Shown here one piece after another: positions 1-64,000 of a stretch of 64,000 nt of DNA. Numbering within the stretch: the first letter of the stretch is position 1; every line of letters begins with the position of its first letter. Made by a program: the position numbers and the translations under genes. The notes under the pieces are model-generated. The model did not search any database, was not told the origin of the DNA, and saw only the letters and a list, made by a program, of their open reading frames with translations. Source of the stretch: Pseudomonas hormoni (GTDB lineage: Bacteria; Pseudomonadota; Gammaproteobacteria; Pseudomonadales; Pseudomonadaceae); assembly GCF_018502625.1 (NCBI RefSeq), contig NZ_CP075566.1:2733001-2797000 (forward strand). The letters run 5' to 3'.

Positions 1-130
1 TGACTTCGTTTTCCTGTCCACGGAGCAGTACAAGTGACCTACCCAATTCCACCGTATTACCGTTTACCGACAGCTTTGCCTGTTTCCATGGGTTGTCATC
101 TACAGCCGCAATTGCGTGTTGGATGGACAT
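1..130 (-). CDS. N-terminus of an unidentified protein (cut by the window edge)
   Basis: An open frame runs from an ATG at position 130 to the window edge and gives 43 residues, beginning MSIQHAIAAVDDNPW and continuing with a beta-rich stretch (KLSVNGNTVELGRS). There is no signal peptide or membrane segment in this part. The start is followed upstream by a non-coding gap with an inverted repeat, which fits a true 5' end. The fragment is too short to identify. The alternating polar/hydrophobic pattern would suit a large beta-sandwich or Ig-like repeat protein, but that is only a guess. Confidence 0.5.
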   Translation of the reverse strand, partial: MSIQHAIAAVDDNPWKQAKLSVNGNTVELGRSLVLLRGQENEV

Positions 131-202
131 GACTTTATCTCGCTAGAAAGTTGAACGAAAAAATTGACAACTCAACTATCTGGCGAAAAACGATCACGGG
201 TA

Positions 203-220
203 ACTGTCAAAACTGACAGT
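203..220. repeat. Perfect 7-bp inverted repeat, possible operator
   Basis: ACTGTCA and TGACAGT are separated by 4 bases. The repeat lies 73 bases upstream of the truncated leftward gene and has no T-run, so it is more likely a protein-binding site than a terminator. No factor can be named. Confidence 0.4.
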
Positions 221-328
221 CCTTTAGAACGAATTGCGATGAAACACTGTAGTACCTAACAAGAGGGGTTCGGGATCCAGTTGACGCTTATCCCAAAGGA
301 TCACAAGCACAATGCGATCCTTCAGGTT

Positions 329-1612
329 TCAAACCGCCAGTTGACCACCGGCAATCGCCGCCGAAGCCGCCAGCATCGCCCGCAACAGCACCGCACAGCC
401 GGCCGCCAGATCATCCGGCGCGGCGTTTTCGATTTCGTTGTGGCTGATGCCGCCCTCGCACGGGACGAAGATCATCCCGGCCGGGCCGAGTTCGGCGAGG
501 AAAATTGCGTCGTGCCCTGCCCCGCTGACGATGTCCATGTGCGACAGGCCCAACCCTTGCGCGGCATTGCGTACCGCTTCAACGCAGCCCTTGTCGAAGT
601 ACAGCGGCGGGAAGTCGGCGGTGGGCGTGAGCTCGAAGGTCAGGCCGTGTTCTTCGCAGGTGGTTTCGATGACTTCGCGGACTTCGGCGATCATTGAATC
701 CAGGCGCGCCGGTTCCAGATGACGGAAGTCCAGGGTCATCCGCACTTCGCCGGGGATGACGTTGCGCGAGCCCGGGTAGGCTTGCAGGCAACCGACGGTG
801 CCGCAGGCGTGGGGTTGATGGCCGAGGGCGGCGCGGTTGACGGCGCCGACGATGACGGACGCACCGACCAATGCGTCCTTGCGCAGGTGCATCGGGGTGG
901 GTCCGGCGTGGGCTTCGACACCGCGCAATTTCAGGTCGAACCATTTCTGCCCAAGCGCGCCCATCACCACACCGATGGTTTTACGTTCGTCTTCAAGGAT
1001 CGGGCCCTGTTCGATGTGGGCTTCGAAATAGGCACCGACCGCATGGCCGCTGACCTTGCGCGGGCCGGCATAGCCAATCGCGTTCAGTGCATCGCCGACG
1101 GTGATGCCTTCGGCGTCGACCTTGGCCAGCGTTTCTTCGAGGGTGAATTTTTCCGCGAACACCCCGGAGCCCATCATGCACGGGGCGAAGCGCGAACCTT
1201 CTTCGTTGGTCCAGACCACCACTTCCAGCGGTGCTTCGGTTTCCACACCGAGGTCGTTGAGGGTGCGCAGCACTTCGACGCCGGCGAGCACGCCAAAGCA
1301 GCCGTCGAACTTGCCGCCGGTGGGTTGGGTGTCGATGTGGCTGCCGGTCATCACTGGTGGCAGGTTCGGGATACGGCCGGGGCGGCGGGCGAAGATGTTG
1401 CCGACGGCGTCGATGCTGACGGTGCAGCCAGCCTCCTCGCACCACCGGACGAAAATGTCTCGGGCCTGGCGGTCAAGGTCGGTCAGGGCCAGGCGACAGA
1501 CGCCGCCCTTGACGGTGGCGCCGAGCTGGGCCAGGTCCATGAGCGACTGCCACAGGCGGTCGCGGTTGATGTGCTGATGGGTGGATTGCAGAACGTCTAC
1601 GGCAGCGTTCAT
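329..1612 (-). CDS. Zn-dependent amidohydrolase, beta-ureidopropionase / N-carbamoyl-amino-acid hydrolase family
   Basis: This 427-residue protein belongs to the M20/M28-type hydantoinase-carbamoylase amidases. It shows the dinuclear-metal motifs of that family: TGSHIDTQPTGGKFDG near residue 90 (metal His and bridging Asp) and NEEGSRF near residue 135. Further conserved segments are EAHIEQGP near residue 198 and SGAGHDA near residue 365. The family hydrolyses N-carbamoyl-beta-alanine or N-carbamoyl-beta-aminoisobutyrate to the beta-amino acid, CO2 and ammonia in the cytoplasm. That is the last step of reductive pyrimidine breakdown. The gene is transcribed away from dihydropyrimidinase and preT-preA, next to an NCS1 transporter on the same strand, so the pathway step fits the context. 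A carbamoylase for hydantoin-derived amino acids is the main alternative. Confidence 0.85.
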   Translation of the reverse strand: MNAAVDVLQSTHQHINRDRLWQSLMDLAQLGATVKGGVCRLALTDLDRQARDIFVRWCEEAGCTVSIDAVGNIFARRPGRIPNLPPVMTGSHIDTQPTGGKFDGCFGVLAGVEVLRTLNDLGVETEAPLEVVVWTNEEGSRFAPCMMGSGVFAEKFTLEETLAKVDAEGITVGDALNAIGYAGPRKVSGHAVGAYFEAHIEQGPILEDERKTIGVVMGALGQKWFDLKLRGVEAHAGPTPMHLRKDALVGASVIVGAVNRAALGHQPHACGTVGCLQAYPGSRNVIPGEVRMTLDFRHLEPARLDSMIAEVREVIETTCEEHGLTFELTPTADFPPLYFDKGCVEAVRNAAQGLGLSHMDIVSGAGHDAIFLAELGPAGMIFVPCEGGISHNEIENAAPDDLAAGCAVLLRAMLAASAAIAGGQLAV

Positions 1613-1676
1613 GGTGATCTCCTCAGGCAGTTGTTATAGGTTTTTTCAGGCAATTCGGTGGTGGGTTTGAGGCCGT

Positions 1677-1769
1677 CATCGCGGGCAAGCCCGCTCCCAC
1701 AGGGATTGAGGTCGAACACAATTGTTGTGTACATCCGATCAATTGTGGGAGCGGGCTTGCCCGCGATGG
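1677..1769. repeat. Paired REP element (GTGGGAGCGGGCTTGCCCGC type)
   Basis: Two inverted copies of a roughly 25-base REP sequence flank about 38 bases of spacer, in the gap between the amidohydrolase and the transporter. This is a REPIN arrangement. Confidence 0.85.
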
Positions 1770-1778
1770 GGCCCGTAT

Positions 1779-3263
1779 TCACACCGCCGTTTTCGCAACA
1801 GACGGACTGGGCCGCATCGAGCACAACCCGTAATAAATCAACCCGCCAAGGGCCGAGCCAGTGAACCAGCCATAGCTGTAAAACCAGCTGAACGCATCGC
1901 TGCCGAGCGACAGCAGCGTCAACACCACCGGCACACCAAACGCGATAAAGCCGAACCAGTTCCACGCCGGATACACGTCATCGCGATAAAGCCCGGCCAG
2001 GTCCAGTTGCTGTTTCTTGATCAGGAAATAGTCCACCACCATGATCCCGGCGATCGGGCCGAGCAGGCTGGAATAGCCCAGCAGCCAGTTCGAATAGACC
2101 GTTTCCAGGCTCACGTCCGAGACAATCAAGCCAAGTTTTTTCAGTAGTTCATGCCCCATCAACACCAGTCCCACCAGCCCCGTCAGCAACACCGCTTTGG
2201 TGCGGTTGATCACCTTCGGCGCGATGTTCTGGAAGTCGTTGGTCGGCGAAACAATGTTGGCGGCGGTATTGGTGGAGAGCGTGGCGATGATGATCAGCGC
2301 CATGGCCAGTGCGACCCAGACCGGGCTCTGGATATGGCCGATCAGCGTCACCGGGTCGGACACGGTCACACCCACCAGTTTTACTGACGCGGCAGTCATC
2401 ACCACGCCCAGCGAGGCGAACAGGAACATGGTCAGCGGCAGGCCGATGATCTGCCCGACAATCTGGTCCTTCTGGCTTTTGGCGTAGCGGCTGAAGTCCG
2501 GAATGTTCAGCGACAACGTGGCCCAGAACCCGACCATCGCCGTCAGCCCGGCGGCAAAGTAACTGACCACGCTCGCCCCCTCCGGGCGTTTGGCCGGGAT
2601 CGCCAGCAGCTCGGTCATCGACACATTCGGCATCGCCCACACCAGCAGCCCCACGCCGACCAGCACCAACAGCGGCGCCGACAGGGTTTCCAGCCACTTG
2701 ATCGAGTCCGCACCGCGAATCACCACCCACAGGTTCAAGGCCCAGAACACCATGAAACCGATGACTTCACCGGTGCCACCGAGGGATTTCCAACCCTCGA
2801 ATACCGAGCCCAGAAACAGATGAATCGCCAGACCGCCAAACATCGTCTGGATGCCGAACCAGCCACACGCCACCAGCGCGCGAATCAGGCAGGGAATGTT
2901 GGAACCGAGGATGCCAAAGGACGAGCGCAACAACACCGGAAACGGAATGCCGTATTTGGTGCCGGGGAATGCATTAAGTGTCAGAGGGATCAGAACGATG
3001 ATGTTGGCAAACAGAATCGCCAGCAGCGCCTCGCCGACGCTCAGACCGAAGTACGCAGTGAGCACGCCGCCCAGCGTGTAAGTCGGTACACAGATCGCCA
3101 TGCCGACCCACAGCGCGGTGATGTGCCATTTGTTCCAGGTTCGTTCGCGCACCTTGGTCGGTGCCATGTCGTGGTTGTAACGGGGACTGTCGAGGACATC
3201 GCTGCCGGCTTCGAGCTCGAACAAGCCGTCGCGCTCGGTCACTTGCGATCTGATCTGTTGCAT
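1779..3263 (-). CDS. NCS1-family nucleobase:cation symporter
   Basis: The 494-residue protein has about 12 hydrophobic segments after a polar N-terminal tail of some 45 residues. It carries NCS1 hallmarks: RTWNKWHITALWVGM at the first helix, GIPFPVLLRSSFG near residue 115, and SLNIPDFSRYAKS near residue 255. The family imports uracil, thymine, hydantoins, allantoin or cytosine with H+ or Na+ across the inner membrane. Its place among pyrimidine-degradation genes points to uracil, thymine or a dihydropyrimidine. It lies upstream of the amidohydrolase on the same strand with a 166-base gap holding a REP, so co-transcription is possible. The gene diverges from hydA across a 551-base regulatory gap. 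Confidence 0.88.
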   Translation of the reverse strand: MQQIRSQVTERDGLFELEAGSDVLDSPRYNHDMAPTKVRERTWNKWHITALWVGMAICVPTYTLGGVLTAYFGLSVGEALLAILFANIIVLIPLTLNAFPGTKYGIPFPVLLRSSFGILGSNIPCLIRALVACGWFGIQTMFGGLAIHLFLGSVFEGWKSLGGTGEVIGFMVFWALNLWVVIRGADSIKWLETLSAPLLVLVGVGLLVWAMPNVSMTELLAIPAKRPEGASVVSYFAAGLTAMVGFWATLSLNIPDFSRYAKSQKDQIVGQIIGLPLTMFLFASLGVVMTAASVKLVGVTVSDPVTLIGHIQSPVWVALAMALIIIATLSTNTAANIVSPTNDFQNIAPKVINRTKAVLLTGLVGLVLMGHELLKKLGLIVSDVSLETVYSNWLLGYSSLLGPIAGIMVVDYFLIKKQQLDLAGLYRDDVYPAWNWFGFIAFGVPVVLTLLSLGSDAFSWFYSYGWFTGSALGGLIYYGLCSMRPSPSVAKTAV

Positions 3264-5254
<1,991 letters not shown>

Positions 5255-5261
5255 TCTGCCC

Positions 5262-5399
5262 CCTGTGGCGAGGGAGCTTGCTCCCGCTGGCCTGCGTAGC
5301 AGGCCCAAAACCAGTCGATTCGGGATATCAGGAAAACCGAGTGGGCAGGATAAGGGGCGGCTTCGCCACCCAGCGGGAGCAAGCTCCCTCGCCACAGGG
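5262..5399. repeat. Paired REP element (GTGGCGAGGGAGCTTGCTCC type)
   Basis: Inverted copies of the long REP form lie between hydA and preT, with GC-rich inner arms. The element could partly terminate hydA transcription. Confidence 0.85.
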
Positions 5400-5459
5400 T
5401 GATGCAAAAAAACAATGCCCACCAGAGGCAGTTACCTCAATAACCGTGAGGCCAACACC

Positions 5460-6827
5460 GTGATCAAGACCCTGACCCACCTCCCGCATCCCTACGAGAA
5501 TGCGGCCGCCCTCGCCGGCCACTTCACCGACCTGGCGCCGCCACTCAACGACCGCCAGGCGCACCTGGAAGCCTCGCGCTGCCTGTATTGCTACGACGCG
5601 CCGTGCGTGAATGCCTGTCCGAGCGACATCGACATTCCCTCGTTCATCCGCAATATCCATCAGGACAACGTGCAAGGCGCGGCGCAGAAAATCCTCTCGG
5701 CGAACATCCTCGGCGGCAGTTGCGCCCGGGTCTGTCCGACGGAAATTCTTTGCCAGCAAGCCTGCGTGCGCAACAACGCCCATGAATGCGCGCCGGTGTT
5801 GATCGGCCTGTTGCAGCGCTACGCCGTGGACAACGCGTACTTCAGCGAACACCCCTTCCCTCGCGCCGCAACTACCGGCAAGCGCATCGCCGTGGTTGGT
5901 GCCGGGCCGGCTGGTTTGTCCTGCGCCCATCGCAGCGCCATGCATGGGCATGACGTGGTGATTTTCGAAGCACGGGAAAAGGCTGGCGGCCTCAACGAAT
6001 ACGGGATCGCCAAGTACAAACTGGTGGACGATTACGCGCAGAAGGAGCTGGAATTCCTGCTGCAGATCGGTGGCATCGAAATCCGTCACGGGCAGAAACT
6101 CGGCGAGAACCTGACCCTCAGCGAGCTGCATCAACAATTCGACGCGGTGTTTCTCGGACTTGGCCTCAACGCCAGCAAACAGCTTGGGCTGGCCCACGAA
6201 GATGCACCGGGCTTGCTCGCCGCCACCGAGTACATCCGCGAATTGCGCCAGGCCGATGATCTGACACAACTGCCTTTGGCCGACCATTGCATCGTCCTCG
6301 GCGCCGGCAACACCGCCATCGACATGGCCGTGCAAATGGCCCGCCTTGGCGCACATGACGTGAATCTGGTGTACCGCCGCGGTGTCGAGGACATGGGCGC
6401 CACCCACCACGAACAAGACATAGCCAAAGCCAATCAGGTGCGCTTGCTGACGTGGGCGCAACCCGAAGAAGTGCTGCTCGACGATCAAGGCAATGTACGC
6501 GGCATGCGCTTCGCTCGCACACATTTGGTGGAAGATCGCCTGCAAACCACTGGTGAAACCTTCGAACTGGCCGCCGATGCGATCTTCAAAGCCATTGGCC
6601 AGGCCTTCGACTCAAGCGCCCTTGTCGATCCGCTGGCTCGCGAACTCAAGCGTCAGGGCGATCGGATTCAGGTCGATGAAAACCTGCGCACCAGCATTCC
6701 GGGCGTGTATGCCGGCGGTGACTGCACCAGCCTCGATCAGGACCTCACCGTGCAGGCGGTGCAGCACGGCAAACTGGCGGCCGAGGCCATCAATGCTCAA
6801 CTGATGCTCAACGTGGAGGCTGCGTAA
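5460..6827 (+). CDS. preT: NAD(P)-dependent dihydropyrimidine dehydrogenase, subunit PreT
   Basis: This flavoprotein subunit of the PreT-PreA complex takes electrons between NAD(P)H and the pyrimidine-reducing subunit. From a GTG at 5460, with GTGAGG a little upstream, the protein is 455 residues. An in-frame start at 5415 would add a non-homologous 15-residue leader that reads from the REP edge. N-terminal cysteines C41, C44, C49 and C53 belong to the Fe-S domain, and a second Cys set lies near residues 88-104. A FAD-binding GAGPAGLSC follows near residue 148, and NAD(P)-binding GAGNTAIDMA near residue 281. It resembles the GltD/DPYD N-terminal module. The next gene, preA, starts immediately after its stop codon, so the two are translated together. 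Confidence 0.92.
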   Translation: MIKTLTHLPHPYENAAALAGHFTDLAPPLNDRQAHLEASRCLYCYDAPCVNACPSDIDIPSFIRNIHQDNVQGAAQKILSANILGGSCARVCPTEILCQQACVRNNAHECAPVLIGLLQRYAVDNAYFSEHPFPRAATTGKRIAVVGAGPAGLSCAHRSAMHGHDVVIFEAREKAGGLNEYGIAKYKLVDDYAQKELEFLLQIGGIEIRHGQKLGENLTLSELHQQFDAVFLGLGLNASKQLGLAHEDAPGLLAATEYIRELRQADDLTQLPLADHCIVLGAGNTAIDMAVQMARLGAHDVNLVYRRGVEDMGATHHEQDIAKANQVRLLTWAQPEEVLLDDQGNVRGMRFARTHLVEDRLQTTGETFELAADAIFKAIGQAFDSSALVDPLARELKRQGDRIQVDENLRTSIPGVYAGGDCTSLDQDLTVQAVQHGKLAAEAINAQLMLNVEAA

Positions 6828-8102
6828 ATGGCCGATCTTTCGATTGTCTTCGCTGGCATCAAAAGCCCCAATCCGTTCTGGCTGGCCTCCGCGCCACCGA
6901 CCGACAAAGCCTACAACGTGGTCCGCGCCTTCGAGGCCGGTTGGGGGGGCGTGGTCTGGAAAACCCTGGGTGAAGACCCGGCGGCGGTCAACGTGTCGTC
7001 GCGCTACTCGGCGCACTTCGGGGCAAACCGTGAGGTGCTGGGTTTCAACAACATCGAGCTGATCACCGACCGCTCGCTGGAGATCAACCTGCGGGAAATC
7101 ACCCAGGTCAAAAAGGACTGGCCGGACAGGGCGCTGATCGTTTCGCTGATGGTTCCCTGCGTTGAAGAGTCGTGGAAACACATCCTGCCACTGGTGGAGG
7201 CCACCGGTGCCGATGGCATCGAACTGAATTTCGGCTGTCCGCACGGCATGCCGGAACGGGGCATGGGCGCGGCGGTCGGTCAGGTGCCGGAGTACGTCGA
7301 ACAGGTCACGCGCTGGTGCAAGACCTGGTGCTCGCTGCCGGTGATCGTCAAGCTCACGCCGAACATCACCGACATCCGCGTCGCCGCCCGTGCGGCCCAT
7401 CGCGGTGGTGCCGATGCGGTGTCGCTGATCAACACGATCAACTCGATCACCAGCGTCAACCTGGAGCGCATGGTCGCCAATCCCACCGTCGGCAGTCAAA
7501 GCACCCACGGCGGTTATTGTGGTTCGGCGGTGAAGCCGATTGCGCTGAACATGGTCGCCGAGATCGCCCGCGATCCGCAGACGCAAGGCTTGCCGATCTC
7601 TGGCATCGGCGGCATCGGCAACTGGCGCGACGCGGCGGAATTCATCGCGCTGGGCAGCGGTTCGGTGCAGGTGTGCACGGCGGCGATGTTGCATGGCTTC
7701 CGGATTGTCGAGGAAATGAAGGACGGCTTGTCACGCTGGATGGACAGTCAGGGTTACGCCAGCGTGTCGGAATTTTCCGGGCGCGCGGTGGGCAATACCA
7801 CTGATTGGAAGTACCTGGACATCAACTATCAGGTGATTGCGAAGATTGACCAGCAGGCGTGTATCGGGTGCGGGCGTTGCCATATCGCCTGCGAGGACAC
7901 TTCCCATCAGGCGGTGGCCAGCGTCAAGCTGGCGGACGGCACGCATAAATATGAAGTGATCGATGAGGAGTGCGTGGGCTGCAATTTGTGCCAGATCACT
8001 TGCCCGGTACAGGACTGCATCGAGATGGTGCCGATGGAGAACGGGAAGCCGTTTCTGGACTGGAATCATGATCCGCGCAATCCGTATCACGTCGCGGTCT
8101 GA
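6828..8102 (+). CDS. preA: NAD(P)-dependent dihydropyrimidine dehydrogenase, subunit PreA
   Basis: The 424-residue catalytic subunit reduces uracil or thymine to the 5,6-dihydro compound. An FMN-binding TIM barrel of the dihydroorotate dehydrogenase superfamily fills residues 1-320 (NFGCPHGM, VKLTPNITDI, GIGGIGNWRDAAEFI). It is followed by two 4Fe-4S ferredoxin motifs, ACIGCGRC near residue 345 and ECVGCNLC near residue 382. The ATG begins right after the preT stop. With hydA and the amidohydrolase, the window encodes all three steps from uracil to beta-alanine. Confidence 0.94.
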   Translation: MADLSIVFAGIKSPNPFWLASAPPTDKAYNVVRAFEAGWGGVVWKTLGEDPAAVNVSSRYSAHFGANREVLGFNNIELITDRSLEINLREITQVKKDWPDRALIVSLMVPCVEESWKHILPLVEATGADGIELNFGCPHGMPERGMGAAVGQVPEYVEQVTRWCKTWCSLPVIVKLTPNITDIRVAARAAHRGGADAVSLINTINSITSVNLERMVANPTVGSQSTHGGYCGSAVKPIALNMVAEIARDPQTQGLPISGIGGIGNWRDAAEFIALGSGSVQVCTAAMLHGFRIVEEMKDGLSRWMDSQGYASVSEFSGRAVGNTTDWKYLDINYQVIAKIDQQACIGCGRCHIACEDTSHQAVASVKLADGTHKYEVIDEECVGCNLCQITCPVQDCIEMVPMENGKPFLDWNHDPRNPYHVAV

Positions 8103-8127
8103 AATCTTCGGCGCCTGATCTGGCGCC

Positions 8128-8200
8128 TTCGCGGGCAAGCCTTGCTCCTACAGGATTTGCGCAAATCCTGTAGGAGCAAGGCTTGCCCGCGAAGAGGCCG
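8128..8200. repeat. Paired REP / bidirectional terminator-like hairpin
   Basis: Copies of the TTCGCGGGCAAGCCTTGCTC type face each other over a very short loop, giving a near-perfect palindrome of about 70 bases. It sits between the converging preA and TetR genes, where it could stop both transcripts. Confidence 0.85.
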
Positions 8201-8218
8201 ACAGCCACACCACAAAAC

Positions 8219-8839
8219 TCACGGTTCCAACCCGATCCCCCGCAATATCACACTCGTCACCGTCTGCACCGCCCGCTCAAACTGCATGTCCGACAGCGGC
8301 TGGTGATCGTTCAGGATATTCACCTGGTGATCAAAGTCAGCGTAATGCTGGGTCGAGGCCCAGATCATGTACAGCAGGCTTGAAGGCTCCACCGGCAGGA
8401 TGCGTTTGTCCTCCACCCACTGGCGAATTTTCGCTTCTTTCATCTTGGCCCAGTCGTACAGGCTGACGTCCAGTTTCTCACCCAACGTCGGTGCGCCGTG
8501 GATGATTTCATTGGCCCAGACTTTCGAGCCGTAAGGCCGGCTGCGCGAGTGGTTCATCTTGGCGCGGATGTAGCTGCTGAGCACCACGCGCGGATCATCG
8601 AACATCTCGAAACACAGGGCGTCCTGCTTCCACACCTCCAGCAAATCGAACAGCACGGCGCTGTACAACTCGGTCTTGGTGCTGAAGTAGTAATGCAGGT
8701 TGGAACGCGGCAGTTGCACTTCGGCGGCGATGTCGGCCATGGCGGTACCGCCGAAGCCTTTTTCGGCAAAGACCTTTTCGGCCCCGAGCAGGATTTTTTC
8801 GACGTTACTGCGGCGAATCTCGATCTTGTGATTGCCCAT
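8219..8839 (-). CDS. TetR-family regulator, RutR-like
   Basis: The 206-residue protein has an N-terminal TetR helix-turn-helix (ILLGAEKVFAEKGFGGTAMADIAAE, residues 17-41, then LPRSNLHYYF) and a YcdC/RutR-type C-terminal ligand domain. RutR senses uracil or thymine in E. coli. A homologous gene lies near the pyrimidine genes of other pseudomonads, and here it is convergent with preA. It probably controls the hydA/NCS1 divergent region, which is inference. The ATG at 8839 is clear, and copC diverges 146 bases away. Confidence 0.8.
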   Translation of the reverse strand: MGNHKIEIRRSNVEKILLGAEKVFAEKGFGGTAMADIAAEVQLPRSNLHYYFSTKTELYSAVLFDLLEVWKQDALCFEMFDDPRVVLSSYIRAKMNHSRSRPYGSKVWANEIIHGAPTLGEKLDVSLYDWAKMKEAKIRQWVEDKRILPVEPSSLLYMIWASTQHYADFDHQVNILNDHQPLSDMQFERAVQTVTSVILRGIGLEP

Positions 8840-8985
8840 GAGGGCTCCCTGACAACAGCGTTGCTCAAGACTAACATCCGCTCTACATCGCGGCGACAGA
8901 GGAAAACGAAACTTCGTACACCCGCCCGCTGACGCTCGCAGTTAAACTGTCGCCCTTCTTCGAACCTGCCTCCGAGGTATCCACG

Positions 8986-9351
8986 ATGCTTTTCAAGAAA
9001 ACCCTGACCACCGCTGCCCTGCTCGGCTCGCTGCTCGCCGCCTCGTCGGTGTTTGCCCACGCCCATCTGAAAGGCCAGACCCCGGCCGCTGACAGCACCG
9101 TGAGTGCGCCCTCGGAACTGCGTCTGGAGTTTTCCGAAGGCATTGAAGCGACGTTCACAAAAGTCACGATCAGCAAGGATGGCACCAACGTGCCGGTGAA
9201 AAGCCTGGCCACCGAAGGCAGCGACAAGAAGACCTTGATCGTGACCCCGGCAGCACCGTTGGCGGCGGGAACTTACAAAGTCGAATGGCACGCGGTGTCG
9301 GTCGATACCCACAAAAGCGAAGGCGCGTACAGCTTCAAGGTTGGCCAGTAA
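8986..9351 (+). CDS. copC: Periplasmic copper-binding protein CopC
   Basis: The 121-residue protein has a signal peptide ending at about residue 25 (SSVFA-HAHL). The mature N-terminal His and the SVDTHKSEGAYSF segment near the C-terminus match the Cu(II)-binding His/Asp/His set of CopC. It binds copper in the periplasm and works with CopD. GAGG is placed upstream of the ATG, and copD begins 3 bases after the stop. Confidence 0.93.
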   Translation: MLFKKTLTTAALLGSLLAASSVFAHAHLKGQTPAADSTVSAPSELRLEFSEGIEATFTKVTISKDGTNVPVKSLATEGSDKKTLIVTPAAPLAAGTYKVEWHAVSVDTHKSEGAYSFKVGQ

Positions 9352-9354
9352 TTC

Positions 9355-10212
9355 ATGACGAGCGCGATGGTGTTGTGCCGTTTCCTGCATTTCACCGTGG
9401 TGCTGATGCTGTTCGGGGTCTGGGTCTTCAGGCCATTGCTGTTGGGCCGTGTAGCGTTGCTGGACCAACCTCTGGCGCGAGTCAGCCGTTGGCTCGCGGC
9501 AGTGGCGTTGGTCAGCGGCGTCTGTTGGTTGCTGCTGATCACCGCCAGCATGGCCGGGGACCGGGCGGCGGCATTCGATCCGCCGACCTTGCGGTTGGTG
9601 TTGGGCAATACGTTTTTTGGTCAGGTCTGGACCTGGCATCTGCTGCTCAATGGTTTGCTGCTGATTGTGCTGCTGACGCGGCTCCGCACCCACCAGCCCT
9701 TGAGCCTGATCCTCGGCGGCCTGTTGTTGGCCACGCTCGCCCCGGTCGGCCACGGGGCGATGCTTGATGGTCTCAGCGGTCAGTTGCTGATCCTCAATCA
9801 AATCGTTCACCTGATCTGTGTCGGAGCCTGGTTGGGTGGGTTGATGTTGCTGGTGATGATTTTGCGGCAACCGGCTGGCCATGCCGTTCGCGCAATACTG
9901 CAACGCTTCAGCGGCGTGGGTTACGCGTTGGTGGCCGGATTGGTTATCACGGGACTGATCAATGTGCGGGTACTGACCGGGCAGTTCTGGCCTACACCGC
10001 TACTGTCCGGTTTCGCACTGATTCTGCTGATCAAGGTGGTGCTGGTCGCCGTCATGTTGGGGCTGGCGCTGTTCAATCGGTTGCGGATCAAGGATTGCGA
10101 AGAGCATCTCGCAACGCTCAAGACCAGCGTGATTCTGGAATGGCTGCTGGGGATTGGCGCAGTGGCCGCAGTCTCCCTCCTGGGCACCATGCCCCCTATG
10201 ATTTCGAGCTGA
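9355..10212 (+). CDS. copD: Copper resistance membrane protein CopD
   Basis: This 285-residue inner-membrane protein has about 8 hydrophobic helices and the CopD-family pattern of His residues at helix ends (CRFLHFTVV, TWHLLLNG, GHGAMLDG, NQIVHLICVGAWLGGL). The family moves copper from periplasmic CopC into the cytoplasm. It forms a two-gene operon with copC. No CopRS pair or CopAB is seen in the window, so this is the minimal copper-uptake version. Confidence 0.9.
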   Translation: MTSAMVLCRFLHFTVVLMLFGVWVFRPLLLGRVALLDQPLARVSRWLAAVALVSGVCWLLLITASMAGDRAAAFDPPTLRLVLGNTFFGQVWTWHLLLNGLLLIVLLTRLRTHQPLSLILGGLLLATLAPVGHGAMLDGLSGQLLILNQIVHLICVGAWLGGLMLLVMILRQPAGHAVRAILQRFSGVGYALVAGLVITGLINVRVLTGQFWPTPLLSGFALILLIKVVLVAVMLGLALFNRLRIKDCEEHLATLKTSVILEWLLGIGAVAAVSLLGTMPPMISS

Positions 10213-10223
10213 AAACACACCCC

Positions 10224-10248
10224 TGTGGGAGCGAGCCGGCTCCCACAT
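10224..10248. terminator. Solitary REP-derived hairpin after copD
   Basis: TGTGGGAGC pairs with GGCTCCCACA over a short loop just downstream of the copD stop. There is no strong T-run, so termination is possible but not certain. Confidence 0.5.
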
Positions 10249-10297
10249 TGGTACATCTCACGTTCGTCGCACGCTCAAGTCATCGTATAACTTCCGG

Positions 10298-10360
10298 TTG
10301 ACAACCCGTTAAACCCTCGCAAATAATCGCCCCCATGTTGTACGACGACGTATGACAACA
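10298..10360 (+). promoter_or_regulatory. Promoter and operator of the OprD-type porin gene
   Basis: TTGACA at 10298-10303 and AAATAA at 10321-10326 are 17 bases apart, giving a sigma70-like promoter. Directly after it, 10336-10360 is an interrupted palindrome with TGTTGT/ACAACA ends around TACGAC-GTATG. A closely similar block precedes udh. Confidence 0.6.
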
Positions 10361-10393
10361 ATAAAAACAACAAGAAACAACGGGAGCGTCACA

Positions 10394-11695
10394 GTGAGCA
10401 AGCACGTCCGTAATTCCTTCGCCTGCACCCCTCGCCCAACCTTCGCACGCCGCCATACCCTGAGTTTGATCGGTTGCAGCAGCCTGGCCGTACTCGCCAT
10501 GCCCATGACCAGCAACGCCGAAGGATTCGTCGATGACGCCAAGGCCACGCTGAACCTGCGCAACGCCTACTTCAATCGCAACTACACCAACCCGGCCTAC
10601 CCCCAGGGCAAGGCTGAAGAGTGGACGCAAAACTTCATCCTCGACGCCAAGTCCGGCTTCACTCCGGGCCCGGTCGGTTTCGGCGTGGATGTGCTCGGCC
10701 TGTACTCGCAGAAGCTCGATGGCGGCAAAGGCACGGGCGGCACCCAGTTGCTGCCGATCCACGACGATGGCCGTCCGGCAGACAATTTCGGCCGCATGGG
10801 CGTGGCGCTGAAAGGCAAAATCTCGAAGACCGAATTGAAGGTCGGGGAATGGATGCCGGTGCTGCCGATCCTGCGCTCCGATGATGGTCGCTCGCTGCCG
10901 CAAACCTTTCGCGGCGGCCAGGTGACGTCCACCGAGATCAGCGGCCTGACGCTCTACGGCGGTCAGTTCCGTCAGAACAGCCCGCGTAACGATGCGAGCA
11001 TGGAAGACATGTTCATGAACGGCAAATCGGCAGCCTTTACCTCGGACCGTTTCAACTTCGGCGGCGGTGAATATGCGTTCAACGAGAAGCGTACCCAGGT
11101 CGGTGTCTGGTACGCAGAACTCAGCGACATCTATCAACAGCAATATTTCAACCTGAGCCACAGCCAGCCCATTGGCGACTGGACCCTGGGCGCCAACCTC
11201 GGTTACTTCATCGGCAAGGAAGACGGCAGTGCCCTGGCCGGCGACCTCGACAACAAAACCGCGTTCGCCATGCTCTCGGCCAAGTACGGTGGCAACACCT
11301 TCTATGTCGGCCTGCAAAAACTCAGCGGCGATGATGTCTGGATGCGCGTCAACGGCACCAGCGGCGGCACCCTGGCCAACGACAGCTACAACTCCAGCTA
11401 TGACAATGCCAAGGAGAAATCCTGGCAGCTGCGTCATGACTACAACTTCGTGGCGCTCGGCATTCCCGGCCTGACCATGATGAACCGCTACATCAGCGGC
11501 GATAACGTGCACACGGGTGTCATTACCGACGGCAAGGAATGGGGTCGCGAATCGGAACTGGCCTACACCGTCCAGAGCGGCCCGCTGAAAAACCTCAACG
11601 TCAAATGGCGCAACGCGAGCATCCGCAAAGACTTCAGCACCAATGAATTCGATGAGAACCGGATTTTCGTCAGCTATCCGATTTCGTTGTTGTAA
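10394..11695 (+). CDS. OprD-family outer-membrane porin, probably for uronates or aldarates
   Basis: From the GTG at 10394 (GGGAGC a few bases upstream) this is a 433-residue porin. A start at 10352 would overlap the operator. A long signal peptide ends near SNA-EGF. The mature part begins EGFVDDAKATLNLRNAYFNR, the standard OprD opening, and the chain ends in a short hydrophobic beta-strand with a terminal Leu pair. OprD channels are 18-stranded and take carboxylate-bearing substrates. The udh-lactonase-mutarotase genes that follow suggest glucuronate, galacturonate or glucarate. Substrate assignment is inference. Confidence 0.85.
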   Translation: MSKHVRNSFACTPRPTFARRHTLSLIGCSSLAVLAMPMTSNAEGFVDDAKATLNLRNAYFNRNYTNPAYPQGKAEEWTQNFILDAKSGFTPGPVGFGVDVLGLYSQKLDGGKGTGGTQLLPIHDDGRPADNFGRMGVALKGKISKTELKVGEWMPVLPILRSDDGRSLPQTFRGGQVTSTEISGLTLYGGQFRQNSPRNDASMEDMFMNGKSAAFTSDRFNFGGGEYAFNEKRTQVGVWYAELSDIYQQQYFNLSHSQPIGDWTLGANLGYFIGKEDGSALAGDLDNKTAFAMLSAKYGGNTFYVGLQKLSGDDVWMRVNGTSGGTLANDSYNSSYDNAKEKSWQLRHDYNFVALGIPGLTMMNRYISGDNVHTGVITDGKEWGRESELAYTVQSGPLKNLNVKWRNASIRKDFSTNEFDENRIFVSYPISLL

Positions 11696-11716
11696 AACCT
11701 TTAGAAGGCGGGACAA

Positions 11717-11843
11717 CCCCTGTGGCGAGGGAGCTTGCTCCCGCTCGGCTGCGAAGCAGTCGCAAAACCGGACAATCCGGTCTTCCTGAAGGATTGCAGG
11801 GGCCGCTTCGCGACCCAGCGGGAGCAAGCTCCCTCGCCACAGG
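11717..11843. repeat. Paired REP element (GTGGCGAGGGAGCTTGCTCC type)
   Basis: Inverted long REP copies between the porin gene and udh separate the two transcription units. Confidence 0.85.
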
Positions 11844-11885
11844 AGTGCACTTGATAACCCTCCGTCCATTTCCACAAAAGTCGCG

Positions 11886-11936
11886 TTGACAAGACCCGGA
11901 AACCCTAACGATACTTCGGCAAAGTCGTACGACAAC
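11886..11936 (+). promoter_or_regulatory. Promoter and operator of udh
   Basis: TTGACA at 11886-11891 is followed 18 bases on by GATACT. A palindromic GTCGTACGAC core lies at 11924-11933 within AAGTCGTACGACAAC. Spacing, spacer sequence (ACCCGGAAACCCTA) and operator core resemble the block before the porin gene. GTCGTACGAC-type sites are common for FCD-domain GntR regulators; none is encoded here. Confidence 0.6.
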
Positions 11937-11980
11937 CTACAACGAATTCAACAACAATAATTTTGCGCCCAGGAACTGCC

Positions 11981-12799
11981 ATGACCACTACGCCCAACGC
12001 CCCCTTCAATCGCCTGCTGCTGACCGGTGCCGCCGGTGGCCTCGGTAAAGTCCTGCGCGAAAGCCTGCGGCCTTATGCCAATGTGATTCGCCTGTCAGAC
12101 ATCGCCGACATTGCACCCGCCATCGATGACCGCGAAGAAGTCGTGACCTGCGACCTCGCGGACAAGCAAGCGGTGCATCAACTGGTCGAAGGCGTGGACG
12201 CGATCCTGCACTTCGGCGGCGTCTCGACGGAGCATTCGTTCGAAGACATCCTCGGCGCCAACATCTGCGGCGTATTCCACATCTACGAAGCCGCGCGCCG
12301 CCATGGCGTGAAGCGGGTGATTTTCGCCAGTTCCAACCACGTCATTGGTTTCTATAAACAGGATGAAGTAATCGACGGCCGTTCTCCTCGCCGCCCGGAC
12401 AGCTACTACGGTTTGTCCAAGTCCTACGGCGAAGACATGGCGAGCTTCTACTTCGATCGCTACGGCATCGAGACCGTCAGCATCCGCATCGGCTCTTCGT
12501 TCCCTGAACCGCAGAACCGTCGAATGATGAGCACCTGGTTGAGTTTCGGCGACCTGACCCATTTGATCGAGCGCGCCCTGTACGCCCCGAACGTCGGCCA
12601 CACCGTGGTCTACGGCGCCTCCGATAACAAGAAGGTCTGGTGGGATAACCGCTATGCTACCGCCCTGGGTTACGCACCACAGGACACGTCTGAAGTGTTC
12701 CGCGAAAAAGTCGAAGCCCAACCGATGCCGGCCGCGGATGACCCGGCCATGGTTTATCAGGGTGGTGCCTTTGTCGCGTCCGGCCCTTTCGGCGACTGA
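11981..12799 (+). CDS. udh: Uronate dehydrogenase
   Basis: The 272-residue short-chain dehydrogenase uses NAD+ to oxidise D-glucuronate or D-galacturonate to the aldarolactone. The Rossmann motif TGAAGGLG is near residue 12 and the catalytic YYGLSK (YxxxK) near residue 137. The HFGGVSTEHSFEDILGANI and ASSNHVIGFYKQDE segments are those I know from Pseudomonas Udh proteins. ATG at 11981 with AGGAACTGCC upstream is preferred to the in-frame codon at 11963. The lactonase gene follows 53 bases later. Confidence 0.93.
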   Translation: MTTTPNAPFNRLLLTGAAGGLGKVLRESLRPYANVIRLSDIADIAPAIDDREEVVTCDLADKQAVHQLVEGVDAILHFGGVSTEHSFEDILGANICGVFHIYEAARRHGVKRVIFASSNHVIGFYKQDEVIDGRSPRRPDSYYGLSKSYGEDMASFYFDRYGIETVSIRIGSSFPEPQNRRMMSTWLSFGDLTHLIERALYAPNVGHTVVYGASDNKKVWWDNRYATALGYAPQDTSEVFREKVEAQPMPAADDPAMVYQGGAFVASGPFGD

Positions 12800-12852
12800 A
12801 CCCCCTTGTTTCACTTGATCCCCAAAACAAAAAACCAAGGGAATGAGTCGCC

Positions 12853-13740
12853 ATGCAAGCCGAATTGATTGTCGATGCCCGAAACGGGGTCGGTGAAAGC
12901 CCGGTCTGGGTTTCCGAGGAAAACGCCCTGTACTGGGTCGATATTCCCGCCGGGGGCCTGCAACGCTGGAGTGCCGAAACAGGCCATGTCGAGGCCTGGA
13001 CCGCGCCGGAAATGCTCGCCTGCATCGTGCGCAGTCCTGACGGCAGTTGGGTCGCCGGAATGGAAAGCGGGTTCTTCCGCCTTCATACGCACAACGACGG
13101 CAGCCTCGACAGTGAATTGCTGGCGCACGTCGATCACGCCCGCACGGACATGCGCCTCAACGATGGCCGTTGTGACCGTCAGGGGCGCTTCTGGGCCAGC
13201 AGCATGGTGCTGAACATGGGTGCCAATGCGGCCGACGGCGCGCTGTATCGCTACAGTGCCGGACAACGCGGGCCGCTCGATGCGCAACTGGGTGGATTCA
13301 TCGTGCCCAACGGCCTTGGCTTCAGCCCGGATGGCCGCACGATGTACCTGTCGGACTCGCATCCCTCGGTCCAGCAAATCTGGGCTTTCGATTACGACGC
13401 CGACAGCGGCACACCGTCCAGCCGGCGGCTGTTTGTCGACATGCATCAGTTCCCCGGTCGCCCCGACGGCGCCGCGGTAGACGCCGACGGCTGCTACTGG
13501 ATCTGCGCCAACGACGCCGGGCTGATCCACCGTTTTACCCCCGATGGCCGCCTCGATCGCTCCCTCGCCGTTCCCGTGAAAAAACCGACCATGTGCGCCT
13601 TCGGTGGCAGTCGACTGGACACGTTGTTCGTGACCTCGATCCGCCCCGGTGACGACCACGACCCACAGTCACTGGCCGGGGGCGTGTTCGCCCTTGATCC
13701 TGGTGTGACAGGTTTGCCGGAACCTCGCTTCAACCACTGA
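12853..13740 (+). CDS. SMP-30/gluconolactonase-family aldarolactonase
   Basis: This 295-residue six-bladed propeller has the family's metal ligands in E(L)IVDARNGVGESPVW near residue 16, NGLGFSPDG near residue 155, and the D in GRPDGAAVDADG near residue 207. The DMRLNDGRCDRQGRFW segment supplies the substrate-side Asn/Asp. Coming directly after udh, it most likely hydrolyses galactaro- or glucarolactone to the open aldarate, the job described for UxuL-type lactonases. Gluconolactonase activity cannot be excluded from sequence. Confidence 0.85.
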   Translation: MQAELIVDARNGVGESPVWVSEENALYWVDIPAGGLQRWSAETGHVEAWTAPEMLACIVRSPDGSWVAGMESGFFRLHTHNDGSLDSELLAHVDHARTDMRLNDGRCDRQGRFWASSMVLNMGANAADGALYRYSAGQRGPLDAQLGGFIVPNGLGFSPDGRTMYLSDSHPSVQQIWAFDYDADSGTPSSRRLFVDMHQFPGRPDGAAVDADGCYWICANDAGLIHRFTPDGRLDRSLAVPVKKPTMCAFGGSRLDTLFVTSIRPGDDHDPQSLAGGVFALDPGVTGLPEPRFNH

Positions 13741-13754
13741 TTGAAAACGCGTTA

Positions 13755-13790
13755 CCTGTAGGAGCCGCCCGCAGCAAGCCGGCTCCTACA
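13755..13790. repeat. Single degenerate REP hairpin
   Basis: TGTAGGAGCC and GGCTCCTACA pair over about 13 bases between the lactonase and mutarotase genes. Confidence 0.6.
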
Positions 13791-13825
13791 AATTATCCCC
13801 GTACTCATTCCTATCGCGGGTCAAC

Positions 13826-14704
13826 ATGACGCCAACACTGCTCGAACTCAACGACGAATTCACCCTCCTCACCCTCGCCCCCGAACTGGGTGCGAGCATC
13901 GTCAACTGGACCGTGCGCAGCTCGGGGCAGCCGCTGTTGCGCCACAGTGACGTTCACGCGCTGAACACCGGCCTGCCGGGCAAGCTCGGCTGCTTTCCCC
14001 TGGTGCCATGGTCGAACCGCATTTCCGACGGTGGTTTCGATCGCCCGGATGGCTGGCTCGCGCTCGAGCCCAACAGCCTCACCGATCCGCTGCCGATTCA
14101 CGGCAACGCCTGGCAGCAGCCGTGGCAGGTGGTTTCGCAGACGCAGGATGAAGTCGTCCTGCAACTCGACAGCACCACGCCGTTCGCGTATCGCGCCCGG
14201 CAGCGTTTGCATCTGAGCGACGGCAAACTGAGCATCGAGTTGCACGTCACGCATCTGGCCGAGCGCGCTGCGTGGCACGGTCTGGGCTTGCACCCGTATC
14301 TGCCGCGCACCGCTGGCACGCGGTTGCAGGCAAAAGCCGGGCAAGTCTGGTTATGCGACGCTGCCAAACTGCCCACACACCTGAGCTCATTGCCGGCCGA
14401 TTGGGACTTTCAGCAACTCAAGGCTTTGCCCGACACGCTGGTCGACAACGGTTTCTGCCAATGGGATGGTCATTGCCTGATCCAGCAACCCGACCTCGGT
14501 TATGAACTGGAATGCCAGGCCAGCGGCAGCGATTACTACCTGCTCTACTGCCCGGTTGACCTGGCATTTTTCTGCATCGAACCCGTGAGCCACCCAGTCA
14601 ATGCGCACCACTTGCCCGGCCGACCGGGACTGGTGTTGCTGGAGCAAGGTCAATCCGCCGAGCTGGGTTTCAGCCTGCAATACCGCGCCTACCCCAATAG
14701 CTGA
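13826..14704 (+). CDS. Aldose 1-epimerase-family mutarotase
   Basis: This 292-residue galactose mutarotase-like beta-sandwich carries NRI near residue 67, PIHGNAWQQPW near residue 92, and GLGLHPYLPR near residue 153 (general acid His). The C-terminal PVSHPVNAHH segment follows near residue 257. The family interconverts sugar anomers. In this cluster it could supply the anomer used by uronate dehydrogenase, as inferred for uronate mutarotases elsewhere. Its end overlaps the converging ercS by 16 bases, so no room for a long terminator exists. Confidence 0.82.
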   Translation: MTPTLLELNDEFTLLTLAPELGASIVNWTVRSSGQPLLRHSDVHALNTGLPGKLGCFPLVPWSNRISDGGFDRPDGWLALEPNSLTDPLPIHGNAWQQPWQVVSQTQDEVVLQLDSTTPFAYRARQRLHLSDGKLSIELHVTHLAERAAWHGLGLHPYLPRTAGTRLQAKAGQVWLCDAAKLPTHLSSLPADWDFQQLKALPDTLVDNGFCQWDGHCLIQQPDLGYELECQASGSDYYLLYCPVDLAFFCIEPVSHPVNAHHLPGRPGLVLLEQGQSAELGFSLQYRAYPNS

Positions 14705-16416
14705 CTCAGCACTGCGCGCAACTTGCCGGGTTTCACCGGTTTGTTCAGCAACGGCGCATCCAGTCGCTGCAAGGAGCGCCGGCACTGATCGGTGCGGTCC
14801 GCGGTGATGATCACCGCCGGAATGGTCTGGCTGAAATGCTCGCGCAAGTGTCGTACCACCTCACACCCCACCACCCCGTGATCGAGGTGATAGTCCGCCA
14901 GAATCAGTTCCGGCGCCTGGCCCTGCAACGCCGCCAGTGCCGAGGTTTCGTCGGTGGCGACGACCACTTCGCAACCCCACTGCCCGAGCAATGCGCTCAT
15001 GCTTTCCAGAATGCTCACTTCATTGTCCAGCACCAGCAACCGCCGGCCCGGCAACGGATTGCCGGTACCCGGCTGGGGCGCCGCGAGGCTGATGGGTAAC
15101 GGAACCTCATGGGAAATCGGCACCTCAATGCTGAACATCGAACCGCGTCCCGGCAGCGAATGCACCTGGATCCGGTAGTCGAGGATCTTGGCGATGCGCT
15201 CGACGATTGCCAGCCCCAGCCCCACACCTTTGCGGTCGGCGGCGCGGCCGACGTCCAGTTGATTGAACTCAAGGAAGATCGAGTCGAGGCGATCCACCGG
15301 GATCCCGCGCCCGGTGTCCCAGACTTCCAGACGCAGTCGGTCACCGCGGCGCCGGGCCCCGAGCAGGATGCTGCCCTGATCGGTATAGCGGCAGGCGTTG
15401 CTGAGGAAGTTGCGCAGGATGCGTGTCATCAGCCGCAGGTCTGTGCGAATGGCGAAATCGCCCATGTGCACGCGCAAACGCAACCCGGCCGCATCGGCCA
15501 CTGACCGAAACTCGGACACCAGCGGCGCGAGCAATTCATCGAGGCGGTACAACGCGACATCCGGTTTGACCGCGGCCTGATCGAGTCGGGAGATGTCCAG
15601 CAAATCGGTGAGCAAATCTTCCGCCCCTTCCAGGGCCTGATGGGTGCGTTCAACCAGCACCTGTTCGACGTCCGGCAGTTTGCGCTCACGCAAGGTCGAG
15701 ATCAGCAAACGCGCGGCGTTGAGGGGTTGCAGCAGGTCATGACTAGCGGCGGCAAGGTATTTGTCCTTGCTGCGATTGGCGGCCTCGGCAGCGTCACGGG
15801 CATCGCGCAAGTCTTGGGCAATCTGTTTACGCTGGGTGATCTGCTGTTGCAGGTTGCGGTTGGCTTCCAGCAATTCGTCGGTGCGCGCGGTGACCCGCTG
15901 CTCCAGTTCGTCATTGAGTTGTTGCAGGCGCTGCTGGGCGAATTTGCGTTCGGTGATGTCGGCGACAAAACCCTCCACCAGCCCTTCCTGGTCGGGTTTT
16001 AGCAGCAGGTTCATCAGCACGTCGAGGCTGGTGCCGTCCTTGCGCCGCAACTGGGTTTCATAGCCGTGCAAGCTGCGCTCGCGCTGGAGCATTTCACGGA
16101 TCTTCTCCAGCTCTTGAGCGCCGCCGACAAACAGGTTGCTCGCCAGGTCGGCCAGCGAAAACAGCACCTCTTGCGGGTCCTGATAGCCAAGCATCCTCGC
16201 CAGGGCCGGGTTGGCGGCACGCATGCCTTCCATGAGGCTGGCCTGGAAGATCCCGTGGACGGCGTTTTCGAACAGCCATTTATAGCGATTGCGCTCGGCT
16301 TCCAGCTCGTCGAGCCGCGCGGCGAGTTCCGGGTAATGACTCTTGCGCGCCGAGTGGCTGCCTAATCCGAGTAACCCGGCCAGCGCGCGTTGTTGTTCGT
16401 CAGAGGGCTTCGCCAT
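14689..16416 (-). CDS. ercS: Hybrid sensor histidine kinase ErcS
   Basis: The roughly 575-residue cytoplasmic kinase has no membrane segments. A PAS domain (about residues 40-155, YKWLFENAVHGIFQ to VADITERKF) is followed by a coiled coil, then HisKA with the phospho-His in AAASHDLLQPLNAARL near residue 225. A HATPase comes next (DTGRGI, GVGLGL near residues 360-395), and a C-terminal receiver with phospho-Asp in ELILADYHLDHG ends the protein. ATG at 16416 has GAGG 6 bases before it and overlaps the end of ercA. In P. aeruginosa the ercA-ercS pair belongs to the regulatory cascade of ethanol oxidation, which matches the PQQ genes next door. Confidence 0.85.
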   Translation of the reverse strand: MAKPSDEQQRALAGLLGLGSHSARKSHYPELAARLDELEAERNRYKWLFENAVHGIFQASLMEGMRAANPALARMLGYQDPQEVLFSLADLASNLFVGGAQELEKIREMLQRERSLHGYETQLRRKDGTSLDVLMNLLLKPDQEGLVEGFVADITERKFAQQRLQQLNDELEQRVTARTDELLEANRNLQQQITQRKQIAQDLRDARDAAEAANRSKDKYLAAASHDLLQPLNAARLLISTLRERKLPDVEQVLVERTHQALEGAEDLLTDLLDISRLDQAAVKPDVALYRLDELLAPLVSEFRSVADAAGLRLRVHMGDFAIRTDLRLMTRILRNFLSNACRYTDQGSILLGARRRGDRLRLEVWDTGRGIPVDRLDSIFLEFNQLDVGRAADRKGVGLGLAIVERIAKILDYRIQVHSLPGRGSMFSIEVPISHEVPLPISLAAPQPGTGNPLPGRRLLVLDNEVSILESMSALLGQWGCEVVVATDETSALAALQGQAPELILADYHLDHGVVGCEVVRHLREHFSQTIPAVIITADRTDQCRRSLQRLDAPLLNKPVKPGKLRAVLSQLLG

Positions 16417-17563
16417 AGACGACCTCGACATCGCGCTGACTGGATTCGCGCGGGTTGGTCAGGATGCACGGGTCGTGCATGGCGTGTTGCGACAGGAACG
16501 GGATGTCCGCCGTGCTGACGCCGTGCAAACCGAGAGTTTCGTGGAAACCGATGGCGTGTTTCAACGCGATCAGATGCTCAACCAGACGCCCGCAGATCTG
16601 CCGGTGATTGAGGCCACGGCAATCGATGCCGAAAGTCTCGGCGATCACCTTGAAGCGATCCGGCGCCGAACTGTAGTTGAACGCCACCACGTGCTCCACC
16701 AGCACCGCGTTGCACAAACCGTGCGGCAAGTCGAGAAAACCGCCGAGGCTGTGGGACATGGCGTGCACCGCGCCGAGGATCGCGTTGGAGAACGCCAGCC
16801 CGGCCTGCATGCTGCCGAGCATGATCTTCTCGCGCAGGGCGATGTCGCTCGGGTTGGCGATCATCTGCACCAGGTTGCCGTTGATCAGGCGCATCGCTTC
16901 CAGCGCGTGGGGGTCGGTCAAGGGTCCGTGACCGGTGGACACGAAGGCTTCGATGGCATGCACCAACGCGTCGATGCCGGTACAGGCCGACAGGAACGGG
17001 TCCATGCTCAGGGTGGTTTCCGGGTCGATCAGCGACACGTCCGGCACCGCCGCTTTGCTGACGATGGAGAACTTCATGCGTTCTTGCTGGTTGGAAATGA
17101 TCACGAACTGCGAGACGTCCGCCGAGGTGCCCGCGGTGGTCGGAATCAGGATCAGCGGCGGGCTGGGCACGCGGATGGTGTCCACCCCTTCGAACTCGAG
17201 AATGCTGCGCCCGTGAGCGACGACAATACCGATGCCTTTGCCGCAATCCATCGGGCTGCCGCCGCCGACGGCGACGATCACATCGCAGTGGTTTTCCTTG
17301 TACAGCTCTGCGCCGAGCATGACTTCCTCGACCCGTGGGTTGGGCGAAACGTCGCTATACAGAAAGTAATCGATGCCCTGGGCTTGAAGGCTGGCCTCGA
17401 CATCGGCGACCCAACCGGCGGCGATCACGCCGGGATCGCTGACCACCAGGACCTTGCGGGCGCCAAAGGTCTTGGCGCAGTTGCCGACGTTATGCCGACA
17501 GCCGGCACCAAAGATGATTTCAGGGGAAACGAATTTACGCAGCTGGCTGAGACTATGGCTCAT
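16400..17563 (-). CDS. ercA: Iron-containing alcohol dehydrogenase ErcA
   Basis: The 387-residue group III alcohol dehydrogenase has the NAD-binding GGGSPMDCGKG near residue 100. Metal ligands lie in ACTGIDALVHAIEA near residue 195 and in the two-His stretch AMSHSLGGFLDLPHGLCN near residue 265. ATG at 17563 gives the family's usual length. In P. aeruginosa ErcA is needed for ethanol growth in a regulatory rather than bulk catabolic role. It is co-transcribed with ercS (17-base overlap). Confidence 0.88.
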   Translation of the reverse strand: MSHSLSQLRKFVSPEIIFGAGCRHNVGNCAKTFGARKVLVVSDPGVIAAGWVADVEASLQAQGIDYFLYSDVSPNPRVEEVMLGAELYKENHCDVIVAVGGGSPMDCGKGIGIVVAHGRSILEFEGVDTIRVPSPPLILIPTTAGTSADVSQFVIISNQQERMKFSIVSKAAVPDVSLIDPETTLSMDPFLSACTGIDALVHAIEAFVSTGHGPLTDPHALEAMRLINGNLVQMIANPSDIALREKIMLGSMQAGLAFSNAILGAVHAMSHSLGGFLDLPHGLCNAVLVEHVVAFNYSSAPDRFKVIAETFGIDCRGLNHRQICGRLVEHLIALKHAIGFHETLGLHGVSTADIPFLSQHAMHDPCILTNPRESSQRDVEVVYGEAL

Positions 17564-17663
17564 TGGAAAGCCTGTTTTTATTGTTTTGGAAGGTAAGAGC
17601 CACACTAACCCATCCGGCTGTGAATGCAATCAGACCAATGGGTACTCTGAGTTCACCGCAGAT

Positions 17664-17760
17664 CCCTGTGGGAGCGGGCTTGCCCGCGAAGGCGGTCTGA
17701 CAGTCGACATCAATGTTGAATGTGCTGCCCTCATCGCGGGCAAGCCCGCTCCCACAGGGT
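17664..17760. repeat. Paired REP element (GTGGGAGCGGGCTTGCCCGC type)
   Basis: Two inverted copies lie between pqqE and ercA. The inner spacer contains an ATCAATGTTGAATGTG motif shared, in either orientation, with the REPINs near 25.1, 32.2 and 37.7 kb. Confidence 0.88.
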
Positions 17761-17785
17761 TCCGCGCTGGACTTACCTATTCGAT

Positions 17786-18928
17786 TCATCCGCGGTAGAT
17801 CAGCCGAGAAGCCTTCTCGTTACGCAACGTCAGGTGCTCCATCCCCAGCCCCGGCGCATCCGCCTCCTCACGCGCCTTGAGAATCACACCGTGGTGCGGC
17901 GACTTGCTGCACACCGGGTCGGCATTGGCGGCATCACCGGTCAGCATGAATGCCTGGCATCGGCAGCCGCCGAGGTCCTTGTGCTTTTCATCGCAGGAGC
18001 GGCACGGTTCCTTCATCCAGTCGTCGCCGCGAAAGCGGTTGAAACCGAAGGAATCGGTCCAGATGTGCTCGATGCTGTGCTCGCGCACATTGGGAAACGT
18101 CACCGGCAATTGCCGGGCGCTATGACAGGGCAACGCGGTGCCGTCCGGGGTGATGTCGAGGAACAGATTGGCCCAGCCGTTCATGCAGGTCTTGGGACGC
18201 TCTTCGTAATAATCCGGGGTGACGAAGATCAGCTTGCACGGATGGCCCTGCGCCTCAAGCCGTTGGCGATACTCATTGGTGATGCGTTCGGCGCGCTGCA
18301 ATTGCTCGCGGGTCGGCAACAGGCCCACGCGGTTGAGCTCGGCCCAACCATAGAACTGACACGTGGCCAACTCGACGAAATCCGCTTCCAGTTCAAGACA
18401 CAGGTCAATGATCTTCGCGATCTCGTCGATGTTGTGCCGATGGGTGACGAAGTTCAGCACCATCGGATAACCCTGGGCTTTCACCGCGCGGGCCATGGCG
18501 AGCTTCTGCGCAAATGCCTTGCGCGAGCCGGCGAGCATGTTGTTGACCGCTTCGTCGGCGGCCTGGAAGCTGATCTGGATGTGGTCGAGCCCGGCGACCT
18601 TGAAATCACGGACTTTCTGCTCGGTCAGACCGATGCCCGAGGTGATCAGGTTGGTGTAGTAACCCATGTCCCGTGCGGCTTTGATCAACTCCGCCAGGTC
18701 CTGGCGCACCAACGGCTCGCCGCCGGAAAAGCCCAGTTGTGCGGCGCCCATTTCCCGCGCCTCACGAAACACGCGAATCCATTCTTCGGTACTCAGCTCT
18801 TCGCCTGATTTGGCAAAGTCCAGCGGGTTGGAGCAATACGGGCATTGCAGCGGACAACGATAAGTCAGCTCCGCCAACAGCCACAGCGGCGGCCCCGGAC
18901 GCGACTCATTCGATCCAGAATTGAGCAT
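17786..18928 (-). CDS. pqqE: PqqA peptide cyclase PqqE (radical SAM)
   Basis: PqqE uses S-adenosylmethionine and Fe-S clusters to join the Glu and Tyr side chains of PqqA. The 380-residue protein has the radical-SAM CX3CX2C in [11 protein letters not shown] near residue 22. C-terminal SPASM cysteines lie in [16 protein letters not shown] and GGCRCQAF. The homologous start MLNSGSN at 18928 overlaps pqqD by 23 bases, showing translational coupling. Confidence 0.95.
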
Positions 18929-19178
18929 GAGCCACCTCCAGAAATGCCAGCACATCCTCGTCGATCCCCTGCACACCGGGAAAACTCGCCGAGAGTAAAT
19001 CAATGATCGCCGCCACACTGCGTCGACCGTCCAGCAGATCGAGAATCTGCCCGGCACTGGCGTTGAGTTTGATCATGCCTTCGGGGTACAGCAGCACATG
19101 GCAGTCCTGACGTGGCTCCCACTGCAAGCGAAAACCCTGGCGCAACGTCGGTGACTGCGCACGTTTGATCAGGCTCAC
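18906..19178 (-). CDS. pqqD: PqqA-binding chaperone PqqD
   Basis: PqqD is the peptide-recognition (RRE) protein that delivers PqqA to PqqE. The 90-residue protein matches the family length and has the conserved [18 protein letters not shown] and [14 protein letters not shown] blocks. The start is a GTG at 19178 whose bases overlap the pqqC stop as GTGA. Longer in-frame starts inside pqqC give non-homologous sequence. Confidence 0.93.
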
Positions 19179-19912
19179 AGCGCGATCCCCCGATGCCAGG
19201 CGCGCTCGGTTGTCACCGTGTGATACGGCGGGCGTTCCAGCTCGTAGGCCATGCTCATGGCGTCGAGCATGCTCCACAGCACATCGAGTTTGAACTGGAG
19301 GATTTCCAGCATCCGCTGCTGGCCTTCGACGGTGACGTAATGCGCCAGGGTGATGCGCAAACCGTGCTCGACATCACGCCGCGCCTGACTCAGGCGCGTG
19401 CGGAAATAGTCGTAGCCGGCGACGTCAATCCACGGGTAATGCGTTGGCCAGGCGTCGAGCCGCGATTGGTGGATCTGCGGTGCGAACAGCTCGGTCAGCG
19501 AACTGCTGGCCGCTTCCTGCCAGCAGGCGCGACGGGCGAAATTGACGTAGGCGTCCACGGCGAAACGTACGCCGGGCAATACCAGTTCCTGGGACAGAAT
19601 CTGTTCACGATCCAGGCCCACTGCTTCACCGAGGCGCAGCCAGGCTTCGATTCCACCTTCACTGCCGGGCACACCGTCGTGGTCGAGAATCCGTTGCAGC
19701 CATTCACGGCGCACGTCGCGGTCCGGGCAGTTGGCCAGAATCGCGGCATCCTTGAGCGGAATGTTGATCTGGTAGTAGAAGCGGTTGGCGACCCAGCCTT
19801 GAATCTGCTCGCGAGTGGCGCGCCCGGCGTACATGGCTTGGTGGAAGGGGTGATGGATGTGGTAGTACGCGCCTTTGGCGCGCAGGGCGGCTTCGAATTC
19901 GGTGGGGGTCAT
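19175..19912 (-). CDS. pqqC: Pyrroloquinoline-quinone synthase PqqC
   Basis: PqqC is a cofactorless oxidase of the TenA/HO-like fold that carries out the final eight-electron oxidation to PQQ. The 245-residue protein shows the conserved [16 protein letters not shown] opening and the [21 protein letters not shown] and ELFAP active-site segments. Length and start (ATG at 19912) are typical. It lies 136 bases after pqqB, with a REP pair in between. Confidence 0.95.
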
Positions 19913-19964
19913 CGGGGGTTAGTCATTGCGGGGCTCCGGTAAAACTGCGGTGTCTGGTCTGGCC

Positions 19965-20040
19965 TCATCGCTGGCAAGCCAGCTCCCACAGGTTTTGTGT
20001 ACACCGCAGAACCCTGTGGGAGCTGGCTTGCCACGATGGG
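19965..20040. repeat. Paired REP element inside the pqq operon
   Basis: Inverted copies carrying the variant GGGAGCTGGCTTGCC lie between pqqB and pqqC. A stable hairpin here could alter the relative expression of pqqAB and pqqCDE. Confidence 0.8.
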
Positions 20041-20048
20041 GCCAACGG

Positions 20049-20963
20049 CTACAACTCAATACTCATGCCGTCATAAGCCACTTCGATGCCCCGCCGCTCC
20101 AGCAACGCCCGCTCAGCGGAGTCTTCATCGAGGATCGGATTGGTGTTGTTGATGTGGATCAGCACCTTGCGCTGGCGGCTGAAACCCTCCAGCACTTCAA
20201 GCATGCCGCCCGATCCGCTTTGCGGCAGGTGGCCCATCTCACTGCCCAGGCTTTGGCCGACTTCACACACGCGCATCTCGTCATCGCGCCACAACGTGCC
20301 GTCCAGCAACAAACAATCGGCGCGTTGCATCCAGCTCGACACCTCATCGTCGATCTGGCCCAGGCCCGGCGCATAGAACAACGACGCCCCGGTGCGCAGG
20401 TCTTCGATGAACAGGCCAATGGTGTCGCCCGGTTGAGGATTGCCGCGATTGGGTGAATAAGGCGGCGCGTTGCTGACCAACGGAATCGCCCGAAACTGCA
20501 AATGCTTGCACGCCGCGATCTTGAACGGCTCGCGGTCCAGCCCCACGGGTTGCCACTGCAAGCCGCCGTTCCAGTGTTTGAGCATGGTGAACAACGGGAA
20601 ACCGCTGCTCAGGTCTTCATGAACCCGCTCGGTGCACCACACCGAATGCGGGCAGCCTTCGCGCAGGCTCAACAGACCGGTGCAATGGTCGATCTGGCTG
20701 TCCATCAGGACCACGCCGGCAATCGCCGTGTCGCGCAAGCGGCGGGCCGGTTGCAGCGGCGCGAAACTCTCGAGTTGCGCGCGGATGTCCGGGGAAGCAT
20801 TGCACAGAATCCAGTCCACACCGTTGTCGCTCAGGGCAATGGAAGACTGCGTACGCCGTTGCGCCCGCAGGCTGCCGTTGCGCATCCCGGCGCACTGGCG
20901 GCAATTGCAGTTCCATTGCGGAAAACCACCGCCAGCGGCGGAACCGAGAACGCGAATGTGCAT
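20049..20963 (-). CDS. pqqB: PQQ biosynthesis protein PqqB
   Basis: This 304-residue metallo-beta-lactamase-fold protein has the signature [13 protein letters not shown] near residue 7 and two Cys pairs for structural zinc. PqqB hydroxylates the Glu-Tyr intermediate derived from PqqA. ATG at 20963 (TGGAG 8 bases upstream) is preferred to a TTG two codons earlier. Confidence 0.94.
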
Positions 20964-21018
20964 GGGCAATGCTCCAGAAGGCAGGCCCGGCCAACGCAGC
21001 GGCTGGCCGGGTGCACGA

Positions 21019-21090
21019 TCAGCGGTTGGCGAAATACATCGTTACTTCGAAGCCAATGCGCAGATCGGTAAACGCGGGTTTAGTCCACAT
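21019..21090 (-). CDS. pqqA: PQQ precursor peptide PqqA
   Basis: This 23-residue open frame reads [20 protein letters not shown] followed by ANR. Glu15 and Tyr19, the two residues that become PQQ, have the required E-x3-Y spacing. It sits 55 bases upstream of pqqB, the normal operon position, with an AGAAGAGGATTGACCC leader containing GAGG. Confidence 0.96.
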
Positions 21091-21188
21091 GGGTCAATCC
21101 TCTTCTTGTGCCGGACGATTCCGGTAAAGCCATTAATGCACGGGGCGGCAGGTGACCGAATGCTACTTTCGAAGGAGGTTGTGGGGTG

Positions 21189-21204
21189 CGTTGGTAGGGG
21201 GTGT
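21189..21204. promoter_or_regulatory. Ped-locus motif upstream of pqqA
   Basis: GCGTTGGTAGGGGGTG matches the TTGGTAG(T)AGGG core seen before exaC, pedH and pedF. Its GTAG is about 105 bases from the pqqA start, close to the 112-118 of the others. Degenerate, so individually weak. Confidence 0.4.
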
Positions 21205-21222
21205 TGCGGGGTGTCAGACACG

Positions 21223-21296
21223 GCCATTCGCGGGCAAGCCTCGCTCCTACAGATCACATAAACCTGTAGGAGCGAGGCTTGCCCGCGAAGGCCGTT
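21223..21296. repeat. Paired REP element (GTAGGAGCGAGGCTTGCCCG type)
   Basis: Near-perfect inverted copies lie downstream of exaC and upstream of the pqqA promoter region. The element may act as the exaC terminator. Confidence 0.87.
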
Positions 21297-21314
21297 ACAC
21301 GATCTCGTGTCGGA

Positions 21315-22835
21315 TCAGAAGAACCCTAGCGGATTGATGTCGTAGCTCACCAGCAGGTTTTTGGTCTGCTGATAGTGGTCGAGCATCATCTTGTGGTTTT
21401 CACGGCCGACACCGGACTTCTTGTAACCACCGAACGCAGCGTGCGCCGGGTACAGGTGGTAGCAGTTGGTCCACACGCGACCGGCCTTGATCGCCCGGCC
21501 CATGCGGTAGGCGCGGTTGATATCGCGGGTCCACAGGCCGGCGCCGAGGCCGAACTCGCTGTCGTTGGCAATCGCCAGGGCTTCGGCTTCGTCCTTGAAC
21601 GTGGTGATTCCCACCACCGGGCCGAAGATTTCTTCCTGGAACACGCGCATTTTGTTGTGGCCCTTGAGCAGGGTCGGCTGGATGTAGTAACCCGTCGACA
21701 AGTCGCCCTCAAGGCGTTCGGCCGCGCCGCCAGTGAGCAGCTCGGCGCCCTCCTCCTGGGCGATTTTCAGGTACGAGAGAATCTTGTCGTATTGCTGCTC
21801 GGACGCCTGGGCGCCGACCATGGTTTCGGTATCCAGCGGGTCGCCGCGCTTGATCTTGACGATCTTTTTCATCACCACTTTCATGAAGTCGTCGTAGATC
21901 GATTCCTGCACCAGAGCCCGGGACGGACAGGTGCAGACTTCGCCCTGGTTGAAGAACGCCAGCACCAGGCCTTCGGCGGCTTTCTCGATGAACTGCGGCT
22001 CGGCTTGCATGATGTCTTCGAAGAAGATGTTCGGCGACTTGCCGCCCAGTTCAACGGTGCTCGGAATGATGTTCTCGGCCGCGCATTTCATGATGTGCGC
22101 ACCAATCGGGGTGGAACCGGTGAAGGCGATCTTGGCGATGCGCTTGCTGGTGGCCAGCGCCTCACCGGCTTCGCGACCGAAACCTTGCACGATGTTCAAC
22201 ACACCGGCCGGCAGCAGATCGGCGATCAGTTCGGCGAAGATCATGATCGACAACGGCGTCTGCTCGGCCGGTTTGAGCACCACGCAGTTACCGGCCGCGA
22301 GCGCCGGGGCGAGTTTCCACGCGGCCATCAGCAGCGGGAAGTTCCACGGAATGATCTGCCCGACCACGCCCAGCGGCTCGTGGAAATGATAGGCGGTGGT
22401 CAGCTCGTTGATCTCGGCGGCGCCGCCTTCCTGCGCGCGGATGCACCCGGCGAAGTAGCGGAAATGGTCGGCGGCCAGCGGCACGTCGGCGTTCAGGGTT
22501 TCGCGCACGGCCTTGCCGTTATCCCAGGTTTCGGTGACGGCGAGGATTTCCAGATTCTGCTCGATGCGGTCGGCGATTTTCAGCAGCACCAACGAGCGAT
22601 CCTGCGCCGAGGTCTTGCCCCAGGCATCGGCAGCGGCGTGGGCGGCGTCGAGGGCCTTGTCGATGTCGGCGGCACTGGAGCGCGGGAACTCGGCGATCAC
22701 TTCACCGGTGACCGGCGAGGTGTTTTTGAAGTATTCGCCATTGACCGGCGCGACGAACTCGCCGCCGATGAAGTTGCCGTAGCGCGCCTTGAACGTGACG
22801 ACGGCGCCTGGTGTTCCGGGTTGTGCGTAGATCAT
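21315..22835 (-). CDS. exaC: NAD+-dependent acetaldehyde dehydrogenase ExaC/PedI
   Basis: The 506-residue aldehyde dehydrogenase oxidises the aldehyde made by the PQQ alcohol dehydrogenase in the cytoplasm. It has the oxyanion/Rossmann segment [20 protein letters not shown], the catalytic Glu in VELGGKSPN near residue 265, and the catalytic Cys in [14 protein letters not shown] near residue 304. The sequence is that of the ExaC/AldB group, and the gene lies next to pqqA and the PQQ dehydrogenase as in other pseudomonads. An upstream motif shared with pedH and pedF implies common control. Confidence 0.92.
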
Positions 22836-22937
22836 GGTGAGCCTCTGTCTGGGTCGATGCCTGTCGGCAAACAGGCGATGAACCGATAGTAGAGAGCCTC
22901 GCGTGCCGAACGAATGCGCCGTTGGCAGGGGGGCTCT

Positions 22938-22957
22938 CGTTATTTGGTAGTAGAAGG
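22938..22957. promoter_or_regulatory. Ped-locus motif upstream of exaC
   Basis: CGTTATTTGGTAGTAGAAGG has the TTGGTAGTAG core, with GTAG 112 bases before the exaC start. It is one of seven related sites in this locus. Confidence 0.5.
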
Positions 22958-22978
22958 TGCCGCAGGGTCAGCAGGCTT

Positions 22979-23113
22979 TTGTGGCGAGGGAGCTTGCTCC
23001 CGCTGGAGTGCGAAGCGCTCCCAAACCCAGACGCTGCGGATTATCTGTCACACCGCGTTGGCCGGTTTTACGACTGCTTCGCAGCCGAGCGGGAGCAAGC
23101 TCCCTCGCCACAG
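22979..23113. repeat. Paired REP element (GTGGCGAGGGAGCTTGCTCC type)
   Basis: Inverted long REP copies occupy most of the 311-base gap between pedH and exaC. The rest of the gap holds the exaC upstream motif. Confidence 0.86.
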
Positions 23114-23146
23114 GTAGGTCATTACCACCGGGTTGTGGTGGCTGAG

Positions 23147-24925
23147 TTAATGCTTGGCCACCACGAGGTCTTTCGGCAACTTGAAGGTCCAGAGCATGCC
23201 GCCCTGGTTGAAGTCCTTGATGCGCTTGGCCACCTCGCCGCCCCACAGCGGTACGGCGCCACCCCAACCGGACAGCACCGAGACGTACTGCTCGCCGTCC
23301 ATTTCCCAGGTCACGGGCGAACCCAGCACGCCGGAGCCGGTCTGGAACTCCCAGACCTTCTCGCCGGTCTTGGCGTTGAACGCCTGGAGGAAACCTTCCG
23401 GCGTACCGGTGAACACCAGGTTGCCCTTGGTGGTCAGCACCCCGCCCCACAGCGGCGCGAAGTTCTTGTGACGCCAGACTTCCTTGCCGGTTTTCGGGTC
23501 GATGGCGCGTAGCACGCCGATGTAGTCTTCGTTCAACGGCTTGATGGTGAATCCGGCACCGAGGAACGCCGCGCCTTTCTTGTAGGCGATGCCCTCGTTC
23601 CAGATGTCCATGCCCCACTCGTTGGACGGCACGTAGAACAGCCCGGTGTCCTTGTTGTAGGCCATCGGCATCCAGTTTTTCGCACCGAGGAACGCCGGGG
23701 CGACGAACACCGAGCCGCCTTTGGCTTCAGTGCCCGGTGCGCCGGGACGGCTGGCCTCGTTGTAGATCGGCCGGCCCTCTTTATCGAGGCCGGTGGCCCA
23801 AGTGATCTTGTCCACGAACGGGAAGCCGCGGATGAACTTGCCGTTGGTGCGGTCCAGCACATAGAAGAAACCGTTACGGTCAGCGGTCGCGGCAGCTTTG
23901 ATTTCTTTACCGCCTTCGGTGTAGTTGAACGAGACCAGCTCGTTCACGCCGTCATAGTCCCAACCGTCGTGAGGCGTGCTCTGGAAGTGCCATTTGATCG
24001 TGCCGTCGTCCGGGTTAAGTGCCAGACGCGACGATGAGTAAAGGTTGTCGCCAGGACGCAGGTGCGAGTTCCATGGCGCCGGGTTGCCGGTGCCGAACAG
24101 CAACAGATTGGTTTCCGGGTCGTAGTAACCGCCAAGCCAAGGCGCCGCGCCGCCGGTTTTCCACAGATCGCCCGGCCAGGTCTTGCCCGCTTCACCACCG
24201 GAAATGCCGTTCTCCACCGCTTTACCGTCCTTGTAGACGTAGCCCATGTGGCCTTCGACGGTTGGGCGGCTCCAAAGCAGGTCGCCGTTTTTCGGGTCGT
24301 AGGCTTCGATCTTGCCGACCACCCCGAACTCGCCACCGGCCACGCCGGTAATCAGTTTGCCGTTGATCACCAACGGCGCGGCGCTGATCGAATAGCCTTC
24401 CTTGTGGTCGGCGACTTTCTTGCTCCAGACGACTTTGCCGGTGTCTTTGTTCAGGGCCACGAGTTTGGCGTCGAGGGTGCCGAAGAACACCAGGTCGCCG
24501 TACAGCGCCACGCCCCGGTTGATCACGTCGCAGCACGGGCGGATGTCATCGGGCAGACGCGCATCGTATTGCCAGAGCTTCTTGCCGGTGCGCGCGTCCA
24601 CCGCAAACACCCGCGAGTAGGAGCCGGTCATGTACATCACGCCGTCCTTGATCATCGGCTGTGCTTGCTGACCGCGTTGTTTTTCGCCGCCGAAGGAGAA
24701 CGCCCAGACCGGCCGCAAGTCCTTCACGTTGTTGACGTTGAGGGTGTCGAGCGGACTGTAGCGCTGACCCTGGACGCCCAGACCGTTGGTGACGATCTGC
24801 TCCGGGTTCTTGGGGTCCTGGAGAATGTCCTGGTCGGTGACGGCGGCCAATGCCGTGCCGGACAACAGCATGGCACTGAGCAACAGGCTCAAGACGAAGG
24901 GTTGGCGACGTACGGGTTGGGTCAT
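23147..24925 (-). CDS. pedH: PQQ-dependent alcohol dehydrogenase, lanthanide (PedH) type
   Basis: This periplasmic quinoprotein oxidises alcohols and aldehydes and passes electrons to a c-type cytochrome. The 592-residue precursor has a signal peptide ending near residue 28 and the eight-bladed propeller with its repeated W-motifs. The adjacent Cys pair C131-C132 (DDIRPCCDV) is present. Metal and cofactor ligands are E199 (GGEFGVVG), N281 (GTGNPAPWN) and the catalytic D323. Two residues on, D325 gives DYDG, the extra Asp of lanthanide enzymes, where the calcium enzyme ExaA has Ser (DFSG). No heme motif is present, so it is a type I enzyme. Substrates are probably ethanol, 2-phenylethanol and other short alcohols by family. 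Confidence 0.93.
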
Positions 24926-25031
24926 GACGGCTGCCTCTGCGGTTTTTGTTATACCCGGGAAATTTTCCCGGTCTGGTGCAGATTCTTGGGCGCCGCCGCC
25001 CTTCCAACAATTGCCCGCAGTGCTGAGATTG

Positions 25032-25051
25032 CTAGTTCCTTAGTAGCGGGT
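25032..25051. promoter_or_regulatory. Ped-locus motif upstream of pedH
   Basis: CTAGTTCCTTAGTAGCGGGT differs at few positions from the site before pedF, and its GTAG is 118 bases from the pedH start. Confidence 0.6.
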
Positions 25052-25090
25052 CGGAGGAGATGAATACCGGATTTCCTGATCGACATCGGT

Positions 25091-25187
25091 CCCCTGTGGG
25101 AGCGAGCCTGCTCGCGATGAGGCCAGAACATTCAACATTAATGATGCCTGACACACCGCCATCGCGAGCAGGCTCGCTCCCACAGGG
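25091..25187. repeat. Paired REP element (GTGGGAGCGAGCCTGCTCGC variant)
   Basis: Inverted copies lie between the hydrolase gene and pedH, with the conserved inner spacer containing CATTCAACATTAATG. Confidence 0.88.
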
Positions 25188-25198
25188 TTCTGTGTTGT

Positions 25199-26137
25199 TC
25201 ATTTGTTTGCGGCGGAATCGACTCGGGTCATCTGTGCGCGCTCGTAGCGCGGGTAGAGATGACTGACGCTGCGGATCAGTTCATAGCGGCTCAGGCTGAT
25301 CGCCGCGAACCGTTCGGGGATGGGACTACGGATCATCTCGCCCATATCGCTGCCATTGGCCGCGCCGTCACGCATCAGTTGATCGAGCCAGCCAAGGTAG
25401 TCGCGCATTTGCTCGAACGGTTTTGCGTCCGTGGCCAGCGGGCCATGGCCGGGCACAATCATTGTCCACGGCAAGCCCTGCAGTGTCGCAATGTCCGCCA
25501 GCCACACCGACAATCCCGGACTGTTGGGCGTGGTCAACGCCCGTTGGTAAAACACCAGATCCCCGCCAAACAGCACGCCGGTTTTCTGGTCGAGAATAGC
25601 CAGATCAGCGCCGGTGTGCCCACCCAGGCTCAGCAGGCGCAGATCGTGATCCCCAAAATTTCGCACGCCCGGTGTCAGCGTCTCGGTCGGCAACACCACT
25701 TCGGTGCCACGCATCCAGTCACCCACCAGCCGGTACATGTTCTCGGCCATGGCGTCGCCCTGCTGCCCAAGTAACTCAGTCGTGCCGGCCAACGCGCCGA
25801 TCGGCACGTCACTGAAGGCTTGATTACCCAGCACATGGTCCGGGTGATGATGCGTCAGCAACACCTGGATCACAGGTTTATCGGTGGTCGCGGCGATCAC
25901 TTTGCGCATACTTTCGCCGTAACGCTTCGACGGCCCGGTATCGATCACCACCACACCGCGTTCGGTGACGATGAACGCGGTGTTGACGATATTCCCACCG
26001 TTGCCCTTGGCGAAATTGTCGGTGCTGCCTTCCAGTAGCCAGGTGTCTGCGGCGATCTGGCGAGGCTTGAGTGAATAGTCGAGATCGGCCAGCGCAGGAA
26101 GGCTCAGGCTCATGAACAACAGCAGCATCCAGCGCAT
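25199..26137 (-). CDS. Quinoprotein relay system zinc metallohydrolase (MBL fold)
   Basis: The 312-residue exported metallo-beta-lactamase-fold protein has a signal peptide ending at ALA-DLD, residue 17. The zinc motif THHHPDH is at residues 95-101, followed by GGHTGADL and VPGHGPL further on. It belongs to the group found only beside PQQ dehydrogenases and named quinoprotein relay system metallohydrolase; its substrate is unknown. ATG at 26137 is used because upstream in-frame sequence runs antisense-like through the next gene. It follows the SoxYZ-like gene by 16 bases. Confidence 0.83.
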   Translation of the reverse strand: MRWMLLLFMSLSLPALADLDYSLKPRQIAADTWLLEGSTDNFAKGNGGNIVNTAFIVTERGVVVIDTGPSKRYGESMRKVIAATTDKPVIQVLLTHHHPDHVLGNQAFSDVPIGALAGTTELLGQQGDAMAENMYRLVGDWMRGTEVVLPTETLTPGVRNFGDHDLRLLSLGGHTGADLAILDQKTGVLFGGDLVFYQRALTTPNSPGLSVWLADIATLQGLPWTMIVPGHGPLATDAKPFEQMRDYLGWLDQLMRDGAANGSDMGEMIRSPIPERFAAISLSRYELIRSVSHLYPRYERAQMTRVDSAANK

Positions 26138-26153
26138 CACGCGTTCCTCTGAG

Positions 26154-26915
26154 TCAGGGTATGGCCGCATCAAACTGGTTGCCGCTGTTGTCGCGCAACG
26201 ACAAGCGCGTCTGCCCTGCCCCTTCGATGTCGAACGCCAGGTTGGGGTTTTCGCTGACGGCGGGAAACAGTTCGAGGCGGGCCAGCAACTGATCGTTGTG
26301 ATCCCGCAGCTCGGCATGGTTGATGAAAAACTCCGGGATGCCACCGACCATGCCGTTGTCCATCGGGTGCGCCACCTGCAAACGCAAGCGGCTGAATTCG
26401 CCACGGGGATAGCGCCCACCGATGACTTCGCCAATGTGCTCTTCCCAACCCGGCTGGGTGCGCACCACGCTCGGCGCCGTGCAACCGCCGCCCGCCGCAT
26501 CGATCAGGGTCGAGCCGACATGCCACAGCCCGTCGCGGGTCAGGACCGCTGCACGCAACGGCGTGGCTTGTTCGATACGGATGCGGATCGACAGCCACGG
26601 CAGCACACGATCCAGCGGTTGAAAATCGACAATTTTCGGCAACGGATTGAGTTCGGCCCACGCAAGGATTTTTACCACCTCGCCCTTGAACGCCCGGGCG
26701 TCGATTTCCAGCGGCACTTGTCGGGCGTCTTCGGCGAACGGCGGCGTCAGCAGCTTGACCCGCTCGTCGAATACGAACGGCGCATCGCCAAGCATCTGCT
26801 TGTGATAGAAGGCCCACATGACCGAGGGCACCGGGTCTTTCCCCGGCTCGATGGCTGCCGCGTGCGCGGCCAAGGGTAGCCAACAGGCCAACAGACAACG
26901 CACGCTCCAGTTCAC
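26154..26915 (-). CDS. Quinoprotein dehydrogenase-associated SoxYZ-like carrier
   Basis: This 253-residue secreted protein has a signal peptide ending near AHAA. It fuses a SoxY-like and a SoxZ-like half. C145 in the GGGCTAPS loop resembles the GGCGG swinging-arm Cys of SoxY, although here it is internal and not at the C-terminus. SoxYZ carries sulfur intermediates on that Cys. The role next to a PQQ dehydrogenase is not established. Its start overlaps the stop of the binding-protein gene (ATGA). Confidence 0.83.
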   Translation of the reverse strand: MNWSVRCLLACWLPLAAHAAAIEPGKDPVPSVMWAFYHKQMLGDAPFVFDERVKLLTPPFAEDARQVPLEIDARAFKGEVVKILAWAELNPLPKIVDFQPLDRVLPWLSIRIRIEQATPLRAAVLTRDGLWHVGSTLIDAAGGGCTAPSVVRTQPGWEEHIGEVIGGRYPRGEFSRLRLQVAHPMDNGMVGGIPEFFINHAELRDHNDQLLARLELFPAVSENPNLAFDIEGAGQTRLSLRDNSGNQFDAAIP

Positions 26916-27790
26916 TGTTGATACATCTCCGGCACGTCATACCGCAGGCCGTAACGGGCATAAATGGCTTTCACCGCGCCTTCGCGGATCAAGGTTTCCA
27001 GCGCCTCTTCCACGGCATAGGCCAACTGACGATTGCTTTCGTGCACCGCCATGCCGATCTCCCAGAGTTGCTTGCCCATGTTCGGATAGGCGTTTTCCGC
27101 CAGCGCGAGTTGCGGGTCCGCCGCCTCGTGAACCTGCCAGTCGATCTCGCCGCGCATCGCCATGACCGCGTCGACTTCACCGGCCTTCATGGCCGCGAAC
27201 GCCTGGGGCACGCCGGGGTAGTGGCGGGTTTTGCCGGCGAGCATGCCGTTGAAAATCGAGGTCAGGTAGAACGACGGCACGCTGTCGACCTCGACGCCAA
27301 TCGGGTGGTGCTCGAACACCGCAACACTGCCCACCGACTCGAGCCGACGGCGGTCATAAGCGACTTGCCATTGCTCGTTCTGGTACGGACCGAACATCAC
27401 CACATGGCCGTTTTCCAGTTCACCCAGTTCGTTGCGCTTGCGCGCGTAATCCTGGTCATAGGGCACGCGCATCATCAGGTCGGCCAATTGCAGATCGTGC
27501 AACTGACTGGCGCGCCAGATGTAGTCGCGCAGGTCGTCGTCGAGCTTCTCGCCGGCGGGCGCCCAGATCAGTTTCAAATGAACGCCAAGGGCTCTGGCCA
27601 AGGCCTCGGCCAGCTCGACATCCACGCCACGGGGCTGGCCGGCGTCTTCGAAACTGTAGGGGGCGAAGTCTTTGTAGACCGCCACCTTCAGCTCCCCGGC
27701 GGCGATCATTTCGTCATAGGTACGGACCTGCGCCTGCACCGCCTGGCAGCACAGCAGCACGGCGCTGATCAACACAGCGAGCAGGCGCAT
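26912..27790 (-). CDS. Quinoprotein-associated periplasmic solute-binding protein
   Basis: The 292-residue protein with a signal peptide (ends AVQA-QVR) has the SBP type-2 fold of amino-acid-binding proteins: LKVAVYKDFAPYSFED, GVDVELAEALARALG and the C-terminal helix IREGAVKAIYARYGL. It belongs to a set that co-occurs with PQQ dehydrogenases; the P. putida counterpart lies beside pedF. It may bind PQQ, a metal chelate or a redox intermediate. The ligand is unknown. It follows the cytochrome gene by 3 bases. Confidence 0.83.
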   Translation of the reverse strand: MRLLAVLISAVLLCCQAVQAQVRTYDEMIAAGELKVAVYKDFAPYSFEDAGQPRGVDVELAEALARALGVHLKLIWAPAGEKLDDDLRDYIWRASQLHDLQLADLMMRVPYDQDYARKRNELGELENGHVVMFGPYQNEQWQVAYDRRRLESVGSVAVFEHHPIGVEVDSVPSFYLTSIFNGMLAGKTRHYPGVPQAFAAMKAGEVDAVMAMRGEIDWQVHEAADPQLALAENAYPNMGKQLWEIGMAVHESNRQLAYAVEEALETLIREGAVKAIYARYGLRYDVPEMYQQ

Positions 27791-27793
27791 GCA

Positions 27794-28255
27794 TTACTCC
27801 TCGACGTGAACGCTGTCCAGGTAAGTGCGCACAGCCCACAGGGCTTCCTGACTCAGGTAATCGGCCATCTTCGGCATGTACACCCGGCCGTCCCGTACGG
27901 CACCGTTGCGGACCCGTTCGACGAACCATTCATCACCGGCGTCGCCGACATCGAGCATGCGCAAATCGGGAGCGATGCCGCCGGACTTGGCTTCCAGGCC
28001 ATGACAGGCCGCGCAGTTCTGGTTGTAGGCCGATGAGCCGATTTCCACGGCTTTGTCGTGCTCGGGTGTCGTACGGTAAGGGTTTACCGCCGCCCAGCCA
28101 TCGCCATCAACCTGTACGCCGGCGTCCTTGATCGGGGTCAGGCCCTTGGTTTCGACGGCTTGTGGAACCACGTTGCCGTGGGCCCAGACAGAACCTGCAC
28201 TGATAAAACCGGCCAGCAGTCCGGCAACGAGCAAGGCGTTGCGTTTTGTTGTCAT
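27794..28255 (-). CDS. pedF: Cytochrome c550 PedF, electron acceptor of the alcohol dehydrogenase
   Basis: This 153-residue precursor has a signal peptide ending at VWA-HGN. The single heme motif CAACH lies near residue 82, and the axial Met is probably in VYMPKM near residue 127. It accepts electrons from the PQQ dehydrogenase in the periplasm and passes them to the terminal oxidase. It heads the leftward pedF / binding protein / SoxYZ-like / hydrolase operon and diverges from the ABC-type operon. Confidence 0.9.
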   Translation of the reverse strand: MTTKRNALLVAGLLAGFISAGSVWAHGNVVPQAVETKGLTPIKDAGVQVDGDGWAAVNPYRTTPEHDKAVEIGSSAYNQNCAACHGLEAKSGGIAPDLRMLDVGDAGDEWFVERVRNGAVRDGRVYMPKMADYLSQEALWAVRTYLDSVHVEE

Positions 28256-28358
28256 TGTTATGCCCTCAGGATTGCACGCAAAACCTCTTGGCAGAGGCTA
28301 TGGCAACCATCTTAGGAAGCGTTTCGCGCCAGCCCCATGCTGCTTTGGTGGCCGCCGT

Positions 28359-28378
28359 CTAGTTCCTTGGTAGTAGGG
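28359..28378. promoter_or_regulatory. Ped-locus motif upstream of pedF
   Basis: CTAGTTCCTTGGTAGTAGGG is the best copy of the motif, with GTAG 115 bases before the pedF start. Confidence 0.6.
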
Positions 28379-28401
28379 CAATTGGCCGACACTCGGACGC
28401 G

Positions 28402-28421
28402 TTACGACCTTGGTACTGGCC
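28402..28421. promoter_or_regulatory. Ped-locus motif upstream of the ABC/propeller operon
   Basis: TTACGACCTTGGTACTGGCC lies about 80 bases before the ATG at 28495, matching the distance of the similar site before the CXXCW gene. Confidence 0.5.
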
Positions 28422-28494
28422 CATCAGTACTTTCTGCATATTTCCCCACCCGCTCATGCTTCCTATGCTGGCGCTACCTGTAATGGAGTGCCTT

Positions 28495-29679
28495 ATGCGC
28501 CAGCTTGCCCCTTACGCCCTGATCTATCTGCTGGCGATTGCCTGCGCCGCCGGGCTGGCGACCCAGAGTCAGGCGGCCGACGCGCCCTTGCAGGTGCAGA
28601 TCGGCTACCTGGGTTTTCGCCCTGATCCGGGGCCGCTACTGTCCAACGTCATTCCCGAGCCGGTCGATGCCGGAGGGCGTGGCGCCGAACTGGCGATCAC
28701 CGACAGCAACAGCACCGGGCGTTTTCTCAATCACAGTTACAGCCTGGCCAGCGTCAACGCCGACAGCCCGGAGGCCTTGCTTGAGGCGGCCACGGCTCAA
28801 CACGCGCAAGGTCTGCGCCTGTTTGTGGTAAACGCGCCAGTGGCCAGCCTGCGCCAACTCAGCGCCGCCCTGCCTGACAGTTTGCTGTTCAACGCCGGCA
28901 GCCCGGATGACAGCCTGCGCACCACCGACTGCTTGCCGAACGTGCTGCACACGCTGCCGAGCCGGGCGATGCTGGCCGATGCGCTGGCGCAATTTCTGGT
29001 GGTGCGCAAATGGCAACGGGCGCTGCTGATCGTCGGCCCGACCGCTGACGATCAAGCCTATGCCGCCGCCCTGCGCCGTGCGGCGAAACGCTTCGGCGTG
29101 CAACTGGTCGCGGAAAAGGCCTGGAGTTTCGATAACGACCAGCGCCGCAGCGCCCAGGCCGACATGCCGCTGTTCACCCAGACCGCCGAGTACGACGTGG
29201 TGCTGGTGGCCGATGAACGCGGTGACTTCGGCGAATACGTGCCCTACCAGACCTGGTATCCGCGCCCGGTGGCCGGCACTCAAGGCCTGACCCCGGTCGG
29301 TTGGCACAAGACCGTGGAAACCTACGGCGCCGCACAATTGCAAAAGCGCTTCGAAGCCATGGCCGGGCGCTGGATGAACGACCGCGACTTTGCCGCGTGG
29401 ATGGCTGTGCGCAGCATCGCCAGCGCAGTGAGCAAACTGCGTCAGACCGATCCGACGGCGATCCGTACGCTGGAAATCAGCGATCAATTGCCGCTGGACG
29501 GTTTCAAGGGTCGCAAGCTCAGTTATCGCCCTTGGAACGGCCAGTTGCGCCAACCGATCCCCATCGTCCAGCCGCGGGCGCTGGTCAGTACCTCGCCGCA
29601 GGACGGCTTTCTGCACCCTTTCAACGAAATGGACAGCCTCGGTTACGACAAGCCGGAGGTCAGCTGCCGCTTTCCCTGA
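28495..29679 (+). CDS. ABC-type substrate-binding protein of the PQQ alcohol dehydrogenase system
   Basis: The 394-residue protein has a signal peptide ending at SQA-ADAP and a type-1 periplasmic binding fold similar to branched-chain amino-acid receptors (IGYLGFRPD, LIVGPTADDQAYAAAL). It belongs to the family associated with PQQ alcohol dehydrogenases. ATG at 28495 has GGAG 7 bases upstream; the in-frame start at 28456 would leave the motif too close. In P. putida the matching cluster (pedA1A2BC) affects growth with lanthanides. It is the first gene of a five-gene rightward operon. Confidence 0.83.
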   Translation: MRQLAPYALIYLLAIACAAGLATQSQAADAPLQVQIGYLGFRPDPGPLLSNVIPEPVDAGGRGAELAITDSNSTGRFLNHSYSLASVNADSPEALLEAATAQHAQGLRLFVVNAPVASLRQLSAALPDSLLFNAGSPDDSLRTTDCLPNVLHTLPSRAMLADALAQFLVVRKWQRALLIVGPTADDQAYAAALRRAAKRFGVQLVAEKAWSFDNDQRRSAQADMPLFTQTAEYDVVLVADERGDFGEYVPYQTWYPRPVAGTQGLTPVGWHKTVETYGAAQLQKRFEAMAGRWMNDRDFAAWMAVRSIASAVSKLRQTDPTAIRTLEISDQLPLDGFKGRKLSYRPWNGQLRQPIPIVQPRALVSTSPQDGFLHPFNEMDSLGYDKPEVSCRFP

Positions 29680-29709
29680 TATTGCCTCCACAACAATAAG
29701 GAATCTGCC

Positions 29710-30669
29710 ATGCGCCGCACCCTGCTTTCATGCGCCCTGCTACTCACTGCCGGGCAGGCCGCGGCCAGCACCGCCTGGGTCTCGAACGAGAAAGACAACA
29801 GCCTCAGCCTGATCGACATGCAGACCTTGCAAGTCACCGACACCCTGCCCGTCGGCCAGCGCCCACGCGGTCTGCTGCTGTCCCACGACAGCAAGCTGCT
29901 GTACATCTGCGCCAGTGATTCGGACCGGGTGCAAGTGATGGATGTCGCCACGCGCAAGATCATCAAGGAACTGCCTTCGGGCAAGGACCCCGAGCAATTC
30001 GCCCTGCACCCGAACAATCGCTGGCTCTACGTTTCCAACGAGGACGATGCGCTGGTGACGGTGATCGACACTGAAACTTCCAAGGTGCTGAGCCAGATCA
30101 ACGTCGGCGTCGAACCCGAAGGCATGGCGGTCAGCCCTGACGGCAAGTGGGCGGTGAACACCAGTGAAACCACCAACATGCTGCACTGGATCGACACCAG
30201 CACTCAGACCCTGGCCGACAGCACGCTGGTGGATCAGCGACCGCGTTTCGTCGAGTTCGCGCCCGATGGTTCGAAGCTCTGGGCCTCGGCGGAAATCGGC
30301 GGCACGGTGACCATTCTCGATGTCGCGACCCGCCAGGTGCTCAAGACCCTGAACTTCCAGATCAAAGGCGTACACCCGGACAAGGTTCAGCCGGTGGGCA
30401 TCAAACTCAGTGCCGACGGCAAGTATGGTTTCGTCGCGCTCGGTCCGGCCAATCATGTGGCGGTGATCGATGCCAGGACCTTCGAAATCCTCGACTATCT
30501 GCTGGTCGGCCGACGCGTCTGGCAGATGGCGTTTACCCCGGATCAGAAGCAATTGCTGGCGACCAATGGTGTCAGCGGCGATGTGTCGGTGATCGATGTC
30601 GACAGCCTCAAGGTCAGCAAATCGGTGAAGGTCGGGCGCTATCCGTGGGGCGTGGTGGTGACGCCATGA
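29710..30669 (+). CDS. PQQ-associated YVTN beta-propeller protein
   Basis: This 319-residue secreted protein has a signal peptide ending AAAS-TAW and seven YVTN-like blades with repeated V(I)D-T/V...V patterns, such as VTVIDTETSKVLSQINVG near residue 116. It belongs to the beta-propeller family named for PQQ-dependent catabolism. It may be a periplasmic binding scaffold for a metal or cofactor. There is a good AAGGAATCTGCC leader, and the stop codon overlaps the ATG of the ATPase (ATGA). Confidence 0.83.
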   Translation: MRRTLLSCALLLTAGQAAASTAWVSNEKDNSLSLIDMQTLQVTDTLPVGQRPRGLLLSHDSKLLYICASDSDRVQVMDVATRKIIKELPSGKDPEQFALHPNNRWLYVSNEDDALVTVIDTETSKVLSQINVGVEPEGMAVSPDGKWAVNTSETTNMLHWIDTSTQTLADSTLVDQRPRFVEFAPDGSKLWASAEIGGTVTILDVATRQVLKTLNFQIKGVHPDKVQPVGIKLSADGKYGFVALGPANHVAVIDARTFEILDYLLVGRRVWQMAFTPDQKQLLATNGVSGDVSVIDVDSLKVSKSVKVGRYPWGVVVTP

Positions 30670-31397
30670 ACGCACTGGAAGTCAGCGACCTGAGCTTTGC
30701 CTATGGCTCGCGGGAGGCGTTGCGCCAGGTGAGTTTCTGCCTGGAGCCGGGGCGTTTCGCGGCGCTGCTGGGGCCCAACGGTGCAGGAAAATCGACCCTG
30801 ATCGCGCTGCTCACCCGGCTCTACGATTTGCAGCGGGGCGACATCCGCGTCGGAGGCTTCTCGCTGCGCAATGAGCCGCGCCCGGCGCTGAGGCAATTGG
30901 GTGTGGTGTTCCAGCAAAGCACCCTGGACCTGGACCTCAGCGTTGAGCAGAACCTGCGGTATCACGCCGCGCTGCATGGGATGTCGCGGCGCCAGACCAA
31001 CTTGCGGGTCGACGCCGAACTGGCCCGGCAAACGCTGACCGAACGCCGGCGCGAGCGAGTGCGCGAACTGAATGGCGGGCATCGTCGCCGGGTGGAAATC
31101 GCCCGCGCGCTGCTGCATGAGCCACGCCTGTTGCTGCTCGACGAGGCGAGCGTCGGCCTCGACCCGGCCAGTCGCCTGGCACTCAATCAACACATCCGCA
31201 ATTTGTGCCGCGAGCAATACATCAGTGTGCTCTGGACCACCCATTTGCTGGATGAAGTGCAGCCCAGCGATGATTTGCTGATTCTTCACCAAGGGCATTT
31301 GGTGGCCAGCGGACAAGCCGACGCCCTGAGCCTGGAACACGGCGGCGACCTCGGTTGCGCCTTCGCTCGCCTGACGACCTCTGGAGCCGCCCGATGA
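30666..31397 (+). CDS. ABC transporter ATP-binding protein of the PQQ/alcohol system
   Basis: The 243-residue ATPase has Walker A GPNGAGKST near residue 37, the Q-loop VVFQQS, Walker B LLLLDEASVGLD near residue 157 and H-loop TTHLLDE. The signature loop reads LNGGHRRR, where LSGGQ would be usual. This variant may lower or alter ATPase coupling. The partner permease is of the exporter (ABC-2) type. Both ends overlap neighbours by ATGA, so translation is tightly coupled. Confidence 0.88.
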   Translation: MNALEVSDLSFAYGSREALRQVSFCLEPGRFAALLGPNGAGKSTLIALLTRLYDLQRGDIRVGGFSLRNEPRPALRQLGVVFQQSTLDLDLSVEQNLRYHAALHGMSRRQTNLRVDAELARQTLTERRRERVRELNGGHRRRVEIARALLHEPRLLLLDEASVGLDPASRLALNQHIRNLCREQYISVLWTTHLLDEVQPSDDLLILHQGHLVASGQADALSLEHGGDLGCAFARLTTSGAAR

Positions 31398-32185
31398 ATG
31401 CTTACTGGCAATGTTTCAGCGGCATCGTGCTGCGCGAATGGCTGCGTTTCGTGTTGCAGCGCACGCGGTTTCTCAGTGCGCTTGTCCGGCCGTTGCTGTG
31501 GCTACTGGTGTTCGCCGCCGGTTTTCGCGCGGCCCTGGGCATTGCCATTATCGAGCCCTACGACACGTACATCCCGTATGAGGTCTACATCATCCCTGGC
31601 CTGGCCTGCATGATTCTGCTGTTCAATGGCATGCAAGGTTCATTGTCGATGGTCTACGACCGGGAGATGGGCAGCATGCGCGTGCTGCTGACCAGCCCCC
31701 TGCCCCGGACATTCCTGCTGTGCAGCAAATTGTTGGCAACGTCGTTGATTTCGCTGTTGCAGGTGTATGCCTTTCTGGCGATTGCCTGGGTGTACGGCGT
31801 GCAACCACCGGCCATGGGGCTGTTGATCGCTTTGCCGGCGTTGTTGCTGGTTGCGTTGATGCTCAGCGCGCTGGGCCTGTTGCTGTCGAATGCCATCCGT
31901 CAGTTGGAAAACTTCGCCGGGGTGATGAATTTCGTGATCTTCCCGTTGTTCTTCCTGTCCTCGGCGCTGTATCCGCTGTGGAAGATGCGTGAGTCCAGCG
32001 AGTGGTTGTACGGGTTGTGTGCGTTGAACCCGTTTACCCATGCGGTGGAGCTGGTGAGGTTCGCGTTGTATGAACGCTTCAATCCGTTGGCGCTGGCGGT
32101 GTGTGTGGGGCTGACATTGTTGTTTGCCCTGCTCGCCGTGCTCACCTTCAACCCGCAGCATGCCGCCTTGCGCAAAGCCAACTGA
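31394..32185 (+). CDS. ABC-2 type permease of the PQQ/alcohol system
   Basis: The 263-residue membrane protein has six predicted helices and the ABC-2 core (SMVYDREMGSMRVLLTSPLPR near residue 98, FFLSSALYPLW, LCALNPFTHAVELVR). By architecture it is an exporter. In P. putida, the homologous ABC system is needed for growth on lanthanide enzymes at low metal, so the direction and cargo are unclear. It overlaps the ATPase gene by 4 bases, and a REP pair follows its stop. Confidence 0.86.
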   Translation: MNAYWQCFSGIVLREWLRFVLQRTRFLSALVRPLLWLLVFAAGFRAALGIAIIEPYDTYIPYEVYIIPGLACMILLFNGMQGSLSMVYDREMGSMRVLLTSPLPRTFLLCSKLLATSLISLLQVYAFLAIAWVYGVQPPAMGLLIALPALLLVALMLSALGLLLSNAIRQLENFAGVMNFVIFPLFFLSSALYPLWKMRESSEWLYGLCALNPFTHAVELVRFALYERFNPLALAVCVGLTLLFALLAVLTFNPQHAALRKAN

Positions 32186-32195
32186 CCACACAAGT

Positions 32196-32293
32196 CCCCT
32201 GTCGGAGCGGGCTTGCCCGCGATGGCGCCCGCACATTCAACATTAATGTCGACTGAAAGATCGCTATCGCGGGCAAGCCCGCTCCCACAGGGG
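32196..32293. repeat. Paired REP element (GGAGCGGGCTTGCCCGCGAT type)
   Basis: Inverted copies around the conserved CATTCAACATTAATGTCGACTG spacer split the ABC genes from the CXXCW gene. Confidence 0.88.
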
Positions 32294-32317
32294 ATCTGTG
32301 CTGAACACAGGGGTGAA

Positions 32318-32337
32318 ATTACTACTTTAGTACTGGT
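32318..32337. promoter_or_regulatory. Ped-locus motif upstream of the CXXCW gene
   Basis: ATTACTACTTTAGTACTGGT contains CTTTAGTACTGG, with its GTAC about 81 bases before the ATG at 32414. Confidence 0.45.
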
Positions 32338-32413
32338 TTTCCTGTCTATCGTCGCATTCCCAACGCACCGGGACTGGCATGTAATGGGTTCATAACTATA
32401 AGGATTGAACCCC

Positions 32414-32971
32414 ATGCCGCGTGCCCGACGTCGTCTGCTACGCCCTTCTCTCGCTGCGCTGTCGCTGAGTTTGTTGCTGGGCGCCGCGCAGGCCGAGACA
32501 CCGCTGTTCTCCGCCGAAGGCTATCGCATCGGCCTCTACCGCAGCCCGACCCCGAATCAACTGCAAGGCGCATCCATCATCGATACGCCGGCCCTGCAAA
32601 CCCTGCTCACCCAGACACCACGCCCGGTGCTGATCGACGTCTATCGCCGTCAATGGCTGCAAGGGCGCTTCATCGAAGACCAGCCCCATGAGAACCTGCC
32701 CGGCAGTCATTGGCTGGCCAATACCGGCGATGGCGACCTGACGCCCGACTGGCAGGGCTATTTTGCGCGTAACCTGAACACATTGACCGCGGGCGATCTT
32801 GCGCAACCGCTGGTCTTCTACTGCCGCTCCGATTGCTGGTTGAGCTGGAACGCGGTCAAGCGCGCCGCCGCCATGGGTTATAAGACTCTGTATTGGTATC
32901 GCGATGGCCTGGATGCCTGGCAAGCGGCGAACCTGCCCGTGGCGCCCGCCCGGCCCGAACCCTTTCCCTGA
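32414..32971 (+). CDS. PQQ-associated rhodanese-like 'CXXCW' protein
   Basis: The 185-residue secreted protein has a signal peptide ending AAQA-ETP and a rhodanese-like fold. The active loop FYCRSDCWLSWNAVKRA near residue 138 has two Cys before Trp in a C-x3-CW spacing, as in its namesake family. ATG at 32414 has AAGGA upstream; the in-frame TTG at 32405 lacks one. It may handle sulfur or copper/thiol chemistry for the quinoprotein system, but no substrate is known. It precedes the response regulator by 56 bases. Confidence 0.82.
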   Translation: MPRARRRLLRPSLAALSLSLLLGAAQAETPLFSAEGYRIGLYRSPTPNQLQGASIIDTPALQTLLTQTPRPVLIDVYRRQWLQGRFIEDQPHENLPGSHWLANTGDGDLTPDWQGYFARNLNTLTAGDLAQPLVFYCRSDCWLSWNAVKRAAAMGYKTLYWYRDGLDAWQAANLPVAPARPEPFP

Positions 32972-33027
32972 CCTTTACGCGTGCGTGTTGTTGCCACACC
33001 ATAATCAAAATAATGAGGTGAAAGGCT

Positions 33028-33693
33028 ATGTACAAAATTCTGATTGCCGACGATCACCCGCTGTTTCGCGAAGCCATTCATAACGTCATCAGCGATGGTT
33101 TCCCGGGCACCGAAGTCATGGAAACCGCCGACCTCGACAGTGCCCTGGCGCTGACTCAGGAACATGACGACCTGGACCTGATCCTGCTCGACCTGAACAT
33201 GCCGGGGATGCACGGCCTCAATGGCCTTATCAACCTGCGCAACGAGGCGCCGACCATCCCGGTGGTGATCGTCTCCGCCGAGCAGGACAAGCAGATCGTG
33301 CTGCAAGCCATCACCTATGGTGCGGTGGGTTTCATCACCAAATCCTCGCCGCGGGTGCAAATGACCGAGGCGATCCAGCAGATTCTCAACGGCAACGTCT
33401 ACCTGCCGCCGGACATCATCCGCACGCAAAAAAGCGGCACCCACCGCCGGATGAACGATAACCCGAGCTTCCCGCAGGAGCTGCTCCAGGCCCTGACCCG
33501 CAAGCAGTTGCTGGTGCTGGAACGCATGACCAAGGGCGAGTCGAACAAACAGATCGCCTACACCCTGGAAATCGCCGAAACCACGGTCAAGGCCCACGTC
33601 TCGGCGATCCTGCGCAAACTCAACGTGCACAACCGGGTGCAGGCGATCCTGAGTGCCGGGGATATTGATTTCGGCTCTTATCTGCGGCGTTGA
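33028..33693 (+). CDS. agmR: LuxR/NarL-family response regulator AgmR/ErbR
   Basis: The 221-residue regulator has a receiver domain (DDHPLFREA near residue 9, phospho-Asp in [10 protein letters not shown] near residue 54, K at residue 108). A C-terminal GerE/LuxR helix-turn-helix follows ([20 protein letters not shown], near residue 156). AgmR/ErbR activates PQQ alcohol-oxidation genes in P. putida and P. aeruginosa. It is therefore the obvious candidate reader of the repeated motif upstream of pedH, pedF, exaC and pqqA. GAGG lies before the ATG. Confidence 0.88.
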
Positions 33694-33712
33694 ATGTTGG
33701 GATTCCCCAATC

Positions 33713-33837
33713 TCTGTGGCGAGGGAGCTTGCTCCCGCTGGGTCGCGAAGCGGCCCCCTGCAAACTTCCAGATAAACCGAGTTGCCTGATTTACGACTGC
33801 TTCGCAGTCGAACGGGAGCAAGCTCCCTCGCCACAGA
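33713..33837. repeat. Paired REP element (GTGGCGAGGGAGCTTGCTCC type)
   Basis: Inverted long REP copies lie between the converging agmR and nahK genes. Confidence 0.86.
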
Positions 33838-33853
33838 TTTAGTGTCCGGAGAG

Positions 33854-36490
33854 TTAACGGGATAGGCCGAGCAGGTGACTCATCGCCGTCTTGAGCTTCA
33901 TCGGCCGCACCGGTTTGTGCATCAAGGTGTGCCCCAACTCACGAATCTGCAATTTGAGCTCATTGCTGTAGTTGGCGGTGATCATCATCGCCGGAATGGC
34001 TGAGCCGCGCCGGGCGTTGATCCGGGCCACCGCATCCACACCGTTCTGCTCGTCATCCAGGTGATAGTCGGCGATCAGCAAATCCGCTTCGGCGTGATAG
34101 TTGTCCACTTGCCGCGCCAGGTCCTGCTCCGACAACGCCGTCACCACCAGACACCCCCAACCTTCCAGCAACGTACGCATGCCGGCACAAATCGCCGCAT
34201 CGTTATCCAGCACCCAAACTCGCGCACCGCGCAGACGCTCGAGCATCGGCTCACTCATCAGCAGGCTCGGCAGTGCCTTGGGTGCCGTAGCGCTCAGCGG
34301 TACTTCGACGGAAAACATCGAGCCCTTGCCCGGCCACGATCGCACGTGAATGCGGTGCCCGAGAATCCCGGCAATTTTCTCGACAATCGCCAGCCCCAGA
34401 CCCAACCCGCGATCCTGATCCGGACGCTGCACATCACCGCGCTTGAACTCCTGGAAAATCTCTTCCAGACGGTTGTGCGCAATGCCCATGCCGCTGTCCC
34501 AGACCTCGATCGACAGGCGTTGATGATGACGCCGGCAACCGAGCACCACCCGGCCGCTGTAGGTGTAGCGAATAGCGTTGCTCAACAGGTTCCGCAGGAT
34601 CCGCGCGAGTAATTGAATGTCGCTGCGCACCAGCGCCGAACACGGGATGAAATGCAGCTCAAGCCCCTCACTGCGGGCCACCTGGGTGTACTCCGCGGCG
34701 AGGTTTTCCAGCAATTCGCTCAAGGCGAACGGCGCAATGTCGGCCTTGATCACCCCGGCATCGAGTTTGGAAATATCCACCAGGGTGCCCAGCAGGTTTT
34801 CCACGTCTTCCAGGGAATTGCTGACGTTACGCACCAGAATCTCGTTGGCCACCGGCTCCCGGCGTTCGAGCAAGGCGCTGGTAAACAGTCGCGCGGCATT
34901 CAGTGGCTGCAACAAGTCATGGCTGACGGCGGCGAGAAATTTGGTCTTCGACAGGTTGGCCTGTTCGGCGTCGAGCTTGGCTTCGCGCAGGCGTGATTCC
35001 ACGCGCCGGCGTTCGTCAATCTCGCGCAGCAGCTGCTCATTGAGGGTGGTCAGCTCCGCCGTACGCTCACGTACCCGCAGTTCAAGGTTTTGATACGCCT
35101 GGTGCAGCGCCTCGGCGGTGCGGCGGCGCTCGGTGATGTCGCGGATCAACACGAAAATCCCCACCACCTCCCCGGTGACCAGCCGATTCGGCACATAGGA
35201 GCGCAGCATGTAGCGCTCCTGATTATTGATGTTGGTTTCGGCAAACTCGAACGTCACGCTTTCGCCGGCCAATGCCCGGGCCACGTAGGCTTCCAGCCGC
35301 TGATAATGTTGCTCACTGTGCACCTCGCGCAGGCTTTGCCCGAGCATGACGCCGCGAGGCCAGCAGTACCATTCTTCATAAACCTTGTTGGTGAATTCGT
35401 AGACCAGGTCGGCATTGAGGTAGGCGATCAGCGCCGGTACGTGGTCGGTGATCAGGCGAATCCAGCGCTCGCTTTCGCTCAGCGCTTCGGCGTGCTGGTA
35501 GCGTTCGGTGATGTCGGTGAAGGTGTTGACGAAGCCGCCGGTGGGCAACGGGTGCGTGCGAATTTCCAGGACTCGGCCATCGTAAAGACGCTGCTCGCAT
35601 TCCTGCACCGGGCGCCCGTTGCCGTCGCGGCTGGCGGGGGTCAGCAGGTTCAGCTCGCTGTCGGCGATCACTTCGGCGAACGGCCGGTGCGCCGCCACGG
35701 GCGCAAGGCCGCTGAGCTCGAGAAAACGCCGGTTCCACAATTCGAGTATGCCCTCGGCGTTGACCATCGCCACGCCTTGGGACAGGTTGTCGACCGCCCG
35801 TTGCAGCAAATGGGATTTCTGCGCCACCGCCTGCTCGCGGCGCACCGTTTCGCTGAGTTTGACGTCGGTAATGTCGGTGAACAGGATCACCCGCCCGCCC
35901 TCTTGGGTCGGCCGTTCGCTGACTTGCAGCCAGCGACCGTTCTGCAGGCGAAACAACAGGTTTTCGTCGGCCTGCCCGCGCGGTTCCTCGGTAAACAGCC
36001 CGGTGACGATCATCAGTCGCTTGACTTCCGCCAGGCGCATGCCGGCGTTGATCCGCACCCGACTGTTGCCCCAGAACGCCTTGAAGCGGCTGTTGAACAG
36101 CACGATTCGCTGGTCGGCATCGAACAGTACAAAAGCGTCGGAGATGCTCTCGATGGCGTCGATCAGGTGTTGATGCGCGGTTTCTGCACGCAAGCGCGCT
36201 TCGCTGAGCAAATGATTGCCCGACTTGAGTTCGGCCATGGCCTGGTTCAAGGCATCGGTGCGCTCACGGACCTGTTCGGCCAGCACCACCGAATGCTGGA
36301 ACGCCGCGTACGGGTCGTTGCCGCGGGTGATACCGGATTCGATCCGTTCGATCAGCGCGCCATTGATGCGCTGCAGTTTCTGGTTTTCGTGTCGCAGGCT
36401 GGCGACTTGCGCCTGAAGCTCAACGATGTCCAGGGGACCGGCCTCGGGCAATGGCAACCCCGGTGAAGGTCTGGTTGATGTGCATGCCAT
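33854..36490 (-). CDS. nahK: Hybrid sensor histidine kinase NahK (ErcS')
   Basis: This 878-residue soluble kinase starts with a coiled coil (residues 22-95). Three PAS-like domains follow, at about 105-220, 230-345 and 350-470, the last with RYMLRSYVPNR. A second coiled coil precedes HisKA (AAVSHDLLQPLNAARLF near residue 540). The HATPase motifs GMGIAHNR and GLGLGLAIVEK come next, and a C-terminal receiver (DLLIADYHLDDEQ) ends the chain. In P. aeruginosa, NahK works with the nitric-oxide sensor NosP in the HptB biofilm pathway and was also named ErcS' in ethanol oxidation. Its start lies 71 bases inside nosP with GGAG upstream. Confidence 0.88.
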   Translation of the reverse strand: MACTSTRPSPGLPLPEAGPLDIVELQAQVASLRHENQKLQRINGALIERIESGITRGNDPYAAFQHSVVLAEQVRERTDALNQAMAELKSGNHLLSEARLRAETAHQHLIDAIESISDAFVLFDADQRIVLFNSRFKAFWGNSRVRINAGMRLAEVKRLMIVTGLFTEEPRGQADENLLFRLQNGRWLQVSERPTQEGGRVILFTDITDVKLSETVRREQAVAQKSHLLQRAVDNLSQGVAMVNAEGILELWNRRFLELSGLAPVAAHRPFAEVIADSELNLLTPASRDGNGRPVQECEQRLYDGRVLEIRTHPLPTGGFVNTFTDITERYQHAEALSESERWIRLITDHVPALIAYLNADLVYEFTNKVYEEWYCWPRGVMLGQSLREVHSEQHYQRLEAYVARALAGESVTFEFAETNINNQERYMLRSYVPNRLVTGEVVGIFVLIRDITERRRTAEALHQAYQNLELRVRERTAELTTLNEQLLREIDERRRVESRLREAKLDAEQANLSKTKFLAAVSHDLLQPLNAARLFTSALLERREPVANEILVRNVSNSLEDVENLLGTLVDISKLDAGVIKADIAPFALSELLENLAAEYTQVARSEGLELHFIPCSALVRSDIQLLARILRNLLSNAIRYTYSGRVVLGCRRHHQRLSIEVWDSGMGIAHNRLEEIFQEFKRGDVQRPDQDRGLGLGLAIVEKIAGILGHRIHVRSWPGKGSMFSVEVPLSATAPKALPSLLMSEPMLERLRGARVWVLDNDAAICAGMRTLLEGWGCLVVTALSEQDLARQVDNYHAEADLLIADYHLDDEQNGVDAVARINARRGSAIPAMMITANYSNELKLQIRELGHTLMHKPVRPMKLKTAMSHLLGLSR

Positions 36491-37583
36491 TGAACTGTTC
36501 TCCGTAGGTGTTGAAACCCATCACCCGCTGGTCACGCAAAAACGTACCGATCTGCTCCAGGTTGCCGCCGTCTTCCAGTTCCAGACGCCTGAGAAAACAA
36601 TCGCAACCGATGGTCAGCAACAGGTCTCCGAGGCGTTCCTGCAACCCCTCGAACAGATTCTGCAGGTTCGGCAGCATCGGGCCGGGCGTCATGACCGTGA
36701 GGACGATGCCGTTTTCCACTGCACAGTAGAAACTCAGGCTCAGGTCCGGATGAACCTGCTGGATCGCCCGTACGTAGTACTGATCGTTGATCCGCACCGC
36801 CAGCGGGTGTGCGGCGAAGATCCGGTGATCGAGCTCGGCCACGGGCACGCCGATGTGCCGGGCGTACTCCTCGGCGGCGGGTTCGGCATTCAGTTCGAAA
36901 ACCCGGCGCGAAGGGCTGTCGGCTCCGGTGACCACCAGTTTTTCTGCCCGCGGCAGGATGTGGTGGGTCGTGAAGACTTCGAAATCCAGCCAGGTGTTGA
37001 CCAGCACCACCACCGCCGCGCCACTGTGGAACTCGCCATTGAAATAGACGTGGGTATGGGTCAGGTAATTGTCGTCGCCGGCCGAACCGCCGAAATGCGG
37101 GATGTCGCCCAACGCCGCGCTCAGCGCCGCGAGGACCATTTCTTCACGGCTGGACAAACCATCCAGCAGGGTCAGGGCAAAGCTGTTGCCCTTGATCGGC
37201 GCCAGGGTGTTGCTGCGACAGCCACTGACCAGACGCTCGACCATTTGCTGGGCGTCGATCAGGCTGAATCGCTCCATCTCGTCGATCAGTTCGGCGTCGA
37301 TGGAAAAATGCCGATGGTCGAAACCTACCGCCGTCACGCAGTTGCGGCCGTAACCCAACGGGGTGATTTCACCGGCGCTGGTGCAGCCGACCAGGCGAAT
37401 ACCACCGAAGCTTTGTTGCAAGGCCTGACCCAGCACCTGCAAGTCGTATTCGGCGGAACAGAAAAACAACACGAACCCCAAATGCGGATGCAATAGCTGC
37501 CGCGCCAGTTCCTGAGCCACCTGTTCGGCATCGGTCGACTGGGACATTGCACTGACGACACCTTCGCTCTGAACCTGCTGCAT
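36420..37583 (-). CDS. nosP: FIST-domain nitric-oxide sensor NosP
   Basis: The 387-residue cytoplasmic protein has FIST_N (VLFFCSAEYD, LVGCTSAGEI near residue 60, FGGSAGDD near residue 165) and FIST_C (residues about 225-365, with LTIGCDCFLRR). NosP proteins bind heme and NO and inhibit the partner kinase. GGGAGG sits before the ATG at 37583. The reading frame overlaps nahK by 71 bases, longer than a usual coupling overlap. A ped-type motif 75 bases upstream suggests shared control with alcohol oxidation. Confidence 0.87.
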   Translation of the reverse strand: MQQVQSEGVVSAMSQSTDAEQVAQELARQLLHPHLGFVLFFCSAEYDLQVLGQALQQSFGGIRLVGCTSAGEITPLGYGRNCVTAVGFDHRHFSIDAELIDEMERFSLIDAQQMVERLVSGCRSNTLAPIKGNSFALTLLDGLSSREEMVLAALSAALGDIPHFGGSAGDDNYLTHTHVYFNGEFHSGAAVVVLVNTWLDFEVFTTHHILPRAEKLVVTGADSPSRRVFELNAEPAAEEYARHIGVPVAELDHRIFAAHPLAVRINDQYYVRAIQQVHPDLSLSFYCAVENGIVLTVMTPGPMLPNLQNLFEGLQERLGDLLLTIGCDCFLRRLELEDGGNLEQIGTFLRDQRVMGFNTYGEQFNGMHINQTFTGVAIARGRSPGHR

Positions 37584-37647
37584 CGTCGCCTCCCGCAGGT
37601 GCGCATGTATGAGGTTGGAGTGTACGAAGGCTATGGGCTGCTACGTA

Positions 37648-37667
37648 TGCTACTTGGGTAGCGGTCA
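37648..37667. promoter_or_regulatory. Ped-locus-like motif upstream of nosP
   Basis: TGCTACTTGGGTAGCGGTCA contains the perfect inverted repeat CTAC-TTGG-GTAG, about 75 bases before nosP. It has one extra base in the core compared with the pedF site. Confidence 0.4.
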
Positions 37668-37708
37668 GGCGGTTCGATGGGATGAGATATCTGGCAGACA
37701 CCTTCGAT

Positions 37709-37808
37709 CCCTTGTAGGAGCGAGGCTTGCCCGCGAAAGCGGTGTGTCAGTCAACATTCATATTGCATGTGACGGCCTCTTCGCGGGCAAGCCTCGCTCC
37801 TACAGGGG
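37709..37808. repeat. Paired REP element (GTAGGAGCGAGGCTTGCCCG type)
   Basis: Inverted copies lie between nosP and the porin remnant, with the CAACATTCATATTGCATG spacer variant. Confidence 0.88.
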
Positions 37809-37826
37809 ATCTGCGTTGTGTCCGGG

Positions 37827-38000
37827 TTACCAGGTCAGCACCGCCCCCACTGCAAAGGTGTCGGTGTCTTCGTTCTGCGCGCTGGTGTCGTGGCCGTTGA
37901 TTTCGAACTGGTTGTACTCGGCCACCAGCTTCAGGTTGTCGTTGACGTCATGAAACAGCGCAATTCCGCGAGTCTCGTAGTCCGCGCCGCTGCCGACCAC
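37827..38000 (-). pseudogene. C-terminal remnant of a Gram-negative porin
   Basis: About 55 codons in frame read GADYETRGIALFHDVNDNLK and continue to a terminal DTFAVGAVLTW before the stop. The regular beta-strand pattern and final aromatic Trp are those of outer-membrane porin C-termini. Nothing upstream continues it: within about 15 bases the sequence becomes the end of the TauE/SafE gene. This is a decayed tail left by a deletion, not a functional gene. The left edge (stop TAA) is exact, the right edge approximate. Confidence 0.7.
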
Positions 38001-38014
38001 GCGGCATAAGACGG

Positions 38015-38839
38015 TTAGACGCCGGCTCTGAAAAGCATGTAGCCAGCGACCACGGCGCAGACGCTGGCGAAGCCGATCTGCAAGGCCCTGGCCGGGACTC
38101 GGGCGCAAAGCTGGCGGCCAAGGATCATGCCGACCACGCTGGCGACGATGAACGACACGCCCAGCCCATCGATCCGCACCCCGGCCTGAAACGCACCGAT
38201 CACGCCGATGGCGGAAATCAGACTGATCACCATCAGGGACGTCGCCACAATTCCGCGCATCTGCACATCAGTCAGTTGCTTGAACGCCGGGACGATCAGA
38301 AACCCGCCCCCGACCCCGAGCAACCCGGAAACAACACCGGTCACCGCGCCGAGCGCCGCCAGGGTTGCGGTGCATTTGGCGGTCCAGGAAAAGCGTCCGG
38401 TCTGTTGATCGAGCATGCAGTTTTTCTGGCCCCAGTTGGCGTGCCCGTGATCGCTCGGGCCTTCGTCCTGGCGCTCGCGGCGCAGCATCCGCCAGGCCAC
38501 CATGACCATCAGCAGGCTGAACAGAATCATCAGGATTTTTTCAGGCAACTGATGGGCAAAGTAAATGCCGACCGGGGAAAAAATCGCCCCCAACAATGCA
38601 ATCAACAGCGCCGCGCGATAGCGCACCAGGCCATGGCGCAACCCGTCAATCGCCCCGACCGCCGCCGCGCTTCCCACCGCAAACAAGGCGACGGGTGCCG
38701 CCTGTGTCATGGTCAAACCCAACCCCAGCACCAGGGCCGGGACAGCAAGAATGCCGCCACCGGCACCGGTCAATCCGAGGACAAGGCCCATGACCAAGCC
38801 AAAAAAACTTGCCAGCAACATAGAACGCTCGTAATCCAT
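38015..38839 (-). CDS. TauE/SafE-family anion permease
   Basis: This 274-residue membrane protein has about eight helices and two related halves, each with the family's glycine-rich loop (LTGAGGGILAVPALVLG near residue 24 and LLGVGGGFLIVPAF near residue 170). The family exports or imports sulfite, sulfonates, sulfoacetate or similar anions. It diverges from a persulfide-dioxygenase-like gene, so sulfite or thiosulfate export after sulfide oxidation is plausible. That link is inference. Confidence 0.82.
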   Translation of the reverse strand: MDYERSMLLASFFGLVMGLVLGLTGAGGGILAVPALVLGLGLTMTQAAPVALFAVGSAAAVGAIDGLRHGLVRYRAALLIALLGAIFSPVGIYFAHQLPEKILMILFSLLMVMVAWRMLRRERQDEGPSDHGHANWGQKNCMLDQQTGRFSWTAKCTATLAALGAVTGVVSGLLGVGGGFLIVPAFKQLTDVQMRGIVATSLMVISLISAIGVIGAFQAGVRIDGLGVSFIVASVVGMILGRQLCARVPARALQIGFASVCAVVAGYMLFRAGV

Positions 38840-38982
38840 GACAAAAGCCGGGAACGCCCGGTATCGATGACTGACAGGATAGAGCCCGCGCAGCTTTTTA
38901 CATCAATTGAATTGTTGTAGGGCTGGTCAGCGCAGGGAAAATGACACTACCCTCAAGACCTGTCCCAAAAGAAACAGCCACC

Positions 38983-39846
38983 ATGCCTGCCTTGATTGAA
39001 GCCTTCCTCGACCCTGCCTCGTCGACCTACAGTTACGTGATCTACGAAGCCGACGACGGCCAGTGTGCGATCGTCGACCCGGTGCTTGATTACGACCCGG
39101 CTGCCGGGCGCACCGCCACCACCCAGGCGGATAAAATCATCGCCTTCGTCCGCGAACACCGCCTCCACGTGCAATGGCTGCTGGAAACCCACGCCCATGC
39201 CGATCACCTGTCCGCCGCGCCTTATCTGCGTGGGGAACTGGGCGGCAGGATTGCGATTGGCCAGTCGATCAGCAAGGTTCAGGGCGTGTTCAAAAGCCTG
39301 TTCAACCTTGAGCCGGAATTTGCAGTGGACGGTTCGCAGTTCGATCATCTGTTCGCCCCGGACGAATCGTTCATGATCGGTAATCTCAAGGCCACGGCCC
39401 TGCATGTGCCCGGTCATACGCCGGCGGACATGGCCTACGTGATCGGCGGCAATCTGATTCTGGTGGGCGACACACTGTTCATGCCCGACGTGGGCACCGC
39501 GCGCTGCGACTTCCCCGGCGGCAATGCCAATCAGTTGTTTGCCTCGATCCAGAAGTTGCTGGCCTTTCCGGCCAGCGTGAGTCTCTACGTCTGCCACGAT
39601 TACCCGCCCGAAGGCCGCGAATCCCGGTGCATGGCAACGGTGGGCGAGCAGCGCAAAAGCAACGTCCACGTTCGCGACGGAATCGATGAAGCCGCGTTCG
39701 TTGCGATGCGCACCCAGCGTGACGCGGGGTTGGGCATGCCGACGCTGCTGCTGCCGGCGATTCAGGTGAACGTGCGGGCGGGGAATTTGCCGCCGGCGGA
39801 AGACAATGGCGTCACGTACCTGAAAATCCCCCTGAACAAAATCTGA
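38983..39846 (+). CDS. MBL-fold hydrolase, probable persulfide dioxygenase (ETHE1-like)
   Basis: The 287-residue metallo-beta-lactamase-fold protein has the THAHADH metal motif near residue 70, VPGHTPADMAY and GDTLFMPDVGTARCDFPGG near residue 165, and YVCHDYPPEGR near residue 205. The DVGTARCDFPGG stretch is the persulfide-dioxygenase signature. That enzyme oxidises glutathione persulfide to sulfite. MPALIEAF at 38983 is the usual start, though an in-frame ATG at 38941 with AGGGA close by would add 14 residues. Confidence 0.82.
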   Translation: MPALIEAFLDPASSTYSYVIYEADDGQCAIVDPVLDYDPAAGRTATTQADKIIAFVREHRLHVQWLLETHAHADHLSAAPYLRGELGGRIAIGQSISKVQGVFKSLFNLEPEFAVDGSQFDHLFAPDESFMIGNLKATALHVPGHTPADMAYVIGGNLILVGDTLFMPDVGTARCDFPGGNANQLFASIQKLLAFPASVSLYVCHDYPPEGRESRCMATVGEQRKSNVHVRDGIDEAAFVAMRTQRDAGLGMPTLLLPAIQVNVRAGNLPPAEDNGVTYLKIPLNKI

Positions 39847-39854
39847 CGTTCCCG

Positions 39855-39930
39855 CTCTGTAGCAACTGTCGCACAAGGCATTGTGGCGAGGGGATAAATC
39901 CCCTCCGCCACAACGACAGCTGCTACAGAG
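39855..39930. terminator. Long imperfect inverted repeat, bidirectional terminator candidate
   Basis: CTCTGTAGCA...TTGTGGCGAGGGG pairs with CCCCTCCGCCACAA...TGCTACAGAG over a short loop, between the converging hydrolase and bkdR genes. It is a REP-like hairpin. Confidence 0.65.
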
Positions 39931-39939
39931 GCTTTGCGT

Positions 39940-40428
39940 TTAGTTGTTGAGGGTAAGGCCGTTGGCCGGCAACGGCAGCGCGGTTTTATAACGCACCTGC
40001 TTAAGCGCAAAGCTTGAGCGGATGTTGGCCACGCCAGGCACTTTGGTCAGGAAGTCCATCATGAAACGCTCCAGCGACTGAATCGTCGGCACCAGCACCC
40101 GGATCAAATAATCCGGATCGCCGGCCATCAAATAGCACTCCATCACTTCCGGGCGATCCGAGATCGCTTCCTCGAAATGCTGCAACGCCTCCTCCACCTG
40201 TTTTTCCAGGCTGACGTGGATGAACACATTCACATGCAGCCCCAGCAGATCGGCATCCAACAGCGTCACCTGCTCGCGAATCAGGCCCAATTCTTCCATC
40301 GCCTTGACCCGGTTGAAGCAAGGCGTCGGCGACAGGTTCACCGAGCGCGCGAGGTCGGCATTGGTGATGCGCGCGTTCTCCTGAAGGCTGTTGAGAATGC
40401 CGATGTCGGTACGGTCCAGTTTGCGCAT
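39940..40428 (-). CDS. bkdR: Lrp/AsnC-family activator BkdR
   Basis: The 162-residue regulator has an N-terminal AsnC helix-turn-helix ([31 protein letters not shown]) and a C-terminal RAM effector domain ([18 protein letters not shown]). BkdR activates the divergent bkd operon in pseudomonads in response to branched-chain amino acids. The 185-base gap to bkdA1 must hold its site; I cannot define the operator by eye. Confidence 0.95.
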
Positions 40429-40568
40429 GAGACAAAACCACCTGCTTTTTATGTTTATGCAGATTTTTTATCCTCAAATGATCTCGAGCGCAACGAAACA
40501 GAGAGAAATATTCTTCTTGGCCGGGCCTATGATTGTTGTAGGACAAGATTTCCTCCACAGAGGAATGA

Positions 40569-41849
<1,281 letters not shown>

Positions 41850-41850
41850 C

Positions 41851-42909
41851 ATGAACGATCACAACAATAAAATCGAGTTGGAAACCGCCATGACCACGAC
41901 CACCATGACCATGATCCAGGCCCTGCGCTCGGCCATGGATGTGATGCTTGAGCGTGACGACAACGTCGTGGTGTTCGGCCAGGACGTGGGCTACTTCGGC
42001 GGTGTATTCCGCTGCACCGAAGGCCTGCAGAACAAGTACGGCACCTCCCGGGTTTTCGACGCGCCGATCTCCGAAAGCGGCATCGTCGGTGTTGCCGTGG
42101 GCATGGGCGCCTACGGTTTGCGTCCGGTGGCCGAGATCCAGTTCGCCGATTACGTATACCCGGCGTCGGACCAGATCATTTCCGAAGCCGCCCGCCTGCG
42201 TTATCGCTCGGCCGGCGAATTCACCGCACCGATGACCCTGCGCATGCCTTGCGGCGGCGGCATCTACGGTGGCCAGACGCACAGCCAGAGCATCGAGGCG
42301 ATGTTCACTCAGGTCTGCGGCTTGCGCACGGTCATGCCGTCCAACCCGTACGACGCCAAAGGCTTGCTGATCGCCTCCATCGAAAACGATGACCCGGTGA
42401 TCTTTCTCGAACCGAAACGCCTGTACAACGGCCCGTTCGATGGTCACCACGAACGTCCGGTCACCCCGTGGTCGAAACACCCCGCCGCGCAAGTCCCGGA
42501 CGGTTACTACACCGTGCCGCTGGACGTTGCTGCCATCACCCGTCCAGGCAAGGACGTGACCATCCTGACCTACGGCACCACCGTTTATGTGTCGCAAGTC
42601 GCCGCGGAAGAAACCGGGATCGACGCTGAAGTCATCGACCTGCGCAGCCTCTGGCCGCTGGACCTGGAAACCATCGTCAAGTCGGTGAAGAAAACCGGCC
42701 GTTGCGTAGTCGTTCACGAAGCGACCCGCACTTGCGGTTTTGGCGCCGAACTGGTCGCCCTGGTGCAAGAGCATTGCTTCCACTACCTGGAAGCGCCGAT
42801 CGAACGCGTCACCGGTTGGGACACCCCCTACCCGCACGCGCAAGAGTGGGCGTATTTCCCTGGTCCGACCCGTGTGGGCGCGGCTTTGAAACGGGTTATG
42901 GAGGTCTGA
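41851..42909 (+). CDS. bkdA2: 2-oxoisovalerate dehydrogenase E1 beta (BkdA2)
   Basis: The 352-residue E1 beta subunit contains FGQDVGYFGGVFR, DAPISESGIVGVAVGMG and PCGGGIYGGQTHSQS. ATG at 41851 is preceded by GGGGATCTGAC and is used here. An in-frame ATG at 41890 gives the 339-residue form of the P. putida protein and may be the true start. Confidence 0.95.
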   Translation: MNDHNNKIELETAMTTTTMTMIQALRSAMDVMLERDDNVVVFGQDVGYFGGVFRCTEGLQNKYGTSRVFDAPISESGIVGVAVGMGAYGLRPVAEIQFADYVYPASDQIISEAARLRYRSAGEFTAPMTLRMPCGGGIYGGQTHSQSIEAMFTQVCGLRTVMPSNPYDAKGLLIASIENDDPVIFLEPKRLYNGPFDGHHERPVTPWSKHPAAQVPDGYYTVPLDVAAITRPGKDVTILTYGTTVYVSQVAAEETGIDAEVIDLRSLWPLDLETIVKSVKKTGRCVVVHEATRTCGFGAELVALVQEHCFHYLEAPIERVTGWDTPYPHAQEWAYFPGPTRVGAALKRVMEV

Positions 42910-44181
42910 ATGGGCACGCACGTTATTAAAATGCCGGACATTGGCGAAGGCATTGCAGAAGTTGAACTGTCGGTGTGGCACGTCAAGGTCGGCGACATGG
43001 TCGTCGAAGATCAGGTGCTGGCCGATGTGATGACCGACAAGGCGATGGTCGACATCCCTTCGCCGGTGCACGGCAAGGTGATCGCGCTGGGCGGCGTGCC
43101 CGGCGAAGTCATGGCGGTTGGCAGCATCCTGATCAGCATCGAAGTCGAAGGCGCGGGCAACGTTAAAGAGTCCGCTCAGCCTGTGGTTGCCGCCATGCAA
43201 GAAGCACCGGCGCCGAAAGTCGAAACCGTTGTGGAAAGCAAACCAGCCCCTGCTGCGGCGCCACGAGCAGCCGTATGCCAAGGCCCGATGGTGGCTCGCG
43301 AGGCCGATGAACGCCCGTTGGCGTCCCCGGCAGTACGCAAGCATGCACTTGATCTCGGCATCCAGTTGCGTCTGGTACGTGGCACCGGCCCTGCCGGTCG
43401 CGTGCTGCACGAAGACCTCGACGCCTATCTGGCGCAAGGTCAGTCGAATGCATCGACCGCCACCGCCGCATACGCCCAGCGTAATGACGAAGAGCAAATC
43501 CCGGTCATCGGCATGCGTCGCAAGATTGCCCAGCGTATGCAGGACGCCACTCAACGCGCTGCCCACTTCAGTTATGTCGAGGAAATCGACGTCACTGCCG
43601 TGGAAGAACTGCGCGCGCACCTGAACGAAAAACACGGCGCGACCCGTGGCAAGCTGACGCTGCTGCCGTTCCTCGTCCGCGCGCTGGTCGTCGCCCTGCG
43701 CGACTTCCCGCAGATCAACGCCCGTTACGACGACGAAGCCCAAGTCATCACCCGCCTTGGCGCGGTGCATGTCGGCATCGCCACCCAGGCCGACATCGGC
43801 TTAATGGTGCCAGTGGTGCGTCACGCTGAAGCTCGCAGTTTGTGGGACAACGCTCAGGAAATCTCCCGTCTGGCCACCGCCGCGCGCACTGGCAAGGCCG
43901 CCCGGGATGAACTGTCCGGCTCGAGCATCACCCTGACCAGCCTTGGCGCCCTGGGCGGTATTGTCAGCACGCCAGTGTTGAACCTGCCGGAAGTGGCCAT
44001 CGTCGGCGTCAACAAAATCGTCGAACGCCCGATGGTCGTCAAAGGCCAGATCGTGATCCGCAAGATGATGAACCTCTCCAGTTCCTTCGATCACCGCGTG
44101 GTCGATGGCATGGACGCGGCGCAATTCATCCAGGCCGTTCGTGGCCTGCTCGAACAACCCGCCACCCTGTTCTTGGAGTAA
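42910..44181 (+). CDS. bkdB: Lipoamide acyltransferase E2 of the branched-chain complex (BkdB)
   Basis: This 423-residue E2 starts with a lipoyl domain (lipoylated Lys in DVMTDKAMVDIPS near residue 44). A Pro/Ala-rich linker, an E3-binding domain (ASPAVRKHALDLGI near residue 138) and the catalytic acyltransferase domain with FDHRVVDGMDAAQF near residue 396 follow. It transfers the branched acyl group to CoA. Directly abuts bkdA2. Confidence 0.96.
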   Translation: MGTHVIKMPDIGEGIAEVELSVWHVKVGDMVVEDQVLADVMTDKAMVDIPSPVHGKVIALGGVPGEVMAVGSILISIEVEGAGNVKESAQPVVAAMQEAPAPKVETVVESKPAPAAAPRAAVCQGPMVAREADERPLASPAVRKHALDLGIQLRLVRGTGPAGRVLHEDLDAYLAQGQSNASTATAAYAQRNDEEQIPVIGMRRKIAQRMQDATQRAAHFSYVEEIDVTAVEELRAHLNEKHGATRGKLTLLPFLVRALVVALRDFPQINARYDDEAQVITRLGAVHVGIATQADIGLMVPVVRHAEARSLWDNAQEISRLATAARTGKAARDELSGSSITLTSLGALGGIVSTPVLNLPEVAIVGVNKIVERPMVVKGQIVIRKMMNLSSSFDHRVVDGMDAAQFIQAVRGLLEQPATLFLE

Positions 44182-44184
44182 GCA

Positions 44185-45567
44185 ATGCAGACTTTGAACA
44201 CCACGCTGCTCATCATCGGCGGCGGCCCTGGCGGTTATGTGACGGCGATTCGTGCCGGTCAGTTGGGCATCTCGACCATTCTCGTGGAAGGTGAATCACT
44301 GGGCGGTACGTGCCTGAACATCGGCTGCATTCCGTCGAAGGCGTTGATTCACGTTGCCGAGCAGTTTCATCAGACGCAGCACCACAGCAAACACTCGGCA
44401 TTGGGCATCAGCGTTTCCGCGCCGACCCTCGACATCACCAAGAGCGTCGAGTGGAAGGACGGCATCGTTGATCGCCTGACGACTGGCGTCTCGGCGCTGC
44501 TGAAGAAAAACAAGGTTCAGGTCATTCAGGGCTGGGCGAAAGTGATCGACGGCAAGACCGTTGAAGTCGGCGACACGCGGATTCAGTGCGAACACCTGGT
44601 GCTGGCCACCGGATCGAAAAGCGTGAATCTGCCGATGCTGCCGATTGGCGGGCCGATCATTTCCTCCACCGAAGCTCTGGCGCCGACTGCTGTGCCGAAG
44701 CGGCTGGTTGTGGTGGGTGGCGGTTACATCGGTCTGGAGCTGGGGATTGCCTATCGCAAGCTCGGTGCCGACGTAAGCGTGGTAGAGGCGCAGGATCGTA
44801 TCCTGCCAGCCTACGACGCCGAACTGACCCAACCGGTACACGATGAGCTGAAAAAACTCGGCGTGAAGCTTTACTTGAAGCACAGCGTCCAAGGCTTTGA
44901 TTCTTCTAGTAATACATTGCAAGTTCTGGAGCCGGGTGGCGATACCCTGAACCTGGAAACAGATCAGGTACTGGTAGCTGTCGGTCGTAAACCGAACACC
45001 CAGGGCTGGAACCTCGAAGCGTTGAAACTGGACATGAACGGCCCGGCGATCAAGATCGACAACCGTTGCCAGACCAGCATGCGCAACGTCTACGCCATCG
45101 GCGACCTGAGCGGCGAACCGATGCTTGCACACCGGGCCATGGCTCAGGGCGAGATGGTGGCCGAGTTGATCAGCGGCAAGACCCGCGAATTCAACCCGAC
45201 CGCTATCGCTGCCGTGTGCTTCACCGACCCGGAACTGGTGGTGGTCGGCAAGACCCCGGACGACGTCAAGGCAGCGGGCCTGGACTGCATCGTTTCGAGT
45301 TTCCCGTTCGCGGCCAATGGCCGGGCGATGACGCTGGAATCGAAAAGCGGCTTCGTGCGGGTTGTCGCTCGTCGGGACAATCATGTGATTGTCGGTTGGC
45401 AGGCGGTCGGCGTGGGTGTTTCGGAATTGTCGACTGCGTTTGGCCAAAGCCTGGAAATGGGCGCTCGGCTGGAAGACATTGCCGGCACCATCCATGCGCA
45501 TCCGACGTTGGGCGAAGCGGTTCAGGAAGCGGCGTTGCGTGCTCTCGGCCACGCACTGCATCTTTAG
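44185..45567 (+). CDS. lpdV: Dihydrolipoamide dehydrogenase of the branched-chain complex (LpdV)
   Basis: The 460-residue E3 flavoprotein has FAD-binding [15 protein letters not shown], the redox-active disulfide [15 protein letters not shown] near residue 43, NAD-binding [10 protein letters not shown] near residue 180 and the C-terminal [13 protein letters not shown] base motif. It reoxidises the lipoyl groups of BkdB. It ends the operon and a REP pair follows. Confidence 0.96.
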
Positions 45568-45578
45568 CTACGCGATCA

Positions 45579-45713
45579 CTGTGGCGAGGGAGCTTGCTCC
45601 CGCTGGGCCGCGAAGCGGCCCCAACCCCGCCACCGCGATCTGCCAGATGCACCGTAGTGTCCGGTTTTACCAGTGCTGCGCACTGGAACGGGAGCAAGCT
45701 CCCTCGCCACAGG
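45579..45713. repeat. Paired REP element (GTGGCGAGGGAGCTTGCTCC type)
   Basis: It fills the first half of the 318-base gap between lpdV and ilvE. The remainder of the gap carries a small TCCGGGC/GGCCCGGA inverted repeat and presumably the ilvE promoter. Confidence 0.86.
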
Positions 45714-45885
45714 ATTTCGAACACTGAAGGATCAGCGGCAAGTTTCATGAGCACGCTAAGAAATCTGCCAATGATCCGATAGTCCGGGCTGCGAATTGGG
45801 CCCGGAATGAAGTATTGTTGTCCCCATCCAAAAAACGTCAGAAGCCTTGAACCGTTTCGGCGGTTGTTAAGTGATAGAGGGTGTC

Positions 45886-46905
45886 ATGGGTAACGAAAGC
45901 ATCAATTGGGACAAGCTGGGTTTTGATTACATCAAGACAGACAAGCGCTATCTCTCGCACTATCGTAATGGCGAGTGGGACAAAGGCACCCTGACCGAAG
46001 ACAACGTGCTGCACATCAGCGAAGGCTCGACTGCCCTTCACTATGGCCAGCAATGCTTCGAAGGCATGAAGGCCTATCGTTGCAAGGACGGCTCGATCAA
46101 CCTGTTCCGCCCGGATCAGAACGCCCTGCGCATGCAGCGCAGCTGTGCACGCCTGCTGATGCCGTTCGTGGAAACCGAGCAGTTCATCGAAGCCTGCAAG
46201 GAAGTGGTCCGCGCCAACGAGCGTTTCATCCCGCCTTACGGCACCGGCGGCGCGCTGTACCTGCGTCCGTTCGTGATCGGCGTGGGTGACAACATCGGCG
46301 TGCGTACCGCACCGGAATTCATCTTCTCGATCTTCTGCATCCCGGTCGGCGCTTACTTCAAGGGTGGCCTGACCCCGCACAATTTCCTGATCTCCAGCTA
46401 CGACCGTGCCGCCCCACAAGGCACCGGCGCGGCCAAGGTTGGTGGCAACTACGCCGCCAGCCTGATGCCCGGCTCCCAGGCCAAGAAGGCGCATTTCGCC
46501 GACTGCATCTACCTGGACCCGATGACCCACACCAAAATCGAGGAAGTCGGTTCGGCCAACTTCTTCGGGATCACCCACGACAACAAGTTCGTGACCCCGA
46601 ACTCGCCGTCGGTGCTCCCGGGCATCACCCGTCTGTCGTTGATCGAACTGGCCAAGTCGCGTCTGGGCCTGGAAGTGGTTGAAGGTGACGTGTTCATCGA
46701 CAAGCTGTCCGACTTCAAGGAAGCCGGCGCTTGCGGTACGGCTGCCGTGATCACCCCGATCGGCGGCATCAGCTACAACGACCACCTGCATGTGTTCCAC
46801 AGCGAAACAGAAGTCGGCCCGGTCACCCAGAAGCTCTACAAAGAGCTGACGGGCGTACAGACTGGCGAGATCGAAGCGCCAGCAGGCTGGATCGTCAAGG
46901 TTTGA
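45886..46905 (+). CDS. ilvE: Branched-chain amino-acid aminotransferase
   Basis: The 339-residue PLP enzyme is of the long, eukaryote-like BCAT class. Its PLP lysine lies in GAAKVGGNYAASL near residue 188, with ALHYGQQCFEGMKAY, GVRTAPEFIFS and EVGSANFF as further family segments. It swaps amino groups between leucine, isoleucine or valine and 2-oxoglutarate, feeding the bkd complex encoded just upstream. ATG at 45886 has AGAGGG upstream. Confidence 0.93.
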   Translation: MGNESINWDKLGFDYIKTDKRYLSHYRNGEWDKGTLTEDNVLHISEGSTALHYGQQCFEGMKAYRCKDGSINLFRPDQNALRMQRSCARLLMPFVETEQFIEACKEVVRANERFIPPYGTGGALYLRPFVIGVGDNIGVRTAPEFIFSIFCIPVGAYFKGGLTPHNFLISSYDRAAPQGTGAAKVGGNYAASLMPGSQAKKAHFADCIYLDPMTHTKIEEVGSANFFGITHDNKFVTPNSPSVLPGITRLSLIELAKSRLGLEVVEGDVFIDKLSDFKEAGACGTAAVITPIGGISYNDHLHVFHSETEVGPVTQKLYKELTGVQTGEIEAPAGWIVKV

Positions 46906-46923
46906 CCTGACATTCGCGGCACC

Positions 46924-46960
46924 GAAGCCCTCCATTGCCTTGGCGATGGGGGGCTTTTTT
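46924..46960. terminator. Rho-independent terminator after ilvE
   Basis: AAGCCCTCCATTGCC pairs with GGCGATGGGGGGCTT and a run of six T follows on the + strand. It sits exactly at the stop of the converging gene, so it may serve both. Confidence 0.85.
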
Positions 46961-47801
46961 ATGAGCCTTGACCGCGTTCGGCATCTGCCAAAACGATGCG
47001 TTTGCCACCCCTGCCCTTGATCCCGCTGGCCTGACCGTCCTGTTGCTTGCCGGTCCGAGCCTGAGTGATCAACCCCGGAATCAGCGCACCCTCAGGCAGG
47101 TTCTTCCAGAATCGTGCCGGTAAATGCCCCTGCATGACTTTCGGGTTCAGCCGCGCCGGATTGAAGATGTGGCTGTAGTAGGTCAACCACATGTCGCCAT
47201 GCGGATCATCGATGTTCTGCGCCAGTTGTTGCCATTCAACCGGGCACTGGCGATGGTGAATCAGCTGCTTGCCATTGTAGTAAACCCCGTCCCGGGGGGT
47301 AGCGATCAACCAGCGATGTCGGCCCATTCGGCCGATGAAATGTTCACTGGCGCTGTGCAGGATGTCGTGGGCCGGCTCATGCCAGGCAACGTAGTGCGGA
47401 CCCTCGTTTTCAGGCGTCGCGACAAATCGCACGAATGCATGTAGATGATGAGATTCACGTTGTATCTGTTTGATTCTTCTCTGTAATTCACTGCCGATCT
47501 GGTCACCCGCCATCATGGCGGTACGGTCTCCATGGCTGACGCGCCACAGCACCTCGTACAACAAACTCCAGCGCTGATCGCCGCGATAACGGGCAACGCG
47601 CTCGAGGGTGTCAAGCAACGTTCGCGGGATTCGCGCCTGAAATGGCCCCTGCGTCTCAGGCAGCGATTCGTCGCTGGCAAACAGATCGGCGACGCCTTCA
47701 CTGGCCCAACTCACCCGACTGGGATCAACCTCATGACTCAGCAGCCAACGTGCCTGCTGGCGCCAGATATCGAACAGGTCGTCGCAATCCAGATTGATCA
47801 T
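46959..47801 (-). CDS. DNA-metabolism protein partnered with a radical-SAM enzyme
   Basis: This 280-residue protein matches the family always found after the radical-SAM 'DNA repair/modification' gene. It shows the HHLHAFVRF segment, FVATPENEGPHYVAWHEPAH near residue 142, and GRMGRHRWLIATPRDGVYYN near residue 173. Some uracil-DNA-glycosylase genomic neighbours carry similar sequences. The biochemical activity is unproven. ATG at 47801 overlaps the upstream stop (ATGA), so both proteins are made together. Control is by the LexA box before the first gene. Confidence 0.78.
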   Translation of the reverse strand: MINLDCDDLFDIWRQQARWLLSHEVDPSRVSWASEGVADLFASDESLPETQGPFQARIPRTLLDTLERVARYRGDQRWSLLYEVLWRVSHGDRTAMMAGDQIGSELQRRIKQIQRESHHLHAFVRFVATPENEGPHYVAWHEPAHDILHSASEHFIGRMGRHRWLIATPRDGVYYNGKQLIHHRQCPVEWQQLAQNIDDPHGDMWLTYYSHIFNPARLNPKVMQGHLPARFWKNLPEGALIPGLITQARTGKQQDGQASGIKGRGGKRIVLADAERGQGS

Positions 47802-49018
47802 CCCCACAACCCCATTTGCTGGGGTTGCGGCCGGTCGCGCAATTGCTGGTACAGCAGATGACTGGTGACCTCGGCCTGCTGCGGATGGTAGTCACTGGTG
47901 ATGAAAAACGGTTTGGCCTTGGCCAGTACACAGCGCATTCGGGCCAGGTCTTCATAGCGAATACGTCGTTGTTGCCGCAGTTCCACCAAACGCTCGGTGG
48001 TGCGCAGGCCGATACCGGGAATGCGGGCGATCAACGACGCCTCGGCGCGATTGAGATCCAGCGGGAAAACGTCGCGATTTTCCAGCGCCCAGGCCAGTTT
48101 CGGGTCGATGTCCAACGCCAGATGCCCCGGGCCTTTGAACAATTCGCCAGCGGTGAAACCGTAACTGCGCAACAGGAAATCCGCTTGATACAACCGGTGC
48201 TCACGCATCAGCGGCGGCGCGGCCAGCGGTACACTCTTGGGGCTGTTCGGGATCGGGCTGAACGCCGAGTAATAGACCCGGCGCAAGCGGAAGTTGCCGT
48301 ACAGCGCCTGGGCGCTGTGGAGAATGGTGCTGTCGTCGGTGTCATCGGCACCGACAATCATTTGCGTGCTCTGCCCGGCCGGGGCGAATTTCGGTGCACG
48401 CGGTTCGTTGAGGACGGTTTGCTCGCCTGTGTAGATGGTGTGCATCGCTTGCCTGATCGAACCGAGCTGCTTTTCCGGGGCCAGGGTCTGCAGGCTGGCG
48501 TCGGTGGGCAATTCAATGTTGACGCTCAACCGATCGGCATAACGCCCCGCTTCCTCGATCAGCGCCGGATCGGCTTCGGGAATGGTCTTGAGGTGGATGT
48601 AGCCGCGAAACTCATGGTCTTCGCGCAGCAGTTTGGCGACGCGGATCAACTGCTCCATGGTGTAGTCGGCCGAGCGAATGATCCCGGAACTGAGAAACAG
48701 CCCGCTGACGCAATTGCGCCGGTAGAAGTCCAGGGTCAGCGTCACCACTTCTTCCGGCGTGAAACGTGCGCGGGGCACGTCGCTGGAACGGCGATTGACG
48801 CAATACTGGCAGTCATACAGGCAGAAATTGGTCAGCAGAACCTTCAGCAACGACACACAGCGCCCGTCCGGCGTGTAGCTGTGGCAAATGCCCATGCCAT
48901 CGGTCGAGCCCAACCCGCTCTTGCCTTCGGAGCTGCGCTTCGGCGCACCACTGCTGGCGCAGGACGCGTCGTACTTGGCGGCGTCGGCGAGAATGCTTAG
49001 CTTGTCGATGAGTTCCAT
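47798..49018 (-). CDS. Radical-SAM protein predicted in DNA modification or repair
   Basis: The 406-residue protein has the radical-SAM cluster motif CLYDCQYC near residue 67, a TIM-barrel-like middle part, and a C-terminal helix-hairpin-helix (ARIPGIGLRTTERLVELRQQ near residue 337). That element commonly touches DNA. The Cys-rich start (ASCASSGAP) is typical of the family. Its exact substrate is unknown. A LexA-type operator lies 16 bases before the ATG. Confidence 0.83.
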   Translation of the reverse strand: MELIDKLSILADAAKYDASCASSGAPKRSSEGKSGLGSTDGMGICHSYTPDGRCVSLLKVLLTNFCLYDCQYCVNRRSSDVPRARFTPEEVVTLTLDFYRRNCVSGLFLSSGIIRSADYTMEQLIRVAKLLREDHEFRGYIHLKTIPEADPALIEEAGRYADRLSVNIELPTDASLQTLAPEKQLGSIRQAMHTIYTGEQTVLNEPRAPKFAPAGQSTQMIVGADDTDDSTILHSAQALYGNFRLRRVYYSAFSPIPNSPKSVPLAAPPLMREHRLYQADFLLRSYGFTAGELFKGPGHLALDIDPKLAWALENRDVFPLDLNRAEASLIARIPGIGLRTTERLVELRQQRRIRYEDLARMRCVLAKAKPFFITSDYHPQQAEVTSHLLYQQLRDRPQPQQMGLWG

Positions 49019-49033
49019 GGGGCACGCCTTATA

Positions 49034-49049
49034 CTGTATGTAAACACAG
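49034..49049. promoter_or_regulatory. LexA (SOS) box
   Basis: CTGTATGTAAACACAG fits CTG-N10-CAG and the TATGTAAACA centre resembles the gammaproteobacterial consensus. It overlaps the presumed promoter of the radical-SAM gene, 16 bases upstream of its start. Confidence 0.85.
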
Positions 49050-49098
49050 TATAGAGTCCAAGCCCACGGTTCAAGTCGTCATCTCACCCTTGGTCGGG

Positions 49099-49998
49099 TT
49101 ACGGCGACGCATCCGCATCCGCAGCAATTCGTGCAATCAACCACTCCACAAACACTTGCGTGTGCGCCGTCACTTCCGGCACCACACCGTAGTAATAACG
49201 CGGTAATGGCATTCGTAAGCCGGGCAACGGGCAGATCAGGCGTCCGCTCGAGAGATGAGTGCCCAGCAAAGATGTCGGGCACAACGCGATGCCCTGTCCT
49301 TCCACGGCGGCCTCGAGCACCCGATGCATGTGATCAAACTGCCGGGTGACCCGGGTCGCCGACTGGTGTTGACCAAAGTGCATTGCCCAATTGTGCCAGT
49401 CTTCGCGGCGTGCCTTGACGGTCAGTAACGTGTGCCCGCCCAGAGAATCGAGATCTTCGATGGGCAGTTGCTCGATCAGCGACGGCGCCGCCACCAACAA
49501 CAGCTCATCTTCGAACAACGCCCGCGCCTCGATCGACGGCGCCCAGTCGTCACGGCCACGGCGAATGACGAGGTCGAACCCGTCGCGTGCTGGGTCGGGG
49601 GCCTGGGTCTGGGTAATCACCTGCAGCTGGATGTCCGGGTGCTGCGCGCTGAAATCCTCCAGCCTGGGTGTGAGCCAAAGCATGGCAAAGGATGGACGGA
49701 CATTGATCTTCACCGTCGGCAACGAAGCCTGCCGCTTGAGCGCAGCCGCGGCATGGGCGATCTGCGACAGCCCGGCATTGACCTGTTGGTAGAAGTGCTG
49801 GCCGGCCGGCGTCAACACCGACTGGCGGATGCGCCGTTCGAACAACAGCACGCCCAAGTGTTCTTCAAGCAATTTGATGTGACGGCTGACAGCACTGTGA
49901 CTGACATGCAGCTCCTCGGCCGCGAGGCTGAAGCTCTGATGACGGGCAGCCACGGCGAAGGCTCGAACGGCATTAAGCGGCGGTAGTGAGTTTATCAT
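49099..49998 (-). CDS. LysR-family regulator (GcvA-like)
   Basis: This 299-residue protein has the N-terminal LysR helix-turn-helix (LNAVRAFAVAARHQSFSLAA, HVSHSAVSRHIKLLEEHLG) and a C-terminal periplasmic-binding-like effector domain. It diverges from a LysE-family exporter gene with a 105-base gap. LysG/ArgP-type regulation of such exporters is the usual arrangement, so it probably controls that gene. The effector is unknown. Confidence 0.82.
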   Translation of the reverse strand: MINSLPPLNAVRAFAVAARHQSFSLAAEELHVSHSAVSRHIKLLEEHLGVLLFERRIRQSVLTPAGQHFYQQVNAGLSQIAHAAAALKRQASLPTVKINVRPSFAMLWLTPRLEDFSAQHPDIQLQVITQTQAPDPARDGFDLVIRRGRDDWAPSIEARALFEDELLLVAAPSLIEQLPIEDLDSLGGHTLLTVKARREDWHNWAMHFGQHQSATRVTRQFDHMHRVLEAAVEGQGIALCPTSLLGTHLSSGRLICPLPGLRMPLPRYYYGVVPEVTAHTQVFVEWLIARIAADADASP

Positions 49999-50103
49999 GC
50001 GTCTAATTTAGTCACATGTGTGCTGTAATTAAAGCGTTTGTCACGCCCTCGTCATCGCGCCAATCTGCCCGCAAGCAGCCAGCGTCATCTGACGGAGCAA
50101 GAC

Positions 50104-50712
50104 ATGAACAGCTATGGACTCTTTTTAGTTTTCGCCACCCTGACCATCTTGAGCCCGGGGCCTGGTGTGCTCCTGACTTTGTCGAACGCGGCACGCCACG
50201 GCTGGACAGGGGCCGTGCCGGGCATTTTGGGAATCGCGTTGGGGGCGTCTATCGTCGCCGCCATCAGCGCCACCAGTGTAGGCCTGCTACTCAGCGCCTC
50301 GGCCCATGCCTTTACTGCGTTGAAATACGCAGGGGCCGCCTATCTGCTGTACCTGGGTTACAAAAGCTGGCGTTCGGATCGCTTCAGCGCCTTGCTGGAA
50401 ACGCCCCCCTCAAGCCGCGGTTATCGCTTCCTTGAAGCAGCTTCGATCCAGTTTCTGAATCCCAAAGCGGTGTTTTTCTTTCTGGCGGTGTTCCCGCAAT
50501 TCATCGACGCCTCAGCGCACTTCTCTGCGCAGTTTTTCAAACTGGTCGCGTCTTATGCCGTATTGGTGATCCTGGTGCATGGCAGCTATGCCTTGCTAGC
50601 CAATGCCGCGAAAGGTTGGCTATCCAGCCCGAAGGGTTCCTGGCTGGCAGCGAAAGTTTCGGGCGTGACCTTTGCGAGTTTTGGTGTGCTCATGGCTTCG
50701 GCCAGCCGCTAA
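50104..50712 (+). CDS. LysE/RhtB-family amino-acid exporter
   Basis: The 202-residue inner-membrane protein has six helices and the family start FATLTILSPGPGVLLTLSNA, followed by GAAYLLYLGYKSW near residue 75 and FLNPKAVFFFLAVFPQF near residue 118. ATG at 50104 has GGAGC upstream. Substrates of this family include lysine, threonine, homoserine and metabolites. The 3' end overlaps the converging ArsR gene by 4 bases. Confidence 0.88.
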   Translation: MNSYGLFLVFATLTILSPGPGVLLTLSNAARHGWTGAVPGILGIALGASIVAAISATSVGLLLSASAHAFTALKYAGAAYLLYLGYKSWRSDRFSALLETPPSSRGYRFLEAASIQFLNPKAVFFFLAVFPQFIDASAHFSAQFFKLVASYAVLVILVHGSYALLANAAKGWLSSPKGSWLAAKVSGVTFASFGVLMASASR

Positions 50713-51473
50713 GGCGCTGCACCGGCGACCGCGCGGCGGCGTGGCTCGGTGGCAGAAGTGGCGGCTGTGGTTACCTGCACCGGCAGTTCAACGCCGAAAC
50801 GGCTGCTGAGTTCCTTGCGCCCCGTTACGGTCAACGTCAGCGCCCGGCTGTCCAGATCTTGAGTCACCCATTGGCGCTTGATCGCCGTTTGCAACAACGC
50901 CGCGCCCAGCGAACCGCCCAGGTGCGGCCGGCGCATGCTCCAGTCCAGACAGGGACAGGCGAATCGCCGCCGCAGGGTGTTCAGGTCCTTGACCTCAATA
51001 CCCAGTCCTTCAAACAACGCTTCGCCACTGTCGCTCAGCCGATAAGCCTGCTCATCGGTTTCCAGCAACCAGCCTTTTTCCAGCAGCCGGTCATGCAGCA
51101 GCACCGCCAGCGTACCGGCCATATGGTCATAGCACGTACGTGCAAATTGCAGACGATCCGGGGTGCGCGAGTTGAAGGTCGGCGCGGTGTTCTGGCCGAT
51201 CACCATCAATGCTTCCAGTGCCTGGGCCACGCGTTTGTCCGCGAGGCTGTAATAGCGATGGCGGCCCTGAACGTGCAGGCGCACCAGCGCCAGTTCCTTG
51301 AGTTTGGCCAGGTGCGCGCTGGCGGTGGAAGCGCTGACCTCGGCAATCGCCGCCAACTCGGTGCTGGTGCGAGCATGGCCGTCCATCAATGAACAGAGGA
51401 TTTTGGTACGGGCCGGCTCCGCAATCGCGGCGGCCACTTGAGAAACGCCGATGTCGTGTTGTTCTACGTTCAT
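50709..51473 (-). CDS. ArsR-type winged-helix regulator with extended C-terminus
   Basis: The 254-residue protein has an ArsR helix-turn-helix at residues 10-95 (PARTKILCSLMDG, TELAAIAEVSASTASAHLAK, HVQGRHRYYSLAD). A further roughly 140 residues contain FACPCLDWSMRRPHLGG near residue 170. Many ArsR proteins are only about 100 residues. The CPC stretch could bind a metal or sense redox state, which is speculative. It diverges from the P450 gene by 82 bases. Confidence 0.8.
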   Translation of the reverse strand: MNVEQHDIGVSQVAAAIAEPARTKILCSLMDGHARTSTELAAIAEVSASTASAHLAKLKELALVRLHVQGRHRYYSLADKRVAQALEALMVIGQNTAPTFNSRTPDRLQFARTCYDHMAGTLAVLLHDRLLEKGWLLETDEQAYRLSDSGEALFEGLGIEVKDLNTLRRRFACPCLDWSMRRPHLGGSLGAALLQTAIKRQWVTQDLDSRALTLTVTGRKELSSRFGVELPVQVTTAATSATEPRRRAVAGAAP

Positions 51474-51555
51474 ATTTCGTTCCCGGACGAATCAAGGGCC
51501 TTTCGGACTGGAGATAGTAGCAACACTTTTTCAACCGCGAACAAGGCTGCGACCC

Positions 51556-52668
51556 ATGGACCCGATCATCGCTGCGACTCATGTCGACCCTTATCCTTAT
51601 TACGCGCAGTTGCGCGCTCAAGGTGGGCTGGTTCTCCACGAAGGACTGAAACTGTGGGTCGCCAGCAGCGCCAAGGCTGTCGCTGCGGTGCTCGCGCATG
51701 CGGACTGTCTTGTGCGGCCGGCTCATGAGCCCGTGCCCAAGGCGATTGCCAGCGGTGTGGCCGGTAAAGTCTTCAGTCAGTTGATGCGCATGAATGAAGG
51801 CGAACGCCAGCGCTGCCCGAGGTCGGCCATTCAACCAGGGCTGGCGATGATCGACAGGGATGAGATCACTGCGCTGGTCAGCGCGCGATTGATCAGCCCG
51901 GACGCCGATGGGCTGCACAAGGCGATGTTCCGTGGCCCGGCTTGCGTGGTGGCGGCGCTGCTGGGGTTCACGCCTGCGCAGGGCCGGGTCGTCAGTGAGC
52001 TGATCGCGGATTTCGTCGCGTGCCTGTCGCCCCTCAGCGATCAGGCACAACTGGACGCAGCCCATGCGGCGGCGGAACAGTTGAGCGGCTATTTCATTGA
52101 GTTGCTGGATGACCCGGACAATCAAAGCACCCTGCTCGCCGGTATTCGCCAACGCTTTGCGGCGACATCTTCCGACAGCGATGCAATGATCGCCAATCTC
52201 ATCGGCCTGCTCTCCCAGACCTATGAAGCCACCGCCGGGCTGATCGGTAACGCGTTGTTGGCGCTGATTCGAAACCCGCAGTGGCTGAACGATTCCTTCA
52301 ACATTGACGACCTGGTGGCCGAAGCCCAGCGTTTCGATCCACCGGTGCAGAACACCCGCCGGTTCGTCGCCGCACCCTGTGAAATCGATGGTGTGAGCCT
52401 GCAGCCCGGCGATGTGATTCTGGTGTTGCTGGCCTCAGCCAATCGTGACCCGCAGCTCAATGACCGGCCTGACACGTTCATGTTCGAACGTCCGCAGCGG
52501 CGCAGTTTCACCTTTGGTGCAGGGCGTCATCAATGTCCGGGCCAGACGCTCGCCATGAGCATCGCCAGCGCCACGTTGACCCAGATTCTGGCGTTGAAAC
52601 CCGCACTGGACCGATTGACCTGGCACTACCGCCCTTCCCTCAACGGCCGGATCCCGTTGTTCTCATAA
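51556..52668 (+). CDS. Cytochrome P450
   Basis: The 370-residue heme monooxygenase has the Cys-ligand motif FGAGRHQCPGQTLA near residue 318, the ExxR helix as EAQRFDPP near residue 259 and an I-helix YEATAG near residue 224. It lacks the usual acid-Thr (AGxD/ET) pair there. It is shorter than the common 390-420 residues, mostly at the N-terminus. The ATG at 51556 follows CAAGG. The substrate cannot be predicted. A pyridoxal enzyme gene follows on the same strand. Confidence 0.85.
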   Translation: MDPIIAATHVDPYPYYAQLRAQGGLVLHEGLKLWVASSAKAVAAVLAHADCLVRPAHEPVPKAIASGVAGKVFSQLMRMNEGERQRCPRSAIQPGLAMIDRDEITALVSARLISPDADGLHKAMFRGPACVVAALLGFTPAQGRVVSELIADFVACLSPLSDQAQLDAAHAAAEQLSGYFIELLDDPDNQSTLLAGIRQRFAATSSDSDAMIANLIGLLSQTYEATAGLIGNALLALIRNPQWLNDSFNIDDLVAEAQRFDPPVQNTRRFVAAPCEIDGVSLQPGDVILVLLASANRDPQLNDRPDTFMFERPQRRSFTFGAGRHQCPGQTLAMSIASATLTQILALKPALDRLTWHYRPSLNGRIPLFS

Positions 52669-52779
52669 AGGGCACTCTATTAGTTACATGGCGTTAAAGG
52701 TGAAATGACTGGTGAAGCGTTTATCACGAAGGACTTTCTCCATAGAGTCAGGATGATAACAGTCAGCGAGGCGCCATCG

Positions 52780-53811
52780 ATGCAAACCCAACTGGACAAG
52801 TCCCTGAGTGCTTTTGCGCGAGCAGACCTCCTGCAAGGCCCAACGCCCATTCAGCGCGCCGAACGTCTCGAACAGCTGTTGGGCCTGCAGCCCCGGGGTA
52901 TCCGCCTGTTTCTCAAGCGCGACGATCATATGTTGCTGGGCGGTGGCGGCAATAAACTGCGCAAACTCGAATTCCACATCGGCGCAGCGCAACAGGCCGG
53001 CATTGATACGATCATTACCGTGGGCGGCGTTCAGTCAAATCATGCGCGACTGACCGCGGCGGTCTGCGCGCGTCTGGGCCTCGACTGCGAATTGATCCTG
53101 ACGCGCTCGGTGCCCAAATCCGAGGTGGATTACGAACTCAACGGCAACGTGCTGCTCGACCAATTGTTTGGCGCACAGCTGCAAGTGCTTGCTGCAGGCA
53201 CCGACTCACTCGCACGGGCCGAGACTCGGGCGGCGCAACTTCGGGAATCGGGGCGCAAGGTGCTGGTGATTTCCATGGGCGGCTCAACCCCCTTGGGCAG
53301 TCTCGGTTATGCGCGTTGCGCGGCGGAAATCGCGGAGCAGGAGACGGCGCTCGGCCTCACCTTCCATCAGGTCGTGGTACCCAACGGCAGCGCCGGCACC
53401 CATGCCGGGCTCGCGACCGGTTTCCAGTTGCTCGGCCGAGGCACATCGGTCGTCAAGTCTTACTCGGTATTATCGGATCGCGACTCGTCAGCGACCCGAA
53501 CCCTGAAACTGACCCAGGACACCTTGGCGTTACTGGGCAGCAACGCCATCGTACGGCCTGAGGCAATCGTGATTGACGGCAGTCAGTTGGGCGAGGGTTA
53601 CGGCCTGCCGACCCAGGCCATGCAAGATGCCGTACGCCTGATGGCTCGCGCGGAAGGTCTGCTGATCGACCCGGTGTACTCCGGCAAAGCGTTTGCCGGC
53701 CTGGTGGCCGATCTGAAGCAAGGTCGTTTCCGTGACGGCGACAACGTGCTGTTCGTGATGACCGGCGGGACGCCTGGGCTGTATGCCTATCGGGAGACGT
53801 TTCAGGGTTAG
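52780..53811 (+). CDS. D-cysteine desulfhydrase / ACC deaminase-family PLP enzyme
   Basis: The 343-residue fold-type-II PLP protein has the lysine in LGGGGNKLRKLEFH near residue 56, TVGGVQSNHARLTAA near residue 85 and the phosphate-binding VVPNGSAGTHAGLATG near residue 203. D-cysteine desulfhydrase and 1-aminocyclopropane-1-carboxylate deaminase share these features and cannot be told apart by eye. ATG at 52780 was chosen over two upstream starts because a purine-rich GCGAGGCG precedes it. Confidence 0.85.
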   Translation: MQTQLDKSLSAFARADLLQGPTPIQRAERLEQLLGLQPRGIRLFLKRDDHMLLGGGGNKLRKLEFHIGAAQQAGIDTIITVGGVQSNHARLTAAVCARLGLDCELILTRSVPKSEVDYELNGNVLLDQLFGAQLQVLAAGTDSLARAETRAAQLRESGRKVLVISMGGSTPLGSLGYARCAAEIAEQETALGLTFHQVVVPNGSAGTHAGLATGFQLLGRGTSVVKSYSVLSDRDSSATRTLKLTQDTLALLGSNAIVRPEAIVIDGSQLGEGYGLPTQAMQDAVRLMARAEGLLIDPVYSGKAFAGLVADLKQGRFRDGDNVLFVMTGGTPGLYAYRETFQG

Positions 53812-53842
53812 CGCATGCCAGGTTGACCGCGTTATCGTTCAT

Positions 53843-53917
53843 CGCCATAGGCAAGATGCGCCCGCCCCAGCAACTTGCGCTTGCCGCCGACCTGCATGCC
53901 CATGATGCCCTGATCGC
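53843..53917 (-). pseudogene. Remnant of an FKBP-type PPIase gene
   Basis: These 75 bases match 56690-56764 of the intact fkbp gene at about 69 positions. In the same strand they read DQGIMGMQVGGKRKLLGRAH then LAYGDER-stop. Only the middle of the gene survives. It marks the left side of the toxin cassette, whose right side is the intact gene. Confidence 0.8.
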
Positions 53918-53937
53918 AAGTATTTCATATCTAGGCT

Positions 53938-54696
53938 TTAGCGTTTGCCGCGTTGGAATAGTGACAGCATAACGAAATCAGGGCGCAGGACGTAAGCTCG
54001 GCCCTTGGCAGTCAACGTAACGTACCGCTGACCGTTGTAGTATTCAAAGGCGATCAACTTCATCGCCTCCAGTACATCCATCGCCCCATCTGCCTCCAAA
54101 AGAGTAAGGCCAATGTGCGCCGGAAAATCCCTCGTGGAACAGTTCTCGCCTTCGTTGTCGTAGGCCGCGATAGCTGCAATGACGTTGTCTTGATCTTTAG
54201 TCAGAGGCGGCGATTCTGGAGCTTTCAGCTCTGAAATCTTCACGTAGGTGGCCTTCAATTCCAAATCGGTGGCCTCCAAGCTCTTGCGGGTAGCGTTCAG
54301 TTCCAGCTTGGCATCGTCCAACTCTGCACTAACCGTTTTCAGCCTTGCAATAACCTCTCTCGCTTTCGCGAATGCCTTGTCCTGCTCCGCCTTAGCAGCC
54401 CGTATTTCTAGACGTGAGTACAAAAGTGTCCCAACCCCAAATGCCCCCAGTACTCCTGCACTGACGGTCACAACAAGAAACTCCCATACATAAATTGGCG
54501 CTGTCAGGTTTAACCAATCGCCCACGCCACGCATCAAGCTCCACAATCCTGCCATTGCCGGGCTGAAAACTGATACGTCGTAATGACTTTCCACTAGCTT
54601 TGTAACGGGAACCCCTAAACCGGGGACCAGTATCGCCGCTGCTATTCCTTTGACCCATTTGAATTTAGATTTCTGCTTCGCATCGTCCTGCTGCAT
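53938..54696 (-). CDS. Membrane-anchored coiled-coil protein of unknown function
   Basis: This roughly 252-residue protein has one hydrophobic helix near residues 16-30 (KGIAAAILVPGLGVPV) and a second near 66-88 (FLVVTVSAGVLGAFGVG). A long charged coiled coil (about residues 95-160) follows, and then an alpha/beta C-terminus that looks like a winged helix (LTLLEADGAMDVLEAMKLIA, VTLTAKGRAYVLRP). I do not recognise the family. It is transcribed away from the toxin gene inside the low-GC cassette. The start could be GTG at 54714. Confidence 0.65.
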   Translation of the reverse strand: MQQDDAKQKSKFKWVKGIAAAILVPGLGVPVTKLVESHYDVSVFSPAMAGLWSLMRGVGDWLNLTAPIYVWEFLVVTVSAGVLGAFGVGTLLYSRLEIRAAKAEQDKAFAKAREVIARLKTVSAELDDAKLELNATRKSLEATDLELKATYVKISELKAPESPPLTKDQDNVIAAIAAYDNEGENCSTRDFPAHIGLTLLEADGAMDVLEAMKLIAFEYYNGQRYVTLTAKGRAYVLRPDFVMLSLFQRGKR

Positions 54697-54929
54697 TTCT
54701 TCACCCGTACCCACCCGATTTCGCGGATGTTAGCAGAGTCATTCGTCTGGAATCGAACTGTGGGTGTAACTACCTAGGGGAAGCCCTTTGAGGGATAACT
54801 TCACATTAAACACTGTCTGTACAGCTTCGACGACACTTCGATGCTCGATCTTCAGAACCGTCCTACATCAATAAAATACCGTTTGATATAGCGTCCGCAT
54901 CGCTTTCAAAAAATGAAACAAGGACGCTC

Positions 54930-56171
54930 ATGGCTCGCAAAACAGACATACCGAGGGTTCAAAACCCACCTTCAGGCGACGGACACCGCGTCACCAGCCG
55001 CTACATGACTGCTACAGAACTAGCAGAGCGCGACGCCAGACAAAAAACTTATGATGATATGTTGTCCCGACAACAGGCATATGAAGACCGCTTCATAAGA
55101 CGGTCTCAACAAAAGGGCCAGCCCAGTTCCAAGGGGTGTGTGTTCGCGAAAAGCTGCAACCTTCCCGACGGCGTAATCAACCACGACAACCCAGCAGGGT
55201 TTGTCCCTGTGGAGAGGCTGGCCGATTACGGAAAACTCTCCCTGCTGGGCGGGCGCGAAAGGGACACAGAGGGAAACATCCCTCTAAAAAAAATAAGTGG
55301 CAGTACATTACCTGCTGCACTGGGAACACTTCTCCTAGGCGGGGTTGGTGCCGCTAGCACCGGGACAAGTGCTGCTGGTGGAGCAGCTGTAGTTACGGGA
55401 GGCGTTGCTGTTAGTGCATTGACTGGGGTGGTGGCACTGCTTTGGCCCTCAAGTCTGGGGGACAGTTCCCTTTACACAGAAGAACAGCTCAAGTCGCTTG
55501 ACGAAGGCCGGACACGTGTCCGACTGCATCTCGAACAACAGGCCGATGGCACCTTAAAGGGATACGGATACAACACCCAGAAGCGTAGCGATTGGGAAAT
55601 GATTCCTGTAGTGCAATTCTTAGCTCAAGGCACTCAACAAGTAGCTGACTTCGGCAATGGGACAACACTGATATGGACTCCAGCCGTTGATCCGTCCGGC
55701 ACTTCGGGAATCCCACCTTTAGAAGGTGCCCCACAAGCCCCGCACATTTGGATTTATCCGCCTACTGAACAGGCAGATAACATCATCGTCAACCCGATCT
55801 ATCCTCCCGAGTACAAAGACTTCATCCTTGTATTTCCTGCCGATTCCGGTATCAAACCTCTTTATATTGTCTTGAGTCTGGAGTTCGATGCGGCTAGTTA
55901 CCATGGCAAGACGGATACTCCAGTCAAAAGTAAGGGCCCCACGAATGGACAAGAAGCGCTGGAGAACTCAGTTCAGGTGAAACCTACATCCCCACGCAGG
56001 ATTGGCGTCGATCCGGACACAAATGAGTTTGTTGTCTTTGACCGTACGGGAGGAGATGTTTATCACGGCCACGTCAGGCCATGGGATAAACTCCACCAAG
56101 ATATGAAAAATGCTCTGATCAAAGCTAAGAAAGCAGACAACAAGGGCAATATTCTGGGGAAAAACAAGTGA
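54930..56171 (+). CDS. S-type-pyocin-domain bacteriocin or secreted toxin
   Basis: The 413-residue modular toxin begins with a disordered opening (MARKTDIPRVQNPPSGDGHR). A conserved CVFAKSCNLPDG region, a Gly/Ala-rich hydrophobic hairpin (about residues 128-170, TLLLGGVGAASTG) and a beta-rich Pyocin_S-like translocation domain (about 175-320) follow. The last roughly 70 residues are a separate small toxin module with RRIGVDPDTNEFVVFD and YHGHVRPWDKLHQDMKNAL. That module is probably a nuclease with His and Arg as candidate catalytic residues. Receptor-binding N-terminal domains of long pyocins are absent. AAGGACGC precedes the ATG. Confidence 0.8.
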   Translation: MARKTDIPRVQNPPSGDGHRVTSRYMTATELAERDARQKTYDDMLSRQQAYEDRFIRRSQQKGQPSSKGCVFAKSCNLPDGVINHDNPAGFVPVERLADYGKLSLLGGRERDTEGNIPLKKISGSTLPAALGTLLLGGVGAASTGTSAAGGAAVVTGGVAVSALTGVVALLWPSSLGDSSLYTEEQLKSLDEGRTRVRLHLEQQADGTLKGYGYNTQKRSDWEMIPVVQFLAQGTQQVADFGNGTTLIWTPAVDPSGTSGIPPLEGAPQAPHIWIYPPTEQADNIIVNPIYPPEYKDFILVFPADSGIKPLYIVLSLEFDAASYHGKTDTPVKSKGPTNGQEALENSVQVKPTSPRRIGVDPDTNEFVVFDRTGGDVYHGHVRPWDKLHQDMKNALIKAKKADNKGNILGKNK

Positions 56172-56503
56172 GCCTTCACTATCAAGATCCATCAATGAGC
56201 CACGATGAAGCAACGAAGCTCCTTGCCAGCGACGTAAATGCAAATGTTATTGCGGCATTGGTTTCCATTGGTCTGAATGAAGGAGACAGAATCTGGGCTC
56301 AGAACACTTGCCTTAAGTACCTTGCGAGTGAGGCCGAATCGGTTGCAGCGTCCGCTGTCACCGCACTCGGCCATTTAGCCCGCAGGCATGGCAAGCTAGA
56401 TAGGGAACCGGTATTTCTAGCACTCGAAAACGTCAAGAACAAATTTCCCGCCCTGGAAGGCATCGTTGCGGACACCCTCGACGATATCGACACATTCACC
56501 TGA
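56168..56503 (+). CDS. Putative immunity protein for the adjacent toxin
   Basis: This 111-residue acidic all-helical protein has HEAT-like repeats (NANVIAALVSIGLNEGDRIW, ASAVTALGHLARRHGKLDRE). Its GTG start at 56168 overlaps the toxin stop (GTGA), exactly where an immunity gene is expected. No toxin-specific immunity family can be named. An ATG at 56195 is a weaker alternative. Confidence 0.7.
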   Translation: MSLHYQDPSMSHDEATKLLASDVNANVIAALVSIGLNEGDRIWAQNTCLKYLASEAESVAASAVTALGHLARRHGKLDREPVFLALENVKNKFPALEGIVADTLDDIDTFT

Positions 56504-56544
56504 GACGCCAATAGAAAGAAACGCCGCGGGCTCAATCAACAAAC

Positions 56545-56588
56545 CGACAAAAACGGCCTATTGCAAACAGAGAGTGCAGTTTTTGTCG
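56545..56588. repeat. 10-bp perfect inverted repeat at the right end of the cassette
   Basis: CGACAAAAAC at 56545-56554 and GTTTTTGTCG at 56579-56588 are 24 bases apart. They lie between the immunity gene and the converging fkbp gene, and may be a bidirectional terminator. Confidence 0.6.
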
Positions 56589-56606
56589 TTAAAGCTCGCA
56601 CGATAA

Positions 56607-56945
56607 TCAATCATCCCGCGTCAGCACTTCCAGCAATTCAATCTCGAAAATCAGGTTCGAATTCGGCGTGATCTTGCCCATGGTGCGCTCGCCATAGGCC
56701 AGATGCGCCGGCACCAGCAACTTGCGCTTGCCGCCGACCTGCATCCCCATGATCCCCTGATCCCAGCCCTTGATAACCCTCCCGGTGCCAATCACACACT
56801 GGAAAGGCTTGCCTCGGCTGTAGGAAGAATCGAATTCGGTGCCGTCTTCCAGCCAGCCGCGATACTGGGTGGTGATCAGGGCACCTTTGACGGCGGCTTT
56901 GCCGTCGCCCGGCTCGATATCGATGATTTGCAGTTCGTCGTTCAT
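56607..56945 (-). CDS. FKBP-type peptidyl-prolyl cis-trans isomerase
   Basis: The 112-residue single-domain FKBP has GALITTQYRGWLEDGTEFDS, FQCVIGTGRVIKGWDQGI and VPAHLAYGERTMGKI, the binding-pocket residues. It has no signal peptide, so it is cytoplasmic. It is the intact form of the remnant at 53.8 kb. Confidence 0.93.
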   Translation of the reverse strand: MNDELQIIDIEPGDGKAAVKGALITTQYRGWLEDGTEFDSSYSRGKPFQCVIGTGRVIKGWDQGIMGMQVGGKRKLLVPAHLAYGERTMGKITPNSNLIFEIELLEVLTRDD

Positions 56946-57089
56946 GTTTCTACTCGTTTACGGTCGCCCGGGTCCGGGGCGCGGACGGAGGTTTTCGCAG
57001 AATTCGGCGCCGAAGGCAATCCGTGGAACCGAAGCCCTTGGTGCCCGCTCACATGAGTATCGACCTCGAGCTCAGTAAAGGACGCTCTG

Positions 57090-58154
57090 ATGACCGATCC
57101 ACGACCATTGCGCAGTTTCATTCCGCCCTACATTCTCAACCGAATCATCGCCCACGGTTCCGAGCGTCAGCGCTCCAGCGCGATGGTCACGCTGACGCAC
57201 GTGCGCACCCTTCGGCACACGTCGGGCTCACCGGTGCCTTCTGCGGCGGCGGCGATCCTGCCCACCCCGGTTCAACCCGGTCAGGTCCAGCGCAGCATTC
57301 ATGATGCGCAAGGCAAACTGCTTCTGCCGGGAATGCCCGCACGCCTTGAAGGCCAGCCTGCGACGGGCGATCCCGCAGTTGATGAGGCGTACGATGCAAT
57401 GGGCGCCAGTCATGATTTTTTCTGGAAGGTGCTGGGGCGTGACTCCATCGACAATCAGGGTTTTGCGCTGATTGGCAGTGTGCATTACGGCCAGGATTAC
57501 GAAAACGCATTCTGGAACGGCGGGCAAATGGTCTTCGGGGACGGCGACGGCGAGATCTTCGAGCGCTTCACCCGCTCGCTGGATGTGATCGGGCACGAAC
57601 TGACCCACGGCGTCATCGAAAGCGAAGCCGGCCTGGTCTACGCCAACCAGTCCGGGGCATTGAATGAGTCGATATCGGATGTTTTCGGGGTGCTGATCAA
57701 GCAACGTGTGCTGGGTCAGACGGCTGCAGAGGCGGACTGGCTGATCGGCGCCGACTTGCTGACGCCTCGCATCAAGGGCGTCGGCTTGCGCTCGATGGCT
57801 CATCCAGGCAAGGCTTACGACGACCCGCTGCTCGGCAAGGACCCGCAACCGGACCACATGCGCAAGTTCGTCATCACCCAGGAAGACAATGGCGGCGTGC
57901 ACATCAATTCCGGTATTCCCAACCGGGCGTTTTATCTGTTGGCGCAAGCCCTGGGCGGCTTTGCCTGGGACAAGGCCGGGCGCATCTGGTACGACACGCT
58001 GTGCGACAAACGTTTGGACAGTGAAGCGTCATTCGAGCAATTCGCGCAACTGACCGTTGCCCACGCTCGCAACCGTTTCGGCACCGACGAAGCCCGAGCG
58101 GTAAAGCACGGGTGGGCCGAGGTGGGTGTCAAATCGAGTCAGGAGGGTTCATGA
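57090..58154 (+). CDS. M4 metallopeptidase, protealysin type
   Basis: This 354-residue thermolysin-family zinc protease carries HELTH near residue 170, the third zinc ligand Glu in GALNESISDVFG near residue 190, and the proton-donor His in DNGGVHINSGIPN near residue 267. The N-terminal roughly 55 residues (RSFIPPYILNRII) are the short protealysin propeptide. There is no signal peptide, as in protealysins. Its stop overlaps the inhibitor gene by ATGA. Confidence 0.92.
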   Translation: MTDPRPLRSFIPPYILNRIIAHGSERQRSSAMVTLTHVRTLRHTSGSPVPSAAAAILPTPVQPGQVQRSIHDAQGKLLLPGMPARLEGQPATGDPAVDEAYDAMGASHDFFWKVLGRDSIDNQGFALIGSVHYGQDYENAFWNGGQMVFGDGDGEIFERFTRSLDVIGHELTHGVIESEAGLVYANQSGALNESISDVFGVLIKQRVLGQTAAEADWLIGADLLTPRIKGVGLRSMAHPGKAYDDPLLGKDPQPDHMRKFVITQEDNGGVHINSGIPNRAFYLLAQALGGFAWDKAGRIWYDTLCDKRLDSEASFEQFAQLTVAHARNRFGTDEARAVKHGWAEVGVKSSQEGS

Positions 58155-58474
58155 AAACGCTGCCAACATTGGGCGATGAAGCCGTCGTTCTTCTTTCCCG
58201 CCAGGGCGGTTTCGCGATGGTCCACGCGCTGACCCGCCCCCGTGAAATTGAATTCGCGCAATGTAATCTCGATCAGCGCACGCGCATTTGCACGTTGCTG
58301 GAGGGTTGCCTGCCCCTCACCCGCGAGTCTTCCGGCCAGGGCGATCAGCGCTTCTATCAAATCGAAGTGCGCTACCGCCTCAATGAGCAAGACGACCGGC
58401 TGGTGCTGAAAGTGCCCGAGGATCAGGCGCCGGGGGAATTGGTGCACTTGTGGGACAAAGGAGAAGTTCTTTAG
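58151..58474 (+). CDS. Emfourin-type inhibitor of the adjacent M4 protease
   Basis: The 107-residue protein starts at an ATG with AGGAGG upstream and overlaps the protease stop. In other bacteria the gene following protealysin encodes emfourin, a small beta-rich M4 inhibitor that keeps the intracellular protease inactive. The sequence (LSRQGGFAMVHALTRPREIE, FYQIEVRYRL) fits that size and order. The assignment rests mainly on position and length. Confidence 0.75.
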   Translation: MKTLPTLGDEAVVLLSRQGGFAMVHALTRPREIEFAQCNLDQRTRICTLLEGCLPLTRESSGQGDQRFYQIEVRYRLNEQDDRLVLKVPEDQAPGELVHLWDKGEVL

Positions 58475-58558
58475 GGCTTCAAATGCCATAGCGCAGGCGT
58501 GTGAACTACCATAAGCACACTTTCCGTGATGATGGCTCGCCATGATGGCAACCCCTGA

Positions 58559-59645
58559 ATGAACTTCGTCTGGACCAGCGCAGCCCTCGGCACAATGGTG
58601 CTTGCCCTGATCATCGTGCTGATTAGCCGCGAGCGCTCGCTGCGCAAGCAGTTGGCCGAACATCGGGCGCTGATTACCAGCCTGTCCGAACGGCAGACTA
58701 TTCACCAGGACAGCGACGCCGAACGTTTCAAGCGCAGCCAGTATTTCGCCCGTATCGGCACCTGGGACTGGGATGTCGATACCGACCGACTCTACTGGTC
58801 GGACGCGATCTACGGCATGTTCGGCTTCAAGGTCGGCGAAGTAACGCCCTCCTACGCCTTGTTTTGCGCCTGCGTGCACCCGGACGACCGGATCAAGGTG
58901 CGGGCCGGTGAGCTGCGTTGCCTGGAAACCGGCGAGAATCATGACGAGGAATATCGGGTCATCTGGCCGGGCGGCACCATCCGCTGGTTGCGCGAGACCG
59001 GCAATGTGGTGAAGAACGATCACGATGAAACGATCAAGATGATGGGCGTGGTCCGCGACATCACCGAAGAAAAAGCCTCCGCCAGCTATTTGCAGCACCT
59101 GGCTCATTTCGACCCGTTGACTGGCCTGCCCAACCGGCTGGTGCTCGAGGAGCGTTTGTCCGAGGCGCTGGAGCAGGCGCGCATAAGTGCCACCCGAGTG
59201 GCGCTGGTGTTCGTCGATCTCAACGGTTTCAAGGCCATCAACGACCATTACGGCCATGCCGCCGGTGACCGCGTCCTCGTCACCACCGCCACACGCCTGA
59301 AGAAAATCCTGCGTTCAACCGACACCGTCGCCCGCATCGGCGGCGACGAATTCGTGGTCATCCTCCAGGGCTTGCCTCAAGGGCTTGCCTCAAGGCAGCA
59401 GCCTGCAAGACGAAGCCCGCAGCATCTGCCAGAAAATCTTCGTCGAACTCTCACCCCCCGTGACCATCGGCACCGACCAACGCCACATCGGCACCAGCCT
59501 GGGCGTCGCCGTGTTCCCGGACCATGCGCCGAGCATGGACCGCTTGATTCATATTGCGGACCTGGCGATGTATGAGGCTAAACGCAGCGGGAATAATCAA
59601 TATCGGTTGGGTGAGCAGACGTTGAGTCATAGTCGGGCGGAATGA
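58559..59645 (+). pseudogene. PAS-GGDEF diguanylate cyclase broken by a 13-bp duplication
   Basis: One N-terminal membrane helix (residues 5-23) precedes a PAS_3 domain (about 65-175) and a GGDEF domain with DPLTGLPNR near residue 185 and RIGGDEFVV near residue 262. Just after the motif, gggcttgcctcaa occurs twice in tandem (59368-59393). The second copy shifts the frame: the protein ends with unrelated residues at 59575. The genuine C-terminus (SSLQDEARSICQKIF to the stop at 59645) lies in another frame. Removing one copy restores a single 358-residue reading frame. The A-site is intact but the fold's C-terminal part is lost, so the product is probably inactive. Confidence 0.88.
59368..59393 (+). 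repeat. 13-bp perfect tandem duplication
   Basis: Two adjacent copies of gggcttgcctcaa lie inside the GGDEF coding region. As 13 is not a multiple of 3, gain or loss of a copy switches the reading frame. Confidence 0.95.
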
Positions 59646-59785
59646 AGGGCAAAAAAATTCCTCTTGGTTGCGAGTGATATACGCAACGACGCGCCATTCA
59701 TACAATCATTGCCAACCGGGCTGACGCCCGTCATCGCAGCCTTTATCCTTGTGCCCCCCGCCGTACCGAGTTCTGGAGTTTCCTC

Positions 59786-61594
59786 ATGCCCCATGAAGGC
59801 AACCTGTTGCAAGCCGCTGTCGTGTTTCTGTTCGCGGCGGTGCTCACCGTTCCTTTGGCCAAGCGCCTGCAACTGGGGGCGGTGCTGGGCTATCTGTTTG
59901 CCGGCGTGATTATCGGGCCGTCGGTACTGGGCCTGATCGGCAACCCGCAGAGCGTCAGTCATATTTCCGAACTCGGCGTGGTGTTGCTGCTGTTCATCAT
60001 TGGTCTTGAGCTGTCGCCACGGCGCTTGTGGGTGATGCGCAAGTCGGTGTTTGGCGTCGGCCTGGCGCAGGTGCTGCTGACCGGCTCGGTGATTGGCGTG
60101 GTGGCGCTGTTCGTGTTTGGCCAGCCGCTGAACAGCGCAATTGTGCTGGGTCTGGGCCTGGCCTTGTCGTCCACTGCGTTTGGCTTGCAAAGCCTGGCTG
60201 AGCGCAAAGAACTGACCAGTCCGCATGGGCGCCTGGCCTTTGCAATTCTGTTGTTCCAGGACATCGCCGCGATCCCGCTGATTGCCATGGTGCCGCTACT
60301 GGCGGGCGGCGATCACACCACCAGCGCGGCCGAGGATGTGAACCACGGTTTGCGGGTATTGGGCAGCATTGCGGTGGTGGTGATTGGCGGCCGCTATCTG
60401 TTGCGACCGGTGTTCCGCGTGGTGGCCAGGACCGGTTTGCCAGAAGTCTCCACTGCCACCGCGTTGCTGGTGGTGATCGGCACGGCGTGGCTGATGGATC
60501 TGGTGGGCGTTTCGATGGCGCTGGGCGCGTTCCTCGCCGGTTTACTGCTGGCGGACTCCGAATATCGCCACGAGCTGGAAGCACAGATCGAACCCTTCAA
60601 GGGTTTGCTGCTGGGACTGTTTTTCATCAGCGTCGGCATGGGCGCGAACCTGAGTTTGCTGCTCAGCGCGCCGATCACGGTGTTGGGGCTGACGCTGCTG
60701 CTGATCGCCATCAAGCTGCCGCTGTTGTTTGTGGTGGGTCGACTGGCCGGTGGCTTGGGCAAGGTCAGTGCGATTCGCCTCGGTATCGTGCTCGCCGCCG
60801 GTGGTGAATTCGCGTTCGTGGTGTTCAAGATCGGTCGGGATCAGGGTTTGTTCGAGCCACGCCTGTACGACCTGCTGGTGCTGACGATCACGCTGTCCAT
60901 GGCCGTGACGCCGCTGTTGCTGCTGATCTGCGCACGAGTGGTCAGCCCGAAGGTGCAGCCGGTGGTGGTGCCGGAGAAATTCCGCGAGATCAACACCGAC
61001 GAACCCCGCGTAGTGATCGCCGGCATGGGCCGGATGGGGCAGATCGTCGCCCGTATCCTGCGCGCGCAAAACATCAAGTTCGTGGCCCTCGACACCTCGG
61101 TGGAAACCATCGAACTGTCGCGCAGCTTCGGCGGCGTGCCGGTGTTCTACGGCGACCCAATGCGCCCGGAAATCCTCAGCGCGGCCAAGGTCGAGCAGGC
61201 GGAATACTTCATCATCGCCACCGATGATCCGGACACCAACATCAAGACCGCCGAGGTGGTGCACAGGCTGTATCCACACATCAAGATCATCGCCCGCGCC
61301 CGTAACCGCCAGCATGTGCACCGGTTGGTGGACCTGGGGGCCGAGGCGATTCGGGAAACCTATTATTCGAGTCTGGAAATGAGCCGGCGCACGTTGGTAG
61401 GACTGGGGCTGACCCAGGCTCAGGCGGATGCGCGGATCAAGCGCTTCAAGCATCACGATGAACAGGTGCTGGAAGCGCAGCATGCGGTGTATGACGATGC
61501 GGCGAAGGTGTTGCAGACCGCTCAGGAAGCCCGGGCGGAACTGGCGAAGCTGTTTGAGTCGGATCAGCTGGAAGAAGAATCCAGCAAGATCTGA
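59786..61594 (+). CDS. Kef/CPA2-type cation:proton antiporter
   Basis: This 602-residue protein has about 12 helices of the CPA2 antiporter (LGAVLGYLFAGVIIGP, LLLFIIGLELSPRRLW, ALLVVIGTAWLMDLVGVSMA). A cytosolic RCK/TrkA-N domain follows (VVIAGMGRMGQIVARIL near residue 410) and then a charged C-terminus. Glutathione-gated K+ efflux (KefB/C) is the best-known member. GGAG precedes the ATG. No KefG/F partner is adjacent. Confidence 0.88.
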   Translation: MPHEGNLLQAAVVFLFAAVLTVPLAKRLQLGAVLGYLFAGVIIGPSVLGLIGNPQSVSHISELGVVLLLFIIGLELSPRRLWVMRKSVFGVGLAQVLLTGSVIGVVALFVFGQPLNSAIVLGLGLALSSTAFGLQSLAERKELTSPHGRLAFAILLFQDIAAIPLIAMVPLLAGGDHTTSAAEDVNHGLRVLGSIAVVVIGGRYLLRPVFRVVARTGLPEVSTATALLVVIGTAWLMDLVGVSMALGAFLAGLLLADSEYRHELEAQIEPFKGLLLGLFFISVGMGANLSLLLSAPITVLGLTLLLIAIKLPLLFVVGRLAGGLGKVSAIRLGIVLAAGGEFAFVVFKIGRDQGLFEPRLYDLLVLTITLSMAVTPLLLLICARVVSPKVQPVVVPEKFREINTDEPRVVIAGMGRMGQIVARILRAQNIKFVALDTSVETIELSRSFGGVPVFYGDPMRPEILSAAKVEQAEYFIIATDDPDTNIKTAEVVHRLYPHIKIIARARNRQHVHRLVDLGAEAIRETYYSSLEMSRRTLVGLGLTQAQADARIKRFKHHDEQVLEAQHAVYDDAAKVLQTAQEARAELAKLFESDQLEEESSKI

Positions 61595-61610
61595 GGTGAA
61601 TTTGAGGGCC

Positions 61611-61704
61611 TCTTCGCGGGCAAGCCTCGCTCTTACAGATTCAATGTCGTGCCAAATATCGTGGCAAACATACATCCTGTAGGAGCGAGGCTTGCCCGCG
61701 AAGA
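61611..61704. repeat. Paired REP element (GTAGGAGCGAGGCTTGCCCG type)
   Basis: Inverted copies lie between the antiporter and the DNA alkylation gene, one with a TCTTACAG variant arm. Confidence 0.87.
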
Positions 61705-61753
61705 ACGATTACGCGGTGCGTCTGGATAAATACAAATTTCAAAGGAATCCACA

Positions 61754-62863
61754 ATGGCTGCCGATCAACCTTCTCCCGCCCTCAAGGAAATCTTCAACGC
61801 CGAGCGCCTCAAGCACATCGCCACCGAGATGACCGCGGTCTACCCCGAATTCAACGCCAGGGCTTTCCTGAAAATGGCCAACGACGGGCTCGCCGAGTTG
61901 TCGATCATGCAGCGCATGGCCCGTGTCAGCGAGTGCCTGCACGCTGTCCTGCCGTTGAGTTATGAAGCGTCGCTCGAGTTACTTCGCGCCCTCGCCCCGC
62001 GCCTGAACAGCGGCTTCGTCAGCATCTCGCTGCCCCATTACGTCGCGACCTATGGCGGCCACGCGTTCGAACAGTCCATGGACGCACTCAAATACTTCAC
62101 GGCTTTCGGCTCCGCTGAATTCGCGATCCGTTATTTCCTGCGCAGCGACTTCGAACGCGCGCTGGCGGTGATGCACGAGTGGTCGCTGGACGAAAACGAA
62201 CACGTACGGCGTCTGGCCAGCGAAGGCTGCCGTCCGCGTCTGCCGTGGTCATTTCGACTGGAGCAGATCCAGGCTGACCCGACCCTCGCCGCCGCCATCC
62301 TCGACAACCTCAAGGCCGACGACAGCCTCTATGTGCGCAAGTCGGTGGCCAACCACTTGAACGACATCACCAAGGACCATCCCGAGTGGGTGCTGGACCT
62401 GATTGAAGGCTGGTCGCTGGACAACAGGCACACCGCGTGGATCGCCAGACATGCCCTGCGCAGCCTGATCAAACGGGGCAATCAGCGCGCGTTGGCGATT
62501 ATTGGCGCGGGTGGAAAACCCGAGGTCGAGATCATGGACGTGAAAGTCGAACCGGCGGTGATTGCATTGGGGGAGAAAATAACCTTGTCCTTTACCGTTA
62601 AATCCACGGTCGAGAACAGCCAGCGACTGGTGATCGACTACGCCATCAATTACGTCAAAGCCAACAGCAGCACCTCGGCGAAGGTATTCAAGCTCAAGGC
62701 GCTGACGCTGCCTGGCCACGCCACCGCCCTGCTGAGCCGTGGTCAGCACATCAAGGAACTCACCACCCGCAAACATTACGCCGGCCGTCACGCAGTGCAC
62801 ATTCTGGTGAACGGGGAACGGCTGGCGAGCACACAGTTCGACATTACCGCTGGCGCTGATTGA
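61754..62863 (+). CDS. DNA alkylation repair protein (AlkD-like HEAT repeat)
   Basis: The 369-residue protein is mostly HEAT-like helices. The family signature LKYFTAFGSAEFAIRYFL lies near residue 113, with WSLDENEHVRRLASEGCRPRLPW near residue 143 and a shorter C-terminal beta region. AlkD-type glycosylases bind alkylated bases through this fold. AAAGGAAT is before the ATG. Confidence 0.85.
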   Translation: MAADQPSPALKEIFNAERLKHIATEMTAVYPEFNARAFLKMANDGLAELSIMQRMARVSECLHAVLPLSYEASLELLRALAPRLNSGFVSISLPHYVATYGGHAFEQSMDALKYFTAFGSAEFAIRYFLRSDFERALAVMHEWSLDENEHVRRLASEGCRPRLPWSFRLEQIQADPTLAAAILDNLKADDSLYVRKSVANHLNDITKDHPEWVLDLIEGWSLDNRHTAWIARHALRSLIKRGNQRALAIIGAGGKPEVEIMDVKVEPAVIALGEKITLSFTVKSTVENSQRLVIDYAINYVKANSSTSAKVFKLKALTLPGHATALLSRGQHIKELTTRKHYAGRHAVHILVNGERLASTQFDITAGAD

Positions 62864-63016
62864 CCCTGTTATCGTACTGACCGACGGCGTATACCCTGCA
62901 CGCCCAGGCTTAAGGCAATCTGAAGACCGCCCCGGCCACGCTTTCTGCCACCTTCAGATTCCGTTAAGAAATGCCTTCGATACTCCTCCCACACTTAACC
63001 TGGGAGGCGTTTTCCA

Positions 63017-63694
63017 ATGCCCGATTTCGACTGGAACATCCCCCTGCCCCTGCACTTCGGCCAAGCCGATGCACCGCAGAGGAGTCTGGCCAGAGCGTTG
63101 CCGGATGAGCCCCAACGTCCAGTCTTCGAAGCCTTTATTCAGCAACGATTCCGCAAGGCCCACGGCGCCGATATCCGCCATTTCATGCCGGAGCTGTTCG
63201 GCCTGAACAACGCGTCCGGCGAACTCTGTGCAGTGGCCGGCGTACGCCTGGCCAGCGCCGAACCGCTGTTCCTGGAGCGCTACCTGGACGAACCGATCGA
63301 CCCGCTTATCAGCGCCGCGGCCGACCAACCGGTAGACAGGGCCTGCATCGTCGAGGTGGGCAATCTGGCCGCCAGCGACACCGGCAGTGCTCGCCTGAGC
63401 ATCATCGCCATCACGTACCTGCTGGCCATGGGCGGTCTGGAATGGGTGGCGTTCACCGGCAACATCGGGCTGGTGAACAGCTTCCATCGCCTCGGTCTGA
63501 AACCCGTCACCCTGTGTGCGGCCGACCCCGCGCGGCTGGGCGATGACCGCCACAGCTGGGGCAGCTACTACGAGAGCAAGCCGTGGGTTCACGTCGGCAA
63601 CATCCGCGCCGGTTTCGTTCATCTGCGCAACATCGGGATGTTCAACCGCCTGGGCTTGCCGTCGTCCATTGAGGAATCCAGCCATGTCGCCTGA
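63017..63694 (+). CDS. Thermostable hemolysin-family protein
   Basis: The 225-residue protein matches the T_hemolysin family, with VFEAFIQQRFRKAHGADIRHFMPELFG near residue 35, CIVEVGNLAAS near residue 113 and NSFHRLGLKPVTL near residue 155. The fold resembles N-acyltransferases (GNAT-like). In other pseudomonads it is linked to an AMP-binding enzyme and a dehydrogenase, suggesting synthesis of a small acylated product rather than lysis. The stop overlaps the next ATG. Confidence 0.83.
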   Translation: MPDFDWNIPLPLHFGQADAPQRSLARALPDEPQRPVFEAFIQQRFRKAHGADIRHFMPELFGLNNASGELCAVAGVRLASAEPLFLERYLDEPIDPLISAAADQPVDRACIVEVGNLAASDTGSARLSIIAITYLLAMGGLEWVAFTGNIGLVNSFHRLGLKPVTLCAADPARLGDDRHSWGSYYESKPWVHVGNIRAGFVHLRNIGMFNRLGLPSSIEESSHVA

Positions 63695-64000
63695 AATTGA
63701 GCATTTCAAACAGACCCTGCGCAGCTATGCCGAACGCAAGACCAATGCCATCGCAGTGTGGGGCGATCACCTGAAAATGGACTACGCCACGCTGTACGCT
63801 GAAGTGGTGTATCGCCAGCAGCGCCTGCGCGATGAAAACGTCAAGGTGGTCGCGCTCGCTCTGGACAATGGCGTCGAAGCGATGCTCTGGGACCTGGCCG
63901 CGCTGTTCGAAGGCCTGACCTGCCTGACGCTACCACCGTTTTTCAGCCCGGCTCAACGCCAGCATTGCCTGGAACAGAGCCAGGCAGAACGGGTGATTGC
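63684..64000 (+). CDS. AMP-binding (acyl-CoA synthetase-like) protein, partial
   Basis: Only the first 105 codons are in the window: MSPEIEHFKQTLRSYAERKT, then YATLYAEVVYRQQRL and LALDNGVEAMLWDLAALFEG. This is the N-terminal lid-side part of the adenylate-forming superfamily. The ATG at 63684 overlaps the hemolysin gene by 11 bases, indicating one operon. The substrate is unknown. Confidence 0.8.
   Translation, partial: MSPEIEHFKQTLRSYAERKTNAIAVWGDHLKMDYATLYAEVVYRQQRLRDENVKVVALALDNGVEAMLWDLAALFEGLTCLTLPPFFSPAQRQHCLEQSQAERVI

Follow-up and report, generated by a model that had tools for sequence, protein, structure and literature searches.

The 7-2-7 operators of NarL/FixJ-family response regulators are inverted repeats of two heptamers separated by two nucleotides, with TAC...GTA ends. 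The dyad predicted here in the promoters of the ped locus has the same organisation, although its heptamer sequence and promoter positions differ from those of the family's operators. The closest described element is ACTU, the site of CrbR, a LuxR-type response regulator 45% identical to AgmR; as set out in the available text of PMC5715377, this is likewise an imperfect inverted repeat starting with TACTACC and having a 2-nt centre, which in the acs promoter is centred near -44. In alignment, the acs -10 box lies about 31 nt from this centre. AgmR, also termed PedR1 or ErbR, has a published regulon which, in the accessible parts of PMC12997753 and PMC13390443, comprises the same target genes as those considered here, with the same regulator gene inside the locus. 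For instance, published genetics identify it as an activator of pedE, pedF and pedI (PMC13390443, in its accessible part). Direct activation of alcohol-oxidation genes by AgmR/PedR1 is nevertheless disputed: a 2026 study counts its own PedR1 genetics as no more than a second line of evidence that the control is direct, and the terms 'motif' and 'binding site' are absent from its main text (PMC13390443). While the regulon itself is known, no published Pseudomonas AgmR operator was found in the literature searched; the present work adds to the published regulon a predicted site, together with the way it is built and the taxa in which it occurs. In Acinetobacter baumannii, the motif xCTTATxxxxATAxAT was inferred with MEME for the ethanol-use regulator EmaR (PMC9603970, available part), which is the counterpart of PedR1 according to the accessible text of PMC13390443.

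The window, the 64-kb stretch of Pseudomonas hormoni DNA that was analysed, contains the imperfect inverted repeat TACTACC-NN-GGTAGTA upstream of six transcription units: pqqA, exaC, pedH, pedF, pedA1 and rhodanese-agmR. The first T of TTRGTA within these sites lies at 21191, 22944, 25040, 28367, 28410 and 32327, and all four copies of TTRGTASTRG on the two strands of the window fall inside the PQQ/ped locus. A sequence-only reading had described a recurring motif before seven units; its sites were found at the positions given and the motif is real, with six of the units sharing the dyad, but the seventh, nosP, has a different arrangement, consisting of one related, proximal-type site. An inverted-repeat finder gave little on these sites because the dyads are imperfect.

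Four of the distal sites lie on the minus strand. That before pqqA (21184..21199) is a 7-2-7 element with a degenerate left half, followed by an ACTU-like proximal element, TTCGAAAGTAGCAT (21160..21176), and the -10 box ATTAAT (21132..21137), 54 nt from the distal centre; the first genes behind it, together spanning 20049..21090 on the minus strand, are pqqA, running leftwards from 21090, and pqqB. The corresponding features before exaC are a distal site at 22937..22952, the proximal element CCAACGGCGCAT at 22914..22930 and the -10 box TACTAT at 22886..22891, and those before pedF are a distal site at 28360..28375, CCACCAAAGCAGCAT at 28337..28353 and TAAGAT at 28309..28314. The pedH promoter has a distal site at 25033..25048, a weak proximal element containing GCAA (25011..25027) and the -10 box AAGAAT (24982..24987). 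On the plus strand, pedA1A2BC is preceded by a distal site at 28403..28418, TACTTTCTGCAT at 28423..28439 and TATGCT at 28464..28469; in the exaC, pedF, pedH and pedA1 promoters the -10 box lies 53 nt from the distal centre. The same strand carries the promoter of the CXXCW/rhodanese gene and agmR, with a distal site at 32320..32335, the proximal element CTATCGTCGCAT at 32341..32357 and the -10 box TGTAAT at 32380..32385, at a distance of 52 nt; agmR itself (33028..33693, plus strand) encodes a receiver and a LuxR-type helix-turn-helix domain by Pfam. The single nosP site, GCTACCCAAGTAGCAT (37647..37662, minus strand), is centred 31 nt from the -10 box TACACT (37619..37624).

The constant feature of these promoters is thus the distance from the distal dyad centre to the -10 box, which is 52-54 nt in all six in the window and was matched by none of 5000 shuffles and none of 5000 shifts. 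The regularity proposed previously, a near-constant distance to the start codon, did not survive comparison with relatives, in which this distance ranges widely, from 99 to 175 nt for pedF (leaving out the row for locus L040, where the matrix had picked the adjacent pedA1 site) and from 47 to 78 nt for the rhodanese gene; start-codon spacing was accordingly rejected as the key regularity. The second, proximal element lies 20-23 nt nearer the -10 box than the distal dyad and aligns with the proven ACTU site of acs, the -10 box being 31-33 nt from its centre, much as in acs. The right half of ACTU is GTCGAAT-like; the rhodanese proximal sequence CGTCGCAT is close to this, and the distal right half, GGTAGTA, differs. 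What the ped promoters have beyond the ACTU arrangement is a complete dyad further upstream, predicted to lie near -66, whose right half is GGTAGTA.

As the sequence-only reading had suggested, a weight matrix was built and the genome scanned; the top ranks fell on ped promoters, with the strong form rare elsewhere. The matrix, derived from 63 distinct 22-mers (23.7 bits), gave five matches above 9 bits in the window, all at ped-locus promoters, with the pqqA and nosP sites scoring below 9 bits. When each promoter family was left out in turn and the other ped sites set aside, the site ranked first among 127,962 positions at five of the six promoters; the pqqA distal site ranked 52 (4.3 bits with its own family left out) because its left half-site is degenerate. 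Across the whole genome, model R1 placed five ped sites (exaC, pedH, pedF, pedA1 and rhodanese-agmR), all included in its training set, at ranks 1-5 and, with 150 of 564 first-look candidates scored, gave only two matches outside the locus, both within coding sequence and treated as chance: C1:3071506, inside an ABC_tran ORF (ABC-transporter ATPase; L078:2268-3035, minus strand), and C1:2910885, inside a FadL-family porin ORF. Model R2, a 78-bp promoter model, was trained on orthologues without any window sequence; three of the 30 rows of its alignment (A2) were left out by hand, these being L040 pedF, which is the adjacent pedA1 site, one L043 pedA1 and L058 exaC, which is the same dyad as its agmR row, and nosP and pedE rows were excluded from all models. 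The six window promoters, with exaC, pedF and pedA1 again matched, took the first six places in the genome (E 1e-13 to 0.027, with 1.1e-13 for rhodanese-agmR, 8.8e-4 for pqqA and 0.027 for pedH), and the seventh match (E 0.71) was at chance level.

Among 59 congeneric genomes, the R2 promoter is present in 27 of the 27 that encode AgmR, 18 of which contributed sequences to the model and nine of which contributed none, and is absent from all 32 AgmR-negative ones; this co-occurrence is partly the inheritance of one block, because AgmR-negative genomes mostly lack the ped cluster. In this genus set, then, the composite promoter differs from ACTU in being confined to AgmR-positive genomes. Comparison covered 25 cluster loci (L041, L050, L054, L058 and L061 reach contig ends; G035 was left out), and the site precedes agmR itself in five loci without the rhodanese gene. 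Throughout 80 named AgmR loci, all 255 matches above 15 bits lie before ped-type genes, with none elsewhere in their 1.54 Mb and none in a single, equally long simulated sequence. An order-wide scan of 195 genomes found matches in eight other genera, seven of which have the same genes next to the match; with 27 new loci inspected among the 48 matches listed, 21 of 22 loci fetched outside Pseudomonas hold ped-type genes, and one match, L306, has no such gene. Regulon members are hence predicted in Pseudomonas and seven other genera.

These observations make it very probable that the motif is the operator of AgmR, the candidate named in the sequence-only reading. The site precedes six ped-cluster units, among them targets under published AgmR control and the rhodanese-agmR unit, it is kept at exaC away from agmR in four genomes, and it co-occurs with AgmR in a way that it does not with CrbR or PedR2, which are encoded in 59 and 17 of the 59 genomes, respectively. 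Furthermore, the recognition helix of AgmR is nearly identical to that of CrbR, whose proven ACTU site begins TACTACC. The best reading is probably that AgmR would bind in tandem, at two sites akin to ACTU. In each ped promoter the distal repeat TACTACC-NN-GGTAGTA has its predicted centre near -66, and a second, more degenerate member of the same family has its own near -44, beside the -35 region; the transcription starts behind these positions were predicted by aligning the promoters with acs, for which others had mapped the start. Approximately two helical turns apart and facing one side of the double helix, the two sites may be occupied by phosphorylated AgmR dimers that recruit sigma-70 RNA polymerase, and AgmR would in this manner turn on the dehydrogenases, cytochrome, lanthanide uptake and PQQ synthesis, as well as agmR itself in a positive feedback; nosP has the proximal site only.

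The exaC copies provide a partial control. None of 33 in AgmR-negative genomes has a site above 12 bits, whereas four of 29 unlinked to the cluster in AgmR-positive genomes (in G007, G009, G013 and G054) carry the site, 112-115 nt upstream. The force of this argument is limited, since the majority of unlinked copies represent a second paralogue and since G003, G022, G048 and G051, all AgmR-positive, have a single exaC relative without a site. The cluster-linked exaC of L044, L047 and L195 has no upstream site above 9 bits; in L195 the gene is directly behind the preceding one. Further points count against AgmR as the binder, including the weak pqqA distal site, the L306 match and the prospect that CrbR recognises the half-site too. 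The EmaR motif, as given in the available part of PMC9603970, does not match that of the ped promoters, and a second pqq region, at 5.14 Mb in genome G000, has no site in the surrounding 14-kb stretch and was rejected as a target, whereas in KT2440 AgmR activates the distal pqq operon, according to the accessible text of PMC12997753.

An improbable alternative is that CrbR (ErdR) is the main binder and that ped promoters are ACTU promoters reporting the acetate made from ethanol. CrbR is encoded in this genome, its recognition helix is close to that of AgmR and might read the same DNA, ACTU has the TACTACC half-site in common with the ped dyads (PMC5715377, available part), and the proximal ped element sits where ACTU does. 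However, CrbR is ubiquitous in the genus set, where the composite promoter follows AgmR, and sites with at most two mismatches to the acs ACTU occur in 51 of 59 genomes, AgmR-positive and AgmR-negative alike; pqq, ped, PP_2663 and PP_2665 are also absent from the main text of PMC8402216, on MxtR/ErdR in KT2440. Still less credible is a promoter or structural feature, such as an element for a sigma factor or for the nucleoid, that was passed on together with the cluster and involves no regulator: the sites do come and go with the cluster, and the -10 box belongs to the conserved block, but the dyad symmetry, the use of sites in both orientations relative to genes, their retention at relocated exaC and the likeness to the experimentally proven ACTU (PMC5715377, in the text available) argue otherwise. 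PedR2 (ExaE), the lanthanide-switch regulator, is of the LuxR type and controls pedE and pedH from the same cluster (PMC12997753, accessible part), but was rejected as a binder, being scarcely conceivable given its different recognition helix and its lack of a match (E <= 1e-45) in ten of the 27 site-bearing genomes, some of them drafts and one of them this complete genome.

Building on AgmR as the operator's regulator, a tentative and rather doubtful extension is that these promoters are two-input gates, in which the distal dyad would be specific for AgmR, and hence for alcohol, and the ACTU-like proximal site would be open to AgmR or to CrbR, the acetate regulator; one tandem element would then tie the oxidation of alcohols to the assimilation of acetate, and the regulon of AgmR would have arisen from ACTU promoters through the addition of the upstream dyad. 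The similarity of the elements brings the regulators of alcohol and of acetate use together under a single DNA code. Since the predicted operator has a fixed promoter geometry, direct AgmR control can be tested by changing a few bases, and designers of alcohol biosensors are given the element that matters.

Beyond pqqE, a dehydrogenase resembling yiaY/ercA and a hybrid kinase (14689..17629, minus strand) lie in the same direction as the pqqA promoter; the name yiaY is a tentative one, given by the N-terminus. The palindrome CGGGAANNNTTCCCG had initially been taken for a possible PedR2 operator, and it is retained at pedH even where the genome lacks PedR2. Finally, the pedA1 ATG at 28456 precedes the -10 box of the gene (28464..28469), whose position implies a start at 28494; the ATG at 28494 is the better pedA1 start.

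The ped-type cluster spans 14.7 to 37.6 kb of the 64 kb window, within a source genome of 6.48 Mb on one contig. The pqqA, B, C and E genes run leftward, with genes for a yiaY-like dehydrogenase and a hybrid kinase (14689-17629) beyond them in the same direction. These are accompanied by exaC (pedI), pedH, a metallo-hydrolase gene, pedG and pedF, in that order and all leftward, then by pedA1A2BC, a rhodanese-like gene and agmR, rightward, and finally by pedS1 and nosP, leftward. Gene names in the cluster beyond Pfam families are presumed ones, assigned in part because the gene order matches that given in PMC12997753. Two relatives that were examined have pedE, pedR2 and other genes between pedA1 and pedF; these are absent from the corresponding interval here, and the whole source genome contains no match to PedR2 (ExaE) at E <= 1e-45.

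The sequence-only reading had described a degenerate motif upstream of seven transcription units, exemplified by a 20-mer. This occurs exactly once, with no other match allowing up to three mismatches, such that a weight matrix was needed; it was built from 63 distinct 22-mers in the upstream regions of orthologous loci from 25 congeneric genomes. The matrix consensus, CTACTACC-TT-GGTAGTAG, forms an imperfect inverted repeat with the 7-2-7 layout that is commonly bound by LuxR-type response regulators. At 9 bits, the window contains five matches, all at ped promoters. A further 80 named AgmR loci, totalling 1.54 Mb and in many cases close to the training sequences, contain 255 matches above 15 bits, every one of them no more than ~330 nt upstream of a ped-type gene; a single simulated first-order sequence, equally long, contained none above this score. 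With each promoter family in turn left out of the training and the remaining ped sites disregarded, the highest-scoring window position was still the site of the omitted family for exaC, pedH, pedF, pedA1 and rhodanese; the pqqA site ranked 52nd.

Two profiles were used to scan the whole genome: R1, of the 24 bp site, with the five window sites among its training sequences, and R2, a 78 bp model reaching from the site to the -10, trained on orthologues but no window sequence. Five ped sites rank first to fifth with R1, followed by two matches inside coding genes; the six ped promoters rank first to sixth with R2 (E-values 1.1e-13, 9.7e-10, 1.3e-7, 1.3e-7, 8.8e-4 and 0.027), the next match having an E-value of 0.71. 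As the best 150 of 564 (R1) and best 150 of 1170 (R2) first-look candidates were scored, weak additional sites could escape these scans. At unrelated genes the strong motif does not reach the density seen here, which answers the computational half of the refutation test that the earlier reading had set itself. A second pqqA neighbourhood (G000:C1:5140019; loci L002 and L079) has no AgmR-type site in 14 kb, and so the two PQQ loci of this genome look to be separately regulated.

When the ped promoters are placed in sense orientation with their dyad centres superimposed, their -10 boxes begin 53 nt from the distal centre in exaC (TACTAT), pedF (TAAGAT), pedH (AAGAAT) and pedA1 (TATGCT), 52 nt in rhodanese (TGTAAT) and 54 nt in pqqA (ATTAAT), an alignment reached by none of 5000 mononucleotide shuffles and none of 5000 independent shifts (any offset from 30 to 79). 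The fixed distance from site to start codon originally proposed is variable in relatives; it is instead this 52-54 nt spacing that is constant. A further conserved block, containing GCAT (GCAA in pedH), begins 25-28 nt from the distal centre. With the centre of this proximal element as the reference point, the ped promoters line up with the acs promoter of the CrbR (ErdR) system; the element is degenerate, particularly in pedH and pedA1. The acs ACTU site lies at -52 to -36, and its requirement was established by mutation and CrbR-dependent activation in E. coli (PMC5715377). The acs -10 begins ~31 nt from the ACTU centre; the equivalent distance, counted by eye, is 31 nt in pqqA, exaC, pedF, rhodanese and nosP, 32 nt in pedH and 33 nt in pedA1. 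Given this shared geometry, the ped promoters look like ACTU-type promoters with an extra upstream dyad, about two helical turns off, and their transcription starts are inferred from the likeness to acs. The seven-unit motif holds for six ped promoters, nosP having the proximal site only. Many acs promoters (for instance at locus L278) have a conserved TTTGTAGGG block at the corresponding place, ~22 nt upstream from the centre of ACTU; tandem sites may therefore predate AgmR and may not be confined to ped.

AgmR (PedR1/ErbR; E <= 1e-90) is found in 27 of 59 genomes of the genus, and R2 (E <= 0.01) matches the same 27, of which 18 were drawn on in its training and nine contributed nothing. This co-occurrence favours AgmR, the regulator originally suggested, over CrbR, its closest paralogue in the source genome (45% identity), which is present in all 59, and over PedR2, present in 17 and without a match in ten genomes having the site, some of them drafts. 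AgmR and CrbR have a recognition region in common (17 residues against EATIKAHVTAIFRKLNV), which would explain the common TACTACC half-site and makes CrbR use of the proximal ped site conceivable, if unlikely; that of PedR2 is unlike both.

Genomes lacking AgmR generally lack the ped cluster too, hence a gene present in both groups was examined: exaC, with relatives in all 59 genomes (81 copies in the list). In genomes lacking AgmR, the upstream regions of all 33 copies were read and none exceeds 12 bits. Where AgmR is present, four of 29 copies outside the cluster have a site 112-115 nt upstream, in genomes G007 (12.1 bits), G009, G013 and G054, the last three found by R2; exaC and agmR are >170 kb apart on one contig in G013 and G054, and on different contigs in G007 and G009. 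Most remaining unlinked copies begin MRY, not MIY, and look like a second paralogue; G003, G022, G048 and G051, all with AgmR, each have only an MRY-type copy, with no site. The site can therefore remain with exaC away from agmR, albeit not always. Cluster-linked copies at three loci (L044, L047, L195) have no upstream site above 9 bits. The source genome also has an exaC paralogue (G000:C1:4958083-4959600; 88% identity) without the site, and similar out-of-cluster copies occur in many of the 59 genomes.

AgmR is an established activator of ped and pqq genes (PMC12997753), and PMC13390443 makes the case for direct activation by PedR1 rather than a purely indirect model; its main text uses neither 'motif' nor 'binding site'. 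The open-access literature searched, a set that lacks the original exa and HK5 promoter studies, yielded no AgmR binding motif from Pseudomonas. From sequence comparison, the motif is a well-supported candidate AgmR operator. The yiaY-like dehydrogenase and the hybrid kinase are reported to function upstream of AgmR (PMC12997753); with their genes located beyond pqq and read the same way, a second feedback loop is possible.

Among 195 genomes of the order, R2 matches 20, in nine of 96 genera. From the 48 matches listed, 27 new loci were examined, 26 of which hold ped-type genes (exaC, pedE-pedF, pedA1, rhodanese or agmR), among them 21 of the 22 outside Pseudomonas; the sole exception, L306, is also the sole match in its genus. 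Within Pseudomonas, the most divergent genome (G051; AgmR 76%) has a site before agmR and another, weaker at 12.1 bits, before a gene we take to be yiaY-like.

In pedA1 the -10 box lies downstream of the first ATG (28456); translation more probably begins at the ATG at 28494. A palindrome, CGGGAAATTTTCCCG (24956-24970), follows closely on the inferred start of pedH transcription. Across the 25 congeneric cluster loci, palindromes of this kind occur upstream of pedE and of pedH and, in L061, between pedF and pedA1; the exact form occurs in 27 of 59 genomes, in some at other places too, and is retained in the source genome despite the lack of a PedR2 match. It is possibly a repressor or lanthanide-switch operator. 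Five intergenic gaps (21238-21300, 22980-23115, 25090-25190, 32195-32295 and 37715-37810) contain long inverted repeats that fall into two or three related types (for example gtaggagcgaggcttgcccgcgaa), read by eye as REP-like repeats or terminators.
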